Below are positions 1 through 64,000 of a stretch of 64,000 nucleotides of DNA, one piece after another. Below the pieces are notes generated by a model. That model did not search any database. It was not told where the DNA came from and worked only from the letters and a program-made list of their open reading frames with translations. The position numbers and the translations under genes are program-made. The DNA is from Heterostelium album PN500 (Eukaryota; Evosea; Eumycetozoa; Acytosteliales; Acytosteliaceae): NCBI RefSeq assembly GCF_000004825.1, contig NW_008805066.1, positions 930,001 to 994,000 of the forward strand, given 5' to 3'. Within the stretch, counting starts at the first letter, position 1. The number at the start of each line of letters is the position of its first letter.

Positions 1-1143
1 TGAATGCGGTGTAACTCGTTGCCAAGATACCTTGATGCTGTTACCACCGATATTCAAACACTGATAGACACTACAGGATGGCAAGATCACTAGATCTCCA
101 ACCTTTTGCTCGATAACGTAGAATCTGATACCGGATCGCATCAGATCATTGATAGGGACAATCAATGCATTCTCTTCGCTCTCCAGTGATACACCACCGC
201 TCAGTTTTGAATTCCAAAATTCTGATACTTTGCTATGACTCTCGCTGTCCGTACAGAACCAAAAGGTAGAGGTATTGGCACTGCCGCTCACCATTAGACT
301 ATGACTGATACTGGCACAACAATCTCTTTGGCCATGTGACCAAAAGTCATCGCCATCGATAGAGAATCGCATTGATGACGGTACCATATAGTTTGATGGC
401 AGGTAAGATACCAAATCGTACACTGCATTCCGTTCCATTAGAGACGATGGTATCTTACTAACTAGAGGATCTTTCAGGTACTGTGACCACTCCTCTGGAC
501 ATTCCATTGATTTCTTACTTCTTACAGATGGTGGTGTTGCTGCTGTTGTTGTTGGGGTGATTTGTCTGTTTGATCCAGATGAATAGCAGTTTGGTGTTGA
601 TGGTACATGTGGTGAAGATATAGGTGTATTTACACCCGATTGATTTAGTTGGTCTGTCATGGACATTGACAATGATAATGGTGATGGTTGTTGTTGTTGA
701 TCACCCATAAGATGATCAATAAATCTTCCTAATGTCCATCCATTATCAGGATAGATTATTTCGTTTAATTTATTGGAATGATCTTTCAACCATTTCAAAT
801 TGAATAAATAATTATTGTTATTGATACTAATGTTATTATTGTTACAACTACTATTTCCTTGTATTGATATGAATTCAGATGAAACATAGTTATTATTATT
901 ACTACTACTACTTGTTTGATTGGGAGTAGGTGGAGCAGATAGATTATGATTATAATTCGAGTTACTATTACTAATAACTACACCATTTAGATTTTGATTG
1001 AATCCACCTATTAACAATGGAAATCCATTTACATAGACATGTTCATGAACAAAATCTTCTTTATATTGAGAGATATCTATCCTTGGAGTATTGTAGAAAC
1101 CACCATTATTATTTATAATCAATGACTTTATAAAACCATTCAT
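1..1143 (-). CDS. JmjC-domain protein, 5' part (runs off window)
   Basis: An open frame of 381 codons starts at an ATG (complement of 1141-1143) and runs uninterrupted off the left edge, so the C-terminus is missing. The first ~250 residues are low complexity, with Asn, Ser and Thr runs plus a Gln stretch. The last ~130 residues are ordered. They contain a FWSHGQRDCCASISHS segment and a QKVGDLVILPSCSVCLNIGG segment followed by a Trp-Gln, which fits the cupin core of JmjC proteins (the family's 'pGD.v..P.....V.N.G..i..sW' strand pair). JmjC proteins are Fe(II)/2-oxoglutarate hydroxylases, often histone lysine demethylases. I cannot confirm the metal-binding His-x-Asp, because the alignment is my own reading, so activity is open. 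The family is likely and the substrate unknown. Confidence 0.72.
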   Translation of the reverse strand, partial: MNGFIKSLIINNNGGFYNTPRIDISQYKEDFVHEHVYVNGFPLLIGGFNQNLNGVVISNSNSNYNHNLSAPPTPNQTSSSSNNNNYVSSEFISIQGNSSCNNNNISINNNNYLFNLKWLKDHSNKLNEIIYPDNGWTLGRFIDHLMGDQQQQPSPLSLSMSMTDQLNQSGVNTPISSPHVPSTPNCYSSGSNRQITPTTTAATPPSVRSKKSMECPEEWSQYLKDPLVSKIPSSLMERNAVYDLVSYLPSNYMVPSSMRFSIDGDDFWSHGQRDCCASISHSLMVSGSANTSTFWFCTDSESHSKVSEFWNSKLSGGVSLESEENALIVPINDLMRSGIRFYVIEQKVGDLVILPSCSVYQCLNIGGNSIKVSWQRVTPHS

Positions 1144-3946
1144 CCTAAAAAATTAAAAAAAAATTATTTTTGTTTTTGGAAAAAAAAAAAAAGATAAAAG
1201 AATTTAAATAATAAATAGAAAAAGAAAAATAATAATAGATAGAAATTAATATATATGATTATATTGTTTTATTAAGAAATAAAAATTTAATAGTTTTTTT
1301 TGATTAATATCTTAAATATCATTGTAAAATTGAGTAAAAATTGATTTGTTTTTATTCCTTACTTTTGAAAGTCAACCAACCAACCAATCAATTAATGTAA
1401 ATCAATTGATTATTGGAATCGAATCTTAATATTATTAATTACACAAAATTATTTATAAAAAAAAACAAAAAACAGTAGTACTTTGAATGGAAATAGAAAA
1501 TTATAACACTTATTTGTTTTAAAAAAATATTTATTGAAATTATTTTAAAAGGTATTTATTTAAAAGTTATTTTTTTGGTCAATGAATTGAACATAGCCTA
1601 ACAAATAAAAAACTTTTTATTTTTATTATTAAATAAATTTTATGGGTGTTTTTAAAATTTAAATTATCTTCTAAGTGTTATGATCTATTATTTAAATGTA
1701 AACAAGTTCAAAGAGTATTATGTAGTTTTTTGTGGTGAAAACAAACACAAGAAAGAAGTTAAAACCATTAGATACTATTTAAAAGGAGTGTGCTATATAT
1801 CAATAGAGGTATGTAATAAAAAAATTTCAATTATTACCGTTTGTTATATCTTCAAGAATTGGTTATTGTGGAAACAAGAGATGATGATATGTTATATTTA
1901 TTTCAAAGAAATTTTTAGAAACAATGAATTTGTCAAAGTATTTATTGTGAATGAGAGAATGCTAATCCAAAAAAAATATACAAATGAATATATTTGACCT
2001 ACTTATCTAATTATTATATATTTTTAAAAGTAAAGGTAAATTAAATTAAAAGTCTGATTTTTTTGTTTTATATAATGATATCTTAAGAATAAGATAGTAA
2101 TCAAAATATAAAAGTTGATGGTCCTATGAAATGGCTATTTAGAAGGTTGATTTTTAAAATTAATTGTAATTCTATTGACTTTTATAACAATAAAAAAAAT
2201 TAATCAACTCTTTACATGATCATTAAGTAGTAATGTAATATTTAAAAATGATTGTTACAAAAAAAAAACTTTTTTTAATTTAAAATTAAATATAAATTTC
2301 AAAATATATCTTTGATTGGTGTTAAATTCAACTAACACAAACTACACTACTACCCAACTCCCTCCAAGTAATAACACAAAAGAAAGAACACCAAAGTACA
2401 TCTCACTCCCCATATATCGTATACTTTAGTAGGTTTGTTTTTTTCAATTTTTAGAGTATTATTTAAAATTGGGTTTATAGAATGAATTTAAAAAAGCAAT
2501 AAAAAGGAAGGAACACATTCAAACAATTAAAAAAAAACAACAAAAAAACAAACTTATCTTAACAAAACACACACAAATAACATAAATAATTAATTGTTAA
2601 CTATTGTTGTTTATTTGATTTTAAGTTGTTGAAATGAATAGTATAGGTGATAATGGGAGTATGAATTTTTTAAAAAAAAACATCTTCATGTGTTAAAAAG
2701 GAACTTACCAATAAATTCTGGTGGCATTGATGAGTGTGTGTGTGTTTTAAAAGTAATAATCAACACACTTACTCACCCACACATACACACACTAACACAT
2801 TAAACACAAATAAAAATTAGATCATTCTTAAAAATAAATAACAATTTATTGAACATTCAATTTGATCTTTTTAGAGTAGTAGTAGTATAGTAGTAGAGTA
2901 ACAACATAGCCAATTAATTAATTCTGTTGGTTGTTCTGATGTAAATGACAAATAATTATTGGTTGTGATGACATAAATTAATTGAATTTCTTGATCAATT
3001 GCTCAAACTGCAATTTGATTGATGGCAAATCACTGAATATCTCAATAGAGCCAAATATATAAAAAAGGATATACTGTATTCTATTGATCTATTGTTGGAT
3101 TTATTTATTAATCAGAATCTATTACTATATCATCATTGTTTGAGGTTTATCTACACAATCAATCTATTCAAGAAAAGAAAGACACCTAACACTAATCTTA
3201 CATAGGTAGGCACAATGTATGTATATCGCATTGCATTCGATAGATTTTATATCTTATCTTGATAGATTGTATTAAAATATATAGATTAGTTGGTTGGTTT
3301 GTTATTTTTAAATAAAAAACACCATGATGAATTAATCATATCTAACTACATTGTTGTTCAAGTATATGTTGAAGTAGTTATAGTCAATAGCAAAATCCAA
3401 TCAAAACAATCTGTTAAATCTTTACTAAAAAAGTTCAAATATTGCAACGTTGATGAAATGTAGTCACTACTAAACCTGTATTAACAATTTCTTTTAAATT
3501 AATTAACAATTGAAATCTAATGATCTTTTTTTTCGAGAAATGTTTTAGTTACACAAAACTATCTATGAATTCCTTTGAGACTACCTTTATAATAGGATGT
3601 AAATTTAGATCAAAAATAAAGGACTATTACCAACAAGCACAATGATCAGATTTTTATTTTATCTTAATTTTATTTATTTATTTGTTTATAAAAAACTGGT
3701 AATGATAACAGAAACTTTATAATTCTTTCTTTCTGTCTATAAAGTAATATATTAATGGTAGCAAACAAACTTAATAGTTGTGAAATTAATAAAAAAGATT
3801 TCTACTATAACTCTTTTTTTATACATAAGTGCCAATTTAATTAATGTAATGATAGAAAATATTTGTTTTCCTCTTTTTCTTCTTTTCACTAAATCTAACA
3901 TTAGGTTTATTAATAAGTTTCTATTATATGATTTTAAAGTTGGTAA
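1144..3946. other. long AT-rich intergenic spacer, no gene recognised
   Basis: About 2.8 kb lies between the start of the JmjC gene and the 3' end of the J-domain gene. It is dominated by A/T runs, with a GT-rich and an AC-rich stretch around 2730-2800 that can pair with each other. Short open frames here, such as 105 codons from 1680, have no recognisable domain and match the base bias of the spacer. It probably holds the JmjC promoter and a long 5' leader. Confidence 0.6.
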
Positions 3947-5278
3947 TTATATATTGATTTCATTGTTATCGATGGTTGTGTGTAGGAAATCGAAAAACGA
4001 TACAGAAACGGTATCGAGAAAAGCACTTCTAAACAATGACTGACTAAAGTATGAAATTCGAGGTGATTCTATATTGTAAAACAATCTGTACACTGAAAAC
4101 ATCGATGCTGGGACAAAGTAAGAGAGGAATTTAGCACCATAAGATGCTCCTTTCCATACGATTTCTTTTGCTGATTTACTTTGATCACTATCTTTTTCCT
4201 CTTCTTCTTCATCTTCTTCATCATCGTCATCTTCATTATCGCTATCTCTATCATTATTATCACTATCACTATCACTATCTTCTTCATCTTCATCTATTTC
4301 ATCGTTTTGTTTGTTTCTCTGACGTAGTTTGTGTTCTACTCCTGCGAGTAGTGCTCTATGATTGCAATAGTCGGCCATCGACGAGAGGAAGTAGCTAGTG
4401 AGTGTATAGCCAACACGGAATGCCGACAGACCAATGAGATACTTGAGGTCGCTACTAACAAAACAACGGAGATACAACGCTGTATTATGGAACATTCGTT
4501 TCAGTGGCGAGAAATCGTTGGCTGTTCCCAGTGTAAAGTAATCGAACCACGTATTACCCTCATACTTGCTACGGAATGCACGATAAGCATACAGCTCAAA
4601 TGGAGCAGCTATCAAAGTTGCCAAAACCTCTATTACCAATGCACGTTTCATAGGTGATAACATCATCTCTTCAAACTTTCCTTGTTGTTGTTGTTGTTTC
4701 TTATTATTATTATTATTGTTATCTTGTTGTTGTTTCTTTTGTTGTTGTTTTTCTTGTTGTTGTAATAGTTTTCTATCTATTAACTTCTCTATAATGTTGT
4801 CGACTAGTAGATGAACTATGGGGAATGCTGCTATGTGTGAGAGGTTTAGGTGGATGTTGGGTGCGTCTCTTTGGATGCTGAGTGCAGCTGCGATGATATG
4901 TGCTTTGAACGAGAAGAATCGGTCGACGACTGCGTGTGCTAGCAGCGTGTAGAACTCTGAGAACTTTGACTTGGTCGGCATGTACTTGGCGAGAAGATCG
5001 AGCTGTGTCGGATCTTCGATCGAACCTGGCCACATGTCATAGACACGACGACGCTCGGGATCGCTGAGAATCACATAGGCGCTATTGAGTTGAATGAACC
5101 ACTGATGATCACCACCACGATCCGGATGATACTGTCTCGATTTCTTTAGGTAGACATCTCTGATCTCTGATTGCGATGCATCCGATGAAACACCCAACAT
5201 ACCATATAATGGTTTCATTGTTGATTCTTCTTCATTTTCATTATTATTACTATTACTATTATTATTATTATGATCCAT
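3947..5278 (-). CDS. J-domain (DnaJ/Hsp40) protein
   Basis: Single-exon gene of 443 codons. After an Asn/Glu-rich leader of 20 residues, residues ~22-88 form a J domain with the HPD tripeptide at 51-53, the loop that stimulates Hsp70 ATPase. Helix IV reads DPERRRVYDMWPG. The rest has no Gly/Phe region or CxxCxGxG zinc repeats, so it is a type III (class C) J protein. A Gln/Lys/Asn run (about 165-200) and a long Asp/Glu/Ser run (about 330-370) interrupt hydrophobic helical segments, such as ALVIEVLATLIAAPFELYAY and DLKYLIGLSAFRVGYTLTSYF, that could be membrane segments. It probably recruits Hsp70 to a membrane or a specific client, but the C-terminal part is not a family I recognise. A 74-codon frame and an 84-codon frame overlapping the acidic run are low-complexity shadows. 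Confidence 0.9.
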   Translation of the reverse strand: MDHNNNNSNSNNNENEEESTMKPLYGMLGVSSDASQSEIRDVYLKKSRQYHPDRGGDHQWFIQLNSAYVILSDPERRRVYDMWPGSIEDPTQLDLLAKYMPTKSKFSEFYTLLAHAVVDRFFSFKAHIIAAALSIQRDAPNIHLNLSHIAAFPIVHLLVDNIIEKLIDRKLLQQQEKQQQKKQQQDNNNNNNKKQQQQQGKFEEMMLSPMKRALVIEVLATLIAAPFELYAYRAFRSKYEGNTWFDYFTLGTANDFSPLKRMFHNTALYLRCFVSSDLKYLIGLSAFRVGYTLTSYFLSSMADYCNHRALLAGVEHKLRQRNKQNDEIDEDEEDSDSDSDNNDRDSDNEDDDDEEDEEEEEKDSDQSKSAKEIVWKGASYGAKFLSYFVPASMFSVYRLFYNIESPRISYFSQSLFRSAFLDTVSVSFFDFLHTTIDNNEINI

Positions 5279-5907
5279 TTATATTTAATTAATTAAAAAT
5301 AAAATATATATTTATATCTTTTTTTTGTTTTTTTTTTCTGATCAAATATTTTTTTTTGATTAATGTGCCGCTGAATGACATAATAATTAAACACGATTTG
5401 TAATCACTGGACAATAGCACTCAAATTTACTGACATATGTCAAATCTAATCGAATACATATTATAATATTTATTATATCATATGATATTTATCATCATTA
5501 TCTTGACAGTTTTAGAATTTATGAAAAAAAGTGTAATGAGTAATTATTTTATTTTAATATAATTATTAAAACCGATCAGTTCTATTAACAATATTAATAT
5601 TATTACTATTACTATTGAATGAAATAGATGGGTTTGAACATATACCTATTTGAATAGAGTTTGGGATAGAATTCGATCATTGGGTAGCAAACAATAATAT
5701 TAAAGTGATAACTAGATAAAGTTGAGAGACAAGTGTGTCTGACCGGAGGTACTTCCAGTTGGTAAAGGTGGTTCGATATCTTAAACGTCACTGTGTCAGA
5801 CACTTGTGGAACCAAACCAAGAGGTATTAATAGCACCTTTATTCCATACAAGCAGGATTCTCCGATGCCAACATGAACTCGAACCAGTATATAAGGGTAA
5901 TGACGCT
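5279..5907. other. intergenic; stretch of unexplained, less AT-rich sequence
   Basis: Lies between the start of the J-domain gene and a propeller-family relic. 5640-5900 is clearly less AT-rich than normal spacer here and carries an open frame on the minus strand without recognisable domains. It may be the remnant of a decayed gene, like the module remnants near the other family members, but I could not align it convincingly to them. Confidence 0.35.
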
Positions 5908-6048
5908 TTGAATTCAATCATTGAACAGTCAGTCAAACTTGATAAAATTGGATCAACTGAATAATAAATACAACAACAAACAACAATGATAATAAACAAT
6001 CTTATATTTTCATTACACAAGACAACTTTTGATATTGGTGATATCGAA
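5908..6048 (+). pseudogene. relic fragment of B-box/propeller family
   Basis: The stretch from about 5910 to 6020 matches the Ser/Thr-rich linker region of the intact paralogs (the part encoding NSIIEQSIKLD..IESTESINTT and QSYIF) with few differences. A second short match to the codons for IGDIE follows at 6031-6048 after an internal deletion. There is an in-frame stop and no start. It sits directly upstream of member A in the same orientation, so it is probably the leftover of a tandem neighbour. Confidence 0.8.
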
Positions 6049-6253
6049 TAATTCATCCAATGAAATGTAAGATATATATATAAATTATAAAGTAATAATC
6101 AATCACAATAACAGTTGATTTTTGTGTGAAGTTCAAAAAAAAAAAAAAATTAAATACAAAAAAAATTATGAACTTTAAAATTAATTTTTTTTTTTTTTGC
6201 ACAAATATATACTTTTCTATTTTGTAACATTTCTTAGATATTAAAAGTTAATA

Positions 6254-7988
6254 ATGACAATTAAATGTTTAAATCATCAAAGATCACACGAATTCATTTG
6301 TTATCAATGTAATTGTTTGATGTGTTCGAAATGTATAATCAATCATCACAAAGATCATCCTGATCATTCAGATAAAATCGAAGATATCGATGACATCAAA
6401 CATTCATTGAGTACATTAAAATTAGATGATATTATTGACACCACAACAACAAATAATAATAGTAATAGTAACAATTTCATTTCACAAATCAACAATAAAC
6501 TTAAATCTCTTTGGGAATCATTAAGATCATCGACATCCAGATATCAAAGATTATCAATAACAGAGAATGATATCAAACAACACTTTGAACAATTACATCA
6601 ATACCTAATCATTGAAGAACATAAACTACAAAGAGATATTATCAATGATAAACATACAATCACAAATCAAATCAATAATAATGTTAATCATTTAAAATAT
6701 TTATTAAATATTATAATGTTAATTAATAAATTCAGTAGTAGTGATAATAATAGTAAATGATAATAGTAGTGAAAATCAATCAATTATAACAGATACAACA
6801 ACATTATATTCAACAACAACAATAATGGAATCAATAACAACAAGTTCATCATTACAATCATTCATCAATCATAATAATCAAACATTATTCAATGAACACA
6901 ATTATAAAAATAATAATTATTTCAATATTGATGAACTTCTCAAACAACATTCCTCAGATTCATCATCATTATTATTAGATATCATTCATAAATACAACAA
7001 TCAATTCAATGAATCAACAACAAACACAGACAATAATAACTTAAGATTATCATCATATAAATTATCAATCAAACAACCTGATTTCAATCAATTGAATTCA
7101 ATCATTAAACAATCAATCAAATTTGATAACATTGAATCATCTGAATCAATAAATACAACAACAACAAACAATGATAATAAACAATCTTATATTTTCACAA
7201 CACACAAATCAAAAGGAGCAACACTGATCAACACATCAAACAACAATTCAATTGAAGAATTAAAGTTTAATTATCAATTTTATAATACATTCAACTCGAT
7301 TGTTTCAATTGGTGAATATATCTATATATTCGGTGGACATACCAATAAAAACAAATGGATTAAAATATCAATGAAATCGAAATCAATTGAACATATTGGT
7401 GACATCGAAGGAATCAAAGGTGATCTTGATATATCAGTTTGTTATGATGGTCAAGATCATATCTATTTAGTGAATGGTTATCATATAAAGAATAGAATTG
7501 ATCGATTCAACATCAAGACAATGAAGTTTGAATCATATCATCAATTACCTGATGGATATGGTATACAAGCATCGTCAATGATCTTCAAAGGTTCATTATA
7601 TTCAGTATCATACTATCACAATAAGCTATTTCAATTCGATTTAACAAACAGAACGATAACAGATCATCAAATTAACTTTTTTCCATTATCAGGATGTCAT
7701 GATAACAATGGAAATTTCTTCATAATAGGTTCAAACAAACGATTCATCAAATACAATGTTGAAACCAAACAAACAATGGATCCCAATGCTCTTCTTCCCA
7801 CAAATGGACATTTTTCTATAGTGATGTATCATCGAGAATCACCAACATCAAGTTATATCTATTCATTTGGTTCATCCAATGATAGTAATTTCAAATATTC
7901 AATCGAATCCAATCAATGTGAACCGTTCTTTAGAGATATTATAGATCACGATAGAGAGTGGTGTGCATGTACTTCATTTACAATTTAG
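6254..7988 (+). pseudogene. family member A: B-box/coiled-coil/propeller gene with one frame break
   Basis: The first frame encodes 168 residues: B-box zinc finger (C5, H8, C16, C19, C24, C27, then His residues to H38) and a coiled coil. It stops at 6758-6760 in an AT-microsatellite (GATAATAATAG-like). The rest, the Ser/Thr linker and the whole propeller, continues in another frame to 7988. The total span is one base more than a multiple of three, so a single slip in the microsatellite explains the break. All paralogs read straight through this point, so this copy is either freshly inactivated or carries an assembly error. Its promoter is unlike the one shared by B, C and D. Downstream the gene converges on vps52. 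Confidence 0.88.
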
Positions 7989-7996
7989 TATATTGG

Positions 7997-8067
7997 TGTC
8001 ACCTTCGCACTACTGGTGTTGGTAGCTGTCTTGGAACCACTCTTCTTGCTTGATGTCACCTTCGCAC
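7997..8067 (-). repeat. 57-bp spaced direct repeat, Lys/Ser-rich coding-like remnant
   Basis: The 14-mer TGTCACCTTCGCAC occurs at 7997-8010 and again at 8054-8067, a period of 57 bp (19 codons). On the minus strand one frame is open through both copies and reads Ala-Lys-Val-Thr, a Ser/Lys/Thr-rich 15-residue spacer, then Ala-Lys-Val-Thr again before a stop. The GC content is far above the flanks. It looks like the tail of a basic, Ser/Lys-rich protein gene dropped between two convergent genes. No start or larger gene was found. Confidence 0.5.
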
Positions 8068-8265
8068 AATTTACTAATTTTTTTTCTGTTTTTCAAGAAT
8101 AAATCATTTAGTATATTATACTAAACTATAGTTTTGCTACAGAGCACCTTTCAAAAAGAAAGATTTCAAAAATTTTTGCAAATAAAATTCATATCTTCTT
8201 CTTTTTGTGTAAATTTATTTTCTTTTTGTACATGAATTGATTTATTAGCTTATTTTTTATTTCTA

Positions 8266-11200
8266 TTATGATATTGAGAAGTTCTTTGAAATTTCATAGG
8301 TGATTGTTGAAATTGGTATGAAATTGGTGAGTTTTGGTTGTGTGGATGCTGTCGTTGATGAAGCGGACGTTTGTTTGTTTGCTTTCTTAAAGATCTCTTC
8401 AAATCGTTTATAGTATATCAAGAATTGAGCGATCAGCTTCTTTGTAATCTCCGATCCGATGTTGAAATTCGAAAATGCATTCATAATATCAATTTGTATT
8501 CTCTGTAGAACCTCTCGCCATCGACTCGAGAAATCATTGACCAAATTACCGAGCACCTCTTTATCGATGTTATAAGTGGATACCGTTACGTTCGTTGCGG
8601 CGTTGGTAGTGGTTGGACTGTTGATCAGCTTCGATTCCACCTCCTTCACGAAAGTGATCAACGCTCGGAAGTAAGAGAACAACTGCTCCTCCAAATAGAT
8701 ATTGACCTGCTCGTCTAGCAACTCTTTGAACTGCAGATAGCCATCCTCCTTGAACGATATGTTATTCTCTGACAGCACAGTAATAACGACATCGTAGTTG
8801 TTAATCAAGAATATCGATTTGTTCTTGGCATCCGGGAAGTTCTGTGCCATGTGTAGCAACACTCTCTCCATTGACGATCGCAACACAGCCATCCATGCAG
8901 TCACCCTAGAGTCTGCAACCGTATTACCAATGATCTCAGAAACACTTGTATAAAACTCTGAGAATCTTCTTGTATACTAATATAATCATTATATATACAA
9001 ATTAATTAACAGTTAGTAAAATAATAGTAATCTTAAACCAATGTATATATTTATACGTACAATATGAGGTCGAAGATCTATTGTACCATTGTTGTTTGTT
9101 AGTGCTAATTTCAAACTATCGATATTTCTCTTGAATAGTTCACTAAACTTATCCCATAGGATGACATCTACCTTGTAAAAGTATGAAGATAAGCAAGGTA
9201 TGCTTAGTTTTCTCTCTTTTAATAACTCTATCATGATTTGATTCAATTTAATCGATATCAATATTCCTAAACAATCAAAACTATTCGATACATATTGATA
9301 TATATTCTCCTACAATGTATTTTATGTATGTTATGAATTTTAGTAGTTAGTAGAAGTATTTAATAATGTACATTACTTATTATAATTATACATACATAAA
9401 ACATATTAAAAATATTATCAAATATTGGTTTAATAATACCTGATGTCTCTTGATTAGATACTAAAGGTCTTGCAAACCATTGTTGTGTAAATATATACTC
9501 TGAGCAAACTGTATCTAATAATAATATATTCATCGATCTAAATATTTGTTCTAATGGATATTTCTTATTGTTCTTTAAGAGAAAAAGATATTAATAATTA
9601 TGATATGGTTATTGTTATTATTGTTATTGTTAATTAAATACTTTAACAGCGGCATGTGGAATGATTAGAGGTGCATCGGTTGCTCTTATTATCATATGAG
9701 ATCTTCTTAGTAGGTTTTGATTGATCTTCTCTGGTATCTCATTGATGACTTCACTACGAATACTGGTCCATATGTCATTGGGTAGATTCGGTATGTTGAG
9801 GTTGAATGCCGATGCTTTGTTGGTATCGACCTGTTTCGTTGAATTACCGAAATAACCTTTAATAACATTATCGTACCATCCTACAACATCTGACTTTGAA
9901 CCAATGGGAAAGTATACCTTTGCTAACGATGTAGAATAACTCTTAAAATATGATATAAATATTCTTGATACTGTTTCTGTCTATTATATATATTATATTG
10001 TATAAGTTATGAATATATTAATATTGTTAATATATATATGTTGTTGTTGTTGTTGTTATTGCTGTTTTGACATTTTAATAATAACTTACATATAATTGTT
10101 TAATCTCTATTGCAAATAAAGGAGAATACTTATAGATGAATTGATTCAATATCGAGTATTTAAATAGTTTGGAATGTTGTAATATCTGCACATTTGTTCT
10201 TGGTTTTCTCAAACTAATAATTAACTTTAACATGAAATCTCTAACTTGTCTGCTTGCCTATTAAATAGTGTAAATGTTTAATCAACAAGTTAATAAGTTA
10301 ATAAGTTAACAGTTTAATTCAAAGTAAATACATACTTTCTTCTTTAATAAATCGATTTCATATGCCATATCTTGTGCAAACATAGCTTCACTCGACATAA
10401 AGTCATCTAATGATTCAATTCTATGCTCTAATGCTTCTATATAATTGATATAATCTTCATTTATATCATCTTTATTAATACCACTAATGATAATAATAAT
10501 AATAATCGATAGATAGATAGATAGATATAATAACAAGTTAGTTTGTTAGTTTAATCAGATAGATAGTATTCATTAAAATTCCTATATTTATATTTATATT
10601 TACCTAATAAGATCAGGTGGTATCAATATCTTTTTAACAACTTTTGATATTGAATCTTTGACTAACATTCTATTTACTAGTGCTTGTGAGAGTTGTTGTG
10701 TAGTGATATGAGTGTCTGGCATATCTTTAATTAGATTCTGTAGTTCGTCATCGAATGATTTAAAGACATCTCCAATCTCTGATAAAATCAAATCATTCGA
10801 TTCAATAACCTTATGTAAATGTACAAGTTCTTCTGCTTGACTAAGATCTATAATAATATAATATTAGTTAGTATATAGTTAGAATAGTTAGTATATAGTT
10901 AAAGAGAATAGAAGAATAGATAAACTAAGTACATGTATTAATAACACCAGATGGCAATGATTGTAAATCTTGATCGATTGCATTCGACATCTTCAGTGCG
11001 TGGTGTGGATGTTGTTCAATGTCAAACATCAAGTCGTTCAGCGAGGTGTATGGTTTGCCATCTTTGTTGATGAGCAACGAGAGTGTCGATACATCTATAT
11101 CCAATACCGATGAATCGTCATCTTGATATTTAGTTGTATAGTCATCTGCAAGTATATGATCAGGTACTAAATCATCGTCATCATCTTCCTCTTCTTCAAT

Positions 11201-11341
11201 ATCATCTTCAACATTATCATCATTCTGATTACTAACTAAACCAAAATCAATATTATTATTACTACTATTACTATTGATGTTTAATTTATAATCTAATTCA
11301 TTTAATACATTATTACTACTACTGCTATCATTATCATTCAT
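8266..11341 (-). CDS. vps52: Vps52, GARP/EARP tethering complex subunit
   Basis: Eight exons on the minus strand: 10933-11341, 10604-10847, 10336-10483, 10090-10257, 9642-9980, 9396-9572, 9061-9309 and 8266-8976. All introns are GT..AG, the phases close, and the product is 814 residues. Recognition rests on colinear blocks typical of Vps52: VRDFMLKLIISLRKPRTNVQ (exon 4); a YPLEQIFRSMNILLLD block (exon 6); DLRPHIV then YTRRFSEFY (exons 7-8); and NKSIFLINNYD in the last exon. The N-terminus is an Asn/Ser then Asp/Glu-rich extension, absent from animal Vps52 as I remember it. With Vps53 and Vps51 (plus Vps54 or syndetin), the protein tethers endosome-derived vesicles at the trans-Golgi or recycling endosomes. 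It converges with member A, and its start faces the 3' end of member B. Confidence 0.95.
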
Positions 11342-11763
11342 TTTTTTAATTCAATTAATTAATTTTCATTTGTTTTTAATTTAATTTTCAAGTTTCTTGG
11401 TTTTTTTTTTTAATTTTTTTTAATTTATTTATTTCCATTACTATCACAAACCAATAATAGTTTTATTTAAATATTAAGTAAGGCTATTAATTTATATTGG
11501 AATTTGGTGAAGAATAAAGATTAAAACTATATAGTTTAAAAATACCACTTCTATATATTACTATAATAAAATGTTAATGTACTTTATTTAACAAGACATG
11601 TATCTTTTAATCGTAAACACAATGTGAGTTTTGAAGATAGTGGGTTGAAATAAAAGTTATTTTTAAAAAGATATATTAAAATACATAATGAATTCTATTT
11701 TTATTATAAATCTTGAACACGCAATACTTTTTATTAATTTAAAAATAGATAAACAGAATAATT
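11342..11763. other. AT-rich spacer, vps52 promoter side
   Basis: Lies upstream of vps52 and downstream of member B. I see only A/T-rich sequence, with nothing resembling a gene or RNA. Confidence 0.6.
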
Positions 11764-13530
11764 TTATTGATTTTTCGATAATGTAATTGATGTGGAAGCA
11801 CACAATGCTCTATTATGATTTTTAATATCTCTCAAGATTGGTTCACATTGATCGGTTTCAATTGAATATTTGAAATTACAATCATTAGATGAACCAAATG
11901 AATAGATATAACTTGATGTTGGTGATTCTCGATGATACATCAAAAATGAAGTCTGTGCATTTTTGTGAGGAATAGGAATGAGATTGATTGTTTGTTTGGT
12001 TTCAACATTGTATTTAATGAATCTTTTGTTTGTCACATCTGATATGAAGAAATTTCCATTGTTATCATGACATGCTGACCATGGTATAATGTCAATTCGG
12101 TGATCTGTTATCGTTCTGTTTGTTAAATCGAATTGAAATATCTTGTTTTTATCGTATGATATTGAATATAATGAACCTTTGAAGATCATTGATGATACTT
12201 GATGATTATATCCAACAGGTATTTGATGATATGATTCAAATTTCATTGTCCTGATGTTGAACCGATCAATTCTATTCGATATCTTTGAGCCATTCACTAA
12301 ATAGATATGATCTTGACCATCATAACAAACTGATATTAAACTATCACCTTTGATTCCTTCGATATCACCAATATGTTCAATTGATTTCGATTTCATTGAT
12401 ATTATAATCCATTTGTTTTGATTGTAATATCCACCGAATATATAGATATATTCACCAATTGAAACAATAGAGGAGAAAGTATCTGAAAATTGATATTCAA
12501 ACTCCAATTCTTCAATTGAATTGTTGTTTGATGTGTTGATCAGTGTTGCTCCTTTTGATTTGTTTGTTATAAAAATATAAGATTGTATTTTATCATTGTT
12601 GTTTGTTGTTGTTGTATTTATTGATTCAGTTGATTCAATGTTATCAAGTTTGATTGATTGTTCAATGATTGAATTCAATTGATTGAAATCAGGTTGTTTG
12701 ATTGATAATTTATATGATGATAATGTTAAGTTATTATTGTCTGTGTTTGTTGTTGATTCATTGAATTGATTGTTGTATTTATGAATGATATCTAATAATA
12801 ATGATGATGAATCGTTGGAATGTTGTTTGAGAAGTTCATCAATATTGAAATAATTATTATATTCATTGAATAATGTTTGATTATTATGATTGATGAATGA
12901 TTGTAATGATGAACTTGTTGTTATTGATTCCATTATTGTTGTTGTTGAATATAATGTTGTTGTATCTGTTATAATTGATGTATCCTCATTACTAATATTA
13001 ATATCTTTATTATTTAATCTATTAAATAACATTATAATATTTATTAAATATTTTAAATGATTAACATTATTATCGATTTGATTTGTGATTGTATGTTTAT
13101 CATTGATAATATCTCTTTGTAGTTTATGTTCTTCAATGATTAGATATTGATGTAATTGTTCAAAGTGTTGTTTGATTTCATTCTCTGTTGTTGATAATCT
13201 TTGATATCTGGATGTCGATGATCTTAATGATTCCCATATAGATTTAAGTTTATTGTTGATTTGTGAAATGAAAGAGTTTCTATTATTATTATCATCTATA
13301 TTATCTTTAGTATCATTATTAATTTGATTATTGGTTGTTGTTGTTGTGGTATCAATAATATCATCTAACTTTAATGTACTCAATGAATGTTTGATGTCAT
13401 CGATATCTTCGATTTTATCTGAATGATCAGGATGATCTTTGTGATGATTGAAGATACATTTTGAACACATCAAACTATTACATTGATAACAAATGAATTC
13501 AAATGATCTTTGATGATTTAAACATTTCAT
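11764..13530 (-). CDS. family member B: B-box/coiled-coil/kelch-like propeller protein
   Basis: Intact single-exon gene, 588 residues. The B-box has all ligands: C3, H6, C14, C17, C22, C25, H29, H33, H36. A coiled coil follows at ~90-175, then a Ser/Thr/Asn-rich linker and a C-terminal half with repeating YIYIFGG, IYLVNG, SLYSIS and SYIYSFG strands, typical of a kelch-like propeller. Member-specific residues in the variable patches include Ser-Leu in the two-codon cassette after IKGD, SKISN after LVNG, and a SDVTN loop. The 170 bp upstream match the promoters of C and D almost base for base, so this gene belongs to the B/C/D subgroup, which starts MKCLNHQ. TRIM-like proteins with this order act as oligomeric binding scaffolds. 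The ligand here is unknown. Confidence 0.93.
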   Translation of the reverse strand: MKCLNHQRSFEFICYQCNSLMCSKCIFNHHKDHPDHSDKIEDIDDIKHSLSTLKLDDIIDTTTTTTNNQINNDTKDNIDDNNNRNSFISQINNKLKSIWESLRSSTSRYQRLSTTENEIKQHFEQLHQYLIIEEHKLQRDIINDKHTITNQIDNNVNHLKYLINIIMLFNRLNNKDINISNEDTSIITDTTTLYSTTTIMESITTSSSLQSFINHNNQTLFNEYNNYFNIDELLKQHSNDSSSLLLDIIHKYNNQFNESTTNTDNNNLTLSSYKLSIKQPDFNQLNSIIEQSIKLDNIESTESINTTTTNNNDKIQSYIFITNKSKGATLINTSNNNSIEELEFEYQFSDTFSSIVSIGEYIYIFGGYYNQNKWIIISMKSKSIEHIGDIEGIKGDSLISVCYDGQDHIYLVNGSKISNRIDRFNIRTMKFESYHQIPVGYNHQVSSMIFKGSLYSISYDKNKIFQFDLTNRTITDHRIDIIPWSACHDNNGNFFISDVTNKRFIKYNVETKQTINLIPIPHKNAQTSFLMYHRESPTSSYIYSFGSSNDCNFKYSIETDQCEPILRDIKNHNRALCASTSITLSKNQ

Positions 13531-13704
13531 TATATAACTATGAATTTAATATATTTATAGTTAATCTTATAAAATTATGAATAAATGATTTATGATATTA
13601 AATAGGGATGAAGAATAAAATTTGTTTGAATAAATTTTCTAATTTTTTATCACATTAAAAAAAATAAAATTAAACTTTTAAGTTTAAAACCTAAAAACAG
13701 TGGT
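13531..13704 (-). promoter_or_regulatory. promoter of member B, shared with C and D
   Basis: Reading towards the gene there is a CACTGTTTTTAGG box followed by a TTTTAAACTTAAAAGTTTAA near-palindrome, an A/T stretch, the block TTATTCTTCATCCCTATTT about 100 bp before the ATG, and ATTTTATAAGATTAACTA closer in. The same blocks in the same order precede members C and D, and a relic at 14890-15065. Such conservation in AT-rich spacer points to either function or very recent duplication. Confidence 0.7.
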
Positions 13705-14893
13705 ATGTAGTTGTAGAAGAATCTTTGTGCAGTGCGGTGAAGTGTATGGAAAGTGGATAGTGTTTTTTTACACTTTGCAGTGTAGTACCAATTATTTTTA
13801 CTCAATTAGACAGCTTAAACAATACAATATCTTCTCGAATAAGCATAGCAATCTAACAACCACATTTTCAAAATGAATCTCTCTCACAGTATGGCTAGTC
13901 TACCATCACTCTTTCTTTGATTGGGTAAGCAATGATCAAAATTCCTATTCTCTAACAATGTTAGATACTAAGGTTATAGCTTACAATTGTGGAACTATAT
14001 TTGGGTTCAATGCTAAAAGAACATAGACCCTTTTGCTGGTTGCTACTCTCATCATTCGATCGATCTGCTCTATAAAATGTATAGTTGACTGTAATCTGTA
14101 TACTAATAATAATAATAATAACAATAATAAAAATAATCAATAATCATATTCAGTAAAAACTTAGTAATTATAATTTATTTAAATGAGTGTTCCAAGTTGA
14201 GATGCAATCATTCTAGCTTTCGATACTATAGCCAATGTAGGATGTTTGGTAACAACCATTTAACAACTTGTTAAAGTGAATCCTTTGGTTTTTTAATTTT
14301 TTACATGAAGTAACAACCGTATTAACCCTTTACTTTCCCATGGATGCTGAGCACCGTCTAGCTAGACAACTGTCTGTTGAAGTGTAGATACAATGACTAC
14401 ACCTCCATCCAACAGAATATGGGTCTGGGTCGGTTGTCACCACCCAATGATGCTTTCCACTACTAATATGAACCTGTATTCACGCTTCGAATATGATGCT
14501 ACTGATGCTCACAACAAACTCCGTTAAGTATTACCGATTGCTTCAAGTGTTGCTGGTTATGTGCTCAACCAATCATACAACTTAATGTCTATGCTATGAG
14601 GTCTTCCGTGACAGTGCACTGGTCAATGCCGTGTGACTGATTAGATATCTGCCTACCAAACAATATAATACAATCTCTCGAACATATCTGATTTTGTTGG
14701 TACTCGAATGTTTGACGTTCATGGCTGACATATCTATTAAAGGTCTACCGTATAGTTCACCTCTTGTCAATAATCATCAAGCACATACAAGGTGTAGAGA
14801 TGTTATCTTTAAACTATGTGAATTACCCACCTGCAATAAACCACTTTTGTAATGCTAATAATATAATAAATAAATAAAATCATATTTAGTACA
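13705..14893. pseudogene. decayed gene-like module (related to the 56.1 and 61.3 kb modules)
   Basis: About 13.72-14.85 kb has mixed base composition with many short open stretches but no long frame. At 14340-14500 on the plus strand, a Leu-Leu-Lys-Cys codon run followed by Asn/Gly-Asp-Ala-Phe-His/Tyr-Tyr resembles the minus strand of the duplicated modules (LLKC..., GDAFYY). It also shares the GGATGCT...CTGTTGAAGTG order with them. Relative to member B it lies upstream and antisense, the same arrangement as in the two modules further right. The original protein is not recognised. Confidence 0.45.
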
Positions 14894-15110
14894 CTACACT
14901 ACAATTGATAAAAAATGAATTCGTGTGATTTTAGGTGAAATATTTAAATATTTCATTATTTATCTTGAATTTAATTTTATTTATAACCAATCTTATTAAT
15001 GAATAAAATGATTAATTATATTGAATAGAGAAGAAGAATAAAATTAGTTTGAATAGATAAGATTCCGACAACTCTTAACGCTTGGATGCTGCACAATCTG
15101 TCTGGACTAT
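14894..15110 (-). pseudogene. promoter plus first codons of a lost family member, with module remnant
   Basis: On the minus strand, 15060 down to ~14950 reproduces the B/C/D promoter blocks in decayed form. It then gives a start codon and about 50 bases alignable with the B-box start (codons for KYLN..., then HTNSF-like sequence around CACACGAATTCATTT) before homology ends. Immediately upstream, 15062-15110 on the plus strand is ~80% similar to the CGCTTGGATGCT..CACAATCTG part of the duplicated module. So a module and a family gene once sat head to head here too. Confidence 0.65.
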
Positions 15111-15932
15111 TAAAATAAATGTTTGTTTTTTTTATCACTAGTTAATAATAAATAAACTTAATAAATCTTTTATTTCTTAAAATATTCTTTGTTTTTTATT
15201 TTTATTTTTAAGATCAATGATTAATTCGTTCGAATTGACTTTATCATCACATTTATCTAAAAAAGAGAACATTATTATTAATTGTTTGAAATTAAATACA
15301 CAAGTTCATTTTTGCAAAAATCATAACAAGAGTATGCTAAAAATGGAAATCGATTGTGTCAAAATCTTTAAAAACCAGGCAAATTTTAAAAATTCAAATA
15401 ATTTGGGAACCTTTAAAGTTACCACTTTTTTTATTAATTAATTTGATCAATCTAACCCTTTATTTATAAATAACACAGTTTCACCCAAAAAAAAAAAAAA
15501 AACGAAACAAATATTTACACAAACACAAATAGATAGAAAAACAAATTTTTTTTTTTAAAAAAAAACAAATAGTAGTGTTTTTTTCTCAAACACACAAAAA
15601 CAAAACAGAACAGTTCAATTAATTTATTCTTTTAATTTCACATACGCAGTGTTTATACATAGTTTTTTATTCCAATCGAATTAATTTTAAATTGTTTAAA
15701 TTACTTTTTGACAACTTATAAATATTTATAATTTAATAGTTAGTTATTTCTTATTTATTTTTTATTTTTTATTTTTTATTTTTATTTTTCAATCAGATAT
15801 ATAAATAATATTAAATAAGATAATCGATTTTATATTTATATTTAATTCAATTCTTTCTTCTATTATTTTTAATTAATTTATTTCCAAAATTTAAATTTAT
15901 TTATTATTTGTTTTTTTTATTATATATAAATC
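15111..15932. other. AT-rich spacer before TLC gene
   Basis: Contains a doubtful 74-codon frame at 15217-15441 without recognisable domain, then poly(A) and poly(T) runs and repeated TTTTTATTT units leading to the TLC-gene start. I see no RNA gene. Confidence 0.5.
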
Positions 15933-16926
15933 ATGAATATAACAACTAGTACGTTAGAGTTGTTTGGTTTACATGAAGCAAGTCGAGTGATCAATTTCAA
16001 TTATCTACTGCAGACTATCATGTGTTCAATGATATTCTTTGCAACCGATAACTACTCTAGAAAAATAGCAAAACTCTTTGGTGTCTCCAAACAATATGAC
16101 CAACTTGGTGAAAAAGCGAAAATAGAATGGAATCAAAGAACTGTTTCAATGTTACACGCAATCATCGTTTTACCATTGACCTTTAAAATTATATATGATT
16201 ATCATGGTGTATGTTTCACACAATTAAATAACAACAAAATCAATATTATAATATTAACATGTTAATATTTTATAGCAAGATTTAATTTACTATTATAATG
16301 ATTTAATTTATTATACATTACTTATCTCTGGTGGCTATTTCATTTGGGATATGAAAGTTAGTTTCACAAGACCAGATATTGTTGGTATTCCAATGTGTAT
16401 TCATGCATTGGTAGGATTTTTCGGTACTCAATATGTTAATGTAAGAAAAGAAAGAATATAATAGATAATATTATCTTTTTGTATGTTTTAAACTAATACA
16501 ATGTTAAACTAATAATAACAATAATAGACTCTTCATGCACCAAATGTATTTGCAGCATTCACAGCATCATTATTATTTTATGAAATCAGTACTATACCTT
16601 TGAATTTGAAGGGATTCATTCAGGTTGTCAATCCAAAGTCACCATACTACGAGAGATGTTTGTTGGTTTTCGCTGTTTCTTTCTTGTTTTCACGTTGTGT
16701 CTGGGGTGTCTATGTAACATTGGAGTTCCTTTATAATCTTTACTTCCACTACACAGAGTTACCAGTCGATAAGATCGTAGTACTAGTTGGTTCAGCAATA
16801 CTCTCGATGTGTCTAAATCTAAACTGGGGATATCTACTCATTAGAAAGATGAAACAAAAAGTTACAACAAGCAAAAGAGTTAACATCATCGCTGCAGAAT
16901 CACCAAAATTAGTTAAAACAAACTAA
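15933..16926 (+). CDS. TLC-domain membrane protein (TLCD4/TMEM56-like)
   Basis: Three exons, 15933-16208, 16276-16440 and 16528-16926, with clean GTATGT/GTAAGA donors and TAG acceptors, give 279 residues. Hydrophobic segments recur through the protein (LLQTIMCSMIFFA, SMLHAIIVLPLTFKIIY, LIYYTLLISGGYFIWDM, IHALVGFFGT, CLLVFAVSFLFSRCVW, IVVLVGSAILSMCLNLNWGY). They follow the TRAM/LAG1/CLN8 pattern, including the GYF.wD segment after the second or third helix and a charged Lys/Arg-rich cytosolic tail. TLC proteins sit in the ER or plasma membrane and handle or sense lipids. Ceramide-synthase members need a double His that I do not see, so TMEM56/TLCD-type is the better label. The length fits that group. 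Confidence 0.75.
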
Positions 16927-17258
16927 AACACAACAAATATAAAACAACACACTTATATATTAACCATACCATATATAATACAAACAAGAACAACAACATA
17001 ATAATAATAATAATAGTACGTCATATAGCTAGCAAACCAAACCATATATATATAATACATAACTAGTTAATATTAATCTAAATGTATATAATTGTAAATA
17101 TAATGTTTATCTTTAATTCTTTTCTTTTCTTTCCTATTTTAAACATATAAATAAATAAACAAACAAGTGTTAATGTATAAATATAATAAAATTATACATT
17201 ACATATTATCATCAATAAAAGATTAGATTTTGTTTCGTTGCTTTTTGTTTTGTTAAAG
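16927..17258. other. short spacer between convergent genes
   Basis: AT-rich 3' flanks of the TLC gene and the RNase P subunit gene, with several AATAAA-type signals (around 17150-17190). Nothing else seen. Confidence 0.55.
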
Positions 17259-18701
17259 TTAACTATAGGTGTCGGCAGAGTTTATTGTTGAAAGTGTCCA
17301 GTATTCGTTGTTGTTGTTCAAGATGATCGAATAGTCGTTGTCACCATTTACTTCGTAGCCGTGTTCGTTTTGGTTCCAACTTACGGGTGAATCTGCGAAT
17401 CCATGAACCTGTATGTTGATCCATTCGATTTGATCGTTGGTAGATTTCAGTAGTTTCCTCGAGCCTGCCACCATTCGAACGATCGTCGCAGGATCTACCA
17501 TGCCACTGACCGAGCCAACGAAACACTCACCGACACGATAGCTGTCATTACCATCGGGTGCAACCGAACCAACCTCTGCTTTCTCGTCCGCCTGTACACC
17601 ACATAGAATCATACCGATATACTCATTCCAACCATTGATGAAATCACACTGACTAAGCTTATCCAACTGCTCGAAAGCTACAGCAGCAGCAGAGTTGTGT
17701 AACACAGGCACTCTATATTTATCTACCGATTGACGACGGCTATTCGGTAGAACCTTTATATTGGCTGTACCTTCAGGGAATTGAATTTCCTTTAATTTAC
17801 CATCATCTAAAAGAATGAATGAATGAATGAATGAATATTCAAATAGAATAGTGTGAACAAAGTTTAGTTAGTTATATTCTAAATTGTTTAGTTATAACTA
17901 ACTAATTGAATGAATAATACATACTATTTAATGCAAATGATATTAATCTAACAGTTGATAAACGATCTTTAAAACACCATTGAATACGTTTATATGTTGC
18001 ACTCTCTGGTAGGAAATCTTTAGATTTACAATCCAATACAATGATATATCTAGAGTCTGATGTGAGTTTCGATGCTCTACCACTTAGACCGAGTTGTTGA
18101 TACGTCTCTTTATCTACATTCAATATAATCTTTGAATCCGGTAGGAATGCAACTACATTACCATCATCTAATCTATTAAGTTGTGATAATGCATAGAATC
18201 CACCTATAATTATATATATAAAGTAATTAGTAAAAAAAACATTATTAACAATACAATGTTTATGATTCAATATAATACAATACCTGGTTTAATATATGTA
18301 TTTAAAAATGATTGTGAAATTAAAAGATCTAGTGTGACATCTATGCAATAGAAAGAATTGAATGGTGTAGATGTTGAGATTCTCTCACCAAATATACTTG
18401 AGAGTTCAGATTCTATTTGTAGTTTAACTGATGATTGTGATGATAATGTATTCTTATTCGATGATGATTGTTTACTTTCATTACTATTGTTATTATTATT
18501 ATTATTATTTTTAAATGCAATTATTATGCTTATTGTTTGATTAAACCAATGTGTATATATATATGTTCTTAAATGATCGATTTCATTAAAAACTGTTTGA
18601 TTTTCGAATTTCGATCGTCGTAACAGTATCTTTCCCAATGTCTTTGGATCTGAACCGACAATACTACTTGTACCAGTTGTAAATTTAAATCTTGAACTCA
18701 T
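17259..18701 (-). CDS. rpp40: RNase P/MRP subunit p40 (Rpp40)
   Basis: Three exons, 18284-18701, 17925-18203 and 17259-17806, join in phase to 414 residues. The diagnostic block is near the C-terminus: VHGFADSPVSWNQNEHGYEV, then a short gap and an Asn-Asn-x-x-Tyr-Trp. This closely resembles the ending of animal RPP40 as I know it. The middle block, Leu-Asn-Val-Asp-Lys-Glu-Thr-Tyr..LGLSGRASK and ..YKRIQWCFKDR, also fits. Exon 1 holds an Asn/Ser insertion. Rpp40 is a protein subunit of the nuclear RNA enzyme that trims tRNA 5' leaders, and of RNase MRP. It is divergent to the hemocyanin-family gene across ~1.3 kb. Confidence 0.9.
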
Positions 18702-19976
18702 ATCGCTTTATCTTTATCTCTAAGCAGAAGCTGATATGAAACGAGACTAATCATCAAAATAAATAAATTACTTAAAATGGAGATTTTTTCACATCATGAC
18801 CAATTCTGATCAAATTTTAACTTCCTTTTTTTTTCAATTTAAAAGAACATTATTATAATACATAGATATAGTAGTTATGGCAATACATATAAATATAGTT
18901 ACATTTAGAATGAAATGTTTGTTTTTGATTCTGGAACCAAAACAAACCAAATTAAATCGTACAAAAAGAAAGAGTGTTACAAACCATGGTAATGTTTTGT
19001 AATAATAGTAGCTTTTGTTTACCTTGACAAGTATAAGTAAGATTTTCAAAAAAGAAAATACTGGTCAACGATTTAATATCTGTTTGGATAGTATCATTGC
19101 TACTCCTTTTTTTTTTACTTCTTATTTTGGTAAAACCCACACAAAACACACACATGTGATGATGAACAACAAACATCTAATTTTCTGTTTCAATCAACTC
19201 CTTTGTTTTTAAATTAATGCAAAATATAAAGTTGATTTTTAAAACGGAATTTTACAGTGCGTTGCCCATTACACAAAACACACACTTCACTTAAGATATT
19301 AGATATCTTATTCATTGGTGGTGAAAATCAAAATCAGTTAAATGTGTGTGATGTTTAATTTAATTTCAAACCCCCACAACTTATTTTTATTGGTTGTTGC
19401 TTGTGTGAGTTGTGTGTTGTGTCAATGACTTTACAGAGTATCTATCATTCATTCTAAAAGATACCAAAGTGTTGTGTGCACACATGTTATTATTAAAATA
19501 CAAAAATGAATGACTATTGTACTGCAAACATGTGGTTTCTTTTTGATATTGGGATGTTTAATTCTTTTTGTGTTTAAAAAAAACATTTGGTATTGATATA
19601 AATATGATAATAATGGAAGCAAGCAAGCATAACAATCTGATCATCTCTCCCTATTCCATTTCCAAATTAAATAAAATAAATCATTCTCTTTCATCATCAT
19701 CAACAACATTCAACAACCATTGCTTTTATATTCATACCCCACCACCACCACCAGTAAGTATACTGTAATTGCTGATTAAAAATAAACTGTCAAATAGATT
19801 ATTTATTTTTTAATTTACATTTTGATTGTTGTTATATATTTCTTCTTCTTTTCTACTTTAATTTGACTTCATTTCTTTTCCATTCCCTTAGCAATAACAA
19901 TTTAGTAATAATATCTTTTATCTAATTATCTGTATATTATCAAAATAATATTAGTAAAGTAAATTTTATTTAAAGA
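18702..19976. other. divergent intergenic region
   Basis: Separates the starts of rpp40 (minus) and the hemocyanin-family gene (plus). Small open frames on both strands (60-75 codons) overlap each other and show no domain. Around 19150-19500 there are several CACAC/GTGTG-rich stretches, including ACACAAAACACACAC-type sequence. A CCACCACCACCACC run at about 19739 is followed by a GTAAG, which could be a leader-exon donor for the downstream gene. Confidence 0.4.
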
Positions 19977-22208
19977 ATGGATGTTTCACAAATCAATCAT
20001 GTGGTCAGTGAGACTGCAAAACACTATTCTCGTAGTATGTCAGTGAATGATTTGAATCATATTTCTGGATCGTTGGCGACTCAGAGCGATGAGCAAATTT
20101 TGGCATCGGGAGCATTCAAGAGATTCTTTGCCTTGCCAATCCCAGCCGATCCAAAAGTTCGTCATTTCTCATTGTTTGTAGACCAAGATCTCGAAACCTC
20201 CGATCGTCTCATCAAACAAATGTACAAGCTGACTACTCTCAGAGAACTCTTACTCCTCTCCATCGAGAAAATCAGCCTACCAAACAACCATCCACTCATG
20301 GTTAAATACTCGTTGGCCGTTGCCATCAACCATTCTCCACACTTCCAAGTCCTCAAATCTCAAGTTCCACAAGCACTAGTAATCGCACCATCCCATGTAT
20401 TCGTCGATAAAAATATTCCAAAACGTTGGAGAAATCCTGTAAGTAAATAATTATACAATAAACATTGTTAACTAAATTATTGGTGGTGGTGGCAACCAGT
20501 TACCGCTCATGGAAACTCAAACTTCCGCCGCCGCGTAACTGAGTTGTCGCTCACGGAAACTCAAAAATTTTCATAACATTTTGTAACAACATTTCTAACA
20601 TTATGTTTATCTTTTAATAATAGGATGCATTGTTAAAATGGTGGCGTGAAGATCCAATGTTAAATTCTCATCATTGGAATTGGCATACTGCATATCCATC
20701 GTTTGGTGTATCATTGGATGGTGTTACTCCAGCCAAGTTGAAGGATCGTCAGGGTGAGTTGTTTGTATTTATGCATCGTCAGATGGTTGCACGTTACGAC
20801 TGTGAGAGAACCGCACTTGGATTGCAGCCAATCGATCAGTTCGGATCAAACTCCTATCGTGAGTCACTCGGAGACGCCTTCGATCCGTTGATCTCCATGT
20901 TTGTACCACGTCCAGCCGATTCCAAGATGCGTGACAACGTCTCTGGAACACCACCATTCGACTCGATCTCGATTGTCGACTTGGAGATCTGGCGTGAGAG
21001 ATTGTTCGAAGCAATCCAGAATCGTTCATTCAAAAAGTCAGTCACTCAGCAAGACGGAACCGTCACAACCACTGAAATCCCTATGACTATTGCCGACCTA
21101 GGATCTTCGCTTGAAGCGACAATGGGTAGTCCAAACAAATCGTACTACGGTAACTTGAATAAACAGGCTCACAACTTGATGTCACGTGTATTCGATCCAC
21201 AGGGAGAGGAACAAACTTCCATTGGTATCATGGGAGACATCATCGGTGCATTCCGTGATCCAATGTTCTGGAGATGGCATAAGCATTTGGATGAGTTTTT
21301 CCATCGTTTCGAACTCACCCTCCAGCCATACAATATCGTCGACTACGCACCGGCCAACATTAGAATCGCCAATGCCGTTGTCCGTCCTGTCTATACCACC
21401 GCGCCTTTCATTGACCGCGAGACAGGACTGGTCGATATCCAGCTGAAACAAGCAGCTACACCGTTGCCAGAGAACAATTTGTACACCTACATGAAAACTC
21501 AGATCATTGCCATTAAAACCGACGGTTCCGTCGTCAACGCGCCACGCTCACACGACGGTGAATCCATCCTCAACTGCTACGAAACCAACAGACTCTACTA
21601 CGTGCCATTCAACTATGAAATCTCAGTGCTGAACGATGACGCCAAGTATAAGAAGGTGGTCGTTCGTGTGTATATTGTCGCCAGCGACGACTATGGAGAC
21701 CGTCGTAAGTGGATCTCGCTCGACCAGTTCTTCACTGCGCTACCCGAAGGTCAGAAAGAGTACACCATCACCAGATCATCGAGTGAATCGACCATTCTCC
21801 AACAGGCAGCAACCGAAGAATGGCCAGGCAACTGGGAGTGTCTGGAAAACGTGCCGGCGCCATCCACCGAGACCTACTGCAAATGTGGATTGCCACGTAA
21901 TCTACTGCTTCCACGTGGCACCAAAGAGGGTATGCCTTTCAAGATCGCCGTCATTGTTACCGATGCCAAATTCGATACTATCGTCTATTGGTGACGGACA
22001 ATCGTCGTGCTGCGACGGCAACATCTACTGCGGTACCTACAACAAGCCGTATCCCTTCAAAATGGATATGGGATTCCCATTCAACAGATCGATCAGAACT
22101 CAAGCCGATAGCACCGAAGAGAAAATGGATGCTTATCTCACCGCTACCAACGTATTCAAAGGTGATATCACAATCAAATGGGAGACTCCAAAGATTTTAG
22201 CTGCATAA
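19977..22208 (+). CDS. hemocyanin/phenoloxidase-superfamily protein, with a frame break near the 3' end
   Basis: Exon 1 is 19977-20438 and exon 2 starts at 20624. The order is that of arthropod hemocyanins and prophenoloxidases: an N-terminal helical domain; DPMLNSHHWNWHTAYP (copper-A type, H171 and H175, third His at ~205); then SPNKSYYGNLNKQAH and GAFRDPMFWRWHKHLDEFF (copper-B region); then a C-terminal part with CKCGLPRNLLLPRGTKEGMP. In the YYGSLHNxxH motif of active enzymes, the first copper-B His is Asn here. The frame ends at 21994. The expected tail (a cysteine pair, YCGTYNKPYP, MGFPFNRSI) follows at once in the next frame and ends at 22208. One base too many near 21985 would explain it. 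The role (oxidase, or storage protein like hexamerin) is open. Confidence 0.85.
20439..20623 (+). other. intron with GC-rich near-duplicate segment
   Basis: The 185-bp intron of the hemocyanin-family gene carries CCGCTCATGGAAACTCAAA at about 20503 and a near copy (GTCGCTCACGGAAACTCAAA) about 45 bp later, separated by CCGCCGCCGCG. GC-rich repeats are unusual for a dictyostelid intron, and this one may be a small insertion. Confidence 0.5.
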
Positions 22209-22340
22209 AAGTGTATCTTATTACCGCTTTTTATTTTATTTACCAACTATTTATTTAAAATTATTGATGAAGATAAAAATATTAAATGAATTAAATTCTT
22301 TGTTTTCGTTGATTATTTTAACCCATCTTTCTACATACTA

Positions 22341-22513
22341 CCACTGTTTTTAGGTTTTAAACTTAAAAGTTTAATTTTATTTTTTTTAATGTGATAAAAA
22401 ATTGAAATTTATTCAAACAAATTTTATTCTTCATCCCTATTTAATATCATAAATATCATTTATTCATAATTTTATAAGATTAACTATAAATAAATTAAAT
22501 TCAAAGTTATAAA
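22341..22513 (+). promoter_or_regulatory. promoter of member C (shared block)
   Basis: Starts with CCACTGTTTTTAGG and runs to the ATG. It differs from the promoter of member B at only a handful of positions. It begins ~130 bp after the hemocyanin-family gene ends. Confidence 0.7.
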
Positions 22514-24280
22514 ATGAAATGTTTAAATCATCAAAGATCTTTTGAATTCATTTGTTATCAATGTAATAATTTGATGTGTTCAAAGTGTAGCATCAGTCAC
22601 ATCAAAGATCATCCTGATCATTTCGATAGCTTGGAACATATCGATGACATCAAACACTCATTGAGCACATTAAAGTTAGATGATATTATTGACACCACCA
22701 CAACACCAACAACCAATAATCAAATTAAAAATGATACTAAAGATAATATAGATGATAATAATAATAGAAACTCTTTCATTTCACAAATCAAGAATAAACT
22801 TAAATCTATATGGGAATCATTAAGATCATCGACATCCAGATATCAATCATTTTCAACAACAGAGAATGATATCAAACAACACTTTGAACAATTACATCAA
22901 TATCTAACCACTGAAGAACATAAACTACAAAGAGATATTATAAATGATAAACATATAATCACAAATCAAATCGATAAAAATGTTAATCATTTAAAATATT
23001 TAATAAATATAATAATGTTATTTAATAAGTTAAATAAAGATATTAATAATAGTAATGAGGATACCTCAATTATATCGGATACAACAACATTATATTCAAC
23101 AACAACAATAATGGAATCAATAACAACAAGTTCATCATTACAATCATTCATCAATCATAACAATCAAACATTATTCAATGAACATAATTATAAATATAAT
23201 AATTATTTCAATATTGATTCACTTCTTAAACAAGATTACTCAGATTTATCATCAATATTATTAGATATCATTCATAAATACAACAATGAATTCAATGAAT
23301 CAACAACAAACACAGACAATAATAACTTAAGATTATCATCATATAAATTATCAATCCAACAACCTGATTTCAATCAATTGAATTCAATCATTGAACAATC
23401 AATCAAACTTGATCGAATTGAATCAACTGAATCAATAAATACAACAACAACAAACAACAATGATAAAATACAATCTTATATTTTCACAACACACCTTGAA
23501 AAAGGAGCAACACTGATCAACACATCAAACAACAATTCAATTGAAGAATTAATGTTTGATTATCAATTTTATGCTACATACTCCTCGATTGTTTCAATTG
23601 GTGAATATATCTATATATTCGGTGGAGATACCAATCAAAAAAAATGGATTAAAATATCAATGAAATCGAAATCAATTGAACATATTGGTGATATCGAAGG
23701 AATCAAAGGTGATCAATTAATATCAGTTTGTTATGATGGTCAAGATCATATCTATTTAGTGAATGGTTATAATATAAAGAATAGAATTGATCGATTCAAC
23801 ATCAAGACAATGAAATTTGAATCATATTTTAACTTACCTGTTGGTTATGGTCGACAAGTTTCATCAATGATCTTCAAAGGTTCATTATATTCAATATCGT
23901 TCGATCAAAATAAGATGTTTCAATTCGATTTAACAAATAGAACGATAACAGATCATCAAATTGACATTATACCATACTCAGGATGTCATGATAACAATGG
24001 AAATTTCTTCATAGTAGATTCAAAAAACAAACGATTCATCAAATACAATGTTGAAACCAAACAAACAATCAATCTCAATACAATTCTTCCCACAAAAGCA
24101 CAGATTACATTTGTGATGTATCATCGAGAATCACCAACATCAAGTTATATCTATTCATTTGGATTGTCAAATGATTGTAATTTCAAATATTCAATTGAAT
24201 CCAATCAATGTGAACCATTTTTAATAGATATTATTAATCATCCAAGATGGTTTTGTGCATCTACATCAATTTCATTATAA
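22514..24280 (+). CDS. family member C: B-box/coiled-coil/kelch-like propeller protein
   Basis: Intact, 588 residues, taken here as the reference for numbering. B-box ligands are C3, H6, C14, C17, C22, C25, H29, H33, H36. The coiled coil is about 90-170, with EHKLQRDIINDK near its end. A Ser/Thr/Asn linker at about 180-330 includes an invariant stretch, LYSTTTIMESITTSSSLQSF. The propeller is about 345-588. Patches that differ from the paralogs lie at about 353-357, 372-376, 401-402, 419-421, 439-447, 463-468, 488-490, 501-504, 524-532, 551-555 and 569-580. Between them the paralogs are nearly identical. In C the two-codon cassette is Gln-Leu (bases 23714-23719). There is no RING domain, so ubiquitin-ligase activity is not implied. 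Confidence 0.93.
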   Translation: MKCLNHQRSFEFICYQCNNLMCSKCSISHIKDHPDHFDSLEHIDDIKHSLSTLKLDDIIDTTTTPTTNNQIKNDTKDNIDDNNNRNSFISQIKNKLKSIWESLRSSTSRYQSFSTTENDIKQHFEQLHQYLTTEEHKLQRDIINDKHIITNQIDKNVNHLKYLINIIMLFNKLNKDINNSNEDTSIISDTTTLYSTTTIMESITTSSSLQSFINHNNQTLFNEHNYKYNNYFNIDSLLKQDYSDLSSILLDIIHKYNNEFNESTTNTDNNNLRLSSYKLSIQQPDFNQLNSIIEQSIKLDRIESTESINTTTTNNNDKIQSYIFTTHLEKGATLINTSNNNSIEELMFDYQFYATYSSIVSIGEYIYIFGGDTNQKKWIKISMKSKSIEHIGDIEGIKGDQLISVCYDGQDHIYLVNGYNIKNRIDRFNIKTMKFESYFNLPVGYGRQVSSMIFKGSLYSISFDQNKMFQFDLTNRTITDHQIDIIPYSGCHDNNGNFFIVDSKNKRFIKYNVETKQTINLNTILPTKAQITFVMYHRESPTSSYIYSFGLSNDCNFKYSIESNQCEPFLIDIINHPRWFCASTSISL

Positions 24281-25208
24281 TAAAATAATTTTTTTTGTAA
24301 GCATTGAAAAACAAAACAGAAAAATAATTTAAATAAATCGTTTATTTTTTAAAAAAAGAATATTATTTACTTGTTCTTGTACTTTCTATTTCGATTATCA
24401 TATTATTTTCTATTTAAATATTAATGAGAGAACTCATAGTTTAAAAGATGTATTTTGTTGTGCGTAACAGTAGCTTCACATTTTAAGCGTGCATACAGGG
24501 GATTATTGACCATTTAAAATTTTATACTGTTCAAAATTACATTTTATTGAACAATAAATAATTTTTGATAATTTTTGTTTCAGATTCGCTTAAAGAATAT
24601 CTATCTATAAATATTTGTTTTATTACTTGAATGATAGCAAAGAATGAGACCTGTGTTCAACGGTTCTTTTAACAGACTCTTTTGAAAAAATGTAGATAAA
24701 ATCATAATATCTAGAATGTTTGAAATCACCTGTAAGAATTTCCACGATCGGTTTAGACAATTTTCTACTTCTTAACAAACCCTTGTTAATTAAAAATTAA
24801 AGATAAATAGGATTGATAGTAATATTTTAGTTGTTGAGTGTTGAATGTTCATTATTATACTGAGAACAACAAAGTTGCTTTTAATAATAATAAGAGAATG
24901 TGATCGTAGCGAGGAACAACAACTTGTAATGTGAAAAAGTATACTATCTCCGCTCTGGTAAAGTGGTGATAGCTCTCCTTTAGCGCATGAACGATTGTTA
25001 GCAATTCTCACTCAAGAATAGTATCATTCCTTTCTCTAGTTATCAGTTTTCCAGTAACCAAATGATGTAGATTATTTAAAAGTTCCATCCAACTTAATAA
25101 TATGGTATAACACATACCATATTTAGATATCTGAATCAGGATTATTGGTAGTGGAATAGTTTGGTGCAATCTGTTTTCAATAATTTTTTTGTTTTTTACA
25201 TTTATAGT
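24281..25208. other. spacer between members C and D
   Basis: AT-rich, with a less AT-rich part at about 24600-25010 that holds only a weak 73-codon minus-strand frame. No RNA or protein gene recognised. Possibly decayed gene sequence. Confidence 0.4.
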
Positions 25209-25433
25209 GCACTGTTTTTAGGTTTAAAACTTATAAGTTTAATTTTATTTGTTTTTACATACAACCACACTGTTTTTAGGTTTTAAACTTTAAATTTCAA
25301 ATTTTTATCACATTAAAAAAAATTAAACTTTTTTCAAACAAATTTTATTCTTCATCCCTATTTAATATCATAAATCATTTATTCATTAATTTTATAAGAT
25401 TAACTATAAATAAATTAAATTCAAATTTATAGA
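25209..25433 (+). promoter_or_regulatory. promoter of member D with the CACTGTTTTTAGG box duplicated
   Basis: The box occurs at 25210 and again at 25268, each followed by the TTTAAACTT near-palindrome, while B and C have one. The downstream blocks (TTATTCTTCATCCCTATTT, TTTTATAAGATTAACTA) are the same as in B and C. A tandem duplication of ~58 bp or two overlapping promoter copies explains it. Confidence 0.65.
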
Positions 25434-27164
25434 ATGAAATGTTTAAATCATCAAAGATCACACGAATTCATTTGTTATCAATGTAATTGTTTGATGTGTT
25501 CAAAATGTGTAACCAGTCATTACAAAGATCATCCTGATCATTCAAAATGGGAACATATTGACGACATCAAACATTCATTGAGTACATTAAAATTAGATGA
25601 TATTATTGACTCCACAACAACAACCAATAATCAAATTAATAATGATTGTACTTATAATAATAATTTCATTTCACAAATCAACAATAAACTTAAATCTATA
25701 TGGGAATCATTAAGATCATCGACATACAGATATCAAAGATTATCAACAACAGAGAATGATATCAAACAACACTTTGAACAATTACATCAATATCTGATCA
25801 GAGAAGAACATAAACTACAAAGAGATATTATCAATGATAAACAAACAATCACAAATCAAATCGATAAAAATATTAATCATTTAAAATATTTAATAAATAT
25901 AATAATGTTATTTAATAGATTAAATAATAATGATATTAATAATGAGGATACGTCAATTATAACAGATACAACAACATTATATTCAACAACAACAATAATG
26001 GAATCAATAACAACAAGTTCATCATTACAATCATTCATCAATCATAATAATCAAACATTATTCAATGATAAATATAATAATAATTTCAATATTGATGAAC
26101 TTCTCAAACAACATTCCAACGATACAGAATCAATATTATTAGATATCATTCATAAATACAACAATCAATTCAATAAATCAACAACAAACACAGACAATAA
26201 TAACTTAAGATTATCATCATATAAATTATCAATCAAACAACCTGATTTCAATCAATTGAATTCAATCATTAAACAATCAATCAAATTTGATAACATTGAA
26301 TCAACTGAATCAATAAATACAACAACAACAACAACAAACAACAATGATAATAAACAATCTTATATTTTCATAACAAACCAATCAAAAGGAGCAACACTGA
26401 TCAACACATCAAATAACAATTCAATTGAAGAATTACATTTTGATTATCAATTTTCAGATACATACTCCTCGATTGTTTCAATTGGTGAATATATCTATAT
26501 ATTCGGTGGATATACCAATGAAAACAAATGGATTAAAATATCAATGAAATCGAAATCAATCGAACATATTGGTGATATCGAAGGAATTAAAGGTGATACC
26601 TTTGTGTCAGTTTGTTATGATGGTCAAAATCATATCTATTTAGTGAATGGTTATAATATAAAGAATAGAATTGATCGATTCAACATCAAGACAATGAAAT
26701 TTGAATCATATCATCAATTACCTGTTGGATATGATCGTCAAGTATCATCAATGATCTTCAAAGGTTCATTATATTCAATATCATTCAATCGAAATAAGAT
26801 ATTTCAAATAGATTTGACAAATAGAACGATAACAGATCATCAAATTGACATTATACCATGGTCAGCATGTCATGATAACAATGGAAATTTCTTCCTATTA
26901 GATACAAGAAACAAACGATTCATCAAATACAATGTTGAAACCAAACAAACAATCAATCTCAATGCTATTCCTCTAACAAATTTACAGTTTTCATACATGA
27001 CGTATCATCGAGAATCACCAACATCAAGTTATATCTATTCATTTGGTTATTCTAATGATTTTAATTTCAAATATTCAATTGAATCCAATCAATGGGAACC
27101 ATTCTTTAGAGATATTATTAATCATAAAAGAGCATGGTGTGCATCTACATCAATTACATTATAG
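25434..27164 (+). CDS. family member D: B-box/coiled-coil/kelch-like propeller protein
   Basis: Intact, 576 residues. It is shorter than C mainly through fewer Asn/Asp codons after the B-box and after the coiled coil. The B-box is complete, with CVTSHYKDHPDH as the third part. Variable patches: SDT before the YSSIV strand, Thr-Phe in the cassette (bases 26598-26603), FNRNKI, WSA before CHDN, LDTRN, IPLTNLQFSY, YSNDF and the HKRAW tail. The cassette codons ACC TTT and the following GTG are the only changes in a stretch otherwise identical to C. One aspartate of the IYLVNG approach (DGQDH) is Asn (DGQNH). Confidence 0.93.
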   Translation: MKCLNHQRSHEFICYQCNCLMCSKCVTSHYKDHPDHSKWEHIDDIKHSLSTLKLDDIIDSTTTTNNQINNDCTYNNNFISQINNKLKSIWESLRSSTYRYQRLSTTENDIKQHFEQLHQYLIREEHKLQRDIINDKQTITNQIDKNINHLKYLINIIMLFNRLNNNDINNEDTSIITDTTTLYSTTTIMESITTSSSLQSFINHNNQTLFNDKYNNNFNIDELLKQHSNDTESILLDIIHKYNNQFNKSTTNTDNNNLRLSSYKLSIKQPDFNQLNSIIKQSIKFDNIESTESINTTTTTTNNNDNKQSYIFITNQSKGATLINTSNNNSIEELHFDYQFSDTYSSIVSIGEYIYIFGGYTNENKWIKISMKSKSIEHIGDIEGIKGDTFVSVCYDGQNHIYLVNGYNIKNRIDRFNIKTMKFESYHQLPVGYDRQVSSMIFKGSLYSISFNRNKIFQIDLTNRTITDHQIDIIPWSACHDNNGNFFLLDTRNKRFIKYNVETKQTINLNAIPLTNLQFSYMTYHRESPTSSYIYSFGYSNDFNFKYSIESNQWEPFFRDIINHKRAWCASTSITL

Positions 27165-27830
27165 AAAAATCAATAAAATTATTTTGTTTATCTATTTTTA
27201 AATTAATAAAAAGTATTGCGTTCATGATTTACTTTATTCATTTAACTGAAGTTAAACAACTAATTTTTCTAGAATCAAAAATATTCATTTTCATACGTTT
27301 CATTAAATTTTTTTCTGTTCTTCAAAAGAATTTGACAATTCTCTACTTTATTTATTTTAACTTTTAAATCAAATAAAAGATCTTGAAAAGTAAAACTTTG
27401 CAAAGTCAAATTAATTTTTATTTCATACATCAAAAGTTCAAATATTTATTCTCTTGCAAAACAGAAAAAAAATTAATAAATCAAAACAAAACAGGCTCTT
27501 GCTTGTTAACAGTGAATGTAACCTCACTAATTTTTAATTTACCCTTTTTTTTAAAATTAATGCGCAGGCGAAAGTTGTTGGGAGCCAGTTTTGTTTTGTG
27601 TGCTTTTTGTTTGCAAAAAAAAAAAACAGTTCTGCGGAATGAAAAAGTTTTGTAAATTTTGACTTTTTTTTTTCAAAATGTGGGTGAAATTAATCAATTC
27701 ATTCACTGGTGGTGTGGGAATTGAATTTAATTTAAATTTTGATCATCACCAAAATGAATTTTTTTAATTTTTTTTTAATTTTTTTTTTTTTTAAAGTTTA
27801 ATTAAAGTATTCACCTTTTTTTTTTTTTTT
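27165..27830. other. spacer and aminopeptidase leader
   Basis: Two small overlapping frames (77 and 90 codons) have spacer-like composition and no domain. A short GC-rich patch, GCGCAGGCGAAAGTTG, at about 27562 stands out. Long T runs just before the ATG at 27831 are typical of leaders here. Confidence 0.45.
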
Positions 27831-30658
27831 ATGTCTCAAGATCACATTAAAAAATATATTTTTATCATAGTAATTGCAATTCTTTTTAATTATTACTATC
27901 CGAAATTCAGACATCACTACAATCAATACAAAGAAAGTCAGTTAGCTGAATATTGTTCAAAGGATTACAATAGATATTTAAAGATGTGCTCAAAGGTTCA
28001 TACCAACTTTTTGGTGGAGGGAAAGAATGGCGATCGTTTGGTGTTGCCATCAAAGGTGGTGCCATCGCGTTACCAATTGCACTTGTCGCCAGACGTCGTC
28101 AAGTTTGTATTCGACGGTCAAGTAGATATCGATTTGCGTGTCGTCGAGGAGACCAACGTCATCGTCATCCACTGTTTGGATATCGATATTAAGCACGCCG
28201 AAGTAGCCGGACAAGTCGCTAGCAACATTGCTTTCGACACTCACGACGAAGTCGCCATCATAACATTCCCAGCTGCGCTTGCCAAGGGATCGACACCGAC
28301 ATTGAAAATCACCTATTCCGGTATTCTCAATGATAAGCTCAAGGGATTCTACCGTTCAAAGTACGTGGTGAACGGTGAGGATCGTTACATTGGAACCACC
28401 CAATTCGAGGCGACCGACGCACGTCGTGCCTTCCCCTGTTTCGACGAGCCAAGTCTCAAGGCTGTCTTTGACATCAAGATTACCGTGCCAAACCACTTGA
28501 CTGCACTCTCCAACATGCGTGACACCGAGACCAAAGACAACTCCAACGGTACCAAGACCGTGTCGTTCGGTCAGACACCAGTGATGAGCACCTACCTCGT
28601 TGCGTTCGTCGTTGGTGAACTCAGCTACGTCGAGGGTGTCACCAAGGGAGGTGTCCGCACCCGTATCTACCAAGTCATCGGCAAGGCAGATACCGGTGAT
28701 TTCGCACTCGATGTTGCCATTCGTGCACTCGACTTTTTCTGTGAGTACTTCCAGATTCCATTCCCCATGGATAAATGCGACCACATTGCCATTCCAGATT
28801 TCAGTTTCGGTGCCATGGAGAATTGGGGTTTGATTACCTATCGTGAGACTATTCTCTTGACATCGCCAGCCACCGCTCTCCGTACCAAAAAGACAATCGC
28901 CTCGGTCATCGGTCACGAGTTGGCACATCAATGGTTCGGTAATTTGGTCACCATGGAATGGTGGTCTCAACTCTGGTTGAACGAAGGTTTCGCCACTTTC
29001 ATGGGTGATCTCGTCACCAACCATCTCTTCCCAGAGTGGGGAGTCTGGTTGGACTTTGCCAACATGTACCGTAACGGTGCACTCGGTCTCGATGCCATGG
29101 AAAACTCGCATCCCATCGAAGTTCCAGTGTACAGTTCATCGCAAATCAATGAAATCTTTGACGCCATCTCTTACAACAAGGGTGCCTGCGTCATTATGAT
29201 GTTGGCATCGCGTTACGGTGAGAACTTCCGTCTCGGTCTCACTCACTACCTCAACAAATTCTCCTACCAAAACACCAACACCGAAGATCTCTGGGATTCC
29301 ATCGCTCACATTGCCAAGTCAAACGTCAAAGAATTCATTGATTCCTATACCAAATATTCTGGTTATCCAGTTATTACTTTCAGACCAAGTAAGTAGAGAG
29401 TAGTAACTATTTAACTAAAACAAACAAGTAAGTTTTACTAGAAAATACTAATAAGATCTTATCTTTTTCAAATTTATTAGCTTCAACACCAGGACAATTT
29501 GAATTATCACAAAAGCAATTCAGATTTGCACCAAAGGAAGGAGCTGTCGATCCACTTTGGAATTGTTATATCAAGGTTCAAACTGACAATGGTGAACACG
29601 AGTTGGTTTTGAGCGAAAAGTCAACTGTTGTTACTATTCCAAATTTCAATGCCAACGGTTGGATGAAGCCAAACTTTGGTCAAGCCGGTTACTATCGTAT
29701 TGCCTACGATGAATCGATTATCAAGTCGTTGCTCCCACAAATTCAATCGATGAAATTGCCAGCTGTCGATCGTCTCGGTTTGCTGAGTGACTCTGTCTCG
29801 CTCTCCAAGGCCGGTCAATTGCCAATCACTGCATTCCTCGACTTGGCAGCTGCGTCGACCGCCGAAACTGAATTCACCATCTGGTCTTACATCATCGATT
29901 CACTCACCCGTCTCAGTCAGATAGTCGAGCGCTGCCCATTCAACAGCGAGTTGAACAACTTCCTCGTCAAGCTGCTCACACCAGTCTCCAAGAAACTCGG
30001 ATTCGATCCAATCCAAGGAGAAGCTCCAGGAAATGTATTGTTGCGTGAGAAGGTCAATACTCGTCTCGGTGTTCTCGGACAAGCCGACATTGTCGCCGAA
30101 TCACGTAAGCGTTTCGAGCAACTCAAGTCAGGTCAATCGATTCCAAGCGACGTCCGTTCCGTCGTCTTTGCCACCGTTATTGCCAACGGTGGTGAGAATG
30201 AATACAACCAATTGGTCGAATTCTACAAGGCATCCAAGGATAACTCTGAGCGTCAAGCCGTTCTCCAAGTTATTGGACAATCGTCGGTTGAATCGCTCGT
30301 CGCCAAGGCATTGGACTTCTCTTTGTCCACCGATGTCCGTTCACAAGACACCTTTATCGTGTGGCTCAGCGTAAACCACAAGTTGCGTGACCACTCATGG
30401 AAGTATTTCGTACAAAACTTTGATGATATCTACAAGAAATTCCAAGAGAGTGGACTCTTCCATCGTATGATCTCTGCCACCATGACAGCTACTCTCACCC
30501 CAGAGAAATTGAAAGTTGTCGAACAATTCTTTGAACAACACAGCATCCCAATTGCTGAGCGTTCAATCAAGCAAGATCTCGAATCAATCTATGACAACAA
30601 TCGTTGGTTGGCCGCCATCGAATCTCAAGTTAATCAATGGTTGCAATCTCACAAATAA
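27831..30658 (+). CDS. M1-family zinc aminopeptidase (puromycin-sensitive type) with N-terminal anchor
   Basis: Exons 27831-29388 and 29481-30658, 911 residues. The GAMENWG exopeptidase motif starts at residue 327. The zinc site is HELAH at 362-366 with the third ligand Glu in LNEGF at 385, the exact 18-residue spacing of the gluzincin family. The substrate-domain block DARRAFPCFDEP and the C-terminal helical ERAP-like domain are present. It removes N-terminal residues from peptides. Residues ~8-24 (KYIFIIVIAILFNYYYP) form one strong hydrophobic segment after only seven residues, so this copy is likely a type II membrane protein, unlike the cytosolic puromycin-sensitive enzyme. D. discoideum has psaA-type relatives, but I do not assign the symbol. 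Codon use is GC-richer than in neighbours, suggesting high expression. Confidence 0.95.
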
Positions 30659-30948
30659 ATTATTTCAACAACATTTATTTTTTGGATAATATATATATAC
30701 ATGTTATAATAAATCAACAATATTTTATAAAATAGAGTTAATATATTTCGCCAATGGTGTTAAAACACCCCCATTAAACAAAAAACAATGATGAGCAAAT
30801 TGATGTGCTATGAATTTAAAGTGATTTGTTTTATTTAATTAAAAAATGTGGTGGTAAATCTGTGTGAGGTTGTTAAAAATATTAATATTACATTATTATT
30901 ATTTATTATTTAACAATCACAATTTTGTATATATTTATTAGTAAAACA

Positions 30949-32790
30949 ATGAATTCTAAAACTCAACCAACAGCATCTATTCAAAAGTTAATATTGACTT
31001 TGGGAAAACAATTATTTAATAGAGCTAGTTCTAAAGAACAATTTCAAAATGTTCGTCTTATTGATGATTTGTGTGAAAATTCTTCAAAGTTAAGAAGCAT
31101 TTTAATCAGCTCACTATTACCAAATCTCAAAATTTTACCAAACAATCGATTGGAAAATAAGTCAGAAAGAGTAAAAAACTCTTTTCTCAATATAACACCA
31201 TTGTCTCCAGATAAACTGGTACAAGCTGAAAAACTTTTAGCTCGTATCGAACGGTTTCTAAAGGAAAACTCAACTTTACAATTAAAGAAAACCTCTCTAC
31301 AAACCATTTTCAGAATCTTGGAGTTAAGTTTTATAGAACAACTAAGTTTTTATACCAACCTTTTACTGGATGTCAATTCTTTGATTTTCACTGCAACCAA
31401 GTTACAATCGATACATGCAGATCAACCTTCACATCTACTAGTCAATATAAGGGAGTTAAGTCATGATGTACCCTGCCTTATGCTAATTCTGTTGCAATCC
31501 AACTTTGGTCAGTCGAAAGGTACAGTTGAAAATTTGAATGGTCTTGACAAATTTTCATCTCCCTCAAAAGATAACAAGTTCTATGTTGAACTTTTCAAAA
31601 CAATTCAAGAATTTCAACGATTCTTAAATGAAACATTGGAGACAGAAATTCATTGGATAGAGTCTATATTGTCTACTGATATTTCAAGTGGAGATAAAAT
31701 AGATTTATTAGAGTCACATTTGAATTTTAAATATACACCTGGATTATTATTGGAGATATTGTTGCCAGGAATTTTAGATCGATGCATCAACATTATAGTT
31801 TCTCTTGGAAATGCTTCCGCTGAAACAGAGAATCTACTCAAGTTCACTTCTGAAGATAATATTAATACGGTTGCAATTGGTAAATGGATAGCCGCAATAG
31901 ATGATGAAATTGGTTTTATAAAATTTAGCAAGAATTTCTTTTTATATGGATTTGATGCAGTAGATAAATTAGGATTTATTCGATCTGGAGAGGATGCTAG
32001 ACCTCATTTGTATTGTGAAAAGTTATTGGATGTTCTTGATCCACTACAAAAACAGACCAAGGAATATTTGAATCAAGTTATTGAATTTATGGCAAACTCT
32101 TTTTTCGATCCAACTCCTTTAGTTAGAAAATCAAAGAATTCACCTAAACGTAAATCACCAAAAACAAACCCACCTGTAATCTCATCATCATCAGAGACAC
32201 TACAACCAATCGATAAACTATCAATTTCTCTTCCCATCACCAATGATGAAATATTAGTTAACAATACAATTAAGACTCCATTTGTTGATATGGCAGAGAC
32301 TCTAATTGATGGTTTCAAGGATGATACCAATGAAGTTTGTGAAAATTTCGATAAGACAAATGATAATGAAGATCAATCATGTGAACAACATCCAATTCAT
32401 AAAAATGAGTCTCCAATTTATCATAATTCTATTTTAAATAATCTCAATCAAAGAGCAAGAAACACATACGATCAATTATTTTTTCCTACTTGTAAGCAAG
32501 ATAATTGGATAGATTTATCTAAAATTCAAGGATTAATATCAGCTTTGGGTGGTAGATTGGAAGGAGTTCGTGGTTCTAGATTTGCAATTTATTTAAATGG
32601 CAAAAAATGTCCAAATGTAATTGAAATTAGACATGGTAGAGATAAAAGTGGAACACTTTATCCACTTTCTATTCTATTATTAAGAAACAATTTAGATCAA
32701 GCTGGTTTGTCACCTCCAAAAGATCAATGGCAAAATCCTTTTAATCCAGAATTTAGAAAGTTAATTCTTTCAGCTTTTAATAAAAAGTAA
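30949..32790 (+). CDS. uncharacterised protein with HicA-like C-terminal domain
   Basis: Single exon, 613 residues from the first ATG after the A-rich leader; an upstream in-frame ATG at 30925 is less likely. Residues 1-400 are helical, Leu-rich and without a family I recognise. About 400-515 is a Ser/Pro/Lys then Asp/Glu-rich linker. The last ~90 residues read WIDLSKIQGLISALGGRLEG, then VRGSRFAIYL, an IEIRHGRD turn and a helix ending in LDQAGLSP. This order (helix, Gly-Ser-Arg/His strand, strand with His, helix ending in AGL) is the pattern of the small HicA/YcfA double-stranded RNA-binding fold. I infer an RNA-binding role at most. It could equally be a chance match. It lies 290 bp after the aminopeptidase in the same direction. 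Confidence 0.75.
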   Translation: MNSKTQPTASIQKLILTLGKQLFNRASSKEQFQNVRLIDDLCENSSKLRSILISSLLPNLKILPNNRLENKSERVKNSFLNITPLSPDKLVQAEKLLARIERFLKENSTLQLKKTSLQTIFRILELSFIEQLSFYTNLLLDVNSLIFTATKLQSIHADQPSHLLVNIRELSHDVPCLMLILLQSNFGQSKGTVENLNGLDKFSSPSKDNKFYVELFKTIQEFQRFLNETLETEIHWIESILSTDISSGDKIDLLESHLNFKYTPGLLLEILLPGILDRCINIIVSLGNASAETENLLKFTSEDNINTVAIGKWIAAIDDEIGFIKFSKNFFLYGFDAVDKLGFIRSGEDARPHLYCEKLLDVLDPLQKQTKEYLNQVIEFMANSFFDPTPLVRKSKNSPKRKSPKTNPPVISSSSETLQPIDKLSISLPITNDEILVNNTIKTPFVDMAETLIDGFKDDTNEVCENFDKTNDNEDQSCEQHPIHKNESPIYHNSILNNLNQRARNTYDQLFFPTCKQDNWIDLSKIQGLISALGGRLEGVRGSRFAIYLNGKKCPNVIEIRHGRDKSGTLYPLSILLLRNNLDQAGLSPPKDQWQNPFNPEFRKLILSAFNKK

Positions 32791-32860
32791 ATTCAAAGTA
32801 ATATTAGAAAATGTATTTAAATGTATTATTATTATGTACCAAATAAACTCTCTACCCTAT

Positions 32861-34625
32861 TTATGAAATGATTCTCGATGTTTTATTATAATTTGTAGTT
32901 CTATCAAATAATTTGTTCTGAATTAATTCTTTTAAGTGTTCAGTTGAATTTATAAATCCACCATTCACCGGATACTCACAGTTGTATCCAATAAAAATGC
33001 TGGATTTGTTGTATCTTCGAAGTTCTATATGTTTGATTATGATGATTTCCACAGAGAGTGGCAGATCTTCCAATGAGTTACATGTGGTAAATTGAACGTT
33101 CACTTTCAATAACAATCTTTTAGGTTGGTTTAGACTGTCATTCGAAACATCTTTTACAAGAGTAATCTTATCGAGTGAGAGTTTCTTTAAAGTCGGTGGT
33201 AACGATGAATACAATAGCGGTTTATTGACTCCAGTGATCTCGAGTGATTCCAAATTCGGTGGAAATACAGTTATCTGTAAAACTGAAGGGTATGAGAGTT
33301 TCTTTATCGATGGCAAAGAGAGATTATCAATAAACTTTAATATTGTGTCATATTCATAGTTGGTATATTTCAATGATTCCAAAGTGTTTGGTAACGATTT
33401 AATTGAAAAAGGACCAATTGTATAAGTCATTTCCAATTTCTTCACACCAACCGGTATGGTACCAAGTTCGATACTGTTTTTATAGTTACCGAGTGATAGT
33501 TTTACGACACTCGAAGGTATACTCCCAGGTTTCAACACGAAGTCTCTCATGTGACCAAAGTCGAGATCGGTGATCGTCGAAGGAATGACACCAGGTTCAA
33601 TCGAATTATATTCGAAAACGCATGCAGTAAATCGGAGGGTTGCGACCGATGATGGCAGTACGATGTTTTCGGTGATCCATTTACAATTGAATCCATCCAG
33701 CTTTGTCAGATTATGAAATTTAGCTAGAGCCGCTGCGTTCTCAATGCTGTAGGCAAGATACGGATGGAGTTGAATGGTTTCAAGTGATTCCGGTAGGTTC
33801 CCAATATCTAACTTGGGAATATCGGAATAAATGGTGTGTGTTTTTAAAACCAGTGATTTCAGAGTGTGTGGTAGTGTGTTTTTCATCAATGGATGGCTAT
33901 ACAAATAGAGCGTGAGCATCTCCAACGAATGAGGGAATATTCCAGGTTCGAATTCTTGTTCTTTACAATCGATTGTCATAACTCTAATACTATTTGGCCA
34001 CATATTCAATGGGTTGATAATTTTATCTACAGTCAAGTGGCAAAGAGTTTTTGGTAGAGAACCCTGGCGATATCTTTAGATTATCGCATCTGATATTCAG
34101 TTCACTTATTTGACTATAGGAAATATCGAAAACAAGATTGTTTGGCCAATTAGATACACGAACATTCAAAGGTATTTTGCCGATAAGAGTATTCGTTTTC
34201 GAAACTATAGATATATATTAGATTAGTTGATTTTAATTTATAATATTATTAGCATAATATAACATACTATCTATCATATAATCAAAATATTTTGAATAAC
34301 TTTGTAGTTGAATTGTTTTGTTATCACCTATTAATAGTCTACAAGATCTAATACTGGCTGGTATACGTTGAAATTGTGTATTGTATGATTGTAGTGTTAC
34401 ATGATTGCTCTTTGTGTAGATTAATTGAGCTTGTGAATGTGTAAGATGCTGATCGTTGAATTTCAAATATTTATCTCTATTGTTATATAACTTTTTACAT
34501 ATTAAACTAAAGCATATTGAATCTAAAACTGTAAGCTCTTCGAAACCTAGTATTTTAGATAGCAATAGATATGATAAATCTTGAATATTATTCATTTCAC
34601 TAACTGATCTCGTAATAGAAGTCAA
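32861..34625 (-). CDS. FNIP-repeat protein with F-box-like N-terminus; one frame break
   Basis: Exon 1 is 34268-34625 (F-box-like: LSYLLLSKILGFEELTVLDS then LICKKLY). Exon 2 starts at 34204 and ends at 32861. FNIP-type leucine-rich units recur, such as PGSLPKTL, PGVIPSTITDLDFG, PGSIPSSVVKLSLG, and IPVGVKKLEM. Dictyostelids have very large FNIP families, and with an F-box they are thought to be SCF-type adaptors. At about 34062 the sequence CCAGGGTTCTC has one G more than the frame of the repeat allows: the upstream part reads ..LKISPG and the downstream part SLPKTL.. in another frame. The exon 2 length is also one base over. Everything else is intact, so a recent mutation or an assembly error fits. 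Confidence 0.85.
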
Positions 34626-34893
34626 GAGCGTAAAAACGTTTATACAATAAACTTAAAAAGTAAGGTTTTTACATGTAAACTAAAGATTTTTCAGTGATAT
34701 CAAAATCTTCCAAAATTGTGTTTTCACTGTCCCTTCCCTTTTTCTTGATCTTTTAAAAAGAAAGTTCTTTGATTGATTTTGCAAAATTTTATTTATTTTT
34801 TTTTGTTTTTTTTTTTTTTTTGAATATTTTTTGATTTTTTTGATTGTACATCATACAATCAAGATATATAATATATTAAATATAACAATAATA

Positions 34894-36636
34894 ATGACAA
34901 TTAAATGTTTAAATCATCAAAAATCACACAAATTCATTTGTCATCAATGTAATAGTTTGATGTGTTCGAAATGTATCATCGGTCATATCAGAGATCATCC
35001 TGATCATTTTCATCAGTTTGAACATATTGATGACATCAAACATTCATTGAGTACTTTAAAATTAGATGATATTATTGACACCACAACAACAACCAATAAT
35101 GATTTTACTCATAATAATATTAAAAGTAATCACATTTCACAAATCAACAATAAACTTAAATCTCTTTGGGAATCATTAAGATCATCGACATCCAGATATC
35201 AAGCATTATCAACAACAGAGAATGATATCAAACAACACTTTGAACAATTACATCAATATCTAATCATTGAAGAACATAAACTACAAAGAGATATTATCAA
35301 TGATAAACAAACAATCACAAATCAAATCGATAATAATATCATGAATTTGAAATATTTATTAAATATAATAATGTTATTTAATAAATTAAATAATAAAGAT
35401 ATTAATAATAATAATGAGGATACGTCAATTATACCAGATACAACAACATTATATTCAACAACAACAATAATGGAATCAATAACAACAAGTTCATCATTAC
35501 AATCATTCATCAATCATAATAATCAAACATTATTCAATGAACATAATAATAATTTCAATATTGATGAACTTCTCAAACAACATTCCTCAGATTCATCATC
35601 AATATTATTAGATATCATTCATAAATACAACAATGAATTCAATGAATCAACAACAAACACAGACAATAATAACTTAAGATTATCATCATATAAATTATCA
35701 ATCAAACAACCTGATTTTAATCAATTGAATTCAATCATTGAACAATCAATCAAACTTGATAACATTGAATCAACTGAATCAATAAATACAACAACAACAA
35801 CAACAACAAACAACAATGATAATAAACAATCTTATATTTTCATAACACATCAATCAAAAGGAGCAACACTGATCAACACATCAAACAACAATTCAATTGA
35901 AGAATTACAGTTTGATTATGAATTTAATTGTACATACTCCTCGATTGTTTCAATTGGTGAATATATCTATATATTCGGTGGATATACCAATGAAAACAAA
36001 TGGATTAAAATATCAATGAAATCGAAATCAATTGAACATATTGGTGATATCGAAGGAATCAAAGGTGATCTTGATATATCAGTTTGTTATGATGGTCAAG
36101 ATCATATCTATTTAGTGAATGGTTGGAGAATAAAGAATAGAATTGATCGATTCAACATCAAAACAATGAAATTTGAATCATATCATCAATTACCTGTTGG
36201 ATATGATCGACAAATAACATCAATGATCTTCAAAGGTTCATTATATTCAATATCGTTCGATCAAAATTTGATGTTTCAATTCGATTTAACAAATAGAACG
36301 ATAACAGATCATCAAATTGACATTATACCATACTCAGGATGTCATGATAACAATGGAAATTTCTTCATATTAGATAGAAAAAACAAACGATTCATCAAAT
36401 ACAATGTTGAAACCAAACAATCAAACAATCTCAATGCTGTTCCTCTCACAAATGCACAGTATCCATGGGTGATGTATCATCGAGAATCACCAACATCAAG
36501 TTATATCTATTCATTTGGTAAATCTAATGATCGTAATTTCAAATATTCAATTGAATCCAATCAATGTGAACCGTTCTTAAGAGATATTAAAAATATAAAT
36601 AGATTACGGTGTGCATCTACATCAATTCAATTATAA
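34894..36636 (+). CDS. family member E: B-box/coiled-coil/kelch-like propeller protein
   Basis: Intact. I start at MTIKCLNHQ (580 residues), as in A and H. An upstream in-frame ATG-like start would add 21 hydrophobic residues with no counterpart in the paralogs. The B-box is complete, although the helix has Lys for Arg and His for Tyr (SHKFICHQC). Patches: NCT before YSSIV; Leu-Asp cassette (36070-36075), the same as in A; WRI after LVNG; FDQNLM; LDRKN; VPLTNAQYPW; KSNDR; and an INRLRC tail. The promoter differs from the B/C/D type: long T runs and a TACATCATACAATCA segment 40-50 bp upstream. Confidence 0.93.
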   Translation: MTIKCLNHQKSHKFICHQCNSLMCSKCIIGHIRDHPDHFHQFEHIDDIKHSLSTLKLDDIIDTTTTTNNDFTHNNIKSNHISQINNKLKSLWESLRSSTSRYQALSTTENDIKQHFEQLHQYLIIEEHKLQRDIINDKQTITNQIDNNIMNLKYLLNIIMLFNKLNNKDINNNNEDTSIIPDTTTLYSTTTIMESITTSSSLQSFINHNNQTLFNEHNNNFNIDELLKQHSSDSSSILLDIIHKYNNEFNESTTNTDNNNLRLSSYKLSIKQPDFNQLNSIIEQSIKLDNIESTESINTTTTTTTNNNDNKQSYIFITHQSKGATLINTSNNNSIEELQFDYEFNCTYSSIVSIGEYIYIFGGYTNENKWIKISMKSKSIEHIGDIEGIKGDLDISVCYDGQDHIYLVNGWRIKNRIDRFNIKTMKFESYHQLPVGYDRQITSMIFKGSLYSISFDQNLMFQFDLTNRTITDHQIDIIPYSGCHDNNGNFFILDRKNKRFIKYNVETKQSNNLNAVPLTNAQYPWVMYHRESPTSSYIYSFGKSNDRNFKYSIESNQCEPFLRDIKNINRLRCASTSIQL

Positions 36637-37376
36637 ATTTGTTTTCTTTGTTCTTTATTTATATTAATAAATAATAAATATTATTTTTCTTTTAAAAAAA
36701 AAAAACTTCTACTTTAAACAGTTTATTCCAATGTATATCCAGACTTTAATATGTGTTGTAGAAGAATCTTTAGATCATTTTTATAGATCTTCGAACAAAC
36801 ACTGCTATTGATTAATCTAAATCACCACTACTTAATTAAAATATTTATTATTTATTAAGGAAACTGAAAAATAGGTATTTGTAATAAAATAAAAACCTTT
36901 TCTAACGTAAAATAATATGACTTTAAAAATTTTTTCTTGTTATTTTTCAATTTTTTTTTAAAAAACATCAAAAAATAAACAATCTTAATTAATTTCATAC
37001 CACACTAAAAAAGGAGTAACACTGATCAACACATCAAACAACATCCATTTCCAAGAAGATTGAATGAACCACACCCAATAAATCATCTGTACTATTAAAC
37101 GATCATCTACGGATGACATACAAATTGATGTCAATGATATTACGCCAAATTAAAAAAAAAACTTAAGTTTATGACAAACAACAACAAATGGATAGTGGAA
37201 TTAATTAATGATAGTGGATGTTATAAGTCAGAAATAATTAATTAATTAATTCTTTTTTTTTTTTTAATGAAGATCATAATCGATTTCTTGGAAATGGTTG
37301 TTGTTTTTGCCAACAATAGATGATAAATTTTATTTTTTTGTAAAAGTTTTTGTTTTTGCTAAACTTGAACAATATT
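36637..37376. other. spacer with a short family relic
   Basis: AT-rich. GTTGTAGAAGAATCTTT at about 36757 also occurs beside member B (~13708), so these flanks share ancestry. The relic at 36971-37043 is listed separately. A TTAATTAATTAATT run and T tract precede the BRCT gene. Confidence 0.5.
36971..37043 (+). pseudogene. 73-bp relic of the propeller family
   Basis: Matches the codons for NKQSYIF..H.SKGATLINTSNN of the intact members with a few substitutions and small indels, centred on GTAACACTGATCAACACATC. It ends abruptly on both sides. It lies ~330 bp downstream of member E in the same orientation. Confidence 0.8.
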
Positions 37377-38627
37377 ATGAAAGATATATTTAAAGATTGT
37401 GTTATTAGTTGTTGTGGTACATTCAGTGTACCTCAATCAGAGATATACAAGTTGATCAGTGCAAATGGTGGAAAGACAGAGAAGAGTTTCTCGAGTAGAT
37501 GCACTCATTTGATCACAACAACAACCAACTACAATAAGAAAACGAATAATGTAAAGAAAGCATTGGCAACAATCGATTCTTCACATTTGGTCTCTGAAGA
37601 TTTCATACATAAATCTATTGAACTTGGAAAGAGAGTCAAAGAAAGTTTGTACACTATCAATATTAAAGTAAATGATAGAGATACTAAAGAAGAGGAAGAA
37701 GAGGAAGAAGTAAAAGATGAAGAAAAAGTAAAGAAATCAAATAAATTATCATCATCATCAAAGAAAGCAGAATCTAATAAAGTAAAAAAAGAAAAGAAAG
37801 ATGAAGAGGAAGAAGAGAAAGAAGAAGTAGAAGGTAAGGGTAAGAGTTCAAAGAGAAAGAGAGAGGTAGAAGTCGAAGAAAAGAATGTAAAGGAAGAAGT
37901 AGATGATAAAGATGAAGAAGTACAAGAAGAAGATGATAAACCAAAGAAACAAGAGAAAAAGAAATCAAAGACAAAGGAGATAGTTAGATTTCAACCGGTT
38001 GACGATAGTGAGAGTTTATTGAAGATGACAGATATCGTTGCAATGTACAAAGCACAAAAGATGATCTTTTACAACTGTGCTCAACAGCAGTTGAATACAC
38101 AATTCAACTCACTCTTTGAATTGCTCAAGAAATCGTTGGTAGGCAGTGTCGGTGGCCTTGCCAAAGATGAATTGTTCCAACATTCTCTGGATGAAGTATT
38201 CCACCCTGTCCTCCTAAGAACACTTACAGCCAAGCTAAACGTCTACGAATCAGAGCAGAAGAAGCAAAAGAAAGATGATAGTAGTAATACTGTTCAACCA
38301 TTCCAATACTTGAACCAAGAGAGAATCGAATCTATTCTCGGTGAACTTCTCACAAAGCAAAAGGTTAAGAGCACTCCAAAAGAAATGAATCGATTGATTG
38401 GTGTAACTGGTTTGTTTATCAACGATATGTTGGAGCGAGTAACAGAACATCGTGCCAGACACAAACAGAAATGGACATCACACACTAACATTCGTCATAT
38501 CATCAGTGAAAGTGTTACGCTGTCATTGATGTTCCCAGAGCTCGATACCTATTGCAAACCAACTGGACCACGTGCCAAAGGTAGACCAAAGAAAGTTTAT
38601 TTCGGTGATGAAAATAATCATATTTAA
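37377..38627 (+). CDS. BRCT-domain nuclear protein
   Basis: Single exon, 416 residues from the ATG at 37377. Residues ~1-85 are a BRCT domain: FKDCVISCCGTF.VP, a GGK turn (ISANGGKTEKSF), CTHLITT, and VSEDFIHKSIELG, with the Trp of the classical motif replaced by Phe/Ile. BRCT domains bind phosphopeptides or DNA ends in repair and PARP-type proteins. Residues ~95-210 are a long Lys/Glu run that could serve as nuclear localisation and charge linker. The C-terminal 200 residues are helical with a basic ending (PRAKGRPKKVYFG), which resembles an AT-hook-like RGRP core. No catalytic PARP domain follows, so it is a BRCT adaptor of unknown partner. Confidence 0.85.
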   Translation: MKDIFKDCVISCCGTFSVPQSEIYKLISANGGKTEKSFSSRCTHLITTTTNYNKKTNNVKKALATIDSSHLVSEDFIHKSIELGKRVKESLYTINIKVNDRDTKEEEEEEEVKDEEKVKKSNKLSSSSKKAESNKVKKEKKDEEEEEKEEVEGKGKSSKRKREVEVEEKNVKEEVDDKDEEVQEEDDKPKKQEKKKSKTKEIVRFQPVDDSESLLKMTDIVAMYKAQKMIFYNCAQQQLNTQFNSLFELLKKSLVGSVGGLAKDELFQHSLDEVFHPVLLRTLTAKLNVYESEQKKQKKDDSSNTVQPFQYLNQERIESILGELLTKQKVKSTPKEMNRLIGVTGLFINDMLERVTEHRARHKQKWTSHTNIRHIISESVTLSLMFPELDTYCKPTGPRAKGRPKKVYFGDENNHI

Positions 38628-39301
38628 ATTAAACATAAATAAACACATTTAATAATGAAATATTAAATACAAAATTCAGGTTTATTATCATTATTATTAT
38701 TATCCTGATATTAAACTATCTATTGTTTCTTATGATAGATTCTGTTGACTGTTCAATTGGTGTTGATTGGTGTTCACTGTTTTTGTTGTAGATGGATTGA
38801 AATCGACTAGTTCATCTCTGAATAGATGTCTTCTATTTCCTAGTCATTCCTGATTCTCCAGCATGGTTACTTGTAGCACTCTCTCTTAGATTAGATTCTA
38901 TGTGTTATAAGTACGATGTAGACAACCTGTTTGTTCATTAATATCTAAATCTCGGTATTCATCATTGCAGATATGGTAAATGTAAATATCCAAACATTCC
39001 AAATTGCTTTCTTAATAGAATTCCTGATTAATGAAACACTCGACTCTAACACTCTTCAACTGTGTGTATTGGTTCTGTTTTGCTGTCTAGCCCTTATTTG
39101 TAAATAGGGTTAAACATGTTTGGCGCGCATTTATTTTAAATTTGTGGTGCAACTTCTATATGAATAAATAACGAACAAAAATAATTTTCTATTTTTTTTT
39201 CTTTTATTTTTTAAACATTATAAATATTTTAAAACAAAACTAGTTGTCGCTCATTTGTTTATATAATATCAACACTGATAATAAATAATTTAAAGTTAAT
39301 A
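38628..39301. other. spacer before member F with possible decayed gene
   Basis: 38720-39110 is less AT-rich and has short broken open stretches on both strands, unlike ordinary spacer. No alignment to the 14.3 or 56 kb modules was convincing. A CTAGTTGTCGCTCA piece at 39240 recalls the GTTGTCGCTCACGG repeat in the hemocyanin-family intron. Confidence 0.4.
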
Positions 39302-41116
39302 ATGATAAATAAAAGTTTAGATAAACATAAAACATACGATTTCGTTTGTTATAAATGTTTTAGTTTTGCTTGTTCAAAATGTATGCTCGATCATATCAAA
39401 GAGAATCCTGATCATTCAAAGGAGTGTAAACATTTAGATGAAATCGAACATTCATTGAACAATATGAATTTAGATGATTTTATTGACACCATCCCCACAA
39501 CAACGATAACAACAACAACGACAACAACAACGAACAATAATTATAAAATTAATGAAAGTACCGGTACTAATAGTAGTAATGATAATAATAGCAGTAATAA
39601 TAAAATTTCACAAATCAATAATGAAATTCAAATGATATGGGAATCATTAAGATCATCGTCTTCACTCTACCAAAGATTATCAACAACAGAGAATGATATC
39701 AAACAACACTTTGAACAATTACATCAATATCTGATCATTGAAGAACATAGACTACAAAGAGATATTATCAATGATAAACATACAATCGAAAACCATATCA
39801 ATTTTTATATGGATAGAATGAAAACTTTAATACTTGTTATAAATATATATAATAAAGTAAATAGTAATAATGACAACCATGACGATGATAGTGATAATAG
39901 TAGTGATGATCAATCAATAATTGAAGACACAGCATCATTATATTCAACAACAACAATAATGGAATCAATTCGATCATGTTCATCATTACATTCATTCATC
40001 AATGATAGTAAAAGTACATTATTAAATGAATTTTCTTTTTTCAATACTGATATCGATGAACTTCTCAAACAACCCTCCGATGATGTTGATGCAAGATCAG
40101 TATTGTTAGATTCCATTTATCTTTTCAACAATGAACTTAAATCAACAAAAAACATAGACAATGACTTATCTTTATTATCATCATATAAATTATCAATCAA
40201 ACAACCTGATTTCAATCAATTGAATTCAATCATTAAACAATCAATCAAACTTGATAAGATTGGATCAAATGAATCAATAAATACAACAACAACAACAAAC
40301 AACAATGATAATAAACAATCTTATATTTTTATAACACACAAACCAAATGGAGCAACACTGATCAACACATCAAACAACTATTCGGTTGAAGAATTAAAGT
40401 TTGATTATCAATTTACTCAAACATACAACTCGATTGTTTCAATTGGTGAATATATCTATATATTCGGTGGATATGGTAATATAAACAAATGGATGAAAAT
40501 ATCAATGAAATCGAAATCAGCTGAACATATTGGTGATTTTGAAGGTGATTCTAATATATCAGTTTGTTATGATGGTCAAGATCATATCTATTTGGTGAAT
40601 GGTTATCATAAAAAGAACAATATTGATCGATTCAATATCAAAACTCTGACATTTGAAAGATTATATCAATTACCTCAAGGCTATGGTACACAGGGATCAT
40701 CCATGATCTTCAAAGGTTCATTATATTCAATATCACAAAATCAAAACAGGTTATTTGAATTCGATTTGACAAATAGAACGATAGAAAACCATAACATTCA
40801 CTTTATACCATTATCAGCATGTCATGATAACAATGGAAATTTCTACATATTGGATCGAATAAACAAACGATTCATCAAATACAATGTTGAAACCAAGCAA
40901 ATCAGCAAACTCAATGCTACTTCTCTTACAAATGGACAGCAATCATTTGTAATGTATCATCGAGAATCACCAACATCAAGTTATATCTTTTCATTTGGTC
41001 CATCTCTTGATTGTAATTTCAAATATTCAATCGAATCCAATCGATGTCAACCATTCTTTAGAAATATTAAAAATCACAATAGAGCGTGGTGTGCATCTAC
41101 TTCAATTACATTATAA
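39302..41116 (+). CDS. family member F: divergent B-box/propeller protein with lost zinc ligands
   Basis: Intact, 604 residues, the most divergent member. The N-terminus MINKSLDKHKTYDFVCYKC replaces the first Cys of the B-box by Ser and the paired His by Lys. Later KENPDH replaces one of the final His by Asn. At least one zinc site is therefore probably gone. The coiled coil, IIEEHRLQRDIINDKH, and the propeller are kept. In the propeller, three residues before the cassette are missing (DFEGD instead of DIEGIKGD) and the cassette is Ser-Asn (40550-40555). Silent differences from the other members are more common than among A-E, so it branched earlier. The 3' end lies ~95 bp from the 3' end of the minus-strand FNIP gene. 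Confidence 0.9.
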   Translation: MINKSLDKHKTYDFVCYKCFSFACSKCMLDHIKENPDHSKECKHLDEIEHSLNNMNLDDFIDTIPTTTITTTTTTTTNNNYKINESTGTNSSNDNNSSNNKISQINNEIQMIWESLRSSSSLYQRLSTTENDIKQHFEQLHQYLIIEEHRLQRDIINDKHTIENHINFYMDRMKTLILVINIYNKVNSNNDNHDDDSDNSSDDQSIIEDTASLYSTTTIMESIRSCSSLHSFINDSKSTLLNEFSFFNTDIDELLKQPSDDVDARSVLLDSIYLFNNELKSTKNIDNDLSLLSSYKLSIKQPDFNQLNSIIKQSIKLDKIGSNESINTTTTTNNNDNKQSYIFITHKPNGATLINTSNNYSVEELKFDYQFTQTYNSIVSIGEYIYIFGGYGNINKWMKISMKSKSAEHIGDFEGDSNISVCYDGQDHIYLVNGYHKKNNIDRFNIKTLTFERLYQLPQGYGTQGSSMIFKGSLYSISQNQNRLFEFDLTNRTIENHNIHFIPLSACHDNNGNFYILDRINKRFIKYNVETKQISKLNATSLTNGQQSFVMYHRESPTSSYIFSFGPSLDCNFKYSIESNRCQPFFRNIKNHNRAWCASTSITL

Positions 41117-41211
41117 TAAATATGATAATGCTCAAGAATTTAAACACAATAAATATTGCATTTAAATCTAAAGAGTATAAAATTACAAAATACCATATGG
41201 TTTATTATTTG

Positions 41212-42735
41212 TTATAGTAATAATTTAAAATTTATATTTCCATCAAACAATGTCATTAAAGTATTAATCTTTGTGTCGATATCTTTGTTTTTGGTGATTC
41301 CACCAAATAGTTTTTCAGACAAGATGAGACAGTGTGTCGATGATATTCTTCTTATTTCGATTAGCATTGATTTAGCGTATTGGGCATAGGCGTATCGGAG
41401 TGACTGTATTGATTTCGGAAGCTTAGACATTAGCGCTTTGTTTTCTGTGAAAAAGGTGGAGTAAACTGACAGTCGTTGTACACTATCCGGTATCTTTGAG
41501 AGATCTACTTTTTTAAAGTCATCGAAATGCAGTTCCTCTATGAATTTCGGTATGTATCGCACTATGTCTTTGGCATGATCGATGATAGCGAGCGAACGAA
41601 CAGTTGACGGTAGTTTCGATAGGTTTTTATACATCTCATTGGACAGCGCCAAATGAGTGATACCAGGATGTATGGAATTAGCATCCAACTGTTGAGAAAA
41701 CCATTTACCCAATACCAAATACTTTAGATATCTTGGTAATACTGTGTGGTGCGTCTCTATATTATTGTTACTATCTTTATCTTTTTTCTGTGTGGAAGTG
41801 GTAGTAGTACTACTATCACCAATGGAGATGTTTGTAATGAAAAGTGGATGATTATAAGAAGTTCCCAAATCAAGTGCAATCAGTGATTGCGGTAGTATGT
41901 CGACTGAGGTGATAGGTTGATTGAAATTACCACCGAATATCAAGTACATCAGTGAATTCGGTAGTGACCCGACTTGTAGGGGATGATCAAAGTACGATAC
42001 CTTTAGGAACTTGAGTGTTTTCAAACGCGATGGTAACACGCCTGGCTCCAGAGGATGATTATAACTGGTCCCTATGATAAGTCGCTCCAAAGTCTCTGGG
42101 AACAGCCCGAATTGGAATGGGTGCGAGTAAGAAATTCCGAGCTGAAGATAGAGTAGACGCGGAGGTAGTTGTCCAGGCCGTATCTTCTCGTTGTACGCGT
42201 TTGGCAACGTGAGAAACTGTATCGATTGAACCTGTTGGATTCGCTCGAAATCCACCAACCAGTGACTGAAGTAGCAGTACTCGAGATCGGTCACCTCGTC
42301 GCCGATCTGATTCGCCAGTGATTGTCGTTCGGTTTGGCTGGGCGGGTTCGACGATTGCAAGTAAGAGATACGCTGTTTCACCGATGTCGCTCGTGGCCGC
42401 TCAATGTAGTGATCCAGCTGGAATAACTTAAAGTCCGGTTGGTAGTAGCGGATTGGACCGGTGTACCGACCAGAGACATTAGGTACATCGACATCGACAC
42501 TCGATATCTTTGATAACGCCTTCACCTGTTCATAAGTCTTCTTTAGAAAACTCTTCATCTTGAACTCCATGAAGTAGTGCTGCATATCATGATCTAAAAC
42601 CTCTGGTTTAATAGTGAGAATCTTGTTTCTCTTATCAAACAGATCCTTACATGTCAAAACGAAACAAATCCTATCTAAATTGCTATCTATATACTCAACA
42701 ATCAACTTTAACACTGGTATTTGTGTGATAATCAT
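41212..42735 (-). CDS. FNIP-repeat protein
   Basis: Single exon, 507 residues. An F-box-like start (IPVLKLIVEYIDSNLDRIC, then FVLTCKDLFDKRN) is followed by FNIP units from residue ~185: PGQLPPRLLYLQLGISYSHP, FPETLERLIIGTSYNHPLEP, and a third, SLPNSLMYLIFGGNFNQP. A Ser/Thr/Asp insertion with STTTTSTQKKDKD breaks the array at about residue 315. The solenoid would form a curved leucine-rich surface for partner binding. The middle of the gene is GC-richer than its ends. Confidence 0.9.
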   Translation of the reverse strand: MIITQIPVLKLIVEYIDSNLDRICFVLTCKDLFDKRNKILTIKPEVLDHDMQHYFMEFKMKSFLKKTYEQVKALSKISSVDVDVPNVSGRYTGPIRYYQPDFKLFQLDHYIERPRATSVKQRISYLQSSNPPSQTERQSLANQIGDEVTDLEYCYFSHWLVDFERIQQVQSIQFLTLPNAYNEKIRPGQLPPRLLYLQLGISYSHPFQFGLFPETLERLIIGTSYNHPLEPGVLPSRLKTLKFLKVSYFDHPLQVGSLPNSLMYLIFGGNFNQPITSVDILPQSLIALDLGTSYNHPLFITNISIGDSSTTTTSTQKKDKDSNNNIETHHTVLPRYLKYLVLGKWFSQQLDANSIHPGITHLALSNEMYKNLSKLPSTVRSLAIIDHAKDIVRYIPKFIEELHFDDFKKVDLSKIPDSVQRLSVYSTFFTENKALMSKLPKSIQSLRYAYAQYAKSMLIEIRRISSTHCLILSEKLFGGITKNKDIDTKINTLMTLFDGNINFKLLL

Positions 42736-43533
42736 TATAGTTATTCAATAGTGTACCTATGCTTTATCTATTTATATTTAAATCAAATAAAATAAAAAAA
42801 ACACTCTTAATTAAAAAAAAAAAATTCAAAAAAAAAAAAAAAAAAAAAAAGATTTTTTTGGTTGTTCAAAAATAAGTAAAATAAAATGTAAATAAAATTT
42901 ATTTATAGATTGTAATATAAAAAGATATTATTATTTGCAAATATTGAATTGTCATTTTTTCCTTTTTTTGTATTTTCTAATTAATTTATCATTTTTAAAT
43001 TAATTTTTTTTGGTTTGAGTCAACACACATTTTTTTTTTTATGTGGGGCTAAGCTTAAAAATGAGAATCAAAGTGAGTGTGTGTTTGTTTTTTTAATGTT
43101 CATTGGTGAGTTTTTTGGGGTATTATTACATTTATTGTTATTGAAGATTAAAAGTGTGTTTTAAAACTTAATAAAGTGTTAAAGATTTTTTTTTTTTTAC
43201 TTATTTTACTTACTATTATTTGTATTTGTTTTTTATTACTTATGAAAATTTCATTCTTTTTTTATATATAAAATCACTCTCTCTTTAGCCATTCATAAAC
43301 TTTTAAATAAATTGTATTGTGTTAAAAAAAATAGTTTGTTTTTTTTTTGATTATTTATATTATTAATAAATATTTTTAAATGAAATTAGTTGTGAACATT
43401 TATTTACATGTAAAAATAGATAGATAAATAGAATAAATAGAAAAAATTAAAAAAAAAAAAAAAAAGAGATAATAATAAATAATTTAAAAGTTTATTTTTT
43501 TAATTAAAAGTAAACTATTCTCTCCAAAAAGAC
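42736..43533. other. AT-rich spacer
   Basis: Very AT-rich, with A runs of more than 20 at ~42830-42850 and T runs elsewhere. Holds the divergent promoters of the FNIP gene and the membrane-protein gene. Nothing else seen. Confidence 0.6.
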
Positions 43534-44776
43534 ATGTCTTTTGGAAAAGCATTACAGTCAGTGACAGTATTCATTGTCATTCCTTTGATGCTTGCTGTTC
43601 ATTCCAATGTAAGTAAAGAAAGTTTAAAATATTAAAAAAAAAAAAACAAAAAAAAAAAAAATTGATTGAAAGTGAATTTCGAATTTAACAAAAATGATTG
43701 GTTCATTTCCCACTATTATTAGAAAATAACATTACAAGCAGCATTGGATTTAATAGTTTGGTATATAGCAGTAGCGTTCTTTATTTATATTTTTAAAACA
43801 CCGTTAAAATTATATTTCATAGTCAAAGAGAAATCATTGCATCTCAAAGATCTACAACAAATCAATCCCGATAGCGAAGTCGTAAAGAATCATCTACAAG
43901 AATTATTTACAATAGAATGGAAGTAAGTAGTGTTTAGTTTATTATATATATAGTATATTTAATAAAGAATTACAATATCTATTCATTAGATTACTTACTA
44001 TTTCTTCTCTATCTGTATCTATCTATCTTTTTAGATTATTAATAGTTTCAATATTATGTCCGTTTGTTGCATTGTTTAGTTGGTATTCATTAGAGATTTT
44101 CTGTGTGAGATACTCGTTATCCACTCTGAGTCAACTGTTGCATCCCTACTTCATTATTATAGCGTCGTTTGTCACTACCTATCAACCTATATTCTATGTA
44201 ATCGATCACTTTAAGAAGCGAATGGATGAGTTGTATTCCGGTGTGGAAACAATCGATTTTACACTTGGTGGAATTGGCGGTGGTGGTGGTGGAAGTGGAG
44301 TAGGTGTCTCCACAGAGTCGGGTGGATCTTCTTCACCCAACAGAGTCAGCGGTGTTGGTAATCATGGAGCAACCTATCTGACACGCGACCGCTCCGATTC
44401 GGCGATAGAGTTTGAAATGCTAAAGAAATACGTTGAGCAACAGCTGAAGCAGCAGGACGAACGCAATCGACAGGAGCTGAAGAAGCAAGAGCGCGAGGTG
44501 CACGCCGTCGTCATACAGCTGCAGAACGAACTCACCATTTTGAAGCGTGACATACGCGAGTGGTCAAACAAGAAGTCGGCACATCTCCAAACGATCGAAT
44601 CTCGAGTGCTGGCAGTGGAGAACCAATTCGAAATCTACCAACTGATCACCGAGAAACAAAAATCCGATGCAGCAGAACTACAACAACAACAGCAACACAG
44701 TCACAGCTCAATGACAAACCTATTTAAATTCGTACCAACACCTATTTCTGCATTTAAACTACTTTCATCAAGATGA
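43534..44776 (+). CDS. multi-pass membrane protein with C-terminal coiled coil
   Basis: Exons 43534-43608, 43723-43922 and 44035-44776 join in phase to 338 residues. The first exon alone encodes a hydrophobic 25-residue start (SVTVFIVIPLMLAVHS), a signal anchor or first membrane helix. Further helices lie at about 31-48 (LIVWYIAVAFFIYIF), 93-115 (LLIVSILCPFVALFSWY) and 123-147 (HPYFIIIASFVTTYQPIFYV). After a Gly-rich stretch (GGIGGGGGGSG), residues ~210-300 are a charged heptad coiled coil (EQQLKQQDERNRQELKKQER). The family is not recognised. Organelle-shaping or tether proteins have similar layouts, but that is only a guess. Confidence 0.8.
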
Positions 44777-45307
44777 TAAATGATCGATCATAAGCAAATC
44801 AAATCATCTTTAAAAAAAAAAAAAAAAAAAAAAAGAAAATATACATTTGTTTTTTTTTTAATTTATCTATAAATAATAATAATTAAAAAAAAACAAAAAT
44901 AAATAAAATTGTAAATAAAATAAAATCATATGAAAGCAGTTATTTTAATTTTTATAGACTGATAGATATATAATTATCTATCTTGTAAAATCACTCTCTG
45001 TGAATTACCACACCCATCTTGTTGAAGTCAACACCCACCACAAAGTGTGAATTATAGTAATTCACATAAAATTTTAGATTTTAATTTTTTTTAATTTTTT
45101 TTTTAATTTTAAAAATCATTCAAATAAAAATAGTCAGAATTAATTGCACATTGATTATTATTGTATTTTATCAAATATATATTTAAAATTAAAAAAAAAG
45201 ATATATTTAAATATTTGTAAATTAATTATTTATTTATTATAAAGAAAAAATAAAATAAAACAAAAAGTTTTAGAAATATATAGAAAGAGTAAAGAAGTTA
45301 TAGTAAA
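44777..45307. other. AT-rich spacer with small inverted repeat
   Basis: Poly(A)-rich. At 44999-45008 and 45057-45066 the 10-mers TGTGAATTAC and GTAATTCACA are exact inverted copies around a C/A-rich core (CACACCCATC, CAACACCCACC). This could be a promoter element for the SH3 gene or the stem of a small RNA. I have no way to decide. Confidence 0.4.
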
Positions 45308-46718
45308 ATGACAAATAAAATAACTGGTAACTCTGTTGATGTATGATTGCTTCAAATACCTAATCAAAATCGAATAAGAATGATCATTAGTTTTTAAACA
45401 TTTACTAACAACATTCAAACACACACACTCTATTTTTATAGATAAAGAAACTAACTCTTAATGATGACGATGATGGATGGGATACTGATCCAGATTTTGT
45501 TGTAAGTATCTATTTGAACAACATACTACTACTTCTTTACTCTTCTTCTTCTTTAATTCATTCATTCATTCAATTAACATATGATATTACTTTTGAATAC
45601 AACACATTTAGAATCAAAACAATATCGATAATTCGAAATCAACACAAAAACAAGTAGGATCATCAGCGTTGGAAGCAGGTAAAGATTTGGTTCAGAAATC
45701 AGCACCAGTCGATAAAGTACCAACTACAGCGTCAAAGGTGGTGAGTGAACCTATACGTAAGAATCCTGCGATCTTTAGTGGTGGTGGTATCGCAACAACA
45801 CCATCACCAAAACCAGTTGCTAAACCAGCGTCAAAGCCATTCGGCGGCGCCGCCTACAAGAAGCCAGCTGCCACTGCCTTCAAGCCGTCGTCCGAACCAG
45901 AACCAGCTGCAGCTGCACCTGTAACAAGAGTAGTACCAACTCCAAAGGGTGCACCAGTAAAATTCCCATCGACTTCAGCATCGTCTGCACCGGCACCAGT
46001 CAAATTCACACCGGAACCAGTCGCCGTCTCCAAGCCACCAGTTGCCACCAAGCCAGCTCCACCAGCACCAATCAAATTCACTCCGGAACCAGCAGCTCCA
46101 GCACCAGTTCCAATCAAATCGAAACCAGCTCCACCACCTCCAGTAAAATTCACTCCAGCTGCGCCAGAGCCAGTTGTTGCCGCGCCAGTCAAGAAGCCAC
46201 CTCCACCTCCAAAGCGTGTTGTCGTTCCAGAACCAGAACCAGAGCCAGTCTACGAAGAACAACAATACGATCAACAGCAATACGATCAATCTGGATATGA
46301 TCAATCTGGATACGATCAATCGGGATACGATCAATCGGGATACGATCAGAATCAACACTACGACGACCAAAACCAATATTACGACGACCAATCTGGATAC
46401 GATCAAAATCAACACTACGACGATCAATCGGGATACGACCAATCGGGATACGATCAGAACCAACACTACGATCAATCGGGATACGATCAAAATCAACACT
46501 ACGACGATCAATCGGGATACGATCATCAACAGGCAGCAGGTACTGGACAACAAGCAAAAGCATTATACGACTATGAAGCAGCAGCAGAAGGTGATCTATC
46601 TTTCTATGCTGGTGATATTATTAATATTCACGACACCTCTGACGAATCAGGTTGGTGGATCGGTGAGTGTCAAGGATTCACTGGTACTTTCCCTGCCAAT
46701 TTCGTACAATTACTTTAA
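45308..46718 (+). CDS. SH3-domain protein with proline-rich region and GYDQ repeats
   Basis: Exons 45308-45340, 45442-45501 and 45612-46718 give 399 residues, starting MTNKITGNSVD. Residues 12-31 are KKLTLNDDDDGWDTDPDFV, an acidic Trp motif. About 75-245 is Pro/Ala/Lys-rich with repeated APVKFTPEP-like units, and ~246-335 is a repeat of Gly-Tyr-Asp-Gln and Asn-Gln-His-Tyr-Asp units. The last ~57 residues are an SH3 domain: ALYDYEAAAEGDLSFYAGD, WWIGEC, and a closing FPANFVQLL. The layout recalls the C-terminal half of actin-binding Abp1, but no ADF-homology domain precedes it. The proline units are likely SH3 ligands, and the Tyr/Gln repeat is prion-like and could drive condensation at actin or endocytic sites. 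The two small first exons are supported by phase and splice signals only. Confidence 0.85.
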
Positions 46719-47235
46719 AATAAAATAATACTATTAATAATAATAAAAAAAACATGAAAAAAAAATTCAAAGTCAGTTTCTTTTGTTGTAATTTTGTGAG
46801 TATGAGTTTATCTTGGAATATTCTTAAATGAATGATCACTATTATTAAATTTAAAATATACTTACAATGAGTTTGATTGAAAGCAATGAAATACTGAATA
46901 TCTGATCCATAGAGAGCTACAGTTTATGGATTCAAAATTGATTGTTTTGTTGCAACTAAGAGCGGTTTAAAAAAAAAAATCTCAATTTTGTTAAAAAATG
47001 ATAAAAATTAGCCGATTGCAAAGTTTTTCTGCATGTTCAATACACTTTTGTAAAATGAGCCATCCGATAATTTTTTTAAAAAACCTGAATATCAAGTGTT
47101 AGTTGCAACTAAGTTAAACCGCTCTAAAAACAATTAGAATTTTTTTGTGAAACTTCAAAAATAAGTTTATAAAAATTTTAAAAACAAAAATCAATTTTAA
47201 TTAGTACTGAAATTTTACATTATTTTCATTCAAAA
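46719..47235. other. spacer containing a small repeat-flanked segment
   Basis: AT-rich except for the repeat pair at 46949-47125 described separately. The rest shows no gene. Confidence 0.5.
46949..47125. repeat. 177-bp segment with combined direct and inverted end repeats
   Basis: GTTGCAACTAAG occurs at 46949-46960 and again at 47102-47113 in the same direction. Overlapping or next to these, AGAGCGGTTTAA at 46959-46970 is matched by its exact reverse complement TTAAACCGCTCT at 47114-47125. No open frame lies between. It may be a MITE-like insertion or a paired regulatory site. Confidence 0.55.
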
Positions 47236-48329
47236 ATGGATAATTTGATTAGATCTTTATTATTGTTTTATTTATTATTCTTTATAAGAATACATTCAAC
47301 AAGTTCTCAACCTACAACATTGACCTGTACTGAATTGAACTTCACATCGATAAGTTTGACAACCGGACAATTAATTCAAAGCTATGCTTTCGAGTCACCA
47401 CATTTTATAACTAGTTTATTAAAATGTTCAGGTAATGATTATTATGTATTAGCGTCTGGACCTGATTCATATCAACCAGGTTATTTCAATATTTCCATTC
47501 TAAATGGTGAAGTAAGTGTTATTCATTTTTTCTTACCTTCTCTCAAATAACAAACAAACAATATTAATATTAATCAACGAACAATTTTAGACAGGTACAT
47601 TCACAACCAAAGCAACATTCTATATTCCTGAGAATCCAATGTTCATTTATCAATCCAATAGTATTGATCTTCCAAGTGGGTTGGCATTCACAACTTTTTG
47701 TAACTCCGGTTCGTCATATATTTATATATTTGATATGAATACTGAAACTGTGTACGTTAAATATAACAATAATCAATATGTAAACTACATTTTATTAACT
47801 AAATATTAATCAATTTAAAAACAGTGAAACAATAGCAACTAATAACCATTGTGTATTATATACTTTTGGGGCATATGATCCAACAAATCAATTATATTAT
47901 TTATATGGATATGAAACGGGAACTAGATCATCATTATCATTTGGAGTGTATTCTATGATCACCAAAAACATAACTTATTATGATATACCATTTGAAATGC
48001 AGTTTTGGTCATCCGTTGAAACAATCCATGTTTATGAATCAATAGTTTATGTTGGTCTCTTACAGGATAAATACTATCAAGTTATCACCATTGATTTTAA
48101 TACAAAAACAACACGAAGTATTTTCAAAGCTGATTTTCAACAATTAGAAACTACAGCAGAGTTTGTTTTAGATCCAAATGGATATATGGTTGTAGTTTCA
48201 CTCAATCCACCCAATTATAATATATTCACAATCGATCTTCAAACAGAACAATACACCAATCAAAGTATTCCTAACAAGGCACGAATTCTTTCAGAATTTT
48301 TCTTGGGAAATATGTTTTGTGCCCAATAA
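47236..48329 (+). CDS. secreted protein with propeller-like repeats
   Basis: Exons 47236-47511, 47591-47751 and 47825-48329 give 313 residues. The N-terminus (IRSLLLFYLLFFIRIHSTSS) is a signal peptide, likely cleaved near residue 24. The remainder is rich in Tyr/Thr/Asn strands of the form SSYIYIFDMNTETV, NQLYYLYGYETGT and NYNIFTIDLQTEQY, at roughly 45-residue spacing, as in YVTN/PQQ-like beta-propellers. No catalytic motif and no membrane anchor at the C-terminus. Dictyostelids secrete many such proteins, whose functions are mostly unknown. Confidence 0.82.
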
Positions 48330-48825
48330 TAAATTTATCTAAATTACATTATTGACTACCTGATGTTTGTAGTTTTTGAATTGAGGATTGAAATCTCTCA
48401 TTATTTTAATGCTTCAAAATTCAATAATTATTCAAATCTACCTATTTTATATCTATACTCCTATAACAACATATTTTTTGTAAAAGTTTTTTTTACTATT
48501 AGTTGTAGGTTTTTTTTTTAATTTGTGTAATTTCATTTTATTAGTTTTATAAATATTTTATTATTTATTTGAACAAACATCAATTTTTAACAAAACTGTT
48601 TATAGAGGTTTGAAAAATATCGTATCAAAATTAAAAAAAAAAAAATTGGAATTTTAATTTGAATCTGTATAATTTATAAAAGAGAAAAAAAAAATAAATT
48701 AAAAAAATAAAATAAAATAAATAATATATTAATCAATAGTCAAATTATATGAATAAAAATAGTTAATTAATATTTTTTATTGATTTATTAATGTATTTGG
48801 CAATAAAATGGTATAACAAGTGAAT
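48330..48825. other. AT-rich spacer between convergent genes
   Basis: Only A/T-rich 3' flanks seen. Confidence 0.6.
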
Positions 48826-49966
48826 TTAATCAAGAGGTAATTCTGAAAGATCGAATCTTAGTCCGTCAACAGCACCAATACAATGAATGATAATGTTTGG
48901 ACCATTTACTGCATTTTGGGCCAGGTTGAGAGGTATGGCAACGAACAAGACGTTTGGATAATTCTGTTGGATCCCATCGTAGTCGAAGGTAGGAACAGGA
49001 ACAAGATTCTGGAAATATACTTGTTGCCATTGAAGTTGTTGTAGTTTATGACGCTTGGTGTCAAGAACACTCTGAACAGCCAATACAACGGCTTGTGGGA
49101 AGTTAGCTAGGTTTTCTACTGCATTTTGTAGGTCTACAATGTCCAACTGTAACTGATTCGTCTCGTTGGTAACGTTGCCCTGTTGGATAGCAATTTGGTT
49201 GGCAAGATTGACCAAGTTGGTATTACAATAAAGGTATGCATTTCCCCCTTTTCTATCGAATAGGATGCCGGACTCTACTCCAGATGAAATCCATCGGCAC
49301 ATCTTTCTTTGTTGGTAGATGAGAGCATTGTTTGCTCCAGGACCATAAGAGCGGACTTCTACAACAAAGTCTGGTTGAATTGTAAATCCCTTATCATTTT
49401 TTATTGAATCTGGTATGTTGGCATATCTGTTTGCTGATATGAAACAAGAATCTGGGTAACTTGAAATGGTAAAAAATTAGCAAAATCTCACTCTACTCTT
49501 TTCTTTCAATATTTGATTGATATACATACTAAGAAACAAGAGCATTATTGACTCTGAATTTGAATTTGGTATGTGAACCAAACACTGAACCATTGATGTT
49601 GTTAGCTTTGTTCCAGTTTCGTATTTGACTTCCAAATTCTAAACATTGTTTATCTGGTCTTCCAGCCATGTATCTTATCCACAAAACTGATTTATCTTCT
49701 GTCTCAATTCTAAGATGGTTGTTGAACTGCACAATCTCGTCAAGAGGGTCAAAGCTGAAAAAGGAAAGTAGAGGTTCAATGTTCACCGGTGTTTCAACTG
49801 GAATCTTAAGCTTTTGAACTAAAGGATCGTAGTCACCTATTGATACTTGTGAATTGAGTTTTACTATTTTATTATAGGTCAAGCTATCTAGCTCTCGAGG
49901 TAGTAATAAAAATTCGTAGTTAGGTTGCTCTACCTGCTCAATATGATTATTATTATTGATATCCAT
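48826..49966 (-). CDS. Uma2-like PD-(D/E)XK nuclease-fold protein
   Basis: Exons 49530-49966 and 48826-49459 give 356 residues. The core spans the intron: SYYPDSCFISANRY, then IQPDFVVEVRS, then YQQRKMCRWISSGVESGILF and a YLY strand. This is the order of the Uma2 (DUF820) family, abundant in cyanobacteria, where it is classed as a putative restriction-endonuclease fold: PD.sfv....., PDlvvEV.S....., K...Y...Gv.eywlvd. The Asp of QPD and the Glu of VVEV fit the catalytic pair, but the Lys position of the motif is uncertain. The C-terminal third is a Gln/Asn-rich helix with heptads. No membrane segment. In a eukaryote this fold suggests bacterial origin or a domesticated nuclease. Activity is not shown. 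Confidence 0.75.
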
Positions 49967-50401
49967 ATTTTTGATTGAAACGAATGAAATAATAGATTTT
50001 AATTAATGGATGTTAAAAAATTATTATCCTTTTTGTTAACAAATTAGACAAAATGATCCTTCACCCACTTTTTTTTTTATTAATAATAATAAACTTTAAT
50101 AACCCACCAAAAATAGTGTTTTTATGGAGTTTTGTATGGTCTTTTTTTGTTACTTTTTCACAAAAATTTTTATTTCATTGTGTCTATTATTTGATAGACT
50201 TTAATCACCTTTCACTTTTTTAGTTATTTGATTGCAATTCCAGTATATTTTTGGATTAAGAATGTTAAGTTTTGAATGAGACAACGAGAAATTAAAAATT
50301 TATGGAGAAAAAGGTGTGAAAACACTACTAAATTGAACAAAATTCACTTTAACTTTCACAATACCACGGAATTTTTGTTTTTTTAAATTTTATTTTTAAG
50401 T
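49967..50401. other. spacer, probably includes the 3' end of the piggyBac element
   Basis: AT-rich. Candidate TTAA sites are present, but I found no terminal inverted repeat matching sequence on the other side of the transposase. Confidence 0.4.
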
Positions 50402-52156
50402 TTAATCTGTCTCATTTTGATGTTTTTCAAAGTGGCTTTGTGCAAAATAAAGGCCACAGTGTTCACATCTGTAGTTTGAACTTAATTTGCATTTTGGAAC
50501 ACAATTGCATGTCTTTTTGTGTGATTGTTTGGAAAGAGTTCTTTTTTTGAGGTGGATGAAGAAGATGTGGTGGAGGTGATTGGTATGATACGAAGGCTAT
50601 AGTGTCTGGAAATATGACGAGAAATATCACGAATGAACTCTAGAAGTGATATCTGATGCCATTCATTGTAAATAATCCATGCATTGACAATGGAAGCGTA
50701 AAGAAAGTATTTAAAGATATTTAACCACCATCTACGAGATTTCAAAGAATACTGGTATTGACCAATATTTTTGTTGTTTCTGTCGACATGTCCCATGTTA
50801 GATCGATAAAGGCTCAACTCTTGAGGATATTCCTTAGTTATTGTTCCACTATTTACATATTTCACATCTTTAAAATGTTCGCCATTTGTTGAGAATGTTG
50901 AAAGGAGATTGAAACTTTTACTATCATTAATTCTCCAGAGCATCATCTTTTTATCTAAGCACTTGGAAACATAGTCTACCTCACTATTTTCAGAGCTATG
51001 TCTTAGACTATATGGTAGTCCGGCTGCCGTATTCTTGATTGTACCAGTTGCATAGTATTGTTTCTTTTCGTATAAATCTGAAAAAATATCTATGCTACTG
51101 TAGTAGTTGTCCATATAAACGTGATATTTCTGATCTTTAGGTAAATCTTTGAGAAGATATAGGATCACATCTTGGACTAATCCTCTTTCAGAAGATGTAC
51201 GAGATGTATCTTTACCTGCTTTACCTTGGTAGATCATAAAGGAATAGAGGTAACCTTTACTATCAGCTTTCTTGAACACCTTGAAGCCCCATTTAGTAGG
51301 TTTAGCAGGCATATATTGAATGGAAGGATGATTGTGACGACTACCGATCATATCTTCATCGATTGATATAATGGTTGTTGGACTCCAATAATATTTGAAT
51401 TTGCTTTCCAAGTGTTTAATCAAAGGTCTAATTTTATAAAAAATATCATTAGGATCCTTTTGATTGTTATTTGACAAATGAATAGTTGAAAAAATGCTGG
51501 TAAATTGATTTCTAGACATTATACTTCGAACTGGATCGTATCCTTCACCATTTTCACACCAATAATCAGAAAAAGATGGTAATTTGCAGATTCCCATCCA
51601 TAGCAAGACACCAATAAATCCCATAATGATTTCATATGTACATTCTGATTGGAAATGTTGTTTAAACTCAACATTTTTACCCATTTGATCCATGTATCTG
51701 TTGGTTTCTGCTGTTATGTGTGTAATAATAGTCCGATCAAAGAATAGTGTAAAGATTTCATACGGAGTTGATGCCTTCAGATTTTTAGTGCAATTACCAC
51801 TAAAATCGGGTTCAGTGATTTTTTCAGAGGAAAAATTTAAATCTGTCCAACCATGTTCGCTTTTTTCTCCACGACTCATAATTTCATCAATTAGATTTGG
51901 TTTAGTTTGATTTGGGTTCCACCCATTGGATCTACAAATTTCTTTCAATTCTTCGACCTTCATTCTATTAAAATATTCATCATTTTCCTCAAAATCTTGA
52001 TTTTTACTGTTAGAAACATAGTAGGAAAAACTAATATACTATATTTTATTTACCTCGATCATCTAAAGTATTTTCCAGCAAATGTTGTTGAATTTCATTT
52101 TCATCATCAGTTTCCACTTCTTGGGCAATATTGTCCTCATCCATCAATATTGATGA
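50402..52156 (-). mobile_element. piggyBac-type DNA transposon (ends not located)
   Basis: The span covers the transposase frame, a C-terminal zinc-binding segment in another frame (down to the stop at 50402-50404) and an upstream coding segment starting at 52156. That upstream segment reads MSSILMDEDNIAQEVE, is acidic and ends at CGAGGTAAATA. It may be a first exon with a short intron, but the phases do not close, so a second small frame break or a different splice site is needed. TTAA duplications and inverted ends were searched by eye and not found. Confidence 0.8.
50482..51963 (-). CDS. piggyBac transposase (main frame)
   Basis: 493 codons. Residues 1-32 (MKVEELKEICRSNGWNP..) form a SAP-like DNA-binding motif. 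The DDE_Tnp_1_7 catalytic domain follows, with Asp202 in IISIDEDMIG, Asp285 in HVYMDNYYSS and Asp394 in SNMGHVDRNNK, the three aspartates of the piggyBac family. RRWWLNIFKYF completes the fold. After the A7 run near 50535 this frame ends in a non-homologous tail. The neighbouring frame gives KKTCNCVPKC then YRCEHCGLYFAQSHFEKH, the cysteine-rich C-terminal domain that binds the element's ends in this family. One A fewer than needed explains it. The element could thus be recently inactivated, or the run miscounted. Confidence 0.93.
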   Translation of the reverse strand: MKVEELKEICRSNGWNPNQTKPNLIDEIMSRGEKSEHGWTDLNFSSEKITEPDFSGNCTKNLKASTPYEIFTLFFDRTIITHITAETNRYMDQMGKNVEFKQHFQSECTYEIIMGFIGVLLWMGICKLPSFSDYWCENGEGYDPVRSIMSRNQFTSIFSTIHLSNNNQKDPNDIFYKIRPLIKHLESKFKYYWSPTTIISIDEDMIGSRHNHPSIQYMPAKPTKWGFKVFKKADSKGYLYSFMIYQGKAGKDTSRTSSERGLVQDVILYLLKDLPKDQKYHVYMDNYYSSIDIFSDLYEKKQYYATGTIKNTAAGLPYSLRHSSENSEVDYVSKCLDKKMMLWRINDSKSFNLLSTFSTNGEHFKDVKYVNSGTITKEYPQELSLYRSNMGHVDRNNKNIGQYQYSLKSRRWWLNIFKYFLYASIVNAWIIYNEWHQISLLEFIRDISRHISRHYSLRIIPITSTTSSSSTSKKELFPNNHTKRHAIVFQNAN

Positions 52157-53517
52157 CATTATAACTTTTTCCTATTTAACTCTTACAAAATGAAATAAAA
52201 ATAAATAAAATTTATAAGACGCAAAATTTTTAAAAAATAAATTTTTTTGTTGTGCTAGATATTTTGAGTGTGTGTAAAAATTACTTAAAAGTAGAAATTA
52301 AACTTGACCACATTTTGACTTTCAAGTCAAATTTAACTCTAAAAGAATGGGGGTTTCACCAATCTTGTTTATATTCTGACCGTCCATGTTATCCCAAATT
52401 CTTTAAAACCAATACAAAATTTCTAGTTGTCATTTATAACATAAAAATTAATTTTTTTATCATAAAACTTATTTCAATTCATTCCCAATAGTAAATATTA
52501 TAGAATAATTGATTCTCTACTAAAAAATATTAAAATTAACAAATAAAGAACATATTTGCAATATTTGCTATTTTTTTGGTAAAATGAAAATCTCAAAAAA
52601 AAAATGTTTTCTCAATTTTGCTAATATTTAACTTAATTGAACATATTGAAACCATTTTAAACCTTTTTTTTTTTAAAATCGCACCAACTCCCGGACGATT
52701 CGAATTATAATAAATTGAACAAAAAAAAATAAATATTCATCATCAAGACATCAACCTTTACTCATAAAAAAACCCACGGTAACGTAAAAGTTAAACAAAA
52801 ACTCTATTTTCATTTTGTCAAAAATTTTATTTCTTTTATTAGACTTTTGAAACAACAGGTTCAGAGAAGTTTTCTACTCATAATGATAAGGTAAGATATA
52901 ACCACAAATGACATCGTAAGGAGTTAAATTAGATAAGAAAGCTATTTCCCAAATAAGTTTGGTTTTAAAAAAATTATTGAATAAATTAGAAAAATATTTT
53001 GAGATAGGAATTGAATCAAATATTAAACTACTAGTTATTGTAAATTAATGATAACTTGTTTGTTCTGGATACTAACCGTAATTAATTATATTACTAATTT
53101 ACTAATTAGTACATCAAAGTTTGTCCCAGTTTAAATTAGTGACTAAAACCTTTAACTATTCTGTAGTAAAATTCTATTTTATATTATAAAAAAGGAAGAT
53201 TTGGAATCTGTAAAAAGAGTTGTAAGAGTCACCTATGAAGTTGATCGTTAAATTTAATATTAAAAACAATAAATATTTAAATCACTGAATTTATTTGTTT
53301 TCAATTTAATAGTTTGATGTAATATAATTGTTTATTTTTATTAGACTTTATTTAATTCTATTCTTAGAATTAAGAAATCAATAATCTTTATTATCTATTA
53401 AAGCAAACTAATAGATCTAAAGGAATAGAACGAACCTTTAGGGTTGTCAAAATTTTTACAAAATCCAAAAAATTTGTGTATTTAATCCTTCTTGTTCTTT
53501 ATTTAGAAAGTTAAAAA
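52157..53517. other. spacer with scraps of coding-like sequence
   Basis: At about 52680-52712, codons reading Pro-Thr-Pro-Gly-Arg-Phe-Glu-Leu resemble the start of exon 2 of the M1 aminopeptidase at 29481 (STPGQFELS). At 52850-52891 a TTATTAG|..|GTAAGA segment looks like an isolated exon encoding TFETTGSEKFSTHNDK. A 16-bp palindrome TTGACTTTCAAGTCAA lies at 52315-52330. The rest is AT-rich. Confidence 0.4.
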
Positions 53518-54598
53518 ATGACAAGTAAATGTGTAAAACATCAACAATCAAATGAATTCATTTGTTATCAATGTAATAGTTTGATGTGTTCAATATGTAT
53601 CATCAGTCATAACAAAGATCATCCTGATCATTCAAATGTGCAAAAATCGATGACATCAAACAATCATGGGGTACATTTAAATTTGCTGATATTACTGACA
53701 GCACCACAAAAACAACAACAAACATTGATAGAACTGTATCTACACCATCAATAAATACAACAACATCAACAAACAACAATGATAATAAACAATCTTATAT
53801 TTTCATAACACACGAATCATACGGAGCAACACTGATCAACACATCAAACAACAATTCAGTTGAAGTATTAAAGTTTGATTATAAATTTAATAATACATGC
53901 CCCTCGATTGTTGCAATTGGAGAAAATATCTATATATTCGGGTGGAGAATACAATGCAAATAAATGGATTAAAATATCAATGAAATCGAAATCAATTGAA
54001 CATTTTGGTATTATAGAAGGAATCAAAGGTGATCGTAATATTTCAGTTTGTTATGATGGTCAAGATCATATCTATTTAGTGAATGGTGCCGGTCTTAACT
54101 ATAGAATTGATCGATTCAACATCAAAACAATGAAATTTGAATCATATCATCAATTACCTTTTGGCTATGGTATAAGCATCGTCAATGATCTTCAAAGGTT
54201 CATTATATTCAATATCGTTCAATCAAAATAAGCTATTTCAATTCGATTTGACAAGTAGAACGATAACAAATCATCGAATTGACTTTATACCAACATCAAC
54301 ATGTCATGACAACAATGGAAATTTCTTTATATTAGATACAACAAACAAACGATTCATCAAATACAATGTTGAAACCAAACAATCAATCAATCTTAATGCA
54401 ATATCTCTAACAAATTTACAGTTTTCATGTGTAATGTATCATCGAGAATCACCTACATCAAGTTATATCTTTTCATTTGGTAATTCTCTTGAATATAATT
54501 TCAAATATTCAATTGAATCCAATCAATATGAACCATTCTTTAGAGATATTATTAATCACAAAAGATACTGGTGTGCATCTACTTCAATTACATTTTAA
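53518..54598 (+). pseudogene. family member G: decayed and internally deleted B-box/propeller gene
   Basis: The B-box is intact (C5, H8 ... H38; MTSKCVKHQQSNEFICYQC), but the sequence then jumps: the coiled coil and most of the Ser/Thr linker are missing, and the propeller begins in another frame. Two further frame changes occur, near 53940 (an extra G in TCGGGTGG) and near 54180 (inside the SSMIFKGS codons). Variable patches are still those of a distinct member: Arg-Asn cassette at 54034-54039, AGLNY, TST before CHDN, LDTTN and NSLEY. Its last 137 codons are open. Confidence 0.88.
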
Positions 54599-55222
54599 TA
54601 AATAATTTTTGATAAACAGAGCATCTAAATCACCAATTTATGTTTATTTTTTAGATTATCATTGAAGATTAGGAAGTGATAGGTTAAGGTCAGAGTTGTA
54701 AATTAATTTTATCGAACTAACTATGATCATAGGTATTCAATGGTCTTTAACATTGTCAAGCAAATTTTCTTTGTTTTTTTTAAGTAAAAACAAATTAAAG
54801 GCAGAACTAGTAGTAATGTTGATATTGGATCATACAAATAGAAGCATTTTTTTAAAAAAAATGGAAGCTATTTCCTCAAAAGTCAAAAGATTCTTTGGAA
54901 TTGAGACAATCTTGATCAGATTTTTTAAAAATAACCAGATAATAATTTATTTGATATTTTATAAAAATTTAAATCTAAATACCGTTTCCAATAAATATTA
55001 AGTGATCTTCATCATAAATCATGATAATATGAGATTTTTAGATAAAATTTTATCAAAGATATTTTAAATTGTCATAGATCTTATAGATTTTTTTTTCATA
55101 AACTTTGTTATATATAATGATCAATCAACATGTGAATCATAATATATAAATAATCTTAGATTTATTATAATTATATATTCTTGGATTGTTTATTTTAGTG
55201 ATACTAACTAAAAGTTTAAAGA
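54599..55222. other. spacer
   Basis: A 92-codon frame at 54723-55001 is Lys/Ile/Phe-rich without domain or homology I recognise, so I treat it as spacer. AT-rich promoter of the next gene. Confidence 0.45.
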
Positions 55223-55801
55223 ATGAATAATAGTAGTAGTATGATCTTCAAAACATTAGTTGTATTATTGGCTATATTGGGTGTATGTAATGCAAATTCG
55301 CCATACTATCTAGTAATTGCAAATATAGGTTATACCAATGGTGATTGCAATGGCGATGTTCACAATGCCTACAGCTATCAGGTGAACACCTGTGCTAATG
55401 GAGTGGCCACCTACTGTTCACCTAACGATAATGTCGGTACTATCGCCTCGTTCTTTGATAACGATTGTTCATCTAGTCCTCTGAATATAGTTACCTATCC
55501 GCTTGGTTGCAATGGACAATCCCTGGTTCTCTGTCAACAAGGTCCCTTCAATAATCACAGTGCTTCTACCTACGCCAGATACGAAGATTCCGCCTGTCAA
55601 ACTGCGCCAACCTTTACACAGACCTACATTTCAAAGGTATGCAATGAGGGTGTCGTGACTACTTGCGACGATACATCGACCACCATCACCACCTTTGAAA
55701 ACAGCGACTGCTCTGGTAAATCAACGTCGATGACACACACTTTGAAAACACAATGTCATACCGGTACACAAGGATACGAACAGAGTATCTGTAATGCATA
55801 A
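55223..55801 (+). CDS. secreted cysteine-rich protein
   Basis: Single exon, 192 residues. Residues ~7-24 (MIFKTLVVLLAILGVCNA) are a signal peptide with a good AxA-type site. The mature part has three imperfect ~45-residue units, each with a cysteine pair and an (Asp/Asn)-(Ser/Asp)-x-Cys-Ser/Gln turn: FFDNDCSSS, YEDSACQT, FENSDCSGK. Extracellular disulfide-stabilised domains of this kind are common in dictyostelids (matrix, spore coat, secreted lectin-like proteins). I recognise no family. GC-rich coding sequence with no intron. Confidence 0.85.
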   Translation: MNNSSSMIFKTLVVLLAILGVCNANSPYYLVIANIGYTNGDCNGDVHNAYSYQVNTCANGVATYCSPNDNVGTIASFFDNDCSSSPLNIVTYPLGCNGQSLVLCQQGPFNNHSASTYARYEDSACQTAPTFTQTYISKVCNEGVVTTCDDTSTTITTFENSDCSGKSTSMTHTLKTQCHTGTQGYEQSICNA

Positions 55802-56129
55802 TAAAATGTATATGTATTTCAATAAATAGTAGAGTAGGATGAAGAGAATGAATCTTAAAAAAAAAAAGATTAATCATTTAAACGAAGTTATAAAATAACA
55901 ATCTTATCGTGATCAGTTTTGACAAAATTTTGAATTTTACTGAAAATGATTACTGATTATAGCAAACAGTTATAATGCAAATAGTTCGAAAGTTAGTAGC
56001 ATTAATAACAGTATCAGTAATGAGATGTATGAATGGTCTTTTTTTTCTTTTAATAGACTCTCGAACCAAAATGTAGACTTGTATGTTATAACCATAATAT
56101 TTAGCATAGTTAGAGTGTGACTGTGATAT
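55802..56129. other. spacer
   Basis: AT-rich. Several open stretches on the minus strand continue into the duplicated module, without a domain. Confidence 0.4.
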
Positions 56130-57770
56130 TTGATCATTGCTAACCAAATTATTATCATAGATGACATATCTATCTTGTACCATACAATTTGAACATCAAC
56201 CATACATAGAGATACATTTTGATTCACAATAATTATTGTGGATGGTGGATGCCTATTCGAGATGATATTGTATAAGTTAAGCAGTATAACTCAGCTTGAT
56301 GAGGCATGCCAATTTAGAGATATGACCACCACCGCTATTAATCAGTACGCCGACTTAGCACATCGCTTTGGAATAGTAGAAAGACATGGAAGATCGAGTA
56401 GTAGAGTCGATAGCTCTCCGGCGAGGATCATGACGGATGACAGTGTATTTGGTCAAGTTTGTCAGGCAAGATGCATCTCTGGTCTCAAAACATTCGCGAT
56501 AACAAATATCACGAACAGAGACCGATAGATTGGATAACATTCGGTTTTTGTAGGATAGACGTAGTAGAAAGCATCTCCAATATCCATTGGTGTTGGTGAG
56601 TAGCACTTCAACAGTCCACAAACAGATTGTGTAGCATCCAAGCGTAATGCATTGTCGGCAATGGAAGATAGCCAAATCTTTACCTTAGCATCTCAGCATC
56701 TAGTATCTGTCACTTGGAGATTGGCAGTCAGACTCAATGCCATTGACCAGCAGAAGAACCTCTTACAATAGCCTAACAGTTTGTAATCTATATATTAGGA
56801 TAGCAGATCTATCTACACCCGTTTCATATATCTAACTTATCACCTTTTTTTTATTTAATAAAGTCATATAGGATCAAATAATTATATAATGATAATAGAT
56901 TGACGAATAAGGGACAGTTAGACTTTTACAAGACAATTATTTCAAAGAATAGACTTTAATAATAGTGTTTAAAAAATTTTGTATTTCTTTTAAATCATCA
57001 TTGTTGTTGTGTAATTTTAGTTGTTCTATATGTTTTAATTGCTCTTTCTTAACTACACTTCTGTTGGAAGTCTAATTTATTAAAGTTTGGACTGCTTTTA
57101 TTGTTATACATGTCTTTACGATCTCTTTCTCTTTCCATGATAATTGTGAATGAATCTAAAAATCTTCGATCATAACGTAGGTGGTTGTGGATCGTTAGTA
57201 TTAATCATATACAGTATATAGAATTTTGAAAAGCGACACACTACTTACCTACATTATTCATCTTTCATTTCATTTAGGATAAATAATCAAAGTCAAGACA
57301 GACCGATGATATAATTGCCACCCACTTTAACAGCCAATCTCATAACGGCACAGAAGGTTACAATAAGAACTACTAATTGAATGCAATGCAAAGGTTGAGA
57401 GAAAGAGGTTGCTGCTAGCAAAAATACAATTAAACATGTTATTTGACGATAACCATAAGTATCTTTGTGATTTAATTATTTATTATAGCATTAATTATAA
57501 ATTATAACACATTAATTAAATTAAGATATTAATTAAATTATGACAGCACTATAAATTATAACACATTAATTAAATTAAGATAGAGTGGCCACATTCCAGA
57601 GATCATCACCAAATCGCAAACAAAGATTGGTAGAGTACCAACACCTGGCATCTGTTGAAGCAATGAGAGCTGAAGACTAATAAAAACAACTACACCTGCT
57701 CTACAATTGTCGAATCAACTCTTCTCCAAATGCATTCTTCAGACTCGCTTGACGTACGTATTACACAGTT
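56130..57770. repeat. segmental duplication, copy 1 of ~1.64-kb module
   Basis: Near-identical to 61321-62958 in the same orientation, with occasional substitutions and small indels. It is less AT-rich than spacer in its first half. On the minus strand at ~56355-56675 there is a 106-codon frame. An alternative frame in the same place, ALRLDATQSVCGLLKC then GDAFYYVYPTKTECYP, looks more protein-like but is broken downstream. Both are probably a decayed gene. The second half has no frame. Unlike copy 2, this copy contains a tandem AT repeat at 57496-57582. It lies directly upstream of member H. Confidence 0.85.
57496..57582. repeat. 33-bp tandem repeat (period 54) inside module copy 1
   Basis: TATAAATTATAACACATTAA and the following 13 bases occur at 57496-57528 and 57550-57582. 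Copy 2 of the module has only a few bases at this point, so the repeat was gained here or lost there. Confidence 0.8.
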
Positions 57771-57981
57771 ATTTCATAATATCATTGTTTTTTCATGATA
57801 TGTGTGGTCACTTGAGATTAAGTTTTAGAAAATTCAATTTTTTATTTTTAATTTTAATTTGTTCAAAAATAGTCACCACATTTGTTTAAAAATTATTGTT
57901 ATAATCTTATCTTGTTTGTTTATTTAGTCAATACCTTCAAAAAATCAAATATTGATAGAAAGTTAATAATAATTAGAGAAA

Positions 57982-58303
57982 ATGACAATTAAATGTTTGA
58001 ATCATCAAAGATCACACGAATTCATTTGTTATCAATGTAATAGTTTGATGTGTTCAAAATGTATTACCATTCATATCAAAGATCATCCTGATCATTCCGA
58101 TAAAATAGAACATATCGATGAAATCAAGGATTCATTGAGTACATTAAAGTTAGATGATATTATTGACACCACAACAACAACAAACAATAATGACAGCACT
58201 AACAGCAGTAATAATAATTTTCATTCTCAAATCAAAAATAAAATTAAATCTCTTTGGGAATCATTAAGATCATCGACATCCAGATATCAATCATTATCAA
58301 CAA
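57982..58303 (+). pseudogene. family member H, 5' part (B-box) cut off by a LINE
   Basis: B-box complete (C5, H8, C16, C19, C24, C27, ITIHIKDHPDH), linker, and the first helix of the coiled coil up to ..SRYQSLST. Host homology ends at 58303, and the frame runs on only five codons into the LINE. Together with the downstream part, and counting the duplicated 9 bp once, the host sequence is a multiple of three with the length of the intact paralogs (~587 residues). The gene was therefore whole when the LINE landed. It shares leader sequence (CAATACCTTCAAAAAATCAA) with the gene beginning at 63994. Confidence 0.93.
58295..58303. repeat. target-site duplication, left copy
   Basis: TATCAACAA, identical to 59436-59444, immediately left of the LINE. 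The right copy continues into CAGAGAATGATATC, as in all paralogs. Confidence 0.93.
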
Positions 58304-59435
58304 ACTACACTCGGTGAGGAGAAACCAAGACCTTATGAACTATGCATTTGAAACGAAGAACCCACTATACACCAGCGCAATGAGACACATGGAATCATTT
58401 GACTACAAACTCACATTCAGTAAAGATGGAAAATGGCAAATAGATAAGGATGGAGAAACAATACTACACAATCACGATGGCAGCCCTACGATCACAAACA
58501 CCATTTCAGCTCACCTCAAGAATGTATATAGAGAACAACACCCAATCGAACCAACAGCTAGAACCAAATTCTGGATCAAACACAGAGAAAACATGGCAAG
58601 AAACTGGATAGCCCAATGGAGATTCATACCTCGACATGTTGACCACCACCTATGGCTTGCACTGACAGAGAACATGAACACCCTGTCAGCAAAAGGAATC
58701 ATGGGAAATGCCGTAACCGATCCAAAATGTAGAAAGTGCCATTCCGCAAGAGAGTCCATAGAGCACATTGTATCCTCATGCCACGCGATGAAACTACTAT
58801 GTATAGTACCAAGACACAACATGGTAGTGAAAGTGATACTCAAAGAGATGCTGAAGTTCCACAGAATACCTTACAAGCCAGGCGCAGTCTACCAGTCTGA
58901 TACCATTGAGATCCTACATGAAGCCAGAATAGATAATGCACTAACCAAAACCAACAAACCAGATCTAATCGTTAAGAACCGAACCAAGAAATCAATCAAA
59001 ATCATCGAAATATCAGTACCATATGACAACAACATTGTTAAAAGAAGCCGAGATAAGATTGAAAAATACCAACCACTAGCAGCCGCACTTAAGAAGAGTA
59101 ACCCAGACCACAAGGTAGCAGTCATACCTATAATCATTGGTGCCTTTGGTACATACAACACAGAGACAACCAAAGAAGGTCAACCTACGGTCCACGACCT
59201 ACCCTACTATCTGAAGCAGCTAGACATCAGAGACCACTCCTACACTTTAAATAAGATCATCCGATCTTCAATCACCGGAACAGCCAGCCTGATCAGCCAC
59301 TGGCAAGGGTTAAAACTGTAAAATTCAAACTAATGTCCAATAGAAGTCAACATACTAAAGCAACCAACTCTGTTTTAATTAAACACAAATTTAAATAAAA
59401 TATGAACACTTTTAAAATAAAAAAAAAAAAAAAAA
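58304..59435 (+). mobile_element. 5'-truncated non-LTR retrotransposon (LINE) with restriction-like endonuclease
   Basis: 1132 bp ending in an A-rich tail, flanked by a perfect 9-bp duplication: a target-primed insertion. One frame is open from the left junction to 59321 (~339 codons). It encodes the end of an ORF2-type protein: a C-x2-C-x8-H-x4-C knuckle (CRKCHSARESIEHIVSSC), then TNKPDLIV, an IKIIEISVPYDNN strand and RSRDKIEKYQPL. That is the KPD..(D/E)...K..KY pattern of the restriction-like endonuclease found in R2, R4, NeSL and CRE-type LINEs. The reverse transcriptase itself is missing, so the copy is 5'-truncated. The known tRNA-targeting TRE elements of Dictyostelium have an apurinic-type nuclease instead. 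The intact frame and exact duplication suggest a young insertion. Confidence 0.92.
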
Positions 59436-60886
59436 TATCAACAACAGAGAATGATATCAAACAACATTTTGAACAATTACATCAATATCTAATCATTGAA
59501 GAACATAAACTACAAAGAGATATTATCAATGATAAACATACAATCACAAATCAAATCGATAAAAATATCATGAATTTGAAATATTTAATAAATATTATAA
59601 TATTATTTAATAAATTAAATAATAATAATAATAGTAGTGATAATAATAGTAATGGTATTATTAATAACGAGGATACATCAATTATACCAGATACAACAAC
59701 ATTATATTCAACAACAACAATAATGGAATCAATAACAACAAGTTCATCATTACAATCATTCATCAATCATAATAATCAAACATTATTCAATGATAAAAAT
59801 AATAATTATTTCAATATTGATGAACTTATCAAACAACATTCCTCAGATTCATCATCAATATTATTAGATATCATTCATAAATACAACAATCAATTCAATG
59901 AATCAACAACAAACACAGACGATAATAACTTAACATTATCATCATATAAATTAACAATCAAACAACCTGATTTCAATCAATTGAATTCAATCATTGAACA
60001 ATCAATCAAACTTGATAACATTGAATCAACTGAATCAATAAATACAACAACAACAACAAACAACAATGATAATAAACAATCTTATATTTTCACAACACAC
60101 CAATCAAAAGGAGCAACACTGATCAACACATCAAACAACAATTCAATTGAAGAATTAAAGTTTGATTATCAATTTGATTTTATATACTCCGCTATTGTTT
60201 CAATTGGTGAATATATCTATATATTCGGTGGATATACCAATGAAAACAAATGGATTAAAATATCAATTCGATCGAAATCAATTGAACATATTGGTGATAT
60301 CGAAGGAATCAAAGGTGATTATTTTATATCAGTTTGTTATGATGGTCAAGATCATATCTATTTAGTGAATGGTTGGAAAATAAAGAATAGAATTGATCGA
60401 TTCAACATCAAAACAATGAAATTTGAATCATATCATCAAATACCTTTTGGATATGATCGTCAAGTATCATCAATGATCTTCAAAGGTTCATTATATTCAA
60501 TATCATACAATCAATATAAGCTATTTCAATTCGATTTAACAAACAGAACGATAATAGATCATCAAATTGACATTATACCATTCTCAGCATGTCATGACAA
60601 CAATGGAAATTTCTTCATATTAGATCGATTAAACAAACGATTCATCAAATACAATGTTGAAACCAAACAAACAATCAATCTCAATGCTGTTCCTCTCGCA
60701 AATGCATATTATCCATTTGTGATGTATCATCGAGAATCACCAACATCAAGTTATATCTATTCATTTGGCTATTCCAGTAATTGTAATTTCAAATATTCAA
60801 TTGAATCCAATCAATGTGAACCAATCTTTAGAGATATTATTAATAATAACAGATCGTGGTGTGCTTCCACATCAATTACATTTTAA
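59402..60886 (+). pseudogene. family member H, 3' part (coiled coil and propeller), possibly re-expressed from a LINE-tail ATG
   Basis: The host resumes at 59436/59445 and stays open to 60886. An ATG inside the LINE tail (59402) is in frame and adds only MNTFKIKKKKKI before the host coiled coil, giving 494 residues: no B-box, but complete coiled coil, linker and propeller. Patches: DFI before YSAIV, SIRSKS (Arg for Lys/Met), Tyr-Phe cassette (60320-60325), WKI, YNQYKL, FSA, LDRLN, VPLANAYYPF, YSSNC and a NNRSWC tail. Since the frame is undamaged, loss of the front half may be recent, or the rear half may still be made. Confidence 0.85.
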
Positions 60887-61093
60887 TAAATAAGTTTTGA
60901 TAAAATAAATATAACACTTTTTATTTCTTTATTATTTTCATTTCTTTTCATTTACACAGAATTTTGGTTTTCAGGAGAACCCCTTCAAAAAATTAGTGCG
61001 AGAAAAAAAAAAGTTAAATACCAGAACAAAAAAGAAAAAATAAATCAAATAAATAAATACCAAAAAGTGATAGATTGTATTAAAAGTTAATTA
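60887..61093. other. 3' flank of member H
   Basis: AT-rich. A short mixed stretch, GGAGAACCCCTTCAAAAAA, at ~60975. No gene. Confidence 0.5.
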
Positions 61094-61274
61094 TCATTTA
61101 CGTTTATTGGTAGAATTTTTTGAAAATGAACTTGTAGAATTATTACTATCAGATGTATAAATTTCTAAAACTTGGTTAGTTGAGCATTGATTTTCATGTG
61201 GTATAGTATCAGTACAATCATCATTGTAAGTAACATTTGGCAATTTTGTTTGTAAATTGGCAGGTGCAGATGTT
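61094..61274 (-). pseudogene. possible terminal exon of an unrecognised minus-strand gene
   Basis: From an AG acceptor at 61275-61276, the minus strand is open to a TGA at 61094-61096. It reads TSAPANLQTKLPNVTYN, a Thr/Asn/Ser-rich part with two cysteines, and a basic end NSTNKRK. Composition and splice site suggest real coding origin. An upstream part in the module (CESKC, then CSHCMVQCRNVIYDNN) is broken by a stop. It is probably the decayed 3' end of the module gene. Copy 1 of the module lacks this end. Confidence 0.35.
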
Positions 61275-61320
61275 CTAACTCTTTACAGTTTTCAATTAGA
61301 TACACAAATAGATCCCACAA

Positions 61321-62958
61321 TTGATCATTGCTAACCAAATTATTATCATAGATGACATTTCTACATTGTACCATACAATGTGAACATCAACCATACATAG
61401 AGATACATTTTGATTCACAATAAATATTGTGGATGGTGGATGCCTATTCGAGATGATATTGTATAAGTTAAGCAGTATAACTCAGCTTGATGAGGCATGC
61501 CAATTTAGAGATATGACCACCACCGCTATTAATCAGTACGCCGACTTAGCACACCGCTTTGGAATAGTAGAAAGACATGGAAGATTGATCGAGTAGTAGA
61601 GTCGATAGCTCTCCGGCGAGGATCATGACGGATGACAGTGTATTTGGTCAAGTTTGTCAGGCAAGATGCATCTCTGGTCTCAAAACATTCGCGATAACAA
61701 ATATCACGAACAGAGACTGATAGATTGGATAACATTCGGTTTTTGTAGGATAGACGTAGTAGAAAGCATCTCCAATATCCATTGGTGTTGGTGAGTAGCA
61801 CTTCAACAGTCCAAACACAGATTGTGTAGCATCCAAGCGTAATGCATTGTCGGCAATGGAAGATAGCCAAATCTTTACCTTAGCACCTCAGCATCTAGTT
61901 TCTTTCACTTCGAGATTGGCAGTCAGACTCAATGCCATTGACCAACAGAAGAACCTCTTACAATAACTTAACAGTTTGTAATCTATATATTAGGATAGCA
62001 GATCTATCTACACCCGTTTCATATATCTAACTTATCACCTTTTTTTTAATTTTAATAAAGTCATATAGTGATCAAATAATTATACGTTGATAATAGATTG
62101 ACGAATAAGGGACAGTTAGACTTTTATGAGACAATTATTTATTTGTTAAAATATGTAATAATAATAAATTGGAATATATATAACTAAGAGTAATGTCCTC
62201 TACATCAAAGAATAGAGTTTAATAATAGTGTTTAAAAAAAAATCTGTATTTCTTTTAAATCATCATTATTGTTGTGTAATTTTAGTTGTTCTATTTGTTA
62301 TAATTGCTCTTTCTTAACTACTTCTGTTGGAAGTCTCATTTATTAAAGTTTGGACTCTGCTTTTATTGTTATACATGTCGTTACGATCTCTTTCTCTTTC
62401 TCTTTCCATGATAAATGTGAATGAATCTAAAAATCTTCGATCAAAACGTAGGTGGTTGTGGATCGTTAGTATTAATCTTATACAGTATATAGAATTTTGA
62501 AAAGCGACACACTACTTACCTACATTATTCATCTTTCATTTCATTTATGATAAATAATCAAAGTCAAGACAGACCGATGATATAATTGCCACCCACTTTA
62601 ACAGCCAATCTCATAACGGCACAGAAGGTTACAATAAGAACTACTAATTGAATGCAATTCAATTACATGTAAATGTTTAAGAGAGAAAGAGGTTGCTGCT
62701 AGCAAAACTACAATTAAACATGTTATTTGACGAGAACCATAAGTATCTTTGTGATTTAATTATCAAGATAGAGTGGCTACATTCCAGAGATCATCACCAA
62801 ATCGCAAACAAAGATTGGTAGAGTACCAACACCTGGCATCTGGTGAAGCAATGAGAGCTGAAGACCAATAGAAACAACTACACCTGCTCTACAATTGTCG
62901 AATCAACTCTTCTCCAAATGCATTCTTCAGACTCGCTTGACGTACGTATTACACAGTT
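61321..62958. repeat. segmental duplication, copy 2 of ~1.64-kb module
   Basis: Partner of 56130-57770. The minus-strand frame here is 113 codons, and differs from copy 1 at its end because of a 4-base insertion (GATTGATCGAG versus GATCGAG at ~61584). Such a change in the frame, together with stops elsewhere, argues that the frame is not under protein constraint. The copy lacks the 33-bp tandem repeat and has TTACATGTAAATG-type extra bases at ~62664. Confidence 0.85.
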
Positions 62959-63850
62959 CGACAAGTAGTTCCGATACTATTCAAACTTCATAGGTAGCCA
63001 AAAAAAAAGAGTTAGAAAGATAATTTAACAAATTAATTTCCAAAGATAGCCATGATTACCTTAGATTTAACTCAAGTGACCACACATATTGTTCTAAAAT
63101 TAACATTTTAGAATTCTAATAATCAAATCAACCGACACTTCAATAATTTATTAAGAATTCAACTATCACAATTCAAACAGTTTATGGACACGATTTCAAA
63201 TAACTTAAATTAATAATCCAGCTGTTTAACAATAATTAAATATATTAGAATAATATCAACATTCAGTGAATCAACAAAATATCAATCTACCAAAGTTAAC
63301 ATAAAGAAATAACCAACAAGTTAATCTACAATGAATACCAAACTAGTTAATCAAGAACAGATTTCTGAGATTGAGCAACTGCACTGGTCGAAGAAATCCA
63401 ACAGTATAAATATCTTGGAAATCCATTATAGAAATTAATTAATTATTCAACATTATTCAACATTACCAAATATTATTCTTATCTTCAAATTGTAAAATAA
63501 ATAAATTATTATCTTTAAATATTATACTGTAAATTATATCTCTAAATTTTATTACATTCATTAAATCTATATTCCTCGTACCAAAACTATTCCTAAAGTA
63601 ATTCCTAATCTTATATCAAAGTTGTCAGTATTATATTTATATGTTTATATGTATATTATTACCATTGTAAAATAACATATATCATGAAAAAACAATGATA
63701 TTATGAATTTTTTTCGGTTTAGTATTTACCAAACAGAAAAATTACATATGGTTTAAAATTAAGTTTGACATTCTTTGTTGATCTTTATCGTTTCGTGTAT
63801 TTAAAGAAAAAAAATGCTAAAAAAACCATCAAAAACTTTAAATCGAGTTT
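62959..63850. other. extra ~890 bp between module copy 2 and the next family promoter
   Basis: At the equivalent place in copy 1 there are only ~47 bp. The 19-mer CTCAAGTGACCACACATAT at 63071-63089 is the exact reverse complement of 57798-57816, so part of this stretch is inverted relative to copy 1. Otherwise AT-rich without gene. Confidence 0.7.
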
Positions 63851-63993
63851 TTAAGTTTTAGAAAATTCAATTTTTTATTTTTTATTTTAATTTGTTCAAA
63901 AATAGTCACCACATTTGTTTAAAAATTATAGTTATTTAGTCAATACCTTCAAAAAATCAAATATACATAGAAAGTTAATAATAATTAGAGGAA
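63851..63993 (+). promoter_or_regulatory. promoter of the next family member, duplicate of the member H promoter
   Basis: Matches 57818-57981 (for example AAAATAGTCACCACATTTG and TAGTCAATACCTTC) apart from a ~22-bp gap. It ends at an ATG in the same context. Confidence 0.8.
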
Positions 63994-64000
63994 ATGACAA
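63994..64000 (+). CDS. start of a further B-box/propeller family member (cut by window edge)
   Basis: Only ATGACAA is in the window. The start of A, E and H is ATGACAATTAAATG, and the upstream leader is that of member H, so a family gene very probably continues to the right. Confidence 0.7.

Follow-up and report, generated by a model that had tools for sequence, protein, structure and literature searches.

Variable loops on one predicted propeller face in a clustered family of B-box/coiled-coil/kelch genes of Heterostelium album

A family of closely related Heterostelium album genes that combine a B-box, a coiled coil and a kelch-type propeller carries diversifying selection at codons of loops predicted to lie on a single propeller face, and purifying selection on the scaffold. 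Judged from these features, the cluster is likely to encode a repertoire of recognition proteins that are RING-less, TRIM-like and probably cytosolic; we put the probability of this reading at about 0.7. The window, i.e. the whole stretch of 64,000 nucleotides that was analysed, covers 930-994 kb of contig C5 in the 33-Mb genome. Within it, five members of the family are intact and three are broken.

The gene cluster and the encoded proteins

The following parts of the family were located in the window:

5908..6026, + strand: family fragment (linker ahead of the propeller), about 350 bp 5' of member A (blastn offset -352)
6254..7988, + strand: member A, with B-box, coiled coil and propeller; frame broken at about 6730-6760
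11764..13530, - strand: member B, intact, 588 aa
22514..24280, + strand: member C, intact, 588 aa; residues are numbered as in this member
25434..27164, + strand: member D, intact, 576 aa
34894..36636, + strand: member E, intact; the ATG at 34894 adjoins the B-box
39302..41116, + strand: member F, intact, 604 aa
53527..54595, + strand: broken member with an internal deletion (B-box start, then propeller), from tblastn pieces
57982..58303, + strand: 5' part of member H, with the B-box and the start of the coiled coil
58304..59435, + strand: truncated non-LTR retroelement inside member H, with a poly-A end
59436..60886, + strand: 3' part of member H, with coiled coil and complete propeller, open
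63993..64000, + strand: first bases only of a further, broken member that comes next (C5:994000-995736 by protein match, three stops)

The places assigned to A-F, to the broken copy and to H (57982-60886, split by the retroelement) in the initial annotation were confirmed. The same annotation called A-H near-identical at the DNA level; identity is high, but at 86.6-91.6% among A, B, C, D, E and H the wording is slightly strong, and pairs with member F reach 77-82%. Member F is the most divergent of the window (66% amino acid identity to C) and has a degenerate B-box, without a model match and with the first B-box cysteine changed to serine. The frame of member A is broken by an in-frame TGA, with two overlapping ORFs, and the mechanical ORF of member E starts further upstream, at TTG 34831. 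The fragment at 5908-6026 matches other members over 112-125 bp with 83-89.5% identity (blastn). The retroelement in H is flanked by a 9-bp target duplication (58295-58303 and 59436-59444) and gives a zf-RVT match of 26.4 bits, slightly below the 27.5 cut-off. The family extends beyond the window, and C5 862-1137 kb, which includes it, has at least 16 intact copies; the whole contig has about 36 family places, 16 of them intact by our count and many broken, and further copies are present on eleven other contigs. Of the kelch and B-box rows, 141 of 150 kelch rows (nine second matches near another row were omitted) and 109/109 B-box rows entered the analysis. On viral contigs, none of 97 pattern matches was a relative.

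By sequence, most members have an N-terminal B-box; a helical segment follows whose hydrophobicity recurs about every 3.5 residues, and then a propeller domain of the kelch type. Kelch_6 (PF13964) was matched in all six members given (E 5e-18 to 2e-21), in two stretches per protein, and the propeller reads, on sequence only, as six repeats and twelve loops with a period of 22. In the genome scan, member B scored 28.2 bits with the B-box model PF00643, above the cut-off; by hmmscan B, C, D and E scored 22.0, 17.5, 16.7 and 13.6 bits, all under the 24.1 cut-off, and F had no match. In member C, residues C3, H6, C14, C17, C22, C25, H29 and H33/36 form what we take to be the B-box zinc-ligand pattern. 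The segment that follows is proline-free and has a hydrophobic period of 3.34-3.56 residues in the 13 evaluable of 15 members; in each of these, at most 5/300 shuffles were equally strong. A profile search of solved structures with the whole protein returned nothing at E 0.01. The propeller gave eight matches with E values up to 10, led by the NHL repeats of PknD (E 0.015), to which blade 5 bears a weak likeness; the lower-ranked matches, to Hfq, to an antibody, to a transmembrane barrel and, at E 3.2, to the kelch protein epithiospecifier, were also unconvincing.

In the six members scanned with Pfam, no match was found to RING, BTB, F-box, SPRY, PRY, NACHT, HET or WD40, and within C5 730-1150 kb lay 0/10 genome matches of PF15227 and 0/63 of PF13639, the two RING models used. 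The comparison with TRIM proteins made beforehand holds for the B-box and the C-terminal binding domain and fails for the RING; as neither RING nor B30.2 was found, the proteins are not strict TRIMs and are better described as RING-less and TRIM-like. An ATG lies at the B-box start, or at most two codons from it, in 10/10 copies examined; proteins that begin this close to the B-box are suggestive of a cytosolic place.

Variable loops and selection

Variation in the propeller is concentrated in twelve patches, all on the + strand in member C:

23495..23503: loop BC1, residues 328-330, overlooked in the initial annotation
23570..23584: loop DA1, residues 353-357
23627..23641: loop BC2, residues 372-376, immediately 3' of the double glycine
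23714..23719: loop DA2, residues 401-402
23768..23776: loop BC3, residues 419-421
23840..23854: loop DA3, residues 443-447
23900..23917: loop BC4, residues 463-468
23969..23983: loop DA4, residues 486-490
24014..24025: loop BC5, residues 501-504
24080..24109: loop DA5, residues 523-532
24164..24178: loop BC6, residues 551-555
24233..24253: loop DA6, residues 574-580, ahead of the C-terminal strand expected to close blade 1

Eleven patches had been proposed; all eleven are real, but residues 328-330 had been missed and some patches were drawn too wide, as parts 439-442, 489 and 569-573 hold just 1-3 residue types in 20 copies. Because these patches had been picked by eye on window members, they were tested on 13 members outside the window that had no part in their definition. 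Entropy there was 1.43 bits in the patches versus 0.30 bits elsewhere, and 1.29 versus 0.29 bits in the 10 intact members alone; in both cases 0/270 circular rotations of the mask gave as large a difference. The proposed spacing of about 22 residues, half a blade, was recovered in the same 13 members as a periodogram peak at 22.0 residues, with 0/1000 block shuffles as high.

The claim that all patches share one face is also supported by the kelch repeat grammar, which would place six of them in B-C loops and six in D-A loops of a kelch propeller with six blades. This is the ligand face of Keap1, whose six-bladed propeller binds via its D-A and B-C loops according to the relevant passage of PMC4668279. 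The same passage describes in Keap1/BTB-kelch proteins a double glycine at the end of strand B and a C-terminal strand that closes blade 1, as expected here; in member C a double glycine (370-371) precedes loop BC2 and the other blades have one glycine or none. By class, entropy was 1.78 bits in B-C loops and 1.62 in D-A loops versus 0.09 in A-B loops, 0.28 in C-D loops and 0.35 in strands and the rest, so that A-B and C-D loops are almost frozen. The combination of residues at hot positions was distinct in all 20/20 propellers. Between 13 divergent paralogues on other contigs, identity was 25% in the loops, within borders that we drew, and 52% in the remaining propeller (0/270 rotations).

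The alignment on which selection was analysed comprised 15 intact genes, one on C24 and the other 14 drawn from the at least 16 that C5 carries, and five propellers from broken or partial copies (A, H, C5:925010, C5:1121071 and C5:786030), leaving out C5:1018191, C5:1024073 and other broken copies. Diversifying selection at loop codons, as had been proposed, is clear at the site level: in a site model run with our own grid code rather than HyPhy or PAML, and uncalibrated by simulation, the posterior exceeded 0.95 at 23/60 top-loop codons versus 6/211 others. When the silent rate was left free, P(beta>alpha) exceeded 0.9 at 28/63 codons of the originally proposed patches versus 11/208 others (2dlnL 57), and with the 13 outside-window members only at 20/63 versus 7/208 codons (2dlnL 34). 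Hot codons picked in the window and scored in the other members gave an omega of 1.5-5.2 (2dlnL 4.9-21.5; four trees, two kappa values). Averaged plainly over the full set of 63 patch codons, omega in outside-window members was only 1.25-2.4, with a bootstrap interval that includes or touches 1 on 3/4 trees. On the scaffold, where purifying selection had been predicted, omega was about 0.5; bottom-face loops vary too little to give a tight value. The borders of the twelve loops were set after the variability had been seen, which bears on the silent-halo, same-residue codon, paralogue-identity, loop-class and shared-run tests; the patch site model, the outside-set omega, the out-of-sample hot codons and the rotation and period tests are independent of them.

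Exchange between copies and source of the variation

Silent differences are also 2-2.5 times higher within the patches, so part of the loop divergence reflects age or mutation and not selection. The increase extends beyond the loops: invariant codons 1-2 positions away show silent differences of 0.10-0.11 versus 0.044-0.049 at distance 5-6, in a test that is modest (7/270 rotations as large). Weight was put on this silent halo because convergence can inflate the same-residue codon test in loops. Homology mostly does not reach past the coding ends, the 100 bp upstream being alike in 6/28 pairs and downstream in 1/28. Together with the silent divergence in and beside the loops, this suggests homogenising exchange on the scaffold. 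Gene conversion, one of the two explanations originally offered for the scaffold, is thus suggested by the homology ends and the halo but unproven, the direct recombination tests being weak. Long shared runs reached p<0.05 in 46/105 pairs, under a null that takes no account of how diversity varies from one part of the gene to another; 8/14 of the strongest lay in residues 241-311. Closer genes are more similar (rho 0.37, p 0.0035), as local duplication would also produce. Among eight neighbour-incompatibility runs, one fell below 0.05 (15 full genes, 5-site window, 6/300); the others ranged from 19 to 168/300, with 67 and 168 for the propeller scaffold alone. Correlation between loops was near zero, which may reflect saturation or short-patch noise.

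Could the variation have arisen without selection for it? Propeller loops in general tend to vary more than strands and many copies of this family are broken, which would fit relaxed constraint, with loops left unheld in a decaying, pseudogene-rich family. This is highly improbable, since these proteins have almost frozen loops on the bottom face, omega is about 0.5 on the scaffold and above 1 at the hot codons, and the pattern persists in the 10 intact outside-window copies. The elevated silent differences in the patches and their invariant neighbours would fit loops that are mutation or conversion hot spots, where a focal diversifying process produces the variation by itself. However, at many loop codons nonsynonymous change outpaces silent change, both when the silent rate is left free and out of sample, and the halo test is modest, which makes this account very unlikely. 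A combined version is a speculative and rather doubtful proposal: an antigen-receptor-like repertoire in an amoeba, with an invariant frame and twelve hypervariable loops on one face, in which a focal process would supply variants and selection would keep them. Candidates for such a process would be the exchange of short tracts between dozens of paralogues, or mutability at the local level; it would account for the higher silent diversity within and next to the loops and for the near-zero correlation between them.

Possible functions and related families

Under the preferred reading of a recognition repertoire, the twelve loops would build one continuous, Keap1-like binding surface and every gene copy would have its own specificity. 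The B-box and coiled coil would oligomerise and relay a common signal, so the rest of the protein would stay alike. Their most likely use would be to bind non-self proteins that are present in the cytosol, whether bacterial, viral or from retroelements. With partial support from the data above, the diversity would probably come from gene birth and death, accompanied by homogenising scaffold exchange that selection keeps out of the loops.

Two other functions were considered. The proteins might be adaptors for many endogenous substrates that diverged after duplication with no conflict partner, as with plant F-box/kelch or animal BTB/kelch proteins, the D-A and B-C loops being the usual substrate face of kelch propellers in the passage of PMC4668279 cited above. 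Yet replacement change is in excess at one set of loop codons in copy after copy, and loop identity is near random where the scaffold is 52% identical, both more than one-off specialisation would require; RING, BTB and F-box were also unmatched in the six proteins scanned, and we therefore consider this unlikely. Still somewhat less probable is allorecognition, with proteins that label individual amoebae or recognise such labels, as the HNWD proteins do in a fungus. The family is clustered and subject to birth and death, and the same two loop classes are under selection in the HNWD genes (PMC1805685, in the part on these loops), but the start of the proteins suggests a cytosolic place and dozens of paralogues per genome suit a repertoire better than an allelic marker.

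The domain order of the family is that of animal TRIM-NHL and RING-less TRIM proteins (B-box, coiled coil, propeller), which have NHL repeats instead of kelch and, to our knowledge, form no large diversifying family. Fish finTRIM proteins carry a RING and often B30.2, whereas the present family matched neither and has a kelch propeller as its binding domain. The likeness lies in a big duplicated B-box/coiled-coil family with positive selection, as described for the teleost finTRIM (ftr) genes (PMC2657112, in part). In Podospora anserina, the HNWD genes (het-d, het-e and kin) have positively selected WD40 D-A/B-C loops on the top face, and share with the present family a homogenised remainder, paralogous copies and broken copies. 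As far as the cited part of PMC1805685 describes them, they encode NACHT-type proteins whose WD40 repeats are alike within a gene and exchanged between genes, unlike the kelch-type blades, per-position diversity and B-box/coiled-coil without a NACHT match found here. Keap1 differs in having one conserved pocket, in contrast to many copies with hypervariable loops and no BTB match.

That B-box genes have expanded in dictyostelids was already known, since PMC4334915 lists a large B-box/FNIP-repeat group, OG5_126643 (Ddis 241, Asub 381, Ppal 206 and Dfas 55 members). This lineage-dependent expansion is large, as here, and may contain the present family or be its sister; its row names FNIP repeats, not kelch, a word absent from the main text, and the passage holds no analysis of loops or selection. 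In a review of amoeba defence (PMC5758549), the passage on TRIMs names a single one in D. discoideum, the TRIM37 orthologue, as a model for TRIMs before their expansion. A term search, confined to open literature, found no description of B-box/kelch genes or variable loops in the searched text of PMC5758549, PMC3503706 and PMC4334915, and no B-box, kelch or FNIP in the main text of PMC8535579, on dictyostelid family expansions; Heterostelium combined with B-box gave nothing in the open literature.

In conclusion, large dictyostelid B-box/FNIP families were known before as counts; to these the present analysis adds a propeller face that is hypervariable and under selection, and with it a role for such families that can be tested. 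Near-copy propeller genes with a steady frame and fast loops form the pattern expected of a repertoire of recognition proteins. If this reading is true, the family would be the amoeba's convergent counterpart to fish finTRIMs and fungal HNWD propellers, facing the same problem of how a single, stable frame can serve to recognise numerous targets that keep changing.

Variable loops predicted to share one face of a conserved propeller

Proteins of this family carry an N-terminal B-box, degenerate in member F, followed by a helical segment with a hydrophobic period of 3.34-3.56 residues in all 13 evaluable members (15 were taken, two were not evaluable), a linker and a kelch-type propeller (residues 318-588 of member C, the reference copy). 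Strict TRIM membership fails because no RING was found with two RING models in C5, the contig of the window, between 730 and 1150 kb. Elsewhere, on contig C12 (725970-726677), matches to RING (29.1 bits, just under the cut-off) and B-box share a single 925-aa frame, which may be a classical TRIM gene of this genome, possibly TRIM37-like.

The initial annotation described short hypervariable patches on a stable frame from members of the window, and this observation was right. Among 13 members outside the window, not used to define the patches, entropy was 1.43 bits in patches versus 0.30 elsewhere (0/270 rotations as large), and variability had a best period of 22.0 (0/1000 block shuffles equally strong). 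The 20 close propellers are on average 42% identical in the top loops (B-C and D-A) and 89% in the rest; all 20 differ in their combination of residues at hot positions. In 13 divergent paralogues from other contigs, identity is 25% in loops and 52% in the scaffold.

In kelch repeats, as described for Keap1, strand B ends in a double glycine, the B-C and D-A loops form the ligand face and the last strand A closes blade 1 (PMC4668279). The strand B ends of member C are, in order, YIFTTH, IYIFGG, IYLVNG, LYSIS, FFIVD and IYSFG, and each is directly followed by one patch (328-330, 372-376, 419-421, 463-468, 501-504 and 551-555). The remaining six patches immediately precede each strand A, the last preceding the C-terminal CASTSI strand. 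This arrangement identifies the patches as the six predicted B-C and six predicted D-A loops. With loop borders drawn by us after seeing the data, mean entropy was 1.78 bits in B-C, 1.62 in D-A, 0.09 in A-B, 0.28 in C-D loops and 0.35 in the rest, and site posteriors exceeded 0.95 at 23/60 top-loop codons versus 6/211 others.

Selection on loops and scaffold

By counting, the outside set gave dN 0.444 and dS 0.304 in patches (ratio 1.46) and 0.064 and 0.121 in the propeller scaffold (0.53); ratios in window members were 1.59 and 0.49. In a site model with a free silent rate, adding classes with beta>alpha raised 2lnL by 57 for the 20 propellers, with posteriors >0.9 at 28/63 patch codons and 11/208 others; for the outside set, the gain was 34 and the codons 20/63 and 7/208. 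Averaged over all 63 patch codons in the outside set, omega was 1.25 with the propeller tree, 1.93 with the scaffold tree, 1.25 with the patch tree and 2.40 with the N-terminal tree, which was restricted to the 10 intact genes; the corresponding lower bounds by bootstrap were 0.80, 1.00, 0.80 and 1.25. When 25 hot codons were selected from window members only (21 in top loops), omega in outside members was 1.51-5.22 (2dlnL 4.9-21.5), with a bootstrap lower bound of at least 1.00 in seven of eight fits, exactly 1.00 in one. We thus take positive selection on loop codons, as initially proposed, to be real, its size depending on the tree. Purifying selection on the scaffold was likewise borne out (omega 0.52 on four of four trees, outside set); A-B and C-D loops gave 0.52-0.80 and 0.42, with wide intervals.

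Silent divergence and exchange

Silent divergence in patches is 2-2.5 times the scaffold level. Measured at invariant codons, it amounts to 0.11, 0.10, 0.07 and 0.09 when the loop is 1-4 codons away, 0.044 and 0.049 at 5 and 6, 0.066 and 0.067 at 7 and 8, and 0.009 at 9; 7/270 rotations gave as strong an excess. Distances at different loops have a mean correlation of 0.06, which may reflect saturation, and scaffold pieces one of 0.20. Nine nearby copies share 75-92% identity in their coding regions, and flanks are unrelated in most pairs among eight copies. All of these patterns, the raised silent divergence in patches included, would follow if exchange homogenised the coding scaffold while selection spared the loops; the alternative is a recent burst combined with focal mutability. 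Gene conversion on the scaffold, also proposed initially, thus fits these patterns, but direct recombination tests were weak or had an imperfect null. Separately, silent divergence in residues 1-100 is ~2-3 times that in residues 201-317, as if exchange faded toward the gene end.

The cluster and its family

When the genome (32.9 Mb, 39 contigs) was searched with the protein of member C, 89 stretches matched. C5, of which the window covers 930001-994000, has at least 16 copies that are open over essentially the full query, all within 862-1137 kb and five in the window, and by our count ~36 places within 737-1141 kb hold copies or fragments. Eleven further contigs carry copies, with identity as low as 39%. 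Profiles matched at least 109 B-box and at least 150 kelch stretches, and 41 of the 109 B-box matches listed have a same-strand kelch match 0.6-1.9 kb downstream. The window thus represents a recent branch within a wider family. Distant relatives (27-57% identity to member C in pieces) lie just left of it, at C5 912306-913496, 916193-916984 and 922143-923898; B-box and kelch frames also cluster on C8 (356-410 kb), C9 (1.58-1.85 Mb) and C10 (2.10-2.26 Mb).

Ordinary genes (DnaJ, hemocyanin-like, M1 aminopeptidase, BRCT, SH3 and FNIP) intervene between members in the window. The FNIP-repeat genes, together with a counting-factor match that was weak and below cut-off, suggest a dictyostelid genome. 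Other elements and genes are:

20630-21994, hemocyanin/phenoloxidase-like gene in an amoeba, GC 0.46, far above its surroundings
27831-30658, M1 aminopeptidase (ERAP1-like), two ORFs, perhaps a single gene interrupted by a short intron, GC 0.47, flanked by members D and E
32861-34036, minus strand, FNIP-repeat gene interspersed in the cluster
41212-42735, minus strand, FNIP-repeat gene interspersed in the cluster
50482-51963, minus strand, open transposase frame (DDE_Tnp_1_7, piggyBac-type) inside the cluster, SAP match below cut-off
58304-59435, non-LTR retroelement truncated at its 5' end and inserted in member H within the coiled-coil region, carrying an ORF that matches zf-RVT just under the cut-off, a poly-A tail and a target-site duplication of 9 bp

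That B-box/FNIP genes have expanded in dictyostelids is already published (PMC4334915); in the literature searched on dictyostelid, Dictyostelium and Heterostelium B-box genes, we came across no description of a kelch propeller with a hypervariable face. The nearest working parallels are HNWD propellers (PMC1805685) and finTRIMs (PMC2657112). The central idea of the initial annotation, a recognition repertoire built on a propeller whose frame is frozen, best explains the cluster.
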